Below, piece by piece: positions 1-64,000 of a stretch of DNA of 64,000 nucleotides. A program made the position numbers and the translations under genes. Positions within the stretch are counted from its first letter, which is position 1. Each line of letters starts with the position of its first letter. The notes beneath the pieces are model-generated. The model saw nothing but the letters and a program-made list of their open reading frames with translations, did not search any database and was not told the origin of the DNA. Source of the stretch: Chrysoperla carnea (Eukaryota > Arthropoda > Insecta > Neuroptera > Chrysopidae); contig NC_058339.1 in NCBI RefSeq assembly GCF_905475395.1, positions 47,749,172-47,813,171 on the forward strand. Reading direction: 5' to 3'.

Positions 1-1629
1 TGATTCATATTTTGTCTAAATGCAAGTACAAGGACTTTTTTTTGACTAGTCTAAAGTTCTTAATCTTGATATACGATATTTAAAATACAAAATTGATTAA
101 AAAATAATAAATTATAATAATTGATCTTTGCACTTCTAAGCAATATGAGCAAAGGTGTTGTTATTTTGCGTGGTTCTAGTATTATGAACTCAATTGATTC
201 TATGATATAATTGTAAGATATTTTGTGTGTATTATGTATTTTGGATTTGTGGAAGATCATGATTCTGCGAATTGAAAACATTTGTTTTTATAGCGTATAT
301 TTGTCGATGATTAATTAATTAATTACCGAACAATCTCACTCTTTACAACAAAATAATTCATTAAAATATTTCTGCAAATCTTAATGATTTCTTGGATAAC
401 AAAACAAAATAATACTGACAGGCCAGAGAGATGCCTGACAGGTCGAAATAAAGAATGATTTTGGCTGCATTAACCCTAAAATAAGAGTCGAAAATATTTG
501 AAGCACACTATTAGAATACGCCCAGCTAACCTGAATCGATGTCACTCTACCTGCAGAGAACCTTATTCAGATCCTTTTCGACTTATTTTAAGCATTCAAT
601 GATTTGCTTTGTTTGCTTTATTCTCCTTACCCGAAAAAACTAAAAAATTAGCCATGATCATCAAAATGGGCTCAGTTTGAAAAAGGGTTTAAGGAAAAAT
701 GTACCTAATTTAATGAAGAATTTCTTAGATATATTTCAAATGTGAGTTTAGGTCCCGTACCCGAAAAATTTGTTGGAGATTTTTTAAATTTTGTAATTAT
801 GTTCATTATGGTCTTTTTTAATGTTTATTGTGTACATTATGGCCTTATTATTGTAAGTAATCAGTGTTTATTATTGAGACATTAAATAAATAAATATTGT
901 GATCACTCTGAAATACGTTTTATTTATTTATATTTTCTTTTGGACTGCGACAGGCCAACTACTTTTAACAGAACAAAGTCTGTCGGGGCACGTAGTTTGA
1001 TAATAAAGTTGAAATTTTCCTCACTTCTATTGTTTTTTAAATGCTTTTCACCTTTCTGTATTAGTAAAAAAGTCAATAAAGGTTAAAATTTAAATAATAT
1101 TGTAATTTAAAAAAAGCACTTGACTAAAGATATTTAAATTCTTTAATTTCATCATGATATTAGTTTTAATTTGATAACGAAGACAAATATTGATTTTTTT
1201 AATCTAAATACCCACCTTATAATCTATAAACTATTATGTCTAGTGCTGAAACACATCAATGCCTTGAAAAAGTTAAGTGTTTATATTGTATTATTTAGCA
1301 GACTTTTCTTTCGTAATAGATCTTTCTATTATTTTTATTCCTTATTAAATCATAATTTCTTATTTATTAATTAGTAACTTATTGAGTCTGTAATTTGCTC
1401 TACCTATTTACAACATTGAAAAAAAATTTGAGGAAAATGCTTATGTACTGAGCATGCCAAAGTAAACAATCGTTGGGTTAAAAAAAATGGGCAACTTGTG
1501 GTGTGAAAGGCCAACACGGGATCTGAAATAAATGTCAATTTTAAACAATATACAATTTCAACTGAATCTGGTTAATCTGGTTAACTTTTTTAATTAGATT
1601 CAAAAATCAACAAACTAATAGTACAAGAG

Positions 1630-1990
1630 TAATTATTTTTAAATAAATTTTAATTATTTTTTTCCATGAACAGTTTTTTGCAGGCAAGCCTATATCATTA
1701 TTTTCGTACTTAAATTATGTTTCTCCTGATACCCATTTAGGTTGGCTATCAGATCATAGATAACTACACTGATTTGTTAACCAATCATAATTGGTATTAG
1801 AAGAAAGATATTTTAATTACAAAAACAGTATAGACTTTCCTGAAAAAATCTATTCATGGAAAAAATTATATGAACCCGGTAGAAAAACTATGACTGGCGT
1901 ATTTATAAATCAATAAAATTTCATAAAAAAATATGACTCATTTTGTTATCATACGGATGAAGATTGGCATTATACCGTCTGTTAGACTAT
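1630..1990. repeat. Imperfect inverted-repeat element, family shared with 26450-26900
   Basis: The left arm contains CCATGAAC followed by GCAGGCAAGCCTATA. The right arm contains degenerate reverse complements of both, and the centre has a second nested inverted repeat around ACCAAT. The same order of motifs, including the tail TAGAAAAACTATGA and ATACCGTCT, recurs in intron 4 of the fourth synthetase copy. This is typical of a decayed foldback or MITE. The edges are approximate. Confidence 0.55.
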
Positions 1991-2630
1991 AAACTTTAGA
2001 GCTAGAGGCTAGATCCACTTTTTTTAAATTCAGAAACCTGTAATGTAAATTGAAAACATTTTTAAATCCTCGGCGCAAAAAAAGGGGTGTTTTTAAGTTT
2101 GATCGCTATGTACGTGTGTTTATGTGTGTGTGTCTGACTGTCATTTTGTGTCTAAATCGTTTTTAAAATAAAATTTTTGAGAATGAAGATTAGATGGCTT
2201 AAGAAAGAGCAGTTTTTTCAGGTGCCAATAATCTAAATCCGATTTCATGATTAATCTACTGGTTTTCTCTTACCAATAGGAAAACAGTAAATGCAGTAAT
2301 AGTATAACGATCCTCCGAAAGTAGGCAACTTATAATTATACTGCACACATTTGCAGGAAATATCAGAATGCCACATTCCTTCTACTGGAACAAACATCAT
2401 TCCAATAATATCTTTAATATACTATCAGTTTTCTTTTGTATTATTACCATTATCCAATGAACTAAAAAATAACATGTCTTGAAAATTACGCCAGCTACAA
2501 CTTTTATTCAAAACTTTCAGTAACATCATGCTTTTCAAGTAAATTGTAAACAATTAAGCACGCAATTAATTTTTAAGCACGCAACAAAACTCGATAACGC
2601 ACATCTCTGAGAGGATACCATCGTAACAAA

Positions 2631-3004
2631 ACTTCCGCAAAATAAAATAAATGGTTGATTTCGCAGACCTCTCTACAATAAAATACCTAAAAAGATTTGT
2701 TTCGAGATATCGCCCTGATTCTTTCGAAGGAAATGAATTTATTATTTGCTAAGGATAGTGAATCGTACTGTTTACATCAGTCGTAAACTTTATTGCATAT
2801 TCGTTTTAATGTCGTAAACTTCCGCAAAATAAAATAAATGGTTGATTTCGCAGACCTCTCTACAATAAAATACCTAAAAAGATTTGTTTCGAGATATCGC
2901 CCTGATTCTTTCGAAGGAAATGAATTTATTATTTGGTAAGGATAGTGAATCGTACTGTTTACATCAGTCGTAAACTTTATTGCATATTCGTTTTAATGTC
3001 GTAA
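2631..3004. repeat. Two-copy 187-bp tandem duplication
   Basis: Units 2631-2817 and 2818-3004 are almost identical; the one difference I noticed is CTAAGG against GTAAGG inside the unit. Both begin ACTTCCGCAAAATAAAATAA (the first base shared at the junction) and end near TTTTAATGTCGTAA. Such near-identity in AT-rich non-coding DNA implies a recent duplication. Confidence 0.9.
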
Positions 3005-3824
3005 ATGTTATATTTCGTCGGTAAATATACAGAAACATTTTACACCACACAGGTAGGATATGGATTATGTTTTTTTAATACGTCTTTATTTACATTTGGA
3101 TAAAGGTTTTCCCTAATCATCTAACATGATATTACAATTTACTATCACTGTCACTATCATGCGACGGGTTTTATAAATTTTTTATGAAGTCTAATTACTA
3201 TTAAGCGGTAATTAATTTCTGATTACAATTGGATTTAAAAATTTAATCCTATTTCTTAGTAAATAAATCATATTCAAAGTATAAGGTCAGATTTTGATTT
3301 CGTTTGAAAATTTAATATTAAGAAATGCAACATTGTGTGTAAACAAACAATGAGATGCTTCCGATCATGCAATACATTTCCTTTTTTATTATGGCTACCT
3401 TGTCAATCCGAAATTTTGCAGAACCCATTGTCTATTAGTCAACGTTATCATCTATTAGAGTGATACACTCTTTCCAGCGAGGTTCACCTGCTGTTTCGGC
3501 GATCATCTCTCAAACAGAGCAATACGTCTTTCCAAAAAGGATAGTACAAAAAATTACTTAGTTAAAGTAAACTCGTTCACTTGACGCGTTTTGTTAATTC
3601 GCGTCTTATAAAAAGTAAATATTTCTTGAGTCAATGATCTAGATATATAAGCTTTAAAAAAAATTTAACTGCTTAAGAATTTACTTGAACCAAAATTTTT
3701 TCTTGAAAATATTTACTTGTTACCATGTAAAGTAGTATATTACACTTTAAGGACAGAAAGTTTGAGATTCCTGCACTAAGTGATATGATGCTCGAGGTGA
3801 AACCGAGGAATATGATCTTAAATT

Positions 3825-3990
3825 TTTTCCTGTTCGACATCGCGCGAACAAAAATGATATCGACTTCGTTGAGGTGCCGATCGAAGCGTATAAACAGCAA
3901 TATGAGCCAAAAAGAATTTAATAACATTCCGTCGAGTCGTTTTTTTTATTTTTATTATACTGGGAAGTTATTCGTGAGGACCTCAAGGGT
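3825..3990. repeat. Dispersed repeat (ATGATATCGACTTCGTTGAG family)
   Basis: This segment carries CGAACAAAAATGATATCGAC, GATCGAAGCGTAT, GTCGAGTCGTTT and a TTATTATACTGGGAAGTTATTCGTG-like end. The same order of motifs appears twice in tandem at 28660-28975. It is non-coding and probably a fragment of an interspersed element. Small open frames on either strand here are shadows of the repeat. Confidence 0.6.
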
Positions 3991-6215
3991 CGCACCCGTC
4001 TCTACTCACGGTATGTGAGAGGTGAATTTTCTAGTCAGGCAGATCTTGTCGAATTAAGATCAGCTGTTTTTTTACATTCAAGTGAATTAGGATACGTGAT
4101 GGTAATTTCCTTTACACAAAACATGTTAAAACAATTAAATGGCTTAAGATAAGACAGACACGTTCAATTGTATTATAGGTATTTATCAATAAAATTATCT
4201 GACAATTGACGCATTTTATGTATTTTTCATTTCATTTGATTTGATAGTAAAAACGCAATATTATATTAATTCTGAAGTGATTTCATATGATAATATGAAA
4301 CTTATATTTAAGTACTTGTATTTTAAATATCTTACAAAGACTTTCGATTATAAATTATAGGGTATTATCTATAAATATTATCTATTAAAAATCACGTTTC
4401 CTCTTTATGCCTTAATGATATTCAAGGCATGATACTCACACATGGTCTTACATTTGATTGAAGATTAGCATGATGCTCTCATTGATGACATAAGAATTCC
4501 AATTTAATATTTTAGATATCATATTTTTGTGAAATGACCAGGCTTCCCAAATAAAAACAAACCAAAAATTGTGTTTATTTACATATTTTATGGAAAGAGT
4601 AGTAATAATACACTAATCGTCATATGATCGGCTTATGATGACGCAACTACTGGATATATAATTCCAATGAATTTTTATAAAAGTAAATACATGTTTTTTT
4701 AAACAATCCTGCCAATGTAATCTATTCTAATGTACTCATTTCGTTCTGATTACATTGAATACAATTTATAATACATATTGATCACTGCCATAGATCACTG
4801 CGAACAGAAATTTATGACCCTTTATTACTTGATTAATTCGTTAATAATTAAATATTTTAAAGTTTCTTGCCAAAGCTTTTGCAAGAGGTTGTTTTAAGAA
4901 ATAAATAAAAAGAAATTTTATTTTTGACTTTTGATCATAACTTACGTTGAAAGAAAAATTAGGGCAATCCAAGTGCATTGTTTCTGACAAATCTTGACAA
5001 AATTAGACAAAAAGTGAAATTTATTGAACATTTATCCTTTATTATTTGGAATAATACTTCGAGAAAAGATCATCAATCTTATCGTGTCTAAACGGTTCCC
5101 TATTCGGTCAAACCGTCGATCGGTCTCTGTTGTCTCATCAAAATGAGAAGACAATACAGGAGTATTTTTTTTTTGTCCTAAATTAATCGGCCAAGCTATT
5201 GTGACTACAAACACAAACAATCGACCCAGGCGACAATCAGCGTTATCTAATTGTTCCTCACCAAAACCAAGCATAAAAAAGGACTGAATACTGCATTGAT
5301 ATATTTTCAGCCATGATGTACACTATGATAGATTCACAACACTTAACATGATCATTCCACGTTTGCTAATACAAGTTAGGATAATTGACGGGCTACGTGG
5401 TTCTTTCCAAGTGCAAGCTTTACCAGTTTCTTCGCTTCCATGCTTTGATTCCTGTTTTAGAAGCAGGGAATACAGCGTAAACAAACTAACCACTATGCTC
5501 GATCGAGTTACCTTTTACTCATAATTACAAATATGTAATTATAAGCGTAAATTAGTCCTCATATTAGATTTTATGACGTTATAGACTTCGAATTTACATT
5601 ATGTTGTCATAAAATAAAAATATTTCTTATCTATACTGTTATCTCAAAAAATTTGTTGAGGTCTTTGCACACCTATTTTCTTACTTTTATAAATTGTGCG
5701 ATTTGAGGGGGTTTTTGCCAAAAAGTTTGTTCACCGGTATACCAAGAAGAACAAAACTACCATGCCTTGATATTATTCAAGTAGTTACACAATTTTTTTT
5801 TTGTTGATTTAGTGACAAGCAATTTTATTATACAGGACAAGTTAATTTAAAACAATGTAAAGATTTTTGATTAGCCTTTATTACTTACTGTCAAGGTCTA
5901 CCACTCCTCACCACGGTAGTTAGCAAAAAAAGATTACGCTTGAAAATTTTTAGGTCGAAGAGTCAATGAAGTTGTTCCACTCCCCTAAAAATTGATGGAG
6001 GTAACTGTGGCGATTTTCAATATGTCTAAGGTTAGGCTTAGGTACACAACTTAATAATTTAAAAGATATTTTATCGTATTCTTGAAATTATCAACAATCA
6101 GTAGTTTGATATGTTTTTTTATAAGAGAAAAGTTTCGAAACAGCCACATGCTAATGAAATGAATTATGCAACAACCATCTTATCAACTTTTAATTGCAAA
6201 ATTGCATCAAGCTGT

Positions 6216-6223
6216 TATAAATA
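6216..6223 (+). promoter_or_regulatory. TATA box of synthetase copy 1
   Basis: TATAAATA lies 88 bp before the ATG and is followed by AAACTGAT. The block TATAAATAAAA(A/C/G) recurs at the same relative place before copies 2, 3, 5 and 6, so it is very likely the core promoter. Confidence 0.7.
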
Positions 6224-6303
6224 AAACTGATTTGTATCACCAAAACAATTTGATTGAAAGGCATCAATTCAACTGAATAACTGTTGTCCTTAAATTATTC
6301 AAA

Positions 6304-9300
6304 ATGGTTGCTTTAAACAAGGGTGAAATACCAAGAGAAGAAATTATTGTCAAAGGTCAAAATGTATCCTTCTTAACACAGGATTGTAGCTTGGGCTCAT
6401 TTATTTTAGACAAATTAAACAAATTTGAAGACAAAACAGCACAAGTATGTATTAAATTTGTTTCATAAACTTTATAATCTATTTAAAACAATTGTTCCGA
6501 AGCACTAAAACATTTTTTTTTTAAAGATATATTCTCTAACTGGGGAATCATACACTTTCCGTGAAATAAAAGACCGCAGCATTCGAGTAGCAAAACAATT
6601 ACGGGCCCATGAAGTTCGCCTTGGAGACGTTATATCAATTTGTTCTTCTAATAATCCAACTTCTGCTTTGGCATTACTAGCTGGTACATACGTTGGTGCA
6701 GCAGTCAGCCCATTGGATCCTAGTCTAAATAAATGTAAGGCTTCTTTCAGATATGTAAGATAAGAAGACGTACACAAAAAACTAAATTCCACACACTAAT
6801 CCATAAACTAAATTTATTTATTTTTTACTATTTTTTAGCTGATGTCAAACATTTAATGAATATTACTGATCCAAAAATTATCTTCACTGAAGAAGGTTGT
6901 CTTCAAATGATTGAAGAAGTTATCCAAGAATTGCATTTAACAACCGAAATAGTAGTCTTTGGTGACTCCGATAAACATACAACATTCTCACAATTTTTAA
7001 ATTCTTCAATCGATGATGCAAATGATTTCGAACCAGTCAATTTCACTGACCCATATGATCATATTGCTTATTTAATGTCTTCAAGTGGTACTACAGGATT
7101 ACCAAAGTGTGTGTCTATATCCCACGGAGCTATGATTTTTCAATTGCAACTAGTTATGTGAGTTATGCATTACCAGCATTTTTAGTAACAACCAAATTTA
7201 CGAATGAGTCAATTTATGTCATCATGATGACACTAAAGAAGTACCCAAGTGACTAAAATTGGATAAACTCTTTTCCGGGCTGATAACCTTGGCAAAGATC
7301 GTTAATATTCTTCTCTGTGACAATTTATTTTCGTTTACAATTTTTGTCAAAATCGAATGTTATAGAACAAATTTTTTATTTGGAGTAAACAGTAAATATT
7401 TGCCAACAGTTTTGGATTTTTTGATCTTATAATTATGTCTGTGAAGGGAGTTATTTTGCCTTACAAAAAAAAAAACAAAGGTTTTCGTTTTCTTAAATGT
7501 ATTGGCTTGTTATTCAAATATTTCAAGAGTAATCAACACTTCTAAAATTCAAAAATATGCCTTTTTAAACAGTTTTAAACTTATTAACAAAACATTTAAG
7601 CAAATATGTACCGTTGGCATCATAGACATGTTTTGATTAAAATTACACTACAATTTAACCTTTAATAAGCTGCTAAACATAATTGATCATCAAAAGCTTA
7701 TATCTTCTTCAAATTTCGTACATTACATCAGCAAAATTAACTCTTTCGTAGCGTTTTACTTTACCCTGAGTGTTATTAAAATTTCGGAAATCATAAACAA
7801 ATACTAATCAAAAATTTCAATGTAATAGGCTTGCTGGTTATCCATCAACTATGGTAATGTTAAATATGTCTTCCTTATTTTGGATAACGGGTGTATTCAT
7901 AACTTTACTTACAATCACTATTGGTACAATTCGTATTTTAACACCACCATTTGAGCCGTTACATATTTTTCAAACAATTGAAAAATATAAGGTCAGTTGG
8001 ATGGTACTTGGTGTAACATATTTTGCTCGAATGGTGACACATCCAAAAGTGGGCGATTACGACTTAAGGAGTCTTGATATGGTTGGCATAAGTGGTGCCA
8101 AAGCAAGCGAAAAACATTTAGCGGATGGAAAGATAGTATTTCCTAATTGTAGGTTAACTTCAAGTTATGGTATGACCGAAACAAGTGGAAATGTGTTTAA
8201 ATTGAATTATGGAGTACCAAGTGCTTTAGGAATGTTAGTACCTGGTATGGAATGTAAGGTAAGAATCAAGTTATATTATTTAAAATTGGTGTCTGCAGAT
8301 AGATACTGACTGTCTACTGTCTACTATAATTGTAAATAGTTTTTTACACAGAAAATCGAAAAAATAATTTTTGAATAACTATACGGAGTAATGTACTGTA
8401 TATTTGTCTGTCTATGTTTTCGATATATCTGTATACGTTTTCAAGCCGTGATGGTCCACCAAAAACGAAAGCAAACAATTCGCAATTATTACTAATAAGA
8501 AATTGAGGATATCTATGAAGCATAAAATAGAAAGGTACACTAAGAGGAATGTAATCCAAATTTGGAATATTTCTATTTTACTAATGGAAAATATCTATTA
8601 CAAACAAATTTTTTGAAATAGTAACTTTTATCAATAAATACAATATTTCATTTAATCGCTCAAGTAATCGACTTGGTTTTCAGACCTAAAATCCATATTC
8701 ATCACAACTCGTTTTAATATGTTGTTTTATGAAAGCCTTTATACATATTTTTTGTAGATTGTTGATACGGAAAGTCGTGTATCTTTGGGTCCAAACCAAA
8801 AGGGTGAAATATGTTTCAGAGGAAAAGCGTTATTTTCTGGATATTATAAAAATCCTATAGCAACATTTGACGCAGTAGACAACGATGGTTGGTTGCACAC
8901 AGGAGATCTTGGTTACTATGATGATAACGAATGTTTCTATGTTGAAGGTCGAATTAAAGAGCAATTTAAATGTAAAGGATGGCAGGTAATTAATTCATCA
9001 AGTCAAATTCACTTGACTTGATCCCTTTTATTTTGCAAAAGCATGAAGCGAACGTAGAATGACGGCTTGACTTTACAAAGAACCAAAATTACTTACATGC
9101 CCAAATGGACTGCCATTTTGAAGAGTTAATGAATTTCTGAAACCCTTTCTGATTGTAAATCTCAATCTTTAAAGCCAATTTATTCGTAGGCTTCGAATTT
9201 TGCTTAATTTAGAAAATTGGTAGTTACTGTGTTAATCAATTTTATTTATAGATTTATAATTTCCTATTTTTAGATTTCGCCCATAGAATTGGAATCAGTA

Positions 9301-9576
9301 TTACTAAAACATCCAGCAATCAAAGAAGCTGCTATAATAGGTGTGCCACATAAAGTTGACGTTGCAAGAGCCAGAGCATTTATTGTAAAACGACAAAACT
9401 CAAATGCAACAGAAGAAGATATACTTTCTTATATGAAAGAACATGTAAATCCAAATAAACAAATCACCGGTGGTATTATATTTGTTGAGTCTTTACCAAC
9501 TACACCGACTGGGAAAATTCAGAGAAGAGGTCTAGTGGAGCTAGCAAAACAGTATGCTACTGGTGATGAGGAATAA
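6304..9576 (+). CDS. Acyl-CoA synthetase / luciferin 4-monooxygenase-like, copy 1
   Basis: This ANL-superfamily enzyme should activate a carboxylic acid with ATP to an acyl-adenylate and then a CoA thioester. I join six exons: 6304-6444, 6527-6734, 6839-7157, 7829-8258, 8758-8985 and 9274-9576. All have GT/AG borders, and together they give 542 residues, close to the 545-550 usual for 4CL and luciferases. Seen in order: ATP loop SSSGTTGLPKC (about residue 197-207), SSLFWITG where 4CL has a FHIYG-like motif, SSYGMTE, GWLHTGDLGYY, GRIKEQFKCKGWQ, and the catalytic lysine in TPTGKIQRR near the C-terminus. The protein ends GDEE with no peroxisomal SKL signal. It is the most diverged copy (longest N-terminus; DPKIIFTEEGC where others have TPK or APK). 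Introns 3 and 4 (671 and 499 nt) hold nothing I recognise. The substrate is unknown. Confidence 0.93.
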
Positions 9577-10179
9577 AGACTTAACACTCCATTTTATTGA
9601 AATTAAATTAATTTATATCAAATTAGAATATTAAGATATTTTTTAAATTTAAGATATGTTTTATAATTACTAAAACATTGTATTATATTGTTTTATTTAA
9701 TTGTAATTCTCTAAGATAATGTTTATTTTAATTTATATTCATGTTAATGTAACATAAAACTGCAGTGATAAATTACAGGAAAAAGTATAAGAAAAGTACA
9801 TAGTTACTCTTTGTATTTTGTTCTTACTAAAATTAAATTACTATAAGAATTTACTTTATGGATATCAATGCCACGCTTAAAAAAATGTGAACTCTGACTT
9901 TTTTCCATTCGCACCTTTTCACTACTCTTTGGAAATTTACGAGAACTTTAAATGCGGATTTTCACACCACAGCGACGTTTAAATGACATGGTGGTCCAAA
10001 TAAAAATAAAAATAATTAATATACAACTCTCCGGTAGACTTTTACAGGAAAATTATTTCGACTGTATTTTAAGAACTATTTATATCTTACAGTTCCAGAG
10101 CGAATGTATTTTTTTTACACTCTCCCAAACACTCTTGTTGCTTACCTTGAGGTTTCCACATACTACCCTGAGGCTGTCC

Positions 10180-10300
10180 ACCGCCTACCCCAGATTGGAC
10201 CAATTGGCTCAATTGGACCCAAGACCCAACTGGCCTATGTTGCTCATTTACGAACTCAAACTCACTTTTTTCGGCCTGAGCACGTTATAAAAATTTCACT
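10180..10300 (+). repeat. Partial copy of the GACA-core dispersed repeat
   Basis: The segment GACCCAAGACCCAACTGGCC and the following TATGTTGCTCATTTACGAAC match the middle of the longer element at 11458-12060 and the copies near 39400 and 50770. It is preceded by degenerate CCAATTGG units like those at 31440-31620 and 32720-33110. Both flanking parts of the full element are missing. Confidence 0.6.
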
Positions 10301-11457
10301 AAACCAAAAATTTTTTCAATGTATTTACAACGTGTACAGGTGACCAATGCAAACCACTTTTTCGGTATCCAGAACCTACCCCGCAGACGGTTTTGCGGGA
10401 TCAAAAAATGGTATTTAAAATATTTTCCTGTGATGCAGGTTGCGTCATTTGCACTGGTGCTAAATGATTTTATTTTTTTAAACCCTAGTTTCCAGGAAGT
10501 ATTTGAGAATTATTTATCGAACAGAATTTTTGCAAATAAACTCTTTTTATATGCTGCTGAGCTGCAGTTTCTCTACGAGGGAATGCTACTATTGGAACAC
10601 TATTCGTCTTTGAAACGAGAATTACAAAGGATTTATATGCTTCAATTCAATGAAAGTTTTTGCACCATACCGTTCGAGAATAGAAAATATATCTTCGTTA
10701 ATAAGTACTTCTTCTTGTTGATTCTCAATAAAAAAACTTAAAGTTGCATCACGTAATTTTATTGCAAGTTTTCACAAAATGATTTTCACCCTTTCTATAA
10801 AAATCTAATGTTGTATCCCATCCTGTAATTGCATTAATAAACAGAAGATGCTCCTATTTAATTTTTGGAAAATGATTTAAGCCTGTTTTTATATTGTTTT
10901 TTCCTGTAAATATATTTATTTAATAATGACGTTTTTATAAATAATATAAATAAATAATAATCATTAAGAACAGATAATTCTATCACCAGGAATAGTAAAA
11001 ATATTATTTTCCTGAAAATGGATTTGTTATTTTTTTAACAATGTAAATAATTACTGAACCAGAAACAGCTCATTTTTCTATGAAACGACGAAAAAAATTT
11101 GTTTTACATAAATGTTATTATTATCACTTTCTTATAAATATTATCTATCTTCACTATATTGCAAAAAAAAAGCAGTTTTCTCCTGCTATTATTGTTTAAA
11201 TAACATAATTTATTATTAACAAAGATCGAGGAAGACATCGTTGATAAAAAAATGTAAATAATATCAATTGAGATATTCATAAATATTGCAAAAAAATAAT
11301 TTAAAAATAATTTTTCCCTTAAAAGCACTAAAAAATTATTTCCTGAAATTAGAATGTTTCTAATTTTGAGTAATATTAGAAAACACACATTTAGAAAAAA
11401 CAATCAAAATCGGAGCTGTTGCTGAGACTATAGAAGATTGGAAGATTTTACATCTAA

Positions 11458-12060
11458 ACAAGTGAAAGCAAACAATTGACTGAGTTAATTGTTGAAATAC
11501 CATGTATAGACAGTGTTGATGACGCAATTGTTTGTTTTTTGACGCGAAGTAAATAAAGAAAGATATCCACTCTTAAGTAACCACACACACTTAACTGATA
11601 TTCCCATATTAATACATACTATAAAATTTGCACCTAATAGCGTGTGGGTAAACGGTGATGTTTACAAGAAAATGTTAAAACAAAAGGTGTTTATTTTTTA
11701 TAAGGAACATTTTTGACATTTAAACTATTGTTCTATCTCTAACGGTTTACAAGATGGGTCCTACGAACCCAAGACCTAATTGACCTATGTTGCTCATTTA
11801 CGAACTCTACCTCACTTTTTACGTCCTAAGCACACTATAAAAATTTCAGCTTGATATCTCTTTTCGTTTTTGAGTAATCGTGATGACAGACGGACAGACG
11901 ACAGACGACAGACAGACAGACAGACAGACATGGACTAATTAGGTGATTTTATGAACACCTATACCATAATTTTTTTCGTAGCATCAATATTTTTAAGCGT
12001 TACTAAACTTGGGACTAAACTTAATATACTATGTATATTTCATATATACATGGTATAAAA
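11458..12060 (+). repeat. Dispersed repeat, longest copy, with GACA microsatellite core
   Basis: It starts AAGTGAAAGCAAACAATTGA and contains the small inverted repeat ACAATT..AATTGT. Next come CTATCTCTAACGGTTTACAA, a (GACA)n-type tract near 11884-11930, then ATTAGGTGATTTTATGAACA. It ends in CATATATACATGGTATAAAA. Related copies lie near 39211-39655, 50480-51020, 52705-52864, 61204-61275 and, inverted, 42581-42662. No coding capacity is seen. An internal microsatellite is reminiscent of non-autonomous Helitron-like (DINE-1 type) elements, but that class assignment is only a guess. Confidence 0.75.
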
Positions 12061-12363
12061 ACTCAGTGAACAAGTATTTAATTAAGAAGATATTCGCAAC
12101 TGCATACACCCAAAAAAAGAAAATTATAATAATAATAATAACATAATACCTGCTGACACTGCGCGTATGACCTTGGCAGTAAAACACGCAATGTGATCAT
12201 AATTTAAAAAAAAGAAAAATAAGCATACAATTAGCTTCTTCGAATATTTTGATAATGTGAATTAAGTCAAGTACTTAGAATCTAAACTGCTCATTAGAAA
12301 CAAAACGTATCTGATTATTGAGAGATTACATACCTAAAACGTCATAGCACTGACTGAACATGG

Positions 12364-12371
12364 TATAAATA
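12364..12371 (+). promoter_or_regulatory. TATA box of synthetase copy 2
   Basis: TATAAATA is 115 bp before the ATG, with an Inr-like TCAAGCAATTG about 27 bp downstream. Just upstream, AGAGATTACA (12321-12330) and AAAACGTCA (12336-12344) are shared with copy 3 (18586-18604) in the same order, so they are candidate regulatory sites. Confidence 0.7.
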
Positions 12372-12478
12372 AAACTCGATTGTGTTCAAATCAAGCAATT
12401 GACTAAAAATCAATCAATAATCAAATTTAATTGTTTGTTAATTTGATTTAAATCAGAACTAAGTTAATCAATACAAAA

Positions 12479-14533
12479 ATGGTTGTTTTATCAACGGAAC
12501 AAAAAACGGAAGATATTATTCTCAGAGGGCAGAATTTCCCAGTGAAACAAGATTGTAGTTTGGGAAAATTCATTTTGGATAAACTTACAAAACATGGAGA
12601 CAAAATATCTCAAGTAAGTATTCTTTAAAACACAATTTTGTAATTCAAACTTTAAGAAATAAATATATTATCGAATCCTTACAAAAAAAATTTAAATTTT
12701 TAGATATACTCTTTAACTGGAGAATCATACACACACTTCGATATTAAAAAGCGTAGTATTCAAGTAGCAAAAGAATTACGTGGCCATGGAGTTGGATTAG
12801 GTGATGTTATTTCAATTTGCTCTGCAAATACTCCTACTTCCGCTTTGCCATTATTAGCTGGAACATATATTGGCGCAGCTATAAGTCCATTAGATCCCTC
12901 ACTAAATAAATGTAAGTGCAAGTTGCTACAAAAAAGAAATTAAATACTAGTTTCATTATTATAATTTTGTTAATTGTTTTCTTAGTTGATATCAAACATT
13001 TGATGAACATAACTACTCCAAAAATTATCTTCACCGAAGAAAGTTGTCTTAAAATTATTGAGGAAGTTATCCAAGAATTGAGTTTATCAACGGAAATAGT
13101 GGTTTTTGGTGAATCCAACAAACATGCAACCTTCTCACAATTTTTAACTCCATCAATTGATGAAGATGATGATTTTGAACCAGTTAACTTCACAAATCCA
13201 CAAGATCATATTGCATTTTTGATGTCTTCAAGTGGTACAACAGGTCTGCCAAAATGTGTATCTCTTTCTCATGCCGCTATACTCCTCCAATTACAGTTAG
13301 CTTTGTAAGTACTTCTCATATTTTAAAATTCGTTTTATAATCTGCAGAGTACTTAATTATTTATTCATCTACAGAGTTGCTCAATATCCAAATGATGTAA
13401 CAGTGTTGAACATGTCCTCATTATTTTGGATCACCGGCGTATTAGTAACTTTAATTGCAATTGCAATTGGTGGAACTCGAATTTTAACACCACCATTTGA
13501 ACCTGTACATACTTTGGAGACTATTGAAAAGTATAAGGTCCCATGGATTATTGTTGGAGTAACATTTTTTGCTCGAATGGTAACACATCCAAAAGCATCT
13601 GAATTTGATTTAAGTTGTGTTCAAGTAATGGGTATAAGTGGAGGCAAAGCAAGTGATCAACATTTAGTTGATGGCAAAAAAGTATTCCCTCGTGCTTTAT
13701 TAACATCAAGTTATGGTTTAACCGAAACATCTGGAAATGTCTTCAAACTACATTATGGAAAGCCAACTGCTGTTGGGCATTTAGTTCCTGGTGTCGAGGC
13801 TAAGGTTGGTATTAAATTAGCTGAAGAGTTACATTTGTATACATTTGATTAATATGAGTTGTATACATTTGTTAACATTAACAATAATATTTTTGAAAAC
13901 TAAGTTATTTTTTAATGTGTAGGTTCTTGATGTTGAAAGTGGCGCATCCCTAGGTCCAAATAAAAAAGGTGAACTATGCTTTAGAGGAAAATTATTGTTC
14001 TCTGGATATTACAAGAATGAAAAAGCAACCAATGAAGCAATTGATAAAGATGGTTGGTTACACACAGGAGATCTTGGTTACTACGATGATGAAGAATGCT
14101 TTTATGTTGACGGACGCATTAAAGAACAATTCAAATGTAAAGGATGGCAGGTAATTGTCCTTTTTAATAAAATTAAGTTAACGTCAAATATCGTAGTTGG
14201 TTTTATTTATCAAACATTTTCTATTTCTAGATATCACCTTTAGAATTGGAATCAGTATTGTTAGAACATCCAGCAATCAAAGAAGCTGCTGTATTAGGAG
14301 TACCACACAAAGTTGACGTTGCACGACCAAAGGCATTTATTGTAAGACGACAAAACTCAGAGGCAACAGTAGAAGAAATACATTCATACATGAAAGAACG
14401 CATGAATCCAAATAAGCAAATTACCGGCGGTATTATATTTGTTGAGTCTTTACCAACTACACCAACTGGAAAAATTCAAAGAAGAGCTTTAGTAGAATTA
14501 GCAAAACAATATTTAGCGAGTAATGATGAATAA
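12479..14533 (+). CDS. Acyl-CoA synthetase / luciferin 4-monooxygenase-like, copy 2
   Basis: Six exons (12479-12613, 12704-12911, 12986-13304, 13375-13804, 13923-14150, 14231-14533) give 540 residues, and all introns are short (70-118 nt). The ATG is in a good context (ACAAAAATGG). Motifs: SSSGTTGLPKC at about 195-205, SSLFWITG with Trp239, SYGLTE at 333-338, TGD at 412-414, GRIKEQFKCKGWQ at 428-440 and catalytic Lys521 in TPTGKIQRR. Lys435 corresponds to firefly Lys443. The tail is LASNDE without a peroxisome signal. The intron 4 donor is GTTGGT, weaker than the GTAAGN used elsewhere. It is closest to copy 3, sharing the start MVVLSTEQK, the RSIQVAKELRGHG block and the promoter sites. This is the most compact gene of the array. 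Confidence 0.94.
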
Positions 14534-15109
14534 AGACGTAATTCCAAATTAGGTTAATATAAAACAAATTAATTTATATCACATTATTTGCTTCTAGGTT
14601 GTATTTAATATTTTTAAAGATACCTTAAATTTAAAAACATTTTTATACTTTTGATTTAATTATTTAAAAAATTATTTTAAGTACTTTGTAAATAATTTAT
14701 AATTAAATTAATATTTAAGTCGTTATATCGTTAAATTACAGTGATAAATATTTTATTGTATATATCTTTAATATTTTTTTGTACATAGTTATGTTTTAAG
14801 GAAATTGAAATTTATTGCTTAATTGTATTTTATAATAAATCTATTTATTATTTATTTAAAAATTTTGTTTTAATTTTGACAATTCAGCCGAATTAATTTG
14901 CTGGTATCACTGAGCAGGATCGAATTGTTGGTCTTCGAATTCAGTTATTTCATTTTGGATAGCTCTATAGTACAAAACAAAACTAAAAACACGTATTTTT
15001 GAGATTTGGAAATCAACGTTCAGATCTATGAAATATTTTGGAGTAAGGGTCTTGGGGAGTGTTTGAGTAATATTCGACTACGGAGAAAAGTTACTCAATA
15101 CTAGTGATG

Positions 15110-15590
15110 GACAAAATTAATCTCAATCTTGCAGTCTGGATCTTGGTCATTTTTCAAATTTTCAAAACAATTTTTCTTGGCAAGTTCAAGACCAACATAG
15201 CACCACTTTGACAAGATCAATACCAAGACCCTATCTATATGAATTAAGATTAAGACCAAGACCCACCTCTGAAAGGCCAAGATTCATAACCAGACATTTC
15301 CAAACTTATATATATATATATAATAAAAGTAAAGTAAAAACAGACTGGTTGATGCAAAATCAAAAACTCGATTAACCAAGGCCAAGACTTAATTTTTAAT
15401 GATAATTTTTAGATTAAGAGATAATTTTTGCAAGATCAAGAATGAACTCTGCAAGACCAAGATTTGATTCTGCAAAATCAAGACATATTTTATCAAGGCC
15501 AAGGCAAAAACTAATAATGTAAGATCAATATCAAGATTCAACCGTCAAGTGCAAGAGATAACTATAGCCTTGATCTCGCTCATCACACTA
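15110..15590. repeat. Degenerate (AAGACCAAGATC)n low-complexity tract
   Basis: Variants of CAAGACCAAGA, GCAAGATCAAGA and AAGGCCAAG recur at irregular 12-40 bp spacing over about 480 bp. There is no constant period and no coding frame, so it looks like a decayed simple repeat. Confidence 0.65.
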
Positions 15591-16054
15591 ATTATATTTT
15601 TTTAAATCTATTCTTCGGGATCCTGTACAATTAAATGAACATAAAATTTTCACCGGAAAATTTTACCTTCCTATCGAGAATTAAATCGAGGGGTGCAATT
15701 AAAATTTTAAAGGGCTTATTGAAATTGTCAAATTAAATTGTCCAATAAATTTACCCCTCAGGGAAATATTACCCAAAATATATCCTGTAGGCGTGTATTT
15801 TTACTTACATTAAAACTCTGTTCTTCATGTCTGAAAATTTTATGGATTTGTATTCTGAAACAGGTTTTTTTTCTGTTAAGTTTTATGAACAAAAATTTTC
15901 TCATCTCTCAGTTTTCTTTTTTAAACTAAACAAAAACAAACATACATTTTTGAATAAAAAAATAATTTGCCTATTTGTTATCGTGTTTGGTTTACACAAA
16001 AAACTCTTTTCAAAGTATTATCGAAGATAATAAATGAGAACTCTAGGATATGTC

Positions 16055-16336
16055 GAAATAAATTTCGATTTTTGCCCCAATTTCCTAGATCAGTTTTTCG
16101 TATTTTCAAAATACGTATTTTTGACTACCAAGTAGTCATCATCAGTAAGAGTTAGCTAGTGAATGTTACTCTTTGCTAATTTGGTGGCGGACTGCACGTG
16201 CAAGTCCAAAATTAGCAAAGAGTAACATTCACTAGCTAATTCTTACTGATGATGACTACTTGGTAGTCAAAAATACGTATTTTGAAAATACGAAAAACTG
16301 ATCTAGGAAATTGGGGCAAAAATCGAAATTTATTTC
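16055..16336. repeat. 282-bp near-perfect palindrome (foldback element)
   Basis: The arms, about 135 bp each, begin GAAATAAATTTCGATTTTTG and pair almost completely up to a centre at GCACGTGC. The left arm has a few extra bases (GGTGGC) near the centre. There is no open frame of note. Such a structure is typical of a foldback or MITE element with very long terminal inverted repeats and no loop. Confidence 0.88.
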
Positions 16337-17613
16337 TTTTCAAAGTGCAGATTAAAAAATTTTTTATGACAAATTTTCCTACAAATAGTCTTTTATCTTA
16401 TATTCAAATACTTAAATTTTTTTAAAGAAAAAGAATCAGCTTATTGGTGCATTTATTAAGTTTCTCATACAGTAATTACTCTTTAAGCCCTAAGCAAATG
16501 GTGATGGGAGTGATTAAAACTTTTTAGCTACTGAATCAAAAAATTCACGGCACGTGTTTCAAATTAGCTGACGGCGATCCAAATTTAATCGTTTTTTCAC
16601 GGAGATATTGAATGTTTTGTAAATACTGAATATACCAATAATTTATACAATACAGATATTGAAATTATTGTTAATACGGAAAATAATACTCAGCAAATTT
16701 TTAAATGAGCTTGGTTAGGAGGTATATTCATTTTATAATTTTTTTGAGCGCTAATTTGTGGAATTCTATGATAAAATAATTGTATTTACAAAATTATTTA
16801 GTTTTATTTATTTGGTTAGACTATGAAATCTATGAAATCTGAAAATCGCACGACAGTATCATATATTGCGAAAGACCGGTTTTCAAAAATTCTAACATCT
16901 GATATCATTTTCTTAGATCAAAAACACATGTACCTTTATTAATATTCGATTTGAAATCTACTAGCAACAATAAGATTTTTATTAAAATTTCAAAGACATC
17001 GTTTGAAAATATGGAAATAAAAGGAATAAGTTAATGCCAATGTCCATAAAATTTGGTGAGCATTCCGATCAATCCGAATTTTAATTTTTGTGTAGTACAT
17101 AAGTAACCATAAATTTTTTAATACGAACCTAAATGAAATAAATTATGCAAAATTCCGGTTTGTTTGGAAAGATGTTGCGCATAAATATAGTAGCATTTAA
17201 TTGAGAGTTTTATTTGAAAAGAATAATTTGAAGAAGAGGTTTCGATCATGCCAAAATTTTTGTCCCTTAAATGATTTCGGGCCTGCTTTAAAAATTATAA
17301 ACCAAACTAGCTTCTACCCGCGTCTTTGCTTCTAATTTCGCAATTTTTTTCTCTTTAAACTATGAGATACAATTTTTTATTCAAAATTATGTTATTCGAT
17401 TTTGCTAATAATAGTACTTATTATAAGCTTCATAATTGTCATAACAGTGGAAGCTTGCCTGTTACAGAAATAGCGACATTGCGTTTAACTAGGAAAATGA
17501 TGTCCAATCTTTCTTTGAAAATCAAATCAAAACAAGCAATTCGTGTATACCTATAATCGATATATCTTGGAAGTGCCATAAAGAATGTGATTTCGAAGAC
17601 AAATATATTCCTT

Positions 17614-17661
17614 CTCGTCCGTATGATTAAAATAATAAATTTTTTTAATCATACGGACGAG
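17614..17661. repeat. Perfect 19-bp stem hairpin
   Basis: CTCGTCCGTATGATTAAAA at 17614-17632 is exactly complementary to 17643-17661, with a 10-nt AT loop. It sits alone in AT-rich DNA. It may be the fused ends of a small transposon. Confidence 0.75.
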
Positions 17662-18619
17662 GTCTTAGGTCTTACAAACAGAAAAAAGATTTCGTATAAA
17701 TTAAAAATCTCAATGAAATAATAAACTTTTTTTTTCTAAAATAATTTTTTTTTAATGTTTTGAACCAAAGTGTTCATTTTATTAACTTGCAATAAGATTT
17801 TCAAAACTTCCAATAGAAACCTTATTTTTAATTTAAAATGATGAAACTAACTCATATTCAATGCTCAAGGGTCGATTTTGGTCAACAATGGCATACCTTA
17901 TAAAACTATAAATGACTTTGTCAGTCTATTACTTCGAAACGATCGATTTTACGATATTACGACTAGAAACCTTCCATAAAATATTAAATTCCCTACAACA
18001 TTATGCCATTAGATTACCTGAAAAAATATGAAAATATAGTTTGCAGGAATGAACAATTTGAAAACAATTATTTTCCTGTGTTATAACAGGAACACGCAGA
18101 AATATTTTCCGGTGTTGTTATTACAGATTACATAGGAAAACGATTTCATTAAATTATTAATTCCCACCAACTTTGTAGCCATATTCATATTTTTACAAGA
18201 AATCTATTGATATAATTATGAACTTTCTTTTCACAAAGGAATATTCTTCGAAAATAAAACTATTCTATGTCACTCTTCGGATCTCCAGAAACTGTGCACA
18301 AAAATCACATCAACCATTTCGAATTTCGGTGTAATAGAACGACAACCAAATAAACAAACTAACTTTTAGAAATACTAATTTAAATCGAATATATTAACGG
18401 ACAAAAGTCACTATTATTTTATACTCTGCCATTGTTAACATATATCTATCTTCCACTTGCTTTTAAAAAATTCAAAATCTAAATGAAAAGAAAAATAGTA
18501 TTTGCACGTCCGAATTTTTTGATAAATTGATTATGTCAGATTCTTAATCCATCATTAGCAACACAAAAGTATCGATTAAATTATTAGAGATTACAAAAAC
18601 GTCACCAATTTTAAATTGG

Positions 18620-18627
18620 TATAAATA
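18620..18627 (+). promoter_or_regulatory. TATA box of synthetase copy 3
   Basis: TATAAATA followed by AAACTGAT lies 137 bp before the ATG, with TCAATCGAGTG about 30 bp downstream as a possible initiator. The upstream AGAGATTACA and AAAACGTCA at 18586-18604 are shared with copy 2. Confidence 0.7.
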
Positions 18628-18756
18628 AAACTGATTTTTGTGTGTTTGAATCAATCGAGTGACGTGAAAGTCAATCATTATTAAGTTTAGTGATTATTAA
18701 TTATTTTAATTATTTATTAATTTCATTTAAATTAATACAAATTTAATTAATAAAAA

Positions 18757-21742
18757 ATGGTTGTTTTATCAACGGAACAAAAACCGGAAGAAATCATTCT
18801 TAAAGGACAAAATTTCCCAGTGAAACAAGATTGTAGTGTGGGAAAATTTATTTTAGACAAACTAACAAAACATGGAGACAAAATATCACAAGTAAGTTTT
18901 TTTATAAATCAAATTTTTATTATGTAACTTTTAAGGGAACTGGTATTTATCAAGCTGTAGTAAATATTATAAAATTATTTCTTACAAAAGCTGTGTCATT
19001 TGTAGAGAAACATTTGTAGGATTTCAAGGTGATTCATTTTATTTTTCATTTGAGGCATAGATTTAAATTTTTCATTTGAGAAAAATATCAAATTCATTCA
19101 GAATAAATTTTAAGCATATTTCTTCAAATTTTGTTTTTGTTAGTAAAACAAATAACATAAAACGTTTATCTTTGTTTTATTATGCCTCTAAAATATTTTG
19201 AATTCGCTTTTTAACTTTTGTTCATGACAGTCGAAATGTAATTTCAAAGTTTTGAAAAAATCGAAGAAACTCAATGAAATTTTCCCTAAACGTATCGGCG
19301 AAAACAAATTATATCAATGTCTGCATAATTTGCCGGTTTTCTGTATTAAAAACCAAAAAATTCTGCATAATTTGCCAGTTTTTCTGTAATAAAAACCAAA
19401 AAATTAAAGCCTTGAAAAGAAAAAACATATTTTGTTTAATACTATAAGTGAATCGTTGTATGAAAATTCTCTTCTATAGAAAATTCTCCTAATTGACTTC
19501 GGGTATGTATTCATTTCCCTATTTCATATGACGCAACTGTTTAAAAGACCGACAGTCCTTTGAATTAGAACACCTTAAAGACCCGTGAAAAAATGTTTTG
19601 ATAAACCTTAAAAAAAGCGGAGATTAACCCTTCATATCAGACCTGATATGATAATTTGCCAGATCTGACAATATATAACCTGACATGAAAATCTGTCAGA
19701 TTTAGACTGATATGGACAGGTCAGATTATACTTATATATACACAGCTTAGATTTCCACTTTCCACTAAGTTTTGAAGTTTAGTAGAAAAGTATAAAATTT
19801 ACAATGATGTTTAATTTTAGATATACTCCTTAACTGGAGAAACAGCCACACACTTTGACATAAGAAAGCGCAGTATTCAAGTAGCAAAAGAATTACGTGG
19901 CCATGGAGTTGGATTGGATGATGTTATTTCAATTTGTTCTGCAAATACTCCTACTTCTGCCTTACCGTTATTAGCTGGATTGCTCATTGGTGCAACAGTA
20001 AGTCCATTGGATCCATCTCTAAATAAATGTAAGTGTCAAGCTAACAATTAATGGAACTGGAAGAACTTTAAAATTTATTTCTTTATTTAATTTTTAATTT
20101 ATTTTCTTAGTTGATATCAAACATTTAATGAACATCACAACTCCAAAAATTATCTTCACCGAGCAAAGTTGCCTAAAAATTATTGAAGAAGTTATTGAAG
20201 AATTACGTTTATCTACGGAAATCGTAGTTTTTGGCAACTCCAACAAATACGCAACTTTCTCACAATTTTTAACTCCATCAATTGATGAGGATGATGATTT
20301 TGAACCAGTTAACTTCACAAATCCACAAGATCATATTGCACTTTTAATGTCCTCGAGTGGCACAACAGGCTTGCCGAAATGTGTATCGATATCTCATGCT
20401 TCTGTACTGTTCCAATTACAGTTAGCTTTGTAAGTACTTCTTATAAAACAAAACCGTTTTGCAGGTCTGTATTATAATTACTAAATTTTTCTTTTTATTA
20501 CAGAGTTGCTCAATATCCAAATAATGTAACAGTCTTAAATATGTCCTCGTTATTCTGGATCACCGGTGTATTGGTAACTCTAGTTGTAATTACAATTGGT
20601 GGAACTCGAATTTTAACACCACCATTTGAACCTGAACATACTTTGAAGACTATTGAAAAGTATAAGGTCCCATGGATGATTGTTGGGGTGACCTTTTTTG
20701 CTCGAATGGTGTCACATCCAAAAGCGTGTGATTTCGATTTTAGTTGTGTTCAAATGGTCGGTATTAGCGGTGGTAAAGCAACTGAACAACACTTAGTTGA
20801 CGGCAGAAAAGTATTTCCTCGTGCATTATTAACCTCAGGTTATGGTTTAACTGAAACAACTGGAGGTGTTTTCAAATTATATTACGGAAAGCCAACTGCT
20901 GTTGGACATTTAGTTCCTGGTGTTGAAGCTAAGGTAAGCAAAAAGTTATTCGATAGATTTGATAGTTGACAGTTTGTTTTTCTGAAATAGTACTCGTCTT
21001 GCGTTCAAACATACTTTAAAAGTATAGCCAATCCATTTTAAACAAAATTTAACACCTATAACAGATAGACATACAGAAAAATCACGTTGAATTTGACGTT
21101 AAATTTGAAGCTTTAATTATTTTAATGTGTAGGTTCTTGATGTGGAAAATGGCGTGTCTTTAGGGCCCAATAAAAAAGGAGAATTATGCTTTAGAGGAAA
21201 ATGTTTATTTTCTGGTTATTACAAGAATGAAAAAGCAACCAATGAAGCAATTGATAAAGATGGTTGGTTACACACAGGAGATCTTGGTTACTACGATGAT
21301 GAAGAATGCTTTTATGTTGATGGTCGCATTAAAGAACAGTTTAAATGTAAAGGATGGCAGGTAAATGATATTTTCAATTCAATCTCATAAATGTAAAATA
21401 TCGTAATTAGAATTATATTTAATAATCTTGTTCATTTTCCAGATATCACCTTTAGAATTGGAATCAGTGCTGTTAGAACATCCAGCAATCGTAGAAGCTG
21501 CTGTTTTAGGAGTACCACATAAAATTGACGTTGCGCGACCAAAAGCATTTATTGTAAAACGACAAAACTCAGAGGCAACAGTAGAAGAAATACATTCATA
21601 TATGAAAGAACGTATGAATCCAAATAAACAAATCACCGGTGGAATTGTATTTGTTGATACTTTGCCAACTACACCCACTGGAAAAATTCAAAGAAGAGCT
21701 TTGGTAGAATTAGCAAAGAAGTATTTAACGGATGATGAATAA
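18757..21742 (+). CDS. Acyl-CoA synthetase / luciferin 4-monooxygenase-like, copy 3
   Basis: The exons are 18757-18891, 19821-20028, 20111-20429, 20504-20933, 21133-21360 and 21443-21742, giving 539 residues. Motifs match copy 2: SSSGTTGLPKC, SSLFWITG, SGYGLTE, HTGDLGYY, GRIKEQFKCKGWQ, and TPTGKIQRR carrying the catalytic Lys. A Gly in the otherwise shared GLGDV loop is Asp here (GLDDV), the only copy with that change. The C-terminus is LTDDE. Intron 1 is enlarged to 929 nt against about 90 in copy 2; it contains an imperfect duplicated CTGCATAATTTGCC segment near 19320-19400 and a short AGACCTGATATG-like repeat near 19640-19730, but no element I can name. A 104-nt block of exon 5 (21217-21320) is identical to copy 2. 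Confidence 0.93.
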
Positions 21743-22989
21743 AAATTTAACACTTAATTAGGATAAAATTAAAACTATTTAATTTGTATCAAATTAGACT
21801 GTTAAACGATTTTAATATTCATAGAGGTACCTTGAATATTAAAACCGCTTCTTATTTTTTATTTAATTAATTATTTATAGCATTATTAATATAATTACTT
21901 AGTTTATTTATTAAGTTGTATAATTAATAAGTTTATTTAATTTATTTTTATACCGTTTTAATGTAAAATTACAGTGATTAAAATTTTCTACCTATTCATA
22001 TTTGTTGTCAAAAATTTAAATTATTATCATTTGTACATAAGATAACAAAATAAATATTAGAACTATTAAATCTTTATAATAATTTAATACTCTCTGTTTT
22101 TTAATACTCTCTTTATTTTTGCATGTGTCTAGAACTAGAAATTTATATTTAGGAAATATTTACAAGCATTTAATTTTTAATAATTAATTATATCATATAA
22201 TATGCATATTATAAATAATATATACAGGATTGAGGGAAGCAAGATTTCCACAAAATTTCCACAAAATAATTACTGAATGAATTATCCATTAGACGTTCTA
22301 ATACTTAGACTGAATAAGTTGTTAAAAACCTCCGACCGAAAAGTGGGAGGAAGTCAATTAAGTCATTATATTGATTCTGGCTTCTTGTGTTTGCTGGCAT
22401 AAATTGACCCTTTTTCACAAGTTATTGAAAATGTTTGTCAATATTCACCCGTTCATATTATCACTTTAGTTTTTTGTAATGTTTCGCAAATAAGTCATAG
22501 TTAATTACACGATCTGGATAATTTTCTTTAAACTTCAAGACACCACTAAATCACTTCCTAACTAAATCTCTTCACAAAAAGAAGCAGCAAATTTTATAAT
22601 TGTCTTCCAGAATCGAATACATAAGTGTGCATCCTTCTTACTGCACCAAAATTTGGAACTTTGTTCCGGTCTTGAAGCTTTCAAATGATAAAACTTTTGT
22701 TTGAAATAATTTTTTAATTACAAATGTCAAGTTAAAAAAACAACACCCTATATACATATTTCATCTCTTTTGAAGTAATCTGTTTTTGTTATAAAACTCT
22801 ATAAATATTTAATATCCGAAAATTAAAAATTATTTTTATGTTTAGAAATGTAATTTAATTTATAGTCCAAACAATTTGTGAAAAAGCTAGGGAAAAATTA
22901 CAACGTATATTTCATTACTTCTAAAATCTACGAAAAAACAAACATATATGCCTTCCCTGCACCTACAGCATTAAAATTTAGTCAGTCAA

Positions 22990-23258
22990 CCTTAGTAGCT
23001 CAGTTGGTTAAGGCGTAACGAGGTGGTTCGATTCCTGCCTTCGTAAACAAAATTAATTTAAATAGGTGGTGATGGAATGATGTGATGCATGGTATATGCA
23101 CGAAAGATGTGCACTCAGCCTCTGAAAATAATTGAGGAGCTGATAAATGAAATTATCAGCGAAAAAGGTGGTAAAACACATATACCTATGGTATCAAAAT
23201 GGCGGCTATATAGCCTAAGTGTGTCCCTCGTGGACAACCAATAAAAACTAATCATCAC
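22990..23258 (+). mobile_element. tRNA-derived SINE
   Basis: It has a pol III A box TAGCTCAGTTGG (22996-23007) and B box GGTTCGATTCC (23025-23035), both excellent matches to tRNA internal promoters. They are only about 18 bp apart, so the anticodon arm is missing and this is not a functional tRNA. An unrelated body of about 220 bp follows, ending near GACAACCAATAAAAACTAAT. That tRNA-like head plus non-tRNA body is the defining layout of a SINE. The target-site duplication is not clear. Confidence 0.75.
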
Positions 23259-23894
23259 TGCAATTTTCGAATTATCTCAACCATTCACTATCAACATTTT
23301 ATTGTTTTCCTTTCTATGAAGATTCTGAAGAAAATGGAGCTATTTCATCAGTTTTAAGCAAAACAATACTTTTGTACTTTTGTGATTGTTTCTCTAAGCG
23401 CTCAGTTTTCGAAATAAATATTCTTGGGAAACTATAAATGCAATATTCAATTTTAAGAAAAATGAGTTATTTTTTCAATTTCTGAGGGGATTCGCTTTAA
23501 AGCAGCTATTGCGCTACGATTTCTTTTTTTTTTTTTAATATGATCATTTATTATAATTATTACTGATAAGAAATTAGTCACCCGCGCTATTGTAGCAATT
23601 TTATAAAGGTAGAAACATTTTTTCCACATTGCTTGTACTATAATATCATTAGTTACACAGTCTTTGACTCTGATTTGGCGCCTGTATAACTATTTTTAAA
23701 TTTCAAATGCATTAGATAAAATCATACACAAGTAACGTTTAACACGTGTATAATACCATCGTCAACACCACCAAAATATTAAAATTAACGTTTTTCAGTG
23801 TTTTATTTTGCTAAATCATTTCACGCCCTATCAGTTGCTAGACAAAAACAAAAATTAATCAATTTTATTGGTGATTAGAAAATTTATAACACAG

Positions 23895-23902
23895 TATCAA
23901 TA
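23895..23902 (+). promoter_or_regulatory. Altered TATA box of synthetase copy 4 (TATCAATA)
   Basis: The position and flanks (GTATCAATAAAACT against GTATAAATAAAACT) match the TATA boxes of the sister genes, 124 bp before the ATG, but the fourth base is C. Upstream GATTAGAAAA (23873-23882) is shared with copies 5 (33736-33745) and 6 (40001-40010). Basal transcription of this copy may be weaker or differently started. Confidence 0.6.
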
Positions 23903-24018
23903 AAACTTTGATCCTTGAAAATCGATTGATTAGAAATTAATACCTGATTAAATGAAAGTTAGTTGTTCTAGTTTATTCAAGACAATAGTGTATTTAGCAT
24001 AGCTCAGCATCATAAAAA

Positions 24019-27000
24019 ATGGTATCAACACAGCAGGAAACAGGAGAAATTATTCTTAAAGGACCCAAATTTCCATTATCACAAGATTGTAGTTTAGGTG
24101 TATTTATTTTGGATAAACTAACAAAACATGAAGACAAAATATCACAAGTAAGCAGTGTTAAAAAAAAGTTTTACTGAAAACTTTATCGAATAAACTTTGA
24201 ATTTTTTTTAGATCTATTCCTTAACTGGGGAATCAAATACGCACCTTGATGTAAAAACTCAAAGTGTTCGAGTTGCTCAAGAATTACGTGCTCGCGGAAT
24301 TGGTTTAGGTGATGTGATATCAATTTGCTCTACAAATACTCCAATTTCTGCTTTACCTTTACTAGCTGGAGTATACCTAGGTGCGCCAATAAATCCTTTA
24401 GATCCTACTCTAAATAAGTGTAAGTTTTACTAAGGTAGATAAAAATATTTAATTAGGATTGAATTCCTTTTTAATTTATAATTTATTTTAATAGCTGATG
24501 TCAAACATATGATGAATATCACGACTCCAAAAATTATTTTCACGGAACAAACTTGTCTACAAATGATTGAAGAAGTTATCTGTGAATTAAATTTGTCAAC
24601 GGAAATAGTAGTTTTTGGGGAATCGGATAAACATTCAACTTTCTCGCAATTTTTATCTGAATCAATTGACGAAAATGATTTTGAACCTGTTAATTTCACA
24701 AATCCGCAAGATCATCTTGCATTTTTGATGTCTTCAAGTGGCACTACAGGCTTACCGAAATGTGTTGCCCTATCTCATTCTGCAATTCTTTTTCAACTAC
24801 AACTAGCTTCGTAAGTAGACTCTGTCTAGTTATTTAATTTTTTTAAAAAGTGCTATCATATTCGAAATAGTTGTAGTAAGTCATCTACACATTATATAAA
24901 AGAAATAAACCCGGAATAAGGTCATAAGGTTGTAATTTTATGGAACAATATGACTTTTTATGGGACCTGACTCAAAATGTTCGCATGAGTGTACAGAACA
25001 AAGTCATATTGATTAGAAATTGTGCTTTTACTATGCGCACGCACTTTAACACACTCAATTTTCAACCAGAACTACCAAGAAGGATAAATAATACAAAAAT
25101 GTTTTGAGTAACATTTGCTGGGATAAATCGAGGACATCTTCAGAGGAATTTAAGAGATTCCGTTCTAACGCCAGTTCTTAGGCTGAAAAAAGTGTAAAAT
25201 TTTATCTCCATGAAACTTACTTAAAAAGCTTTTCTTACTTAAAAAGCCTCTCCATCGACTCCAGCTAAGCAGAATATAAACCGGATACCTTGTATCTGAA
25301 ATCACACAGGTTATGGTTGTAATATTTATCCTTAATATAACATTAATTCTGTCTGCTAGATTTTCATTCGTAATATAGTTTTTCATTCAACTTTGTAATT
25401 AAAAATTAGCAATTTTTATTTCATCATTTAAATTACATTTTTTCGAATATTGTAGCATTTTGATTGTTTTTTTAATAATTTTGTCTCAGCCACGTGTTTC
25501 AATAAACCAACAAAAATTAATTTCGTAAAATTTACACACATCTTTATGTAACCTTTAAATGTTTTAGATTTTCTGATATCCCATCAGGTGTGACAATGCT
25601 AAATATGTCTACTTTATTTTGGTTATCCGGTGTCATGATACTATTATTTGCAATCACAGTTGGAGGAGTTCGAATTCTTACACCTCCATTTGAACCTGAA
25701 CATACTTTGGAAACAATTGAAAAATATAAGATTGCATGGATAATAATTGGTGTGACATTCTATGCACGAACAGTTTCTCACCCAAAAGCGTGCGATTTTG
25801 ATTTAAACTGTGTTCAAATGGTTTGTATTAGCGGTGCCAAAGCAAGTGATAAACATTTAGATGATGGCAAAAAAGTATTTCCACATGCTCTATTTACTTC
25901 AGGTTATGGATTAACTGAAACATCCGGAGTTGTCTTCAAATGGGATAATTCAAAGCCAAAGTCTGTGGGGCATTTAATACCTGGTTTCGAATCCAAGGTT
26001 AAGAAAAAAATCATTTTAACGAGTTTTATTTATAACTGTTTGATTTATAAGAATAAATCGCCGTACACCCACTGAAAACGCTGTCAGGCAATACGATTTT
26101 GTTTAAAGGTTTTTAAAATTGATTTTTACCAACGCACACTGATCAAACAAAAAATTGCCATCAAAATAAAAATATATATAAATTGTATTGTTCATACACA
26201 AAAAGTCTAATCAGTATGTGTTGAAATCGAACAAAACCTTTTGTACAAATCCTTTTCGCGATGCTACAAAACGTTTTAAAATGGCGTGATCTGAAGTGAC
26301 GTGAGTTTCTGTAAATGAAGAGAGGTCAGTGGGTTCTGTAGTGCCACAGATTAAATCAACTACTCGCAATAAGATTGAAAGATGAGACGCACTTTATCGC
26401 CATCCTTTTGTATTAATATACCTTCCCTTATACTTATCGAGAAGTGTTCATGGCTATTTTTAATTAAATTAATTTTGATCAGTTTTTTCCATGAACTTTA
26501 TTCAGGCAAGCCTATACCATAATTTTCGTAATTATATTATCTTTCTTCTGAAACCAATTTCGATTGGTTAACACATCGGTGAAGTTACCTATATTGATTT
26601 ACCTGTTCATCTAGTATGAGCAGATCTACACCGACCTGTTTACCAATCGAAATTAGTATCAAAAGAAATTACGAAAATAATGATATTAAGCGGGGAGTTT
26701 AGGTAAGTGCAGTTTTACTGTCACGGACTCCAGGGCTATATAGGCTTGCCTGAAAAAAGTTCAAGGTAAAAATTGATTTAAAAAAATTTAATTAAAAATA
26801 TCCATGAACACTTTTTGATAGAAAAACTATGATAGGAGTGTTTAAAAATCAATAAAATTTCATGAAAAAGATCGACCTTATACCGTCTCTTATACTATTA
26901 TAATATTATTTTTTACATAGATTGTAGATGAATATATAATTTCTTGAAATTAAAAATAATTATATTAAATGGCTTATATCGTCTCGTATACTACAATAAT

Positions 27001-27852
27001 TTTATTTTTTACATAGATTGTAAATGTTGAAAATGGTACCTCACTGGGTCCAAATAAAGAAGGTGAAATATGCTTTAGAGGGAAATTCATATTCTCTGGA
27101 TATTACAAAAATGAAAAGGCAACCAATGAAGCAGTTGATAAAGATGGTTGGTTACATACAGGAGATCTTGGGTATTACGATGAAGAAGAAAATTTTTATG
27201 TTCAGGGGCGAATAAAAGAGCATTTTAAATGTAAAGGATGGCAGGTAATTGAGCAATTTAAATTCATTTAACTAGAAAATATCCAACCCTATTAAGGTAT
27301 AAAAGCAGATCGTGACAAACTTATACTTTATTTTATAATACTTAAAATAACACAAAGTTTAATATTGTCTTTTTGACTTTTTGAAGAAATTTGTTTAAAA
27401 TTCCATCATCAGTACAAAACCAATTGCTCCATTTCCTTTAGAGTAAAAGCTCCATTTCCTTCGGAGGAAATTCGTTAAAATGACAGCATTATTGTTTTTA
27501 TCTACTTTTCAGTCAATATTATTATACCATTAAATAATTTTTTTTTTTTTAGATATCACCTCCAGAATTAGAAGCAGTATTATGCGAACATCCAGCAATA
27601 AAAGAAGCTGCCGTTATAAGTGTACCTCATGCAGTTGATGTTGCGAGGCCTTTCGCATTTATTGTTAAACAACAAAATTTAGAAGTTACAATAGATGAGA
27701 TTAACATGTATATGAAAGATCGTGTGAATTCACATAAACAATTAACCGGCGGCATTGTATTTATTGACAATTTGCCAATAACACCATCTGGAAAAATTCG
27801 AAAAAGAGATTTAATTGAGTTAGCAAAACAGTATTCAACAAGTAATGAATAA
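24019..27852 (+). CDS. Acyl-CoA synthetase / luciferin 4-monooxygenase-like, copy 4
   Basis: Exons 24019-24147, 24212-24419, 24495-24810, 25568-25997, 27017-27244 and 27553-27852 give 536 residues. Core motifs are intact: SSSGTTGLPKC, STLFWLSG, SGYGLTE, HTGDLGYY, and the catalytic Lys in TPSGKIRKR. Differences: FYVQGRIKEHF where the others have D or E before GR and EQF or ELF after it, and AAVISVPH where the others have AAVIG or AAVLG. It shares with copy 5 a distinct C-terminal subdomain (CEHPAIKEAAV, VNSHKQLTGG, IELAKQYST) and a one-codon-shorter exon 3. Introns 3 and 4 are long (757 and 1019 nt). Intron 4 contains an inverted-repeat element and a duplicated copy of its own 3' splice site. 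The altered TATA box, decoy acceptor and substitutions make this the copy most likely to be weakly expressed, but it is not a pseudogene by sequence. Confidence 0.92.
26450..26900. repeat. Inverted-repeat element in intron 4 of copy 4
   Basis: The left arm (AGTGTTCATGGCTATTTTTA, then CAGGCAAGCCTATA) and the right arm (TATAGGCTTGCCTGAA, then AAAATATCCATGAACACTTT) are imperfect reverse complements about 130 bp long, with a nested ACCAAT(C/T) inverted repeat in the middle. It is the same family as 1630-1990. It accounts for much of the expansion of this intron. Confidence 0.75.
26884..27026 (+). repeat. 96-bp duplication of the exon 5 splice-acceptor region
   Basis: CGTCTC(T/G)TATACT, an AT stretch, then TTTTTTACATAG|ATTGTA occurs twice, 96 bp apart. 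The acceptor at 27016 leads into the true exon 5. The upstream one at 26920 leads into ATTGTAGATGAA and then an in-frame stop after eight codons, so using it would truncate the enzyme after exon 4. Confidence 0.85.
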
Positions 27853-27954
27853 AGACTGATTGTCGAATATAAAATCAGGGGCTGACTTTTGACTTAGTTC
27901 CACATTAAATCAAATTTAACGTTCTTTAAACAAGAGTACTGCATTATTCTTTAA

Positions 27955-28322
27955 GGACGTTCATGCGTGTACCTGTTTTGCTATGTGCGTTCATAGGGAA
28001 ATAGTATGTAAATTTTAAAGAATTTTAAATTAGTAGAAAATAGAATTTTTTTTTGAAATTCTATTAAAAGTTTAAATAATAGTTAACTGGTAAAAGTTTC
28101 AAGTATGGTTATCGATATAATTTTTGAAAAATATCGATTTATATTTTCCATTTAGTCTCATGTTAAACCTTACTTTTAGTCACTTTTTAAACTTAAAATT
28201 TAATGAAATTAATTCGGTAACAGGATATTTTTCCTGTTTTAAATCATAGAAAATCATTTTAACTATCGCTTTATCATATTGTTTTTAATTTCTCTACTAA
28301 TATCGTTGACGCATGAACGTCC
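27955..28322. mobile_element. TTAA-flanked MITE (piggyBac-like ends)
   Basis: The 368-bp element has perfect 14-bp terminal inverted repeats GGACGTTCATGCGT, directly flanked on both sides by TTAA (27951-27954 and 28323-28326). Both are hallmarks of piggyBac-type insertion. No transposase frame is present, so it is non-autonomous. It sits exactly at the junction of a 25-bp tandem duplication. Confidence 0.78.
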
Positions 28323-28659
28323 TTAAACAAGAGTACTGCAGCAATCTTCAAGTTAGTAATTATATATATTATATATGCATAGTAAAAAAGATAAAAGCAT
28401 ATAAATAAAGAATATTAATTAATAAATGATTTAATAAATAATAAATTTTTTTTTTATTTAAAGTTTTTCTCTGAAAAGTTGATTTTGGAACAACGGAGAA
28501 CTCTTTTTTGAAATCCAATTTTGAACTTCTCAATATATGAACTTATTGTAACGTGTCCGATTTTCGAAATCGAAATTTTCAACATATCTTTATATTTCAT
28601 GATTAGGATAAAGCATTAATACCAACTTGGAGAAGAAGTATGTGTGTGCATCAATACCA

Positions 28660-28975
28660 CGTGAACAAAAAATGATATCAACTTCGTTAAGGTGTCGATC
28701 GAAGCGTATTAACAGAAAAATGATCTGAAAGGAATTTCATAACATTTAGCCGAGTCGTTTCGACCCAGATGAGTTATTTTTAAAATTATTTTTTGATCGA
28801 TATCGCACAAACAGAACATGATATCGACTTCGTTGAGATATAGCGTATTAACGACCATATGATCCGAAAGGAATTTCAAAACATTCGGTCGAGTCGTTTC
28901 GATTAGATCAAGTTCGTATTTTTAAAATTTTTCTTTTTATCTTTTTATTATGTTCGGAAGTTATTTGTGTGATCC
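28660..28975. repeat. Dispersed repeat, two tandem units
   Basis: Two units of roughly 140-150 bp, each with ATGATATC(A/G)ACTTCGTT, AGCGTATTAAC, GAAAGGAATTTCA and CGAGTCGTTTCGA, follow one another. They match the segment at 3825-3990, including the terminal TTATTATGTTCGGAAGTTAT. Non-coding. Confidence 0.65.
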
Positions 28976-31439
28976 TAAATAAATTTCCTACACAAAATTG
29001 ATTGATTTACTCCCTTTTAATCCATTGCTTTTTCGGTCTATATTTTTGGTCTAATACCAAACATTTTGTATTTGGTCTAATACCTACATTTACTAATCCT
29101 CCATAGATTTTATAATTATCTATATGTAGGTAAGTATTTTGTATAATTAAAAAAATCTTATAATATATAAATAGTTCAAACATTGGAATTCAAGCATATA
29201 CCTTTATACTTTTAAAATTATCTAAATATTTTCACTTTAATACGGCCGCTGAGCCGGTTTTCGTGGCCAATTGAGATCAACGTAAACGACCCATACATTT
29301 CGGCGTATTTTTTCTGTTGAATACGAAAAGAAAGGTTGTTTTTTCGAAATATGATGCAGTAATTTTTTAAAGGCAATTTCATTGTTTATAACGCCACCAA
29401 TCCCGCTAAGCAATAATTTTTTTAACTGTGAAAACGGATATTTTCTCTAAAATTAATCCATAGAAGAAATTATCCAATAATATTAATTAGAATAAAATTT
29501 ATTCTAAAATTTCGAAAGGAAACTGTCGAAGCCCTTTTTTAGCCCTTTGTTAGACATCGCTTAAATCATCATTTTCACTTATATCTCGGATTCTAATGAA
29601 AATAGGAATGTTTACGGTATCTCATTTTAAAGCTAAAAGTCTAAACATATAATTTAAGTTTCATGCAATACCCAAATATTGTTTAAAAGGAAGTTACACC
29701 GGTTAAAAATACACCGAAATTACACCGGAAAAAATTACGTGTAATTTGTTTGAACGTTTTTAAGTTTAGAAAAAATAAAATACCAATAATATGAACATGT
29801 CATAATATCGTCCTATAAAAGACAAATATTTTCCAACTTAACTTTTCCGAGGGATGTGATCATTTGAAGGTAGACGCCGGTATTCGAATGAGCGGCCGGA
29901 GTACTTGTTTTTTGATTATTAATAAATATTTTATATTTACAATTATAATAATAAAATATAAATACAATATTATCTCTGCCTAACAAAAAAATAGTAGGGT
30001 AAGATGTGGTACCTAGAGAACAATGTACTTTGAATTATTCTATAGTTTCTCGACAGATATTTCTATTTACTGAACGGCATTTGTATTAAAAAAATAAGGG
30101 TATATTATCATATTGAAGGTAGGCTAAAGACTGGTTGTAAATGTGATTTTGTTTTCGAATAAACTAAAAATGATTTTTTTTTTTGCAATAAAAGTAAAAA
30201 AATTGTTTTTTTTGAGTATCATTTACAAGCTCAGCTTAAATCATTGGCTATCGTTGTGTAAGATCTTTTATCATATCCCAGTTTTAAATTTTCCACTTTA
30301 AATTTTGAAGAGGTCTCAAATACGCAAAGTGATGTACCTTGAATCTAATAACATAATGTACCATTGATACATGGTAATATTTATCTCCTGAATTTTAAAT
30401 TTTATTATTGTTATTTTATGGGTTACCAAGCTTATTTAAACATAGTATAGGTAAATGAGGAAAAGAAGTTTAATTCACTCCAAATCTCTACAAATACCAC
30501 TTAAAGCTGTTGCTGGAGAGTTAGAGTAGTGGATGCCTGTTTCAATCACATGCATGTTGAAAAGAACGCTTTCAAGTACGATCAATGGCGGTAATTCATG
30601 GATCAACCATCACGTATCATGATTCACAAGTTTTAATCCATAGTTATTGTATAGTGTTGATTAATAACAGAGACATTTTCCAGTTTGATATTTTAAAAAA
30701 TGGCTTTTAAAAACACATAAATGTAAATTTCAATTCTAGGTACTACAACTTCTCCTACTTAATACAGGTAAACATGTTTTTATCTATTTAGAATAAAAAC
30801 ATAATTTTTACAAGTCATGAATGAGGATGAAAATTTGATTCAAGGACAGAGACGGACTGTTTGGTATTTATATTTCACCGTTTATACATAAAATAATGTT
30901 TACTATTAATACTTCTGCTACTAAACGATGTGTTCAAATTAACGGATTAGTAATTATATGAGAAAAATTTTTATATGTTAATATTTTTATATAACAATAT
31001 TCGTATATACTTATTAGAGAGGGAGATCAAATCTTTAAAGAAACAAAGTGGTTCTTATAAAAATGCCAACAATTTTTTCCGAAAATTTTTTTTGTGATGG
31101 CTGTAGGTCTAAATAAAATCGTTTTCGGACCCATGTTTATATGTAAATTTTATAATTTGTTGATGCTAAGGTGATTCCTATACAGCCAGTGTTTCGATAA
31201 AAGCTATTTTTACAACTTCTCTACGTCAACACCAAAAATACAAATTATTTTTTTAAACCCCAAGAAAATTTTGTGTAAAATAGCAATCTGTCCATAATCA
31301 AAACCAATAGGATCATAAACAAATAGTTTATGAAACGATATTGAACCAAGACTCTTATCAAGACAAATTATTTTATAACAAAGGGAAATTTCGCACAGTG
31401 GTACATCACCTTATGCAACTCCGTATCCCGACTAGAAAT

Positions 31440-31620
31440 TTTCACGTGCTCCCATTTGGGACCCAGCTTGGTTGCCCAATTGGGACCCCAAATTGGGCTG
31501 TAACGCAGAAACTTATTTGGGGCCCGGTGGGGCTATCCCAATTGGTTCCCAATTGGGCAGTCCCTATAGGTTCCCGAATGTGCAAGCCCTATGGATTCCC
31601 AATCGAATAATCCCGGTCTG
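31440..31620. repeat. CCCAATTGGGAC-type short repeat array
   Basis: Palindromic units such as TTGGGACCC, CCAATTGGG and GGTTCCCAATTGGG recur every 15-25 bp. Frames running through them give artificial WxNWxP-type proteins on both strands, so the small open frames here are repeat shadows and not genes. Confidence 0.7.
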
Positions 31621-31781
31621 TTCCCGCTTAATTTACCTTATTGTAAATCATTTGCCCCTTGTTAATCAATACAATCATGATGTAGCCTATAGCTTCAAAT
31701 TAAAAATAAACTGGAAATTACCAAGCAAATTTTTTTATTTATAAATTTATAAAAATACAATAGATTCAGTCAATAGAATGA

Positions 31782-32111
31782 TCATTTTTTTAAACGAAGA
31801 AGACGATGGCCATCCCAATCTCGAGCACCTTGTATCACTGCTGTCATTGCCTTCAAAATTTCTTTATCGTCTAGTGGGTTTTCGGGACTGGAAGCTAGTT
31901 TTTTAATAAAGACATCTATAATAATTAAAAAAAAAAATTATTAATGTAAGAACTATTTTTTTTAATAATTACAATATAACTTGTGATCGAAATTTTTACC
32001 TTGTATACTTGAATAAAAACTTCTGGTCCGTAGACGTCCAAGTTCACATTTTATACATAACCTCAATCTCCAATTGACATTTTCAATTACACTCAAAAGT
32101 TCGTTACACAT
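31782..32111 (-). CDS. Small two-exon gene, 81-residue protein of unknown function
   Basis: On the minus strand, exon 1 runs from ATG at 32111 to 32000 and exon 2 from 31915 to the stop at 31782. They are joined across an 84-nt intron with a GTAAAA donor and ATTATAG acceptor in phase 1. An in-frame TGA lies two codons before the ATG, and no other frame continues through exon 2. The product starts MCNELLSVIENVNWRL, has a basic middle (CELGRLRTRSFYSSIQ) and ends in an acidic-then-basic tail (DWDGHRLLRLKK). Composition is clearly more protein-like and GC-richer than the surroundings. A GCGCCATCTGTTG motif (32302-32314), seen near some arthropod promoters, lies about 190 bp upstream. I do not recognise the family; a small mitochondrial or complex-assembly protein is only a guess. 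Confidence 0.6.
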
Positions 32112-32719
32112 ATGTCAAAATAATATAATTCAATTAAACGTAAATGCACTTAAAAAATTTTATGATATAGTATGATGCTGAATTTTTATAAATTAAAATA
32201 ACAAAAAAAAACTATAAAAAATCACTTATTTTCGATTCATAGGTACTCGATCGTTTGTTAATCACAGTGTTTTTATTATGACAAATAAAAAACTTCTCGT
32301 AGCGCCATCTGTTGAAATGTTTTAAATAAATAAAACGCGGAAAATTCAAAAATGAAGAACTGATACTTTTGATTCAAATAGAAGGGAAATATCAATAACA
32401 GAATAATATTAAGAGAAAAAAATAGATTATGTAAAAAACGAAAAGTTTATAAATACTCAAAGTACAGAGTTAAAAGTGAAGTAAAGCGTTTTGAATTAAA
32501 ACTTTTTTAGGGAAATTATTTTTTTCTAAATTTATAACTATTTACTTACTATAAAAAAATAACTTAAAAATTAATTGAAAAATTATGATTGTTTTTAATA
32601 AAGTAGGAAATTTTTTAAATCAATTAACTGTACTAAGATTAAGAACATATATATTTGCTTTATTCAAAGCAATCAAATTTTTCAAAATCCGGTAAAAATA
32701 GAGTAAAGATTATTTAATT

Positions 32720-33110
32720 TTTACATCGGGCTATCCCAACGTGTTCCCAACCAGGTCCCACTCAAACAATTAAACCGTTGTGTTTATCATTTAATTTAAT
32801 TTGGGCTTTCCCAATAGGTTACCAAATAGGCCCCAGTTGGGAAAAACTATTTAAAATCGCCTATTTTTACATTGGGCTATCCCAAAAGGTTCCCAATTGG
32901 ATCCCAATTGGGATAGACCTTTTTTAATTTAATTTGGGCTTTCCCAATAAGTTCCCAAATAGGCCCCAGTTGGGAAAAACTATTATAAAATCGCCTATTT
33001 TTACATTGGGCTATCCCAAAAGGTTCCCAATCGGATCCCAATTGGGATAGACCTATTGGGACATGCCCCAACAAATCCCAAGCGGGCCCCAATATAAGTA
33101 CTGGGACAAT
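32720..33110. repeat. Tandem array with 133-bp period (TTGGGCTTTCCCAATA units)
   Basis: A block beginning TTTGGGCTTTCCCAATA and ending near ATCGCCTATTTTTACATTGG recurs with a period of about 133 bp (starts near 32801 and 32934), followed by a partial third copy and flanked by an older divergent unit. It is built from the same GGTTCCCAATTGGGA motif as 31440-31620. The 91-codon minus-strand frame at 32877-33152 is a shadow of it. Confidence 0.75.
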
Positions 33111-33758
33111 TTCTAGTCGGGATATTGATAGGGTATACCGCAATGATTGCAAAAGTTTAGGTAGACAAATTTTTAGAACTTTTACTCACAGCTGCCGCAA
33201 TAAAAGATCAGAAATCGAGTAAAAATTGTCACAATTCAATTCAATTCTATCATAAAAGTTTCTAACGAATAGACATTTTTTCTAAAACTTTTTTTAAATG
33301 CCGGTAAAAATGTGAATAGACTTTGTGTCCAAAGTTTAATTCTATGCCACAAAGACTCGTATTCACTTTATAGGTTTTTAATTTTTTTGATAAAACTGTT
33401 GTTTCCCGTTTTTTGCTCTATTTTAGACCTATTACCGTAATCCAAATTTGCCGATTTTATAGATATTATTCGGTTTTAATTTTATTGTTTTGAAAACTTT
33501 TTACAAGATGCTTGTTGTACTATAATTAAATAATTTTTTCAATGTCTCTGACCGTGATTTGCCGCCTGAAGGTATTTTCGTATGCCTGAGATAAAATCAT
33601 AAACAACTCACATTTAACAGGTTATTTATAAATTTACTGTTTTTTATTTTGTATTATTTATAAAACTTAATCATTTCACATACTGGCCCTGAAGAGCGCA
33701 GAACAAAAATTTATCGGTTGAATAAACAATACTGAGATTAGAAAAATTCTTAATACGA

Positions 33759-33766
33759 TATAAATA
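33759..33766 (+). promoter_or_regulatory. TATA box of synthetase copy 5
   Basis: TATAAATA is 130 bp before the ATG. The upstream GATTAGAAAA at 33736-33745 is shared in position with copies 4 and 6. Confidence 0.68.
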
Positions 33767-33888
33767 AAAAAGCCGGTTTTGAAAACGATTAATTAGTTAA
33801 TTATTTACTGATTAGATGTACCGTATTTATTTTTTAAGTTCAATTAAATCATCAATCATATTTTAAAAATTATACAAAATCATCCATA

Positions 33889-36800
33889 ATGGCATCAACG
33901 GAGGACAAAAAAGAAGAAATTATTGTGAAAGGGCTGGATTTTACCTTGTCACAAAATTTTAGCATAGGAACATTAATTTTGGATAAACTTACAAAACATG
34001 GAGACAAAATATCTCAAGTAAGTACCTACTTACTTTCAAATAAAATAAATATAAAAATAATAAAATTAGATTAAGAAAGTTCATTCTTTATTAAGAATTA
34101 AATTTTTTGCATTAGATCTATTCTTTAACTGGGGAATCATACACACATCTTGACGTAAAAACTCGAAGTATACGAGTTGCTAAAGAATTACGTGCTCATG
34201 GAATTGGCTTAGGTGATGTGATATCTATTTGCTCTACTAATACTCCAAATTCTGCTTTACCATTACTAGCTGGAATGTACTTAGGGGCGGTTATTAATCC
34301 ACTTGATCCAACTTTAAATAAATGTAAGAGCTGCTGTGGCAGATCAAATAAGAATTTAATTAATTACCAAATTTATAATTTATTTTATCAGCTGATATTA
34401 AACATCTGATGGGCATTACGACTCCAAAAATTATCTTCACGGAGGAAAGTTGTCTTACAATGATTGAAGAAGTTATTGAAGAATTGCATTTATCAACTGA
34501 AATAGTAGTTTTTGGTGATTCTAATAAACATGCAACCTTTTCACAATTTTTATCTGAATCAATTAATGAAAATGATTTTGAACCAGTTAATTTCACAAAT
34601 CCACAAGATCATCTTGCATTTTTGATGTCTTCCAGTGGTACTACAGGTTTACCAAAATGTGTTGCTCTTTCTCATGCAGCAATTCTATACCAACTAGAAC
34701 TAGCTTTGTAAGTAAAATGTTTCTGATTATTTAACTAAAGGTATGATTCCTATGCTGCGACTGACGCAAGTGTCTGGCAGATATAACACTTGAAATAAAT
34801 TTTAATTTAATTTGATAAATACAAATGAAAAGCATATATATTTTACTTTTCCGGAGTCCGTAAAAGAAAAGGCAAACTATTCGAGAATGTTTCCAAATAA
34901 AAAATTATAATATATAGCAATCTTCCACCCAAGTACTAACTGTGCCCACTGCAGCTTAACTTCGTGGTATGCATACCACGTGATGTGCATGTAGCTTCGC
35001 AGATGAAGATCCAGCCATGCTCACCACCAAACTAGAATTTTTAACCCCGCTAAAAAACTACTATAATAAAATCGATCAACGCAGTTAAAAGCCTAAAAGC
35101 ACAACTAATTAATTTTATTGAAACTAATGACAAAAGATTAATTATTATTGCACACATGCTAATACGTCATTTTAAATATTTCAGAATTGCTTTTCCATCA
35201 AGTGTATCGATATTAAATATGTCTTCGTTATATTGGTTATCCGGCGTCATGGTAACATTATTGACAATCGCAGCCGGTGGAATTCGACTTCTCACACCTC
35301 CATTTGAGCCCGAACATACTTTACAAACAATTGAAAAGTATAAGATCCCATTTATAATTGTTGGTGTAACATTCTTTGCGGGAACAGTTTCACATCCAAA
35401 AGCATGTGATTTCGATTTAAACTGTGTTAAAATGATTTGTATTCTTGGTGGCAAAGCAAGTGAAAAACATATTGATAAAGGCAAAAAAGTATTTCCAAGC
35501 GCTTTAATATCTTCAGGTTATGGTACAACTGAAACATGCGGACCGGTCTTTAAGTGGGATCATACAAAACCAAGTGGTGTTGGACATTTACTTCCTGGTT
35601 TCGAAGCTAAGGTTAAGAAAAAAAAATTTATTTTTTAGAATTTTATGATTAAAAATACACTGTGTCCATCCAAGAAATTGAAAAGAAACAAAAGAAGTAA
35701 AAATCATTAATTTAGGCTATTGATTATGCACTATAGAAAGGAACTAAGACGCTCACAGAAATCGTTCAATGAAATATAAAAGAAGAAAAAACCGCGGAGT
35801 GCAAATAAATTAAAGAGTGGAAATTGAAGAAAAGGGGTGAAAATTCACCCCTTAAAAAGCAATGTAGTGGCACCATTCTTCCAAACATTTGTTGTAATGT
35901 CATATATTCCTAAATAATAATTGCAAAATACCTTTTTCGTTGAGTTAAACAATAATTGTTTCAATAAAGAGCAAACGAAAACAATATTTGTACAAGGAAA
36001 TGAATTGCAAAAAAAAGTCAGGTTGAAATGGCTATATAGCCATATCTCGGTCAATTTTTAACCATATAGCATATTTCAGCATAGCATTTTTAAGGAAATT
36101 TTATTTACTTTCTTTCGTCTGCAACAATGCCTTTACTCATCTCTGCCCGAAAAAAGATACAGATGAAATGCAAAAAACTACAAACAATCGAAATTTTGGG
36201 TGTTTTTCCTATCTGTTTTGAATGTTTATATTAATTTTTGAAAAATACCATTATTCCGGTGAAAAATTTCATTATCTACAAAAAGTTTTATATAAAATTT
36301 ATTGATCTTTGTTTACGAAATATTTGGAAAACCCCAGATGCACCAAAAAGAGGTGCAATTTCACCCCTATTTTCAATTTCCACCCCATAATTCAATATCA
36401 CTTCGCAGTTTTTCCTTCTTTAATAACATATTGAACGATTCCTGCATTAAAAATTGTGAACGTCTTAGTTCCTTATTGTCCTGTTCTGTAAGACATTATC
36501 TATAGATCATTTTTAAAGTCTTTCTTCAACAAATCTCTGTTTGAAAGAATTTAATAATATTTATTAAAAGATGCCTGTAACTTTTAATCGTAAAAGTATA
36601 TTTTACATAGATTGTAGATGTTGAAAGTGGCGCCTCACTGGGTCCAAACAAAAAAGGCGAAATGTGTTTTAGAGGGAAATTCATATTCTCTGGCTATTAC
36701 AAAAATGAAAAAGCAACTAATGAAGCAATTGATAAAGATGGTTGGTTACACACAGGAGATCTTGGTTACTACGATGAAGAGGAATGTTTTTATGTCGATG

Positions 36801-37410
36801 GTCGAATAAAAGAGCTCTTTAAATGTAAAGGATGGCAGGTAATAGATCATTTTCAATTAGTCGTAGCTGATCGTTACGCATCCGCTTCCCGATCATAACA
36901 TAACTAGAGTAACATTTTCGTCATTTTCATTATTATAACTTAATTTTCGCTCTATAATAATCAAATATCCAATAATTTAAAGGAAAAATTTAAGGCATTG
37001 AATTCATTTCAACCTTAATGCTCTTGCTACAAAGAAATAGTAAAAAAAGTTGGCTTGGCCCTTCGCACATTATTTTATATAATAATTGATTAATTGTCTA
37101 ATTTCAGATATCACCTCTAGAATTAGAAGCAGTGTTATGCGAACATCCAGCAATAAAAGAAGCTGCCGTAATAGGTGTACCTCATGCAGTTGATGTCGCG
37201 AGGCCTTTCGCATTTATTGTTAAACAACAAAATTTAGAAATTACAAAAGATGAGATTAATTTATATATGAAAGATCGTGTGAATTCGCATAAACAACTTA
37301 CTGGAGGTATTACGTTTCTTGACAGTTTACCAATTACACCAACTGGAAAAATTCGAAAAAGAGATTTAATTGAGCTAGCAAAACAGTATTCAACGAGTGA
37401 AGATGAATAA
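33889..37410 (+). CDS. Acyl-CoA synthetase / luciferin 4-monooxygenase-like, copy 5
   Basis: Exons 33889-34017, 34116-34323, 34392-34707, 35185-35611, 36611-36838 and 37108-37410 give 536 residues. Motifs: SSSGTTGLPKC, SSLYWLSG (Trp at the pocket-His place), SGYGTTE (Thr where the others have Leu or Met), HTGDLGYY, GRIKELFKCKGWQ, and the catalytic Lys in TPTGKIRKR. Exon 4 is one codon shorter than in all other copies, just before the SILNMSS segment. The C-terminal subdomain (CEHPAIKEAAV, VNSHKQLTGG, IELAKQYST) pairs it with copy 4. Intron 3 holds a 5S rRNA-like fragment and intron 4 a 737-bp inverted-repeat element. The tail SEDE lacks a peroxisome signal. Confidence 0.93.
34923..34990 (-). 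pseudogene. 5S rRNA-derived fragment
   Basis: CCACCCAAGTACTAACTGTG, GCCC and GCAGCTTAACTTCG reproduce, in order, the reverse complement of the central 5S rRNA region that carries the internal pol III promoter. The ends of 5S are not present and several conserved bases differ. It is either a decayed 5S pseudogene or the head of a 5S-derived (SINE3-like) element, lying antisense inside intron 3 of copy 5. Confidence 0.6.
35738..36474. mobile_element. 737-bp inverted-repeat element in intron 4 of copy 5
   Basis: The ends AAGGAACTAAGACG (35738-35751) and CGTCTTAGTTCCTT (36461-36474) are exact reverse complements. The inverted repeat continues imperfectly for over 100 bp, through ATCGTTCAAT, GGAAATTGAA and GGGGTGAAA. 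The interior is non-coding. It looks like a non-autonomous DNA transposon with long terminal inverted repeats; the target duplication is unclear. Confidence 0.8.
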
Positions 37411-37984
37411 AGACTGAACACGTACTAAATTAACGTTAAAATTAAACAAATTAATTTATATTACATTAGGCAGTAACAGTTTCTTATTTTTAGATACTTG
37501 AATTTTAAAAATTTTGTGTATGTTACTTGAAGAAAAATTAAATTAATTTATTTTTTTGTTTATTTATCTTAAAATTTAAATAAGAGCTTTGGAAATAAAC
37601 AACATTTAATTTCGTAAAAACCTTAAACACCTCATATTCGTAAACACCTTATATTACGTCACGCATAATTACCGTGTTTGTCCTTCCCTTGCCCTTTGTC
37701 ACGCTGCGTCACTTTCTCTAAAATGCAGATAAAACATCACAATTTTTAGGTCCTCTCCCTTAAAATAATCAAAAATTTTAAAAGAAAACAGACTATTAAT
37801 ATTTAAATTTAAAATAAATTTACTAATGAACAACGAACGTCACTTTTTATTTCGTTTCCCCAAGCAATAGCCCACACTCTTAAGCTGCCATTTTCGTAAC
37901 GTATTTAATGAGTAACCATTAAACTTCAGAAAAATTTTGTTGATGTATCGATTTTTCGAAAAATAAACACCAATAAAATAAATA

Positions 37985-38070
37985 GGGCTTAGGGAATAAA
38001 AATATTGGTCAAGTGCGACTTGGACTCGCATGGAGAGGGCTCCTCTATGCATCATCACCATGCATAATTG
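37985..38070. repeat. Probable dispersed repeat fragment
   Basis: TATTGGTCAAGTGCGACTTG, followed by GACTCGCATGGAGAGGGCTC, is GC-richer than its surroundings. It resembles a GTCAAGTGCGAGTCGGACTCGC-type segment common in insect interspersed repeats, as I remember it. There is no second copy in the window. Confidence 0.35.
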
Positions 38071-39210
38071 ATGCCTATTATTAAATGATGTATTATAGCG
38101 TATATTCTTTAGTTAGTAAACAAGTCAAAATGTTGCTATAACACACTTGGAGAATTTTTTTTCTGATTTATACCTCCCTCTCCCTGAAACAAAATCCGAT
38201 GAACCAAATTTTAATGTTTTCGTTATACGCCCTTCAGTGAGTCACCAAACTCTGCATATATTCCAAATTTCAATTTTCTTTGTCAGATATATCCAAAGAA
38301 GATCTGCGGCAGTAGGATAGGTAAACACAAGAGTAATTCTATAAGAGCTATTTTTTTCATTTTTGATAACGGAATCCCACAAAGGGTATATTATAGGTAA
38401 TTATTTGTAAAATATTTTCCCAAATAACACCCAATGGTTTGCCAAATGACACTAATAATATTTATTACCTGTGATTTAAATTTGCTGGTTAAAATCAAAT
38501 TCTTTTCCATAGAGGTTTCCAAAACCAAATGTAACTTTATGGAAATAAAGTCTATTGGTATTAACGCAGAAAGTAATTCCGGTAATCGAAAAATTAAGAC
38601 CAGGAAAAAATAGACCGTAAATTTTATAGAACCGGAGTATTGTTGTAATTATGAATAAGTTGGGTTGAGTTTGTCGACTATAGAGGAGTTGGTTGGGTTC
38701 TGAATTTTTTAGCGTTTACGTTCAAATGTGGGACACTCTTATAGAAATTTAGAATATCTCTCCCGCCTTCGAAAATTCTGGAGAATCGGTTTATGCCCAA
38801 GTAAAGTGTGAAATGACATGATCCAAAAGATATGTAAAATTTATGTCATGTAAATAGTGAATTAGATCGTAGATTAGGCTAAGGAACTAACTACGGGTAG
38901 GTACTATTCAATTTTATTAAGTGATATGATGGTTCATGGACTTTAATATACCAAACTTTTTAGGAAATTTGCATCGTCATTGATACAAACATTTTAGACT
39001 CTTGGCCGTCGTTTATATATAGAATTAATCTTAAGTACACTACTAACACATTTTAAAAGAGACAGTTCCGTGTTTTTTTTAATTAATAAACAACTTGTAT
39101 TTTTAGGATTCCATTCTCATAAAACAATGAATAATCTAGTCCATTTAGATGCAATTCCTTAAATTATTCGCGTGATGTTGATTTCGCTGAAGCAAATAGT
39201 TAGTTATTAA

Positions 39211-39655
39211 ATAGTCACATATATAATTGATATTCCCATATAATACATACAATACAATTTGCGCTCTCACGGGTTAACAGTGATGTTTACGAAAAAATGT
39301 TTCAAACAAATTTTTTTATAAGGAACATTTTTTACATTTAAACTTTTGTTCTATCTCTAACGGTTTACAAGATGGATCCTACGGACCCAAGACCCAATTG
39401 ACCTATGTTGCTCATTTACGAATTCGACCTCACTTTTTGCGTCCTAAGCACGCTATCTCTTTTCGTTTTTGAATAATCGTGATGACAGACGGACATACAG
39501 GCGACAGACAGACAAACAACCGGAAATGGGCTAATTAGGTGATTTTATGAACAACTATACCAAAATTTGGTTCATAGTATCAATATTTTTAAGCGTTACA
39601 AACTTGAGACTAAACTTAGTATAACTTAGTATATTTCATATACCTGGTATAAAAA
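39211..39655 (+). repeat. GACA-core dispersed repeat, 5'-shortened copy
   Basis: It matches 11458-12060 from the TGATATTCCCATATAATACA segment through CTATCTCTAACGGTTTACAA, GATGACAGACGGACA and ATTAGGTGATTTTATGAACA to the ATACCTGGTATAAAAA end. The GACA tract is shorter, and the first 100 bp or so are missing or diverged. Confidence 0.75.
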
Positions 39656-40031
39656 TTAATATTTACTGAAAATTACAATTAACATTTAGTAAATTGATTA
39701 AATTACGATAATATATTTTCTGAAAAACTTCATTTTCAGGCAATTATTTTAAATATTTAATTATGAACTTCTTAGCATGCCTCAACAACCTTAATTATCA
39801 TTATCTTATTTTCGATTGTAATTACTCATTCAGGTTCAAAATCCATATCGATGGAAACAATTCTTGAACTTTCATTTAAGGACTAATACCGTACCGCTAA
39901 AGTATCAAAATTTCCGCTTTGCCGATTTTAATTATATATTTATGTAGATGATATCACGCATTTAATCCTTATTGAACAACACAGAACTCATGTTATCAAT
40001 GATTAGAAAAATATTACAATAATATTCACGG

Positions 40032-40039
40032 TATAAATA
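40032..40039 (+). promoter_or_regulatory. TATA box of synthetase copy 6
   Basis: TATAAATA is 132 bp before the ATG, with TCAATTGATG about 31 bp downstream as a possible initiator and GATTAGAAAA at 40001-40010 upstream, shared with copies 4 and 5. Confidence 0.7.
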
Positions 40040-40163
40040 AAAGTGTTTTTTATTTACAATAATCAATTGATGATTTAAACTCAGTTACAATTTTACTAAT
40101 TAGATTAGTTTTTTTTTAAGATTATTATAAATTAACACCTTAATTATTACAAAAACATCTAAA

Positions 40164-42338
40164 ATGGTCATATTATCAACGGAACAAAAAACGGAAGAAG
40201 TCATTATTAAAGGACCCAACGATCCATTGGTCCAAGATTGTAGTTTAGGAGCATTTATTCTGTATAAATTAACACAACATGCAGACAAAATATCACAAGT
40301 ATGTAATTACGCATTAATTTATTAGTCTATCAGACGGACCCACATATTCGATATGTAGCGAATATAGATGAAATGTTCGCCACAATCCGTTAAATTGCGA
40401 ATGGTATAAATAAGTTGTTTGCTAAATACCATAGTCTCTAGTTCAATGTGCCAATGGATTCCCAGTTGAAATAAATCCCAAAACAACCAAAATTAATCAG
40501 AAATTATGTTTCGATTTAAAATATTGAATATGTTTAAATAATATCAAATCGAAATTATTGGATTTCCAACTCATTCCGATTGATTTCTAATTCATTTGTA
40601 TTGGAAATCTACTAGAGTTTTTCCTAGAGAGGTGCTCAACATTTGGTAATTATCAAGCGAAAGTTTATAAATGTTCGTCTATTTAGCAAACATTAGTTAT
40701 ATAGGATTCGCTAAATAGCCAAAAATATTTGAAGTAACTTTAATATTGTAGAACATTTTAGAAGCATATAGATAAAATCAATTGTTCCCAAATATTTATG
40801 GACTTTTTATTTTTAGATATACTCTTTAACTGGAGAATCATACAAACATATTGATATAAAAACTCGAAGTATTCGAGTTGCTAAGGAATTAAGTTCTCGG
40901 GGCGTTGGTTTAGGTGATGTTGTATCAATTTGCTCTGCTAATACTCCATCTTCTGCCTTACCATTACTAGCTGCAATGTATATAGGTGCACCAATAAGTC
41001 CATTGGATCCAAGTTTAAATAAGTGTAAGTTTTTATTATTACATATAAAAAGATTACCTAAATCAATATTTTTTAGTGAATTTTTAATTTGCTTATTAGT
41101 TGATATAAAACATTTGATGAACATCACGGCTCCAAAAATTATATTTACTGAAGAAAGTTGCCTTAAAAATATTGAAGAAGTTGTCGATGAATTACATTTG
41201 TCAACGGAAATAGTGGTTTTTGGTGAATCCGATAAGCATATACCCTTCTCACAATTTTTATCCGAATCAATTGATATTGATGATTTTGAGCCAGTTAACT
41301 TCCCAAATCCACAAGATCATATTGCATTACTGATGTCTTCCAGTGGTACTACCGGCTTACCGAAATGTGTTGTACTTTCTCACGCAGCAATTCTTTTCCA
41401 ACTTCAAATAGCTGTGTAAGTACTTTTTAATACCTTAAATGATACAAGGTAAATTTTTCACCCATATACATATGAGTAAAAAACTTGTGCTAAAAAATAT
41501 CGGAAACCCAGTTTTCGATTCAATCATATTTAAATCCTATTTGAAGAATTAATCTTTCAGAATTATTTACTCATTTGGCCTCTCAATGTTTCAGACTAGC
41601 TGGACTTCCACCAGGCGTGTCAGTCTTAAATATGTCTTCATTATTCTGGATAACTGGTATATTAGTTACATTATTTGCGATTGCACTTGGTGCGGTTCGC
41701 ATTATAACACCGCCCTTCGAACCGGAACATACTTTGAAAACAATTGAAAAATATAAAATTACATGGATGATTCTTGGTGTAACATTCTTTTCACGTATGG
41801 TTACATATCCAAAAGCAAGTGATTTTGATTTAAGCTGCGCTCAAATGGTTTGTATTAGTGGCGCTAAAGCAAGTGAACAACATTTAGCTGAAGGCAGAAA
41901 AGTTTTCCCACGTGCTTTAATAACCTCCAGTTATGGTTTAACTGAAACATCTGGCGCAATTTTCAAAATAGATTATTCAAAACCCGCATCTTTAGGTCGT
42001 TTATTTCCTGGGCTAGAGTGTAAAGTTAGTATTAAAATAGATTACCATTCAAGTTACTACTGTAAAGGTACATAAAAGGTTTGAACTGTTCTAGCAAAAT
42101 TGTAAGGCCACATTTACAGGCAAATTCTAGGAAACGTTTATTTAGTATTGCTAAATTTTTTTTAAAGATCTGACAGACTTAACGCTTAACGCTTTAGTTA
42201 GAGCTGCAGAGAGCTTTGCCTAAGGTGTAGAATTCTCTGCTCGTTTGACAGATCTAGTTATAGAAAAAATTTAGCAGTACTTGTAATAGGAACGTACATG
42301 TAACCGTGGCCTTTGAATCTAGCGGGATCAATTCAAAT

Positions 42339-42391
<53 letters not shown>

Positions 42392-43687
42392 ATTTTGACG
42401 TATCGTATATCATTTTCTCCAAAAAACAATTTGGGTTGGAAAATCAAAAGAATAAAAGATTAATTAAGGATTAGTAATTGGTTCCGGCAACATTTTTGGA
42501 TTTTAATATTTTTGATTTCAAATTTGTGTGCGAGCACCCAGAAAGCCTTTAAAGTAACATAGCTTTCTATTATTTTCTGATTTTATACCATGTTTATATG
42601 AAATAAATCAAGGTATACAAGTTTAGTCTCAATTTTGTAACGCTTAAAAATATTGATGCTACTATTTATTTATTGTTACCATTAGTTACATGTTCTAAAA
42701 TAATGATTACATCCTCCTCTACATTTCATATTTAAATCCGTAGAGGTCCGCTCAGTATTTTGGAGTCACGAATAGCTGCAGGAAAAATTTCAAAAAATTC
42801 TCTTTGATTTCAGCGCCCTCTAAATTTGGTTGAAGAATATTTCTATTCTGACCCAAAAAAAAAAAAAGTAAAATAAAAAGTTGTTAGGCGCTACAATAAC
42901 TACAGCCTTTCAAATTTTTGATATACCACCTTGTTAAAATAGCAAAATGTATATGCCATATAATAATATTTTTCTTAATACTAAATACCTAAATCCACAG
43001 GTGAAGACAATAAATTGATTTTCTTATTTTTTATAAACAGGTGGTTGATATCGAAAATGGTGCATCTCTAGGGCCTGACAAAAAAGGTGAATTCTGTTTC
43101 AAAGGAAGACCATTATTCTCTGGATATTATAAAAATGAAAAAGCAACTAACGAAGCAATTGATAAAGACGGCTGGTTACACACTGGAGATCTTGGTTACT
43201 ATGATGATGAGGAATGTTTTTATATCGAAGGACGAATTAAGGAACAATTTAAATGTAAAGGATGGCAGGTAATTGATAATTTTTCTCGAATTATTGAAAT
43301 TTAGTTGCATTATTTATTATGTAAATATGCAACTAAAATAACACATTTGTAGTAAAATTGCCTAAAAATAGTATTTTGTAATTTCAGATATCACCCGTGG
43401 AATTGGAGTCAGTATTGCTAGAACATCCAGCAATCAAAGAAGCTGCTGTAATAGGAGTGCCACATAAAGTTGATGTGGCAAGACCTAAAGCTTTCATTGT
43501 AAAACGACAAAACTCAGAGGCAACAGTACAAGAAATACATTCATACATGAAAGAACGCATGAATCCAAATAAACAAATCACCGGTGGTATTGTATTTGTT
43601 GAGTCTTTACCAACAACACCAACAGGAAAAATCCAAAAAAGAGCTTTAGTGGAACTAGCAAAGCAGTATTTAACGGATGATGAATAA
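40164..43687 (+). CDS. Acyl-CoA synthetase / luciferin 4-monooxygenase-like, copy 6
   Basis: Exons 40164-40298, 40817-41024, 41100-41415, 41595-42024, 43041-43268 and 43388-43687 give 538 residues. Motifs: SSSGTTGLPKC, SSLFWITG, SSYGLTE, HTGDLGYY, GRIKEQFKCKGWQ, and the catalytic Lys in TPTGKIQKR; the tail is LTDDE. Exon 3 has the one-codon deletion of copies 4 and 5, while exon 6 (RQNSEATV, HSYMKERMNPNKQITGG) reads like copies 2 and 3, so it is intermediate or a conversion mosaic. The intron 4 donor is GTTAGT after AAA, a weaker site, and the 1016-nt intron holds a foldback element, a long (AT) run and an inverted fragment of the GACA-core repeat. It is the last gene of the array. Confidence 0.93.
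42104..42313. mobile_element. 210-bp foldback/MITE-like element
   Basis: AAGGCCAC (42104-42111) and GTGGCCTT (42306-42313) close an inverted repeat that continues through TTACA, TGCTAAATTTTTT and AGATCTG(T/A)CA. The centre contains GCAGAGAGC and its complement. There is no coding capacity; it lies in intron 4 of copy 6. Confidence 0.65.
42345..42386. repeat. (AT)21 microsatellite
   Basis: A pure AT dinucleotide run of 42 bp inside intron 4 of copy 6. It is probably length-polymorphic. Confidence 0.97.
42581..42662 (-). repeat. Inverted fragment of the GACA-core dispersed repeat
   Basis: The reverse complement reads AGCATCAATATTTTTAAGCG, then AGACTAAACTTGTATACCTT and CATGGTATAAAA, which is the 3' end of the element at 11458-12060. 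It lies in intron 4 of copy 6. Confidence 0.75.
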
Positions 43688-44214
43688 TTCAAGATTATTA
43701 TATTTTGTCAAAATCAAACGTATTAATTTATTTTTTTTAATTTTAAGATGTAAAAATTTTTATTATTGTACCTGTTATATTAAAATATTTTAACTTTTTT
43801 GCCAGTATTGCCGTAGTATAAACTAGGTCGTTCCAGCCAGCCAAATTTTTCAGTAATTTCTCATTCAATTTCATTTTATATTTGTTGAAGTTTTTCATTG
43901 TATGTAACGATAATTTTATAAAATAAATTGTAGTAATGAATACCTAGAGTTGTTTACTTCTTAATTTTTTCATTTATCGATAAATTAAACTAAATCGAAG
44001 TATCTCGAACTTTTATCAATTCGTTGAAGCGAGCCCATATATTTTAAGCCAGCTTCTAGCGTCAAATTTGATCACATGGTATAATTTCGATCAGAATTTT
44101 TTTTTCTGAATTAAAAGTAGCGTCAAAATGAATGTCGAACTGTAGAGCGTCAACCGTAGACTTAACTCGATCAACTCTTTGAAATTATCAATGCCAATCC
44201 TTGTTGGAATCTTC

Positions 44215-44556
44215 TAATTAGCCTTTTTCCTGGAAAGATTAAAAATAAATCCTTTAGATGGCAGGATATATTTGTACCCCCCACCCCAGTTTCGTCATCT
44301 AGCGGATCTTTTTTTAATCTTCAGAGAAAAAAAGCCTGGAATTATTAATTATTGTATGTCCGGATTTAATGATAATATGATAGTGTTCATAATTTGTCTT
44401 ATGTAGTTAGTTCAAAATTTTGATTAGTATTATTTAAAAAATAAAATGCTTTAATTAGCCTTTTTCCTGGGAAGATTAAAAAAAGATCCGCTAGATAGCA
44501 ACACTAAGAGGAGGTACAAATATATCCTGCCATCTAGAGGATCTAATCTAATACCT
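44215..44556. repeat. Two related small palindromic (MITE-like) elements
   Basis: Unit A (about 44215-44348) has ends AATTAGCCTTTTTCCTGG and AAAAAGCCTGGAATT. Unit B (about 44453-44556) starts with the same end, but its interior (GGATCNGCTAGAT, TACAAATATATCCTGCCATC) runs in the opposite orientation and its right end is missing. An internal inversion or independent insertions of a palindromic element would explain this. Confidence 0.65.
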
Positions 44557-44877
44557 ACAATTTGATTTGCTTTGATGCTACACCTTCAGAAAATAAATAA
44601 AAGATGTCGTTACCTGTTCAAAAAACTAAAAAAGTATTTTTTTTTATCAATTATGCAAATATTTGTTGAACGAGAACGTAAGAAAACAGTTGAAGTTTAT
44701 CTGAAAATGAAACTCAAATTAAAAATTTTAGTTACAACAATTTAAAAAAAAAGTACGAAGATAAGAGAAGTCAAGACTCTAAAATAAGATTTGTTAAACA
44801 TTTTTTTATTTTGATGTATAATAGCCAGAAAGCTAAGCAATTTTATCTTGCATTTTATACATTTCAAACGAATATAC

Positions 44878-45335
44878 AGGGTGGGTCATTTTAATCTATA
44901 ACGGCTAATAGCTCGTTTTGTAATTAACCAATCAAAAAATAACAAAGACTGTAGGATTTGATTGGGGACATCATGTTCTGACATCAAATTGGACCTAGTT
45001 CTTCAGGTTTCTTTATTAGCCAATTTAAATCCTAAACGGTAAGAGATAGAATAACACTTATGTGATCTTCATAAAAACTAACATTTTTCATTTCAACATT
45101 TTTGTCGAAAATCGTCAACTTTCGGAGGAAGTGCGGCTTATAAATATGCTATTATGGCATTTAATCGAAAGAAAAGACGGTAATTACAGAAAAATGTTTT
45201 AGCCAGAAGTTTTCAAGGACCATAGAGGACAATCGCCTGGGTCAATGACTTTGACCTACAGTTATGGATAAACTTTAAGCGTATTTCTTTCGATTAAATG
45301 CAATAATGACATATTTTTAAGTCGCACTATAAAGC
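44878..45335. repeat. Dispersed repeat with CAGGGTGGGTCATTTTAATC start
   Basis: The first 200 bp (GGGTGGGTCATTTTAATCTA, CCAATCAAAAAATAAC, ATGTTCTGACATCA(A/G)ATTGG) match 62432-62605. The second half contains an imperfect inverted repeat centred near 45230, with GCATTTAATCGAAAGAAA on one arm and TTTCTTTCGATTAAATGC on the other. It is probably a non-autonomous transposon; no protein is visible. Confidence 0.65.
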
Positions 45336-46298
45336 AACATATATGATATTGGAAAATTTTTTAATATCCTGACATTTTTTGATTATTGTGGGTATATAAA
45401 TTCAGATAATTCCCTTACCAGGATCTATCTCACCCAGCTCACCACAAAATATATCCCTCTGTAAAATATTCTTCAGCATTTAATTATATCATTGCGCTTA
45501 GTATAAGAGTCTCTTGTATATTTTATGGAGATGAGTGAGATTGTTCCTACTAAGGGAATTATATTCTAAAAATTCTTTTTTATGTTGCTTTGACAATCTT
45601 CAGGTGTTGGACAAAGTTTTAATTACAAATATTATGACTATTATTAAGTTATTATTCTAACTTAATAATATGGCTATTATTCAGTTAGAAATGTTTCCTC
45701 GAGGCCGCGAACAAAACGAATTATTCGCATATTTTAAATTCAATAAATAAGCCAGTCATGTATTTTATTTAAACAATTCGTAAAACTGAAATTAAAAAAT
45801 AATAAAATGATAATTTTAAATAAAATAAAAAATAAAGTAATATGTCAACAATAAAATAACTTTTATTCATTTTCTTTCTTTTTTTTTAAACTAACAATAT
45901 AATTATTCTATATAGGAATGATATGTATTTTACGCATGCTCAATGGCATACAATTATTTTTTTAATGAATAAATTACATTTAAATATTTTAGTTTTTTAT
46001 ACTCGTTTTTTTTTTTCATTTTTATTTGATTTTTACAATAATTACAATATTTTCACACTAATTCATTTACTAAAACATTGCAGAGACTTTAAAAAATAGT
46101 GATTTATAGCACCAAAGGTTTCCTTTATTTTTAATTTAATCTAGCCTTGGTTTAAAAATATTATGACATTTATTTTCTTGTTAAAATTCCAAAATTAGAT
46201 TAAACTATTGACAAAAGCAAAATTATAAAAAAATATTTTATATTGTGATCTATAAGTAAATATAGTTTTTTTTCTAAAATAAATGGAAATTTAATATT

Positions 46299-46351
46299 AT
46301 AGATTATTTAGGTTAGGTTAGGTTATGTTTCAACCTAACCATAGATTATTT
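46299..46351. repeat. Short telomere-type (TTAGG)3 insertion between 11-bp direct repeats
   Basis: ATAGATTATTT occurs at 46299-46309 and 46341-46351. Between them are 31 bp starting with TTAGG units and forming a 9-bp stem (GGTTAGGTT / AACCTAACC) with a 7-nt loop. TTAGG is the common arthropod telomere unit. The arrangement looks like telomeric DNA captured at a staggered break. Confidence 0.75.
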
Positions 46352-48193
46352 AAATGTGTGCATTTTATTTTATATATTTTTATTTTATTCTTTTAATAAT
46401 CACAAGGTTTTCATATAATATAATAAGCCTAAATATTATTTAATGATTATTATAAATAATATTTTATTTATTTATAACTGCTGTATATTTTGTAGGTTAA
46501 TTTCTCAATATATATTAATGAACTGTATATTCATCTATTAATTTGTGAAAATAAATGTTTAAGAGGTAATATATATTATTCGTTCATTCGTGAAAGATTT
46601 TCTTTGCTTCTAACAAGTGTTTTTCTATGATCAACAATTCTTTAGTTATTTTTCCAAAAAGCTTTTATGAAGCTTATTCTACAGTTGTATTAGTGACTCG
46701 CCTCTCGTTGACAGATACCATAATAATTGCAAAATTTTTTGCGTCTGCCTATAATCGTCCTATAGTGCACTTCAAAGTTTTTTCCGAAATATCTAACATT
46801 GATTTTCCCAAAAAAGTGCAAGAGCACAAAGCGCAAATTACATTGCAGCTTTAATCGACAACCGACAACGACATACGCTTTTCTTGTAGAATATGCTTTA
46901 AATAGAGCTTTAAACCGATACTTTCTTCTTAAAAAGATATTTTTTACAACAATTGATTGACGTATACATACTTTTATATATTTATTAAAAATTAAATTAA
47001 AAATCCATTATTTTATATACAGGGTGTTATTTTAAAATACTTTTGCTTAAAATCATTTTAATCGTACCGTGTGGACAAAACTGTTTAAAATTTCCTTTTA
47101 TAAAGATAGCTTATTATTTATTATATTTATAATCAAAAAATATACAATTTCATTTTCTTCTTAAATAAATCTAAACACCCGGTATACAAAAATGTCATAA
47201 GTAAAAAAAAAATATTTTTTTCTCCAGCTTGTAATAATTATAATTAATATAAAAATAATTCATTGTAGTAACAACTATTTATCTTCCAATTGAAAATTAT
47301 TTAGAAATAATTTAAAATAATGAAACAAAAAATATATCCGTTATTAATTTTTTTTGCTATCCCAAAACATCAGCCGATCTATGTTCTTTTTATATTATAG
47401 ACGATATTATAGGCAGTTGATATAACACCATATCACGCCATTACTCATTGTCGTAATGTGATTGGGTTAGACATCATGAGCTGATATTTTAAATTTATAA
47501 AATACTAAATACCTCTTCGTTTTAAACCATATAATATATTTATTATGTATACGACTGTACAAGGTATTTTGCATTGTTTGTGATTGTATTATATACACAA
47601 CGGTTTTTTAATTTTTATTTTTTGATAAATACCCTAAAATTTAATCGAGTCTTCTAAAAATGTTTAGGTCACTGACCAAACTTCTTTTATTGTTGTAATA
47701 TAATTGTGTCTAGATAATTCATAACTAATACTTTGGATTAGAGTGGTTCGAAAAAATATTTCGAACAAAATTTTGAAGAAAAAAAAGATGGCATTTATAT
47801 TAACTGCTGCTAAAATATATACTCATGATTTAACCCGCTCAGTTAACCGATGTTCAAAGAGATGACCATAATATAACATATAAATGTAAAATATGCGACG
47901 ACTAGAAGTAAATTTTCTCTATAATTCAGTATGATGATTATAGTAATATCTACATGATATTTTTGTAGTCGATTATAATTTCATAATTTCATTACTTTCA
48001 TATAAGCAAATAATTTCAAAAAAATAATTGTAATATTAAAAAAATAATTTTCTACTTAATTGTTAAGTCGTTGTATGTATATGTAAGTTTGTTATTACAT
48101 TTGATTTCTTTTGTGTTCATTTTATTTTTGTAAAAATAAACATTTATGAATAGAAAACATAAATAAAAGTGTTTTTTTACTTTCCTCCTTATA

Positions 48194-48528
48194 ATGAGTG
48201 TCCCAACAAAGGCGGAAATTGAAAATAATTCCAATTATTTTAATGTCATAACTAGTGAATTGCGCTGTTTATTGGTGGATAGCCCGTAGTTTTTAAAAAT
48301 GGATCCCTATTCGATGAAACCCAATATTATTTCAAAAAGGAAAAAGAACTTGATTGCTACGATTCGGCCACTTCATTGGAAGAAATGCTATTGTTGGACA
48401 AGACATTCCCATCATTCCCCATTCTTTTTAAAATCTCCTATCCTTGTTGGAACACTCTTAGTTCGGGCAGTATCAGATACGTACATTCATTTATTACTTT
48501 TAAGTACTTTATGCAAGTTGTTCCGTAA
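48194..48528 (+). pseudogene. Possible frameshifted coding remnant
   Basis: An ATG at 48194 opens a 31-codon frame (MSVPTKAEIENNSNYF...) that stops at 48289. A second frame, open from 48283 to the stop at 48528, continues directly after it and begins VVFKNGSLFDETQYYF. The composition of both is more protein-like than nearby DNA, and the overlap would fit a single-base frameshift. I recognise no family, and chance open frames are common in AT-rich DNA. A hairpin (GTAATTTATGT..ACATAAATTAC) lies just after it, and a 28-codon minus-strand frame at 48632-48718 (MGSITVFIVDARCSV start) may be another remnant. Confidence 0.25.
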
Positions 48529-50009
48529 TTTATGTCGGTTAAAGTACATAAATTACGAACAAATAGATTATATAAAGTAATAGAACTACTTTCTTATGCG
48601 CAATGATTGATGCGCGAATTAATTTACTAAGCTACTGCTTGAAGGATGAGAATATGTCCTCTTCGACTTGATCCACCGAACAGCGAGCATCGACAATAAA
48701 AACAGTAATGGATCCCATTCTTTAAATACAATTTAAATTATTAGCATGCGGCATACTTAAAAAAAGTGTGAACAAGCAGTGAATTTTATTAAATTATCTG
48801 GTATGTCTTGAATTTTTATAATTATTGGATTTTTGGAGATGGTTTGAAAGGGTTTTTATTTCAATATATTTTATGCATCCATTTAAACTTTGATATAAAT
48901 TTATTTAAGGTTTCTTGACTAATATGTCTTAGATTTTATTAATCTTTATTTGTAAAAACTTTATATTTGTGTATTTATTAAATACCTACTAGTATTTGTT
49001 ATTCAGTAAAACTTAATGTGTTAAATTTAGGATACTGTACCAATTTTGTAATTAATTATGAATTACATAAAAGATCTTTCAAGTTTATATTATCTTTGAT
49101 ATTGTGTAAATCTTTCCTTCTGAAATTTTGTTTTGTAGGTGTGAAATTTAAATCCATGCGGTAAATTTTGGAAAGGTAAAGAAATGAAGCCTTTACTTGA
49201 ACACCAAACATTTCATCCAGTTCTGATCTTAATAACCTCTGGACCTGTCAGTTTAAATATCAGGGTGGCTTTAAATAGTACAATTATCCCGGAAAACTGT
49301 ATGGGTGGGCCCTTAGCATACTTCTTAACTCGTACTCTAAATCACTTCTTTCTTAACTTTTAACTTCGTAACTCGTAACTTGTAAATCTTAATTTTTGAT
49401 ATTCATATTTTCATTTTTAATAACCCCATTAGGGTTATTTTTCATCTTTTTGCTTCAAAGTATTGGTACTGGATTTTTCATCTCATGTTAGAAATACAAT
49501 TGATGGAGATATCAACTTTCCTTATGAAATCCTTATCTACAACGTTCTACGACGTTCCAGTTCTTGTCTGATTTTCATTTCTTTCCTGCCTTCTATATTA
49601 TGAATACTGCCCAATTTTCTTTTACGATTGTTATAAATTTTACAATATAATATCCTCTGTTTTAAACAATAAAAACTCTTAAGTGTGCGTCAAGACTATA
49701 CTGAATACGGTTCATAGGTATTGATTATGGAAGATATAAAGCATTATTTAAACAATTTTTTTTTATAGATTTAAGTGTTTTGCACTAAAAGAATATTTCG
49801 TGATTTTTAAGGGATATTATTTCTGACCTACAAACCCTAAAAAATACTAATTCAAATTATTTAAATAACGGAATCAAATTCATAATATAATAACAAACAA
49901 CAATCATTGTCCAACTATTATTATTATTTTTGGGAACAAATTACAGTAAAACTTGTGCTAAAAATAATAATATAGCATATAATTATTATTAAATTAATAA
50001 ATAAATTAT

Positions 50010-53000
50010 TTATAAAGCTTCTAAAGGTCTATTGGCAAATAATTGTTCCACGACAGAACTATCAGCTAATGTGCTAATATCTCCTACGTCTAAATCACCT
50101 ACAGCTACTTTTCGTAAAACTCGTCGCATTATTTTACCGGAGCGTGTTTTTGGTAAGGCAGGTGCATGTTGTACAATATCTGGTTGCGCAAATGGTCCAA
50201 TACGTTCTCGCACCAAATTCTTTAATTCCGTAATTAATTTTTGATCGAATGTTGAATTTTCGTTGGTTGTTATGAAACAATATAAACATTCACCTTTGAC
50301 TTTATGTGGTTTTGATACAACGGCCGCTTCAGCAACACTGTTATGTTCGGTAAGTACAGATTCAACTTCAGCTGTGGACATTAAATGTCCAGATACATTT
50401 AACATGTCATCCACACGCCCTGTGATCCATAAATATCCATCGGAGTCTCGACGTGCACCTATAAAGTAATTGAAAAACAAATGAAAACAAACAATTGACT
50501 GAGATAATTGTTGAAATACCATGTATAGACAATGTTGATTACTCTCATTACATATACATCACATCACACATACACACATGTCACACATACATAACTGATA
50601 TTCCCATATAATACATACTATACAATTTGTGCTCTCGCGGGTAAACAGTGATGTTTACGAATAAATGTTTCGAAGTAAAATTGCTTATTTTTAAAAGAAA
50701 CATTTTTTACATTTAAACTTTTGTTCTATCTCTAACGGTTTACAAGATGAGTTCTATGGATCCAAGACCCAATTATTCTATGTTGCTCATTTACGAACTC
50801 GACCTCACTTTGTACGTTCTGAGTAAGCTATAAAATATAAAGCTATAAAATATACTTCAGCTCGGTATCTCTTATCGTTTTTGAGATATCGTGTTCACAG
50901 ACGGACAGACAGAGAGACATACTACCGAAAATGAACTAATCAGGTGATTTTATGAACACGTATACCAAAAATTTTGTTTGTAGCATCAATATTTTTAAGC
51001 GTTAAAAATTTGGGACTTAGGCCCACACCACCTTATGCCAATTCACACTCAAAATTAAAACCGACACTGCTACGTTTATAGAAACAAAACAAGATTAATT
51101 ATGTTTTTGTTGACTAATAAATATGAATTCAGTTAGCTTAGAAAACTGTAACTTTAATAGAGGTTTTACTGTTTATTATATATTGTTAAAATTTTGCAAA
51201 TGACTGTAATGTTAAAGTGTTATTTAAGTGGTCTCGATGGTCTCGATGTGGAGGTTGATATAGCGTCTCGGTTATATATGTTATTACAGCTCTAGAGATC
51301 GATATTTTCTTGGCTTAGAATAATATGGTAAAATAAATACTACAAAAATGTAGGTATTTACAGTCAAACGTCTTAGTTTTTGAAGTCGGAGTCATTTTAC
51401 ATCATTTTCTAAGAATTAAAACCCCAACCCAGTTCATAACTAAATGGGAAATTATGTATTGTTTTATATTAGATTTAATTAGAACCGGGATTTCTCCGGT
51501 TTATTATATTGTATTGTGCCAAATTGGTTATAAAACTGGAATTATTTATAACGAAATGTTTGAAATTCGCTATCAAATATTTTGAAGTAATTCTACAATA
51601 TTCTAAATCTTCCCGATACATATAATAAAAGCAGAGGGGGTAGGCTACATAATGAAGGTGGATCCTATTCGGTTTAGTAATCAAGTTAGATTAAAAATAA
51701 TCATCCAGACCTCAAAACTAGTAAAAAAAGATATTAGTTTTGATGAAGATGATATATGCACCTATACACGTTTTGCTACACTCGGTATTAACAGCTTCGT
51801 TGAACTTTTCAAACAATAAAATTGTCTTTAACAGTGATAAGCGAATGTAAAATGTAAATATCGATGAAAAATTGAATATAATAGAGGAATGATTATACTG
51901 AATAATAATATTTAATTATAATGAAATAATTCTCCGTAAAACGTAATGTGTAGTTTTACGTCATCAAATAGCGTGTGGATAAAATAACAGCAAATATTAA
52001 ATTCCATCAATCGTTGGAATGTCTAGTTAATCAACATTTAAAACAATCGACAAATCCCTATATATTATAAATGTGAAAGTAAGGATGTTTGTTTGTTACG
52101 CTTTCACGCACAAACTACCGAATGGATTTTTATGAAACTGTGCAACAATATAGCTCATACATAAGAATAAAACATGAGCTATAATTTAAGATTATAGCTC
52201 ATGTTTTATAAAAATTAAAATAATAAAATGAAATCTGAAATTTTATTGCTCAATCTATGATTACCATTTTGAACCATAAATTAAATATTTCTATAAAAAT
52301 GTAAAATAGTAAATGTCAAACAATTCATGGCCATTTTTTTTCTAATATCCCACTAAATGATTTATGACTATTTTACATTGAACAAAATTTAAAACTGTGG
52401 ATATATTTAAGCTGTGTAAAACAATTCCTGCGAGTATTTTGGAAGGGGAATATGTGAGGTCAAGAGAGGTGGAGGCTATTAAGCAGTGGTTTTTACATTT
52501 TTTTTTTTTTTTTTTTTGGACATTTCATATACCAGGGTGAAGGAGACAAGTTATGGACACCTACTGTTACTCAAGGTTATCAGACATACTTTTTACATTA
52601 AAAAAAAAAAATTAAAAACTGATTAATTATTTGATATTTCATAAAACATGAAAGATAAAATTTATGGCCTTTTCCATTTTTATATATCACCTTTAAGGCA
52701 AACAAGTGAAAACAAACAATTGACTGAGTTAATTGTTGAAATAACATGTATTGACAGTCTTGATGACGCAATCGTTTGTTTTTTTATGTCATGTAAATAA
52801 AGAAAGATATCCACTCTTAGATAGCCACACACATGTTACTGATATTCCCGTATAATACATACTAAGGGTCACAAAATTTACTTCTAACGAATCGAATGCC
52901 GAAAACCGCATTCAAATCCGGCTTAGTGCGACTAAAAGCTCATCGGTCACTGAGGAGCGGTTTCGTTTTTGAATATTGATTCAAGGAACTAAAAATAATT

Positions 53001-56000
53001 GCAAATTTAAAAGTAGAGTAGTATTTCCCGATAAATTGAATCTTGCTTTATATTGAGAAAGTACTCAAAAAGTTTAAATCCATTTCTAGAAATTTAAGAG
53101 TATTTTGGCTAGTCAATACAGCAGTTGATGGATTTGAATTTGATGTTATATACTTGATGAAGCATAATATCGTTTACATATTTATAAATTTAAATTAATT
53201 TACATTAACATATATTACGTGAAAATAGTTTAATAAATTATAATTATCAACACATTTGTGTATACTATCAATAGAACACCATTGAAATTGTAAACTAGAT
53301 ATTGAATAACTTGCATATTTCATGATTTATAATTTATGCATTTAATTTGATTTAAATTATTTACTCTGCTACAATTATTTTCATTTTAAATTCGATTCAC
53401 TAGTTTACAAAATTTTTATTTTTGTCAGTTACCGCAAATTTTATGGTGGTTTTTCTTTGCTTATGGCATGTTATTTTCAAATATACCCTCAGAACTTTTT
53501 GTGCAGCTCAAATTATTTGGCTGTTGATTTTCATCATTAATAATAAGGGCAGATTTGACCTTGAGATAAAGGCACAAATTCGACCACAGACGAAACTGTT
53601 TTTTTTCAAAGTCTTTATTACAATTTTATAGTTATCTTACTACGGGTGCATTTACCGTTTCTTTTTCAACAAGTTTCAACTTTTTTTAAAATTTTTTATT
53701 GTTTACATACCTACTTAATGCCAATACCAGTTTCACATAGAAATTAACAAAATAAGCGTAATTTTTTATAATTTCATAAATTGTGGATAAGTTATACAAA
53801 CAAGGACAAATTAAATTGCGTCACGTAATTGACGATGCGTTGTTGGATTATTTTTGGTATTTACAACATGCTATAGTAAAATGAAATTCCTAATATTAGG
53901 GTTTTATTAAGATAATCCAGTAAGTAATTTACTGGCATTTAATTTTTATAATCAATACTTCCTTCTTCCTTTTAAGACACTAAATAAACTAGATTACTAT
54001 TAATTTCATTTATTTTATGGGGAAAATAGTACTTAACCCGTCAGCACTTCCGTCAACCGTTCGGTACTCTTTAGTCCTGAGATGGAAGATTTGCGTTTTA
54101 TACATGTGTAAAATATTTCGCGCGTTAAATATTCTTTAATTTATTGAGTACGAATTTGAATAAGTGAATAATTTTATAATAATCTATCATATTCATTAGT
54201 AATACTGTAAACATTTATTTAATTAATTCTTTGCATATTAAAAATGACGATTTTATATAGAAAATAAATATACTTATAGGTTATGTATCAGTAAGAATGC
54301 TTGCAATAAAAATTATAATATAAACAAATCATAAAAAAACGATTCATAACGTTCAGAGCCGAATATCCGTAAAATTCAAACAAATCTGAAAAATCATTAT
54401 TCGAAATAGATGGAATTATATGAAGTTTCAACCACATATACCATTTGAATTTCGATTTCTGGTTTCCCGAACTTTTTTATTTCTCGAGGCACGAGAATTC
54501 TCGACCAGAATTTCTTGAGTTTCTCGAGTATCTCGAAACTATTTCTCGAGTTTTTCGAGTATAAAATGGGCTTTCAGATATACAAGAGTATTAATAGCAT
54601 TATCTAATAATCGGTTTCTTATTTTAGTGACAATATTTCTCGATATCGAGAAAACACAATCATTCTCCGTCGATGTTGGCTTAATAGTTACTAAAGCTTT
54701 GTACATTTTTTCAGGAGTAGGCGTTCGTTGCCCAGTAGACTTAAATCACTCAAATTTTTTTAAATTAAATTTTTAGTTATGTAAGTGTCATTGGTTTTGT
54801 CTGTAACCTTAGTTGAAGTTTAATAATTCATTGTAGAATTTGAGGTCCTCTTTATTATTATGGTTTGTGATGTCGGTCAAACTTCGGTTGAACTAGAATT
54901 TGAATTTGGATATTATCTATTATCTACGTGTTATATGTGTGTTTTACCAGTTACCTAGCGCACGGAATTGATTTTTCGAGTTCTCGAAGCATTGAGGCGA
55001 GAATAATCGATCAGAAATCCTTCTTTAAAGTTCGTCAATGAGCAAAATGAATATCAATATACAAAGAATATTTCAGCAAATAAACCATTTTAATTGTTAA
55101 ATTTCAATTAAAAAACGATTTCTTAATATTAACCTTAACATTTATCAATATCCTATAAAATATAAATATAAAAAAAAATTATTAACTTACCGTCACCAGT
55201 ACAATAATATCCTGGAAACTTAGTAAAGTATGTCATTTCATAACGTTCATGATTATTGAATAATGATCGCATTATACTTGGCCATGGTCGTGCAAATACT
55301 AAGTAACCTTCACCAGGACCTTCGATTACTTTCCCTGCTTCGTCTAATAAGATTGGTTGTACACCAAAGAAAGGAAATGCCTATATTATTGAAAGAAAAA
55401 AAAAAAACAATAAATTAATTAGTTTCTGTGTATCTAGTCTGTACTTAATACTTATTAAATTGCCATTGTCTTTTTATTTAAATATTTTCAAAAAAAAAAT
55501 AAATAAAAATTTATTTATAAATTATCATTTTTTACATTAAAAGAATTTGAATTAATTTTAAATTGTTTGATTTTGTAAAAAGAATTAGTCAAGGACATTT
55601 CATTAAATATTAATTCTAATTTTACATTATATTTGTGTACTTTACAAAAACTATTCGGGTATTTATTTTAAACGACTCTAATAGTTCCTTAAAATTTATT
55701 TCCTCTAAAAAAAATTTGGCATAAAACTTTTCATTCTTAACTTAAAAATAAGATCATTAAAGGAATGAAAGACAAAAAAGACGAAACGAAAACAGCTTGA
55801 ATTTGTTGAAAGATGCTCAAACAAATGAAATTTCCTAAAAAAGTTTCCCAACTCCTAAAAAATATTCTCATTTGGACAAAGCACTCGGAAAATTAAACAA
55901 AATATCAAAGATTTGTGCAAATTAATTATTAATTACTATTGAATTGTACTTACAGCTGAACCAGGTTTCATTGGTGTACATCCAGGTAATGGAGTAAGCA

Positions 56001-59000
56001 CATGACCACCAGTTTCTGTTTGCCAAAATGTATCAACGATCGAACATTTTTCTTTACCAACTACTTTATAATACCACATCCATGCCTCTGGATTAATTGG
56101 TTCACCCACTGATCCCAATACACGTAACGATGATAAATTATGTCTATAAATAATAATTAAATAACATAATTAGACTATTATCAAAATTAATGTTAAATTT
56201 AATTAAAGAATATGTATCGATTTTAAATAGTTTTAATTAAGTAATTACATGTTTGTTTTACATTGTTTAATTTAAATACATATAATTAAAAATTTTTAAA
56301 TCTATACATAGTTGTTGTATTCGCATGTTCAAAATTTATTTACTCGTTATAGCCCTAATTAAGACCAAGGAAATAATGCTAGCCTAGTTTTCAGAGAAAC
56401 CAAGAATTGTTGGATAGCTAGGCCACATTTCTGTCCTTGCGGTTTCAAAATTCCAAACGAAATTTTACACCAGTTTTTTTGATGAACTGAGCCACTGAAC
56501 TATATAACGCAGCCAGGGCGACATCAGTACCGAGTTATTATAATGTGAAAGGAAACAAAACGGCGCACTTTTTGAGCTAGGAAAGATTATCTCAAAAAAG
56601 TCTCTCAAAGGGGCAATAAGGTGCTCCAAAGTGTTAAAATTCAATGAGTGGACAATTTCACCAAGTCCACTTAACTCTGCTTGTTAGAACCAACCAGATC
56701 ATACTGAAGAAGGATACTGAATCTCTTGACTGAATAGGGTCGATTTAACAACAATTACATAGGCCACGCATCTATGATTGCGTTCACTCTTGAGGCAAGC
56801 ATGTATGAAGAGCGAAGATTTGCAGGCATTTAGAAGGTTTTAAGGACGTAAAAGTCTATTACACGTTACTGTCTGAGGTTTTGGAGGCTCCCGACAATGG
56901 CCTCGATAAAATAATGTAGCATCATTTGGATATAAATAAAATCTGACAACAGGAAACTTCATTCCTGGCAATATAAAGCCGGAAAAATTAAGATGTGATT
57001 TAAAACAGATTCAAATTCAAGATCTTTCATTGTGTTGCCTTTGTCAATATTTCCGCTAAATATCTCAATAACAGAAGAAACTCATTATGTTACGATGAAA
57101 ACAATGTTTACTTGAAGTGTAAACATTTAAGATTAATTATCTATATACCAACTCAGCATAAACTGGACTTTCCATTTAGAAATTTCACTCTCCCACCCAC
57201 ACACCGGCAAGATCGAGGTGTGGCAGAGCTTGAGGGGTATCCTTTTAACATTTAATAACAATTCATTTTTTAATTAAAAATACCTATTTAAATCATACTT
57301 GACACAATATTGGCATATTTATTAATACTTGTTAATACCCAACTTTGTTTATGAAATATTAGTCAATTACTATCTATCAATATTATCAATGATATAATAA
57401 TAATTTATTGATTAGCATTGTTTGGCGTGTCAGGGAAATCTCGTATCGTACGGCGTCACACTTTTGCTATTATACAGATTAGGTACAAAATTTTACTTTA
57501 TAATCTTATCCACTCAAGTATTTCAGCTACCGGAAATAATATTAGTTCCCAAACTCGCAGGCAAATATCTAGGTAATAATCATTAAAAGCAAATTATATT
57601 GTACATTCATATTTGTTAACTTAGATTATTATTCTAATTTCCGGATCACTGCAGAATCAGATGAATGTTGTTACTAACCCACTTAACCGGTATCTGAAAA
57701 GATACGACTCAACTCTAAATTACTGGCGTCAGTGACATTGCAGTCCTACAGTGATACCATCTCAAAGCTCCGTCTATATATCGTCTAGAAGCCTAGTGGA
57801 AGGTAATAAAAGACGCAATATTCTCCGAAACACATTTTGCGTACCACAGATATGATCAGTAAGAGTACAATTGATTGACCATATAGAATACAATTTATAA
57901 ATATGAATTTAGCATAATTCCAATTGCTCACAGCCTCAACGGGAGTAAATACGTCTATTCTAACTATTTTTTTTTACTATATTAATTTATATTATATATA
58001 TAAAATGCAAGAAAAAAAATTAATGCAACTTCTTTATTATATACAGATAGAGCTGAAGTTTGCAAATAATTGACTACTTACTAGAATGGTTTGTAAATGG
58101 TAGTAAATTATCCATACAATTAAACATAAACTGATAATTTGATAAATATTTGTCAAACAAAAAACAACTTACTTTGTAACAAAACTGTCACCAAATTTCA
58201 TTAAAGAACGAATTGCCGTTGGAGCAGTGTAAAATTGATTTACGTTATATTTATCGACAATCACCCAAAATCTATCATTATCTGGATAAAATGGAGTTCC
58301 TTCATACTGAAAAAAAGAAATTATTATTATTAATAATAGGGAATATTCATGTATTTTTTTTATATTTTTAATTCATTGCTTACATCGTTATAACATAGTA
58401 CAAAATATAATTACTGTTTAAAAATGCTGTAATTAAATGTAAACAAATATTTAAAATAGAGAATAATTTTAAGATGTTTAAACGCAGTCCTTCTGGCGCT
58501 CTCTGGTTGGTGACAGTTCAATGTACTATTTACTACACGTGTAATATCCACGTATGTAGTAATTATAGTATATATCCATGGTAAAACCATACAAAATATA
58601 AATAATTAAAACTATACAGTATGTCAACAAGTCTGACAAGCCACATACTATGACGTCACGTTTGTTTTAGAAATTCTCATTCTTCGACATATATGTAGTA
58701 CTACTATATTGCCAGCGTCCTATGGCAAAAACAAGACAGAGCAAATGTACTTTGTTCTTTTACTATTGGCCATTTACTATCACGTCACGAATACTATTGG
58801 CCATGAAGTGACGAATGCATAAAACGGTCACGATCCTTTGTTTATTGAATAAGAGGAACATATCGTCCGTACTCTACTAGCAACATAGGGGTATTAAATA
58901 TATGTTCATAGATCGAAAAAGATTGCGGGAAAAAATTGTGCCTTTTTAATGATACTAAACGGTACGCATTTAAAAACTTTAATACTTCCAGGAAGAATTT

Positions 59001-59589
59001 CCTACGAACCCAGTGCAGTAAATAAATGAAATTTATTTGAGTAACTTACAATAATTGAAGTAGCTCCATTTGCTAAGGGACCATAAACAACATAAGAATG
59101 GCCAGTAATCCAACCGACATCAGCTGTACACCAGAAAACGTCATTTAGTTTGTAATCGAAAACATATTTGAACGTTGTCGCTGTATACAACATATAGCCT
59201 CCGGTTGTATGTAGCACACCTTTGGGTTTACCAGTTGAGCCACTTGTGTATAACATAAATAATGGATCTTCAGCATCCATCCATTCTGCATGACATGTTG
59301 TATTTGCATTTTCCATTAAATTATGCCACCAATAATCGATACCATCACGCATTTTTAATTTTTGAGCAATATTATTTGGTTTTGGTATTGTGACACGTTC
59401 TAAATGTGACACAACAATACATGTCTCAACTTGATGACCATGTTGTGCTGACTTTGCCATTGCTTGATCACATATATCTTTTAATGCTAACGCTTTCTCA
59501 CCACGATAAACACCATCGGCTGTGATTAGGACTCGAGCCTTACAATCACACATTCGTTCACCTAACGAGTCACATGAGAAACCAGCAAA
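50010..59589 (-). CDS. AcCoAS: Acetyl-CoA synthetase (AMP-forming), 3' part
   Basis: This enzyme converts acetate, ATP and CoA to acetyl-CoA, AMP and pyrophosphate, feeding lipid synthesis and protein acetylation. Five minus-strand exons in transcript order, 59589-59050, 58306-58173, 56143-55954, 55380-55191 and 50458-50010, with GT/AG borders, give the last 500 residues. Visible: [11 protein letters not shown] (residue 114-124 of this part), WQTETGGH (265-272), [14 protein letters not shown], and the catalytic, sirtuin-type lysine 460 in TRSGKIMRR; the C-terminus is NRPLEAL. Full-length enzymes have about 650-700 residues, so roughly 150-200 N-terminal residues lie upstream of 64000. I found no further exon between 59590 and 64000. 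The gene is convergent with the synthetase array. The 4.7-kb last intron is full of repeats. No SKL signal, as expected for the cytosolic form. Confidence 0.95.
50480..51020 (+). repeat. GACA-core dispersed repeat at the last acceptor of AcCoAS
   Basis: It begins at ATGAAAACAAACAATTGACT and follows 11458-12060 through CTATCTCTAACGGTTTACAA, GACGGACAGACAGAGAG and TCAGGTGATTTTATGAACA, then stops short of the terminal TATAC tail. Its left end is about 20 bp from the 3' splice site of the last AcCoAS exon (50459), so part of the polypyrimidine/branch region derives from the repeat. Confidence 0.75.
52075..52209. repeat. Dispersed-repeat-like segment ending in a perfect 19-bp hairpin
   Basis: TTTGTTTGTTACGCTTTCACGC followed by AAACTACCGAATGGATTTT resembles a motif common in insect interspersed elements, as I remember it. 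It is followed by a perfect stem, ATAAAACATGAGCTATAAT (52167-52185) against 52191-52209, with a 5-nt loop. It lies in the last AcCoAS intron. Confidence 0.5.
52705..52864 (+). repeat. GACA-core dispersed repeat, 5' fragment
   Basis: It matches the first 160 bp of the family (AAGTGAAAACAAACAATTGA through AAAGATATCCACTCTTAGAT and GATATTCCCGTATAATACAT), then breaks off into unrelated DNA. It lies in the last AcCoAS intron. Confidence 0.75.
54478..54565. repeat. CTCGAG-rich degenerate repeat
   Basis: TTTCTCGAG variants (TTCTCGAGGCACGAGAATTC, TTTCTCGAGTATCTCGA, TTTCTCGAGTTTTTCGAG) recur at 12-20 bp spacing. It is an intronic low-complexity tract of AcCoAS. Confidence 0.55.
56380..57060. other. 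GC-richer island in an AcCoAS intron, probably a decayed element
   Basis: Base composition is noticeably less AT-rich than the flanks over about 700 bp, with no open frame of useful length on either strand. It sits in the 2-kb intron between 56144 and 58172. A decayed transposable element is the simplest reading; I could not identify a class. Confidence 0.35.
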
Positions 59590-61203
59590 CTGTAACAAAC
59601 AAACAAAACTGGAATTATTTTCATTTTAATACTTTTTGGTATACATTTAGATTTTGGTCCCAATTTCCTAAATCAATTGTCAAACATCGAAATTTATTTC
59701 GAAGTATCCAAAATTTCTCAATTATTGTCTTTGATAATTTAAACTATTTGGTATGTTTGATTTTAATTTTTTTTAAATATGAAATTGGACTAAGTCAAAA
59801 TCAATTCTAACAATTTAAGGGGGGAGGAGTTGCCCAATTATTTAATAAATACATGTCTTCAAAAGTAGGCATATTTAACATTGGTCTTATGGTAAAACAG
59901 TAGCTAGATCATATGGATTCATGGATTTCTCCAAAACTAACCTTAATAAATAATTAAAAACATAAATTAGTAGTGTAGATATAAATTTTAAAAAAATTGA
60001 TATTTTTAATTTTGAGGAAAAAAAAATATTTTCAAAAGTAAAAATAAAAATTTTCAATATCTGGAGTAATTTTCAAAATATCGAAAATTGAAAATTTTAT
60101 TCTTATTATTCGTCTACATTCATGAAGTTACAACAAAGTTCATCATCAAATTTGAAAACAAGGTACAAATAATTTCAACAAGTCCAAACTTGGCTTGGCG
60201 CTCGTTCTACCCTAATAGTCCTTCAGACAATAAAATTTTAGTAAGCGCTTTTATTTAACTAAAAAAATAAATATAAAAACCAAATTCATTATTTTATTCT
60301 AATTCAGTTTAACCAAGAATTTTTTTAAATAATTTTTTAATTAAACAACTCATATGTACAAACAGCGATGATATACATAACATATCAAGAATTTCATCTC
60401 AGAAAGAAAAATTTAATATTATTTCCTAAGCACGTATTCTGTTCTATGTGCAGACAAATTTCAAGCCATATAATAATTGTAGAGATGCTAAAATGATGAC
60501 CTACATTTGTGAAGAGAAGAATCAATAAAAAAATATTAGAAGAATTTTTGAAGTCAAACATTTAATAACGAATGGTCGAGATTATATTCGAGATAGCAAT
60601 TAAAATCGACTTATAAAATTCTGTATTTTCTTTAATGCAATTACATTTTTATAAAAAAAAATCTCCCTACACAGGAAATCTTCAGGGAAAAATGCAAAAC
60701 TTATAAATATTATTATATAAAATATTATTTAAATAGCCTCAGCTAAAAAAAATTTTTTTTAGGAAGAAACAGCGCGAGCGATAAGCATATAAAAATATAA
60801 AATATGCCTAACTTATTAATTTTTTTTTTTGAAGTAGGTTGATTCCGTCAAAAATCATATCTTCACATGACCTTACTATTTTTGCAGAAATTTCGAACAA
60901 AATTTTTTATATAATGAGACTTAACTATTACCTACTATATACACAGAGCAAAATCAAAAAATATAATCTCAGATTTTCGTATGAATGCATAGAAAATTTT
61001 CATACAATTCTAACATACATTTTTTTTAACCCAATGCAAATATTACGTAATGATTCAGATTTTTTCTTATGAGAGTGTCAATGACCATTTTATATAATAA
61101 TTATAATAAGGTTTCTTTTTAAATACCCATCAAAAGAAAAAGCTATATTTATTTATAATTATTATACAGTCATAGCTTTTCTATGGTTTTTAATAAAGTA
61201 AAA

Positions 61204-61275
61204 ACAAGTGAAAATAAACAATTGACTGTGTTAACTGTTGAAATAGTCTGTATTATCTGTAGTTTGCATTATTGT
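61204..61275 (+). repeat. GACA-core dispersed repeat, short 5' fragment
   Basis: CAAGTGAAAATAAACAATTG and the following ACTGTTGAAATA match the start of the family at 11458 and 52705, then diverge. Confidence 0.6.
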
Positions 61276-62431
61276 TTATAAATTTAGCCTTTGGGTTACA
61301 ATTTCGAAATTTCTAAAATATTTCGTAGTATATTCCAGAAAATATTACCCCTGTTCTTTAGAATCTGCATATATACTATATACTATATCTACAAATACAC
61401 TCTTGATTTTGATTGCAGACCTATTCACTTTCTGAATAACCTGAAAAAAAGAAAGAACTCGAAAAAAGTGAGATAATTTGATAATCAAATAAAGACAACA
61501 AATTAAACCAATTAAATCATCTTTTACTTGTTTCAAACTCCCTTTCATATTTCCGTATTATCCATATCTCCCAAATTAGGCCTCAGACCGAAATTTGGTC
61601 AATAGATTTTTCTTTCTTTTTTTCCAGTTTATTCAGAAAGTGTAGAGGTCTACATTCAATTATAGAACACCCTGTTATACACAGTGATTATGTACAATGT
61701 ACATTCCAACTCCCATAAGTGAGATATGTTTGCATTTAGATCATCGTGCACATTGAGACTTTTGATCAGGATGCCAAGATAGAGTATCTCGTAGCTGGAA
61801 AACCCAATATATACTTTTATATTTATTGTATTGCAAACAATTTCATTTACATAATTATTTTTACAAAATTTATAGAATTCACACAGTTCAAGGATGCACT
61901 TTTTAAAGAGTTCCAAACTTTGATTCTGTAATATTTCAAATGATTGACAGGTAGGGTAAACGTTTCTTAAATCATTCTTAGTTTCTTGGAAGATATTTCT
62001 AACTATGGTTAGCGATATTACCATGTATAGGTTGGCCATAGATAAAATGTAATAGTGGGAACGAAGTATCTACAAGCGGGAAAAAAGACCTTACTCACAT
62101 CCGAGCAAATAATTGGCAATTGAAACTTTTACTGGACTTGTAGATAAAAGGATGCCTAGCTGACAAACTTGTAGGGATGCCTACCTGACAAACTGATACT
62201 TTTTGATGAATTTCAATCACATACTGTCAATGGTGCTTTTATCTAGCGTAAACTAAGAGTACAGGTGGGGATAATCTTGTACCATGGATCATAAATTAAT
62301 AAAAAATAAATGCGTAGAAATGATAGTGCTGCAAGGAGAGGCTATTACCCATGTTATACTTCAAAAAATGGTTTTAAAAAATACATTAATGTTAATTTTG
62401 ATCCTACGTAAGAAGGTACTACAGTCTCACC

Positions 62432-62605
62432 TATACAGTGTGGGTCATTTTAATCTACAATGGCTAATACATCGTTTTGTCGCTAGCCAATCAAAAAATA
62501 ACTTAAACAAAAGTTGCACAGTTTGATGGAGAACATAATGTTCTGACATCAGATTGGACCTAATTCTTCGGGTTTTTCACAAACTATAAAGATTACAGGG
62601 TGGTC
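62432..62605. repeat. Dispersed repeat, second copy of the 44878 family
   Basis: GTGTGGGTCATTTTAATCTA, GCCAATCAAAAAATAAC, ATGTTCTGACATCAGATTGG and TTCTTCGGGTTT match 44878-45020 in order. It is followed by ACAGGGTGGTCCATTAAAATG. Confidence 0.65.
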
Positions 62606-64000
62606 CATTAAAATGGCACAACCTGTATATGTCGATGATCTAAAGTATTTTTTTACACCATATCATTTCTGGAAAATAAAAAAAAAGATCCGCAAAATTG
62701 TCATTGGGATGCGAGCGCGTGGTAGAAAATGCAAATTTATTCCATAAATTATTTTAATAGTTTTTTTTCGCTCAATTATGTGTGAAATGTAACGAAACAA
62801 CAAATTTTATGTTCATATATTTATCCATTTTCTTAATAACTACAATGATGTGACATTATTCGAGACCCACGCATTGCTGAAACTGCAAAGGAAGTAATAA
62901 ATTTTTAAGCTTGGTTATTTTTATAACGATAATAAAAGGCTGTAATTTTTAAGTAATAAATATTTTTTCATTGAAGCATAGGTACAGCACCGTCATTAAG
63001 TTTTACCTCGAATTTGGTAATATTAGCGATTGGCCACTGGTCACTGAACCACTGCAAATTTTAGTCTTTGTGGGAATATGGCCTCTAATGACAATTGTAG
63101 AAAAAGCATAACTCGCAGATTTTGTGAATGGCTGATCGAAAATCATTCTTTAACAAATTGTTCTTTATCAAATAAACGTAATAAATTCGATTAATAGTTA
63201 GCCTGTAATAAGATCCATTGTTCATCCTACGATTAAGTGTCTGAATAATTACGTATTTAGTTCGACCTATTGATAGTCGCTGTACTTTCAAGAAATGACT
63301 GTAAATTTCATATCTGTTTCACCAAGCCTAAATAGGTATTGAAGTATGAAATGGACACTCAGGTGCAGGAACCTTAAAGGCGAACTAAGCGACTCGCTAG
63401 GTCGTCAAAATTTAGAAGGCTGCAAAATCAGGCCAAAATTTGGTTTTTATATTGGCCAATCAATGGAAAAATCCAAAGTAATAACCTCTTATCTTATGTT
63501 GGTACATTTTTGCTGTAATTTTCATAAATAGTAGCGAAAATATTACACCTGATTGCCTAGAGACATCATTTTTTATTATTAGAGAAGCGCTAGTATGTAT
63601 TCAGCCTCGGGTCCAAATTTTCTTAAGCCGGACCTGCCAGGCAAGTCAAGTCCCTTAGTACCCCATAATTTTAAGTTATAATCCAAAATCACTGGTCCAT
63701 TGTTAACATATTAAATGTAAAACTTTGCTCATTAAACTCGAGATACAAAACTAACACTAATTAATTGATATTGTATAAAAATCATGGTTCGATAATAAAT
63801 CCCACTAAACACGTGATAGATCGGTCTGGCATTGTAATCAATTTGCAGAAACAATGAATATACAACGCACTTATACGTAAGATTAGCGCGACCCCAAAAA
63901 ATGTATCATATATTAACAATGTGATATTATATTATTCATTAATAAAGTAATAAAAAAAATTTTGGTGAAAATGATAAAAACTTGTTAAACATACTGATAA

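Follow-up and report, generated by a model that had tools for sequence, protein, structure and literature searches.

Luciferase evolved from insect acyl-CoA synthetases that had been duplicated in tandem, so arrays of such genes that are still intact show the pockets that evolution has so far explored. Tandem expansions of this family in insects, as stated in the original prediction, are indeed published for beetles. In the available parts of these reports, clusters of acyl-CoA synthetase paralogues (ACS/PACS) surround luciferase in Photinus, Aquatica, Ignelater and Nipponoluciola (LLp/LLa), many members lack PTS1, and each lineage expanded independently (PMC6191289, PMC10798137, PMC11090084). 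The ACS group Acsx of worms and flies is described in the accessible portion of PMC11830124 as having uncharacterised substrates, and two Drosophila members, Acsx4 and Acsx5, affect triglyceride storage. Drosophila CG6178 is a fatty acyl-CoA synthetase according to the text available from PMC10327219.

Gene models and family assignment

Six full-length genes (G1 to G6) lie head to tail on the plus strand at positions 6304-43687 of the window, the whole 64,000-nt stretch of Chrysoperla carnea DNA analysed here. Each was delimited by a gene model, supported by Pfam, and comprises six coding exons with phases identical across all copies; the reading frames (536-542 aa) are open, with no internal stop in any of the six. 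G1 (6304-9576, 542 aa) has exons at 6304-6444, 6527-6734, 6839-7157, 7829-8258, 8758-8985 and 9274-9576, and G2 (12479-14533, 540 aa) at 12479-12613, 12704-12911, 12986-13304, 13375-13804, 13923-14150 and 14231-14533. The exons of G3 (18757-21742, 539 aa) are at 18757-18891, 19821-20028, 20111-20429, 20504-20933, 21133-21360 and 21443-21742, and those of G4 (24019-27852, 536 aa) at 24019-24147, 24212-24419, 24495-24810, 25568-25997, 27017-27244 and 27553-27852. G5 (33889-37410, 536 aa) consists of 33889-34017, 34116-34323, 34392-34707, 35185-35611, 36611-36838 and 37108-37410, and G6 (40164-43687, 538 aa) of 40164-40298, 40817-41024, 41100-41415, 41595-42024, 43041-43268 and 43388-43687.

Exon lengths are closely conserved: 129-141 nt for exon 1, 208 nt for exon 2 and 228 nt for exon 5 in all six genes, 316 or 319 nt for exon 3, 430 nt for exon 4 (427 nt in G5) and 300 or 303 nt for exon 6. 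All 30 introns have GT..AG borders, which were imposed by the gene-model search and so represent consistency, not independent proof. Position -3 is A and position +4 is G at every ATG, and an in-frame stop precedes each of them by 6-54 nt. The gene models share their outer coordinates with the original prediction and confirm its six intact, same-orientation copies with common exon count and phases.

All six proteins matched PF00501 and PF13193, in support of the predicted acyl-CoA synthetase/luciferase-like family. Among the best 60 of 215 PDB sequence matches of G2, the top match was CG6178 (E 2.5e-88), followed by an ancestral luciferase and beetle luciferases and then by a luciferase-like ligase and 4CL; these 60 name no animal ACSM entry. 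CG6178 (PDB 7kyd) is thus the closest solved structure, with 34% identity to G2 across a partial sequence of 517 aa. By sequence, the proteins belong to the ANL superfamily, of the luciferase/CG6178/4-coumarate-CoA-ligase type.

A tblastn search of the window with the six proteins (E<=10) found no seventh copy outside the modelled exons. Beyond those exons, a single acetyl-CoA-synthetase exon, on the minus strand, was matched significantly; E values of the remaining matches were 2.0-9.7. Neither tRNAs nor Rfam families were found in the window; it also holds 63 stop-to-stop stretches of at least 80 aa, ten of which were picked by hand for Pfam and gave one match (E 0.075), below the family cut-off. 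In genome and viral contig collections that hold no insect genomes, a search with peptide patterns from the array yielded no confirmed relatives.

Active-site residues and cellular location

The catalytic positions K206, T343, E344, D422, R437, K443 and K529 (firefly numbers) were retained in all six proteins, and CG6178 likewise has the equivalents of K206, D422, R437, K443 and K529. The P-loop SSGTTGLPK was present in every copy, followed by Cys instead of Gly 207, and the A4 context reads F/Y-W-I/L-T/S-G, with Trp replacing His 245 in all six by HMMER and MAFFT alignment. Against a background of 80 relatives from bacteria and archaea, Gly accounts for 78 of 79 letters at the first position and His for 74 of 75 at the second; CG6178 also has both residues, which the six copies lack. 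The shared unusual active-site residues of the original prediction are therefore real.

Overall, ten of 54 near-universal positions were replaced in all six copies, among them the A4 His and the Gly that follows the P-loop Lys. This loss would favour paralogues that are catalytically dead or do not use CoA and are kept as binding or regulatory proteins in another role, as does the 500-fold lower activity given for His207 of a CoA ligase in the accessible part of PMC8388817. We nevertheless consider such proteins very unlikely: 39 of the 54 positions were kept by all six, the A10 Lys, Asp 422 and Arg 437 are in place, and the A4 replacement remains aromatic, as the published A4 definition, in the excerpt available, permits.

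The presence of beetle luciferases among the best 60 of 215 PDB matches could also point to a luminous insect in which these proteins are luciferases or their recent relatives. This was rejected as extremely improbable. The luminous loop pattern TSA/CSA/CCA (PMC7522259, as far as the text was available), assigned to firefly 346-348 by our own placement, occurs in none of the six, where the loop reads SGN, SGN, TGG, SGV, CGP and SGA. R218 is Q and S347 is G in all six copies, none has a peroxisomal C-terminus, and a tree separates them from CG6178 and the ancestral luciferase (support 100/100), although with eight rows, just two of them outside the array, this last evidence is weak. Lacking the luminous loop and the luciferin-pocket residues H245 and R218, the six enzymes are probably non-luminescent.

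The C-termini (DEE, NDE, DDE, SNE, EDE and DDE) are all acidic, and no PTS1 (SKL-like) ending was seen by eye in any of the six proteins, whereas CG6178 is described with PTS1 in the available part of PMC11090084. Because acidic residues stand in place of a peroxisomal signal, the proteins are probably cytosolic.

Trp at the A4 position is given for AcCS (PMC3098103) and for a MACS group, including human Trp265 (PMC6122825), in the portions of these papers available. The window's own acetyl-CoA synthetase gene (GWITGHSY) has its Trp in the same alignment column. The six copies share this residue with the human medium-chain acyl-CoA synthetase and acetyl-CoA synthetases but differ from them overall, belonging by sequence with the luciferase/CG6178/4CL side, and for this reason the Trp looks like convergence. 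Drosophila Acsx4 and Acsx5 presumably carry the same Trp motif. A literature text search for the motif strings returned an unrelated match only.

Elsewhere in the pocket, firefly G341 was kept, consistent with an open pocket, and firefly 348 in the A5 loop is variable, with five different residues across the array (N, N, G, V, P and A). The Leu346 protrusion described for CG6178 (PMC10327219, in the part available) is replaced by Gly at that place in all six. The alignments differ on a Lys near A4/A5, placing it at firefly 317 or at the Pro that follows.

Divergence and selection

Protein identity among the copies is 66-90% and NG86 dS between them 0.42-0.94. The one-ratio model gave a dN/dS of 0.145, with terminal-branch values of 0.18 (G1), 0.07 (G2), 0.105 (G3), 0.17 (G4), 0.21 (G5) and 0.11 (G6). 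A dN/dS near 1 had been set beforehand as the refuter of an enzyme set under selection; the value of 1 was rejected on all six terminal branches (2dlnL 26-110), showing purifying constraint on every copy. One internal branch (B) reached an omega of 0.49 in the free-ratio model over a length of 0.03, too short to interpret. The introns are barely alignable, with just five matches of 18-34 nt, and exon similarity therefore reflects more than recency of duplication. Together with the dS values and the lack of stops, this led us to reject a recent assembly duplication or pseudogenes.

Repeat identities hinted that the last exon is more alike between copies, and dS is lowest in exon 6 for six of 15 pairs, including both sister pairs. 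Gene conversion found no support in a silent-site run test on the 15 pairs, whose best p of 0.014 (G3-G5, exon 5) is not significant for 15 tests.

No positive selection was detected among the six paralogues: M2a gave no gain over M1a, and M8 was not better than M7 (p=0.40). Equally, pocket sites were not significantly faster (p=0.13; 13 of 22 variable, against 252 of 518 others). Post hoc, the highest mean omega among 535 sites (0.52) fell on firefly 348 in the pocket loop, with residue 388 rounding to the same value. The role in handling a specialised fatty or aromatic acid suggested by the original prediction thus found no backing in these tests.

These null results suit a set of copies that all catalyse one reaction on a common range of acids, none with a specialised substrate, and that were retained for enzyme quantity or for use in particular tissues or stages. 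So does the upstream sequence, where a TATA motif, TATAAATAAAA, stands 88-137 nt before the ATG in five of the six genes as a candidate core promoter: on the plus strand at 6216-6226 for G1 (88 nt), 12364-12374 for G2 (115 nt), 18620-18630 for G3 (137 nt), 33759-33769 for G5 (130 nt) and 40032-40042 for G6 (132 nt). G4 has a one-mismatch form, TATCAATAAAA, at the matching place (23895-23905, plus strand, 124 nt). Set against this are the age of the copies, their 10-34% protein difference and the post hoc signal at firefly 348, and we put retention for dosage or expression at somewhat short of even chances.

A lineage-specific enzyme set, as originally proposed, here taken to handle a specialised acid of diet or defence, would agree with the derived active site shared by all six, with repeated duplication and retention of the copies, and with the divergence between copies at firefly 346 and 348. 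The absence of positive selection speaks against it, as do the insect relatives in the available texts, CG6178 being a fatty acyl-CoA synthetase (PMC10327219) and Acsx4/Acsx5 acting on triglyceride storage (PMC11830124); the literature, in the parts available, offered nothing direct on expansion or detoxification roles. We regard this proposal as unlikely. Because the nearest solved structure is a fatty acyl-CoA synthetase, a role in ordinary lipid metabolism would be equally open.

Proposed function and comparison with known enzymes

We consider it likely that the locus is an old, maintained tandem array of six functional, Trp-gated ANL acyl-CoA synthetases, for which we infer both catalysis and gating. 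Each enzyme would bind ATP and a carboxylic acid and make the acyl-adenylate with the C-terminal lysine (firefly K529); the C-terminal domain would then rotate, CoA would attack and acyl-CoA would be released. By analogy with what is described for human MACS Trp265, the A4 Trp should form a bulky gate, making the pantetheine channel narrower and altering the shape of the acyl pocket. Such a gate might set chain length or admit aromatic acids, and our guess from the Trp gate and the open pocket is a medium-chain or aromatic acid substrate. The copies may differ in substrate, with the firefly 348 residue the likeliest tuner, but because positive selection shows no sign we infer, rather than observe, a specialised enzyme set.

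Several points weigh against the Trp-gated array. The Cys after the P-loop Lys could lower activity in all six, and the Trp could mark an insect-wide subfamily instead of a special function. The MACS gating is borrowed by analogy only, because overall similarity is to His-type enzymes, and the placement of the Lys near A4/A5 shifts with the alignment. In the parts available, PMC3098103 also gives medium-chain synthetases a His, not Trp, at A4, in conflict with PMC6122825.

Mammalian ACSM-type acid conjugation is the parallel for a tandem acid-activating set. An insect counterpart, formed by tandem expansion into enzymes for small, medium or aromatic acids, is in our judgement unlikely here. 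The Trp/Cys signature makes enzymes with uncharacterised substrates easy to recognise by sequence.

Like the beetle clusters around luciferase, the six copies are clustered paralogues of one family, but the exon number differs: seven in firefly luciferases and in most genes of those clusters, according to the available text of PMC6191289, against six coding exons here. Tandem luciferase-like arrays are thus already known from beetles.

Gene models and setting of the array

The spliced model of G1, the first of six tandem acyl-CoA synthetase/luciferase-like genes (G1-G6), was drawn by eye from the sequence. Its exons were the queries for G2-G6, for which we took the best open, same-phase, GT/AG-bounded candidate at each place; GT/AG boundaries were therefore imposed by the search. 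Complete six-exon models were obtained for all six genes (phases 0, 0, 1, 2, 0, 0), encoding proteins of 542, 540, 539, 536, 536 and 538 aa. Exons 2 and 5 are constant in length throughout and exon 4 in five of the six genes. The original prediction of six full-length copies sharing exon count, phases and near-equal exon lengths was thus borne out, and the models reproduce exactly its span for the array (6304-43687, + strand). Each start codon has A at -3 and G at +4, with an in-frame stop 6-54 nt 5' of the ATG. The window is 29% G+C and contains introns; together with the top PDB match, these features make it insect-like.

No further array copy was found by tblastn (E ≤ 10) outside the modelled exons within the window; the sole significant match there was a minus-strand acetyl-CoA synthetase exon, the remainder having E values of 2.0-9.7. 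A 43-aa frame in intron 3 of G4 (24999-25127, minus strand) weakly resembles residues near 178-219 of G1-G5 (E 2.0-9.7); it is probably a chance match, possibly a decayed fragment.

All six proteins matched PF00501 and PF13193. Among the best 60 of 215 matches of G2 to PDB sequences, the Drosophila fatty acyl-CoA synthetase CG6178 ranked first (E 2.5e-88), followed by an ancestral luciferase, beetle luciferases, and then a luciferase-like ligase and 4-coumarate-CoA ligases. Identity of G2 was 34% with the partial CG6178 sequence and 32% with the ancestral luciferase. The peptide patterns used confirmed no close relatives in bacterial and viral collections. G1-G6 formed one side of an unrooted tree (support 100/100), a weak result with only CG6178 and the ancestral luciferase as outside rows. 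The sister pairs, G2-G3 (97/98) and G4-G5 (95/100), are neighbours, the pattern expected of local tandem duplication; the tree places G1 and G6 without resolution.

The sequence TATAAATAAAA occurs six times on the window's + strand, against 0.67 expected per strand under a first-order Markov model, and five copies sit 88-137 nt upstream of the ATG of G1, G2, G3, G5 and G6. The sixth + strand copy is at another place, and the minus strand carries three more. The G4 counterpart, TATCAATAAAA, lies 124 nt upstream of its ATG. This suggests that a similar candidate core promoter was retained across copies.

An acetyl-CoA synthetase gene adjoins the array (50013-59625, minus strand), present as ordered stretches including SGKI, with PF00501 and PF13193 on two stretches. 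This region and the array's intergenic stretches share dispersed repeat families (10217-12006, 39216-39602, 50475-51007, 52700-52853; pieces of 68-154 nt, up to 94% alike), which resemble a short transposable element. The starts of a pair of 71-nt repeats (44873-44943 and 62432-62502, 87% alike), TATACAGGGTGGGTC and TATACAGTGTGGGTC, resemble DNA transposon ends. Also present are a 187-nt tandem duplication (2629-3002, 99% identical) upstream of the array and repetitive Pro/Gly/Trp-rich reading frames (31311-33185) containing an imperfect 134-nt tandem pair (32790-33057, 77%).

Selection on the array exons

Protein identity between array pairs was 66.0-89.6%. The youngest pairs, G2-G3 and G4-G5, had NG86 dS of 0.42 and 0.46; the remaining 13 pairs ranged from 0.67 to 0.94. 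We fitted a custom-written GY94-type codon model (F3x4) to 535 of 542 codon columns, gapped ones removed, on a fixed tree with G6 attached to G2-G3, a placement that the separate tree leaves without resolution. The one-ratio omega was 0.145, and terminal-branch values for G1-G6 were 0.182, 0.068, 0.105, 0.169, 0.210 and 0.109. A relaxed dN/dS near 1, named beforehand as counter-evidence, was not found: omega=1 was rejected for every terminal branch (2dlnL 86.6, 51.2, 69.5, 39.1, 26.3 and 110.0, in order; 1 df). A free-ratio fit gave omega 0.49 on one short internal branch (length 0.03). Introns shared only five matches between copies (18-34 nt, E ≤ 1e-3), none of them at this threshold between G2 and G3. 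The flanks retain some similarity: for G2 and G3, the upstream flanks are 66% alike over 311 nt and the downstream ones 67% over 235 nt. Given the purifying omega, the dS values and the near-unmatched introns, exon conservation is therefore due to selection, not recency.

Exon 6 showed the lowest silent divergence in 6 of 15 pairs, including both sister pairs. This could reflect weak gene conversion; a run test for conversion on the array pairs was not significant.

Site models gave no evidence of positive selection, M2a being no better than M1a and M8 no better than M7 (2dlnL 1.8, p=0.40). The 22 positions that we take, from work on firefly luciferase, to be the pocket were not significantly faster than the other 513 (mean omega 0.21 vs 0.17, p=0.13). 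The highest mean omega among the 535 sites (0.52) fell at G2 residue 342, firefly 348, with residue 388 tying after rounding; G1-G6 carry N, N, G, V, P and A there. Passages of PMC10327219 describe how the FruitFire authors altered the loop containing firefly 348 to change luciferin use by CG6178. Because it was spotted after looking, this variation is a lead.

Active-site residues and the A4 tryptophan

Array residues were mapped onto Luciola cruciata luciferase through a HMMER alignment, firefly numbers being, we assume, two lower; the expected firefly R218, H245, K443, S347 and K529 all fall in place. Intact in all six proteins are the P-loop SSGTTGLPK, T343, E344, D422, R437, K443 (presumably the lysine of the light-producing step) and K529. 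Substituted in all six are G207C, R218Q, H245W, S347G, I351K and Y447W, and in each a Lys takes the place of firefly 317 or of the Pro after it, according to which alignment is used. In a chosen background sample, the best 80 of 582 confirmed bacterial and archaeal relatives (MAFFT alignment), position 207 is G in 78 of 79 letters and 245 is H in 74 of 75.

Columns were also selected without prior choice, as those with at least 85% one residue in this background of the best 80 of 582 and the same residue in CG6178 and the ancestral luciferase. Of 54 such near-universal columns, 39 are intact in all six copies, 5 are mixed and 10 are substituted in all six (G2 numbers: N109D, E116D, G205C, P236S/T, H239W, V282G, P283V, I434F, G470V, E471A). 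The shared unusual active-site residues originally predicted are thus upheld, and the ten common replacements indicate that the array ancestor already carried a remodelled active site.

The A4 motif has His in luciferase and Trp in the array, and the Trp signature may also occur in Drosophila Acsx proteins. The Trp of GWITGHSY in the window's acetyl-CoA synthetase gene shares an alignment column with the array Trp. Passages of PMC3098103 give Trp at this position for acetyl-CoA synthetases and His for 4CL, long- and medium-chain synthetases and luciferases, whereas those of PMC6122825 conflict on medium-chain enzymes, giving Trp in 100% of that group, with Trp265 narrowing the pantetheine channel; a table of PMC8388817 defines A4 as any aromatic residue. 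These printed data and the aligned Trp suggest that the array enzymes should still be able to form acyl-CoA, through a narrower channel. Firefly G341 is intact in the array proteins, so the acyl pocket has probably not been narrowed to the size of acetate, judging from what we take to hold for acetyl-CoA synthetases.

Comparison with known systems

Clusters of luciferase paralogues, with PTS1 (the peroxisomal C-terminal signal) present or absent, are described for fireflies and click beetles in passages of PMC6191289, PMC10798137 and PMC11090084. The first of these gives seven exons for firefly luciferases and for most genes of the clusters; the array genes have six coding exons. Drosophila Acsx4 and Acsx5 are presented in PMC11830124 as having no established substrates, their knock-down raising triglycerides. 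Published accounts place the candidate luciferases of the fungus gnat Arachnocampa nearer to proteins from flies than to the luciferases of fireflies, and report another residue in place of the lysine that serves the light-producing step, a lysine present in the array.
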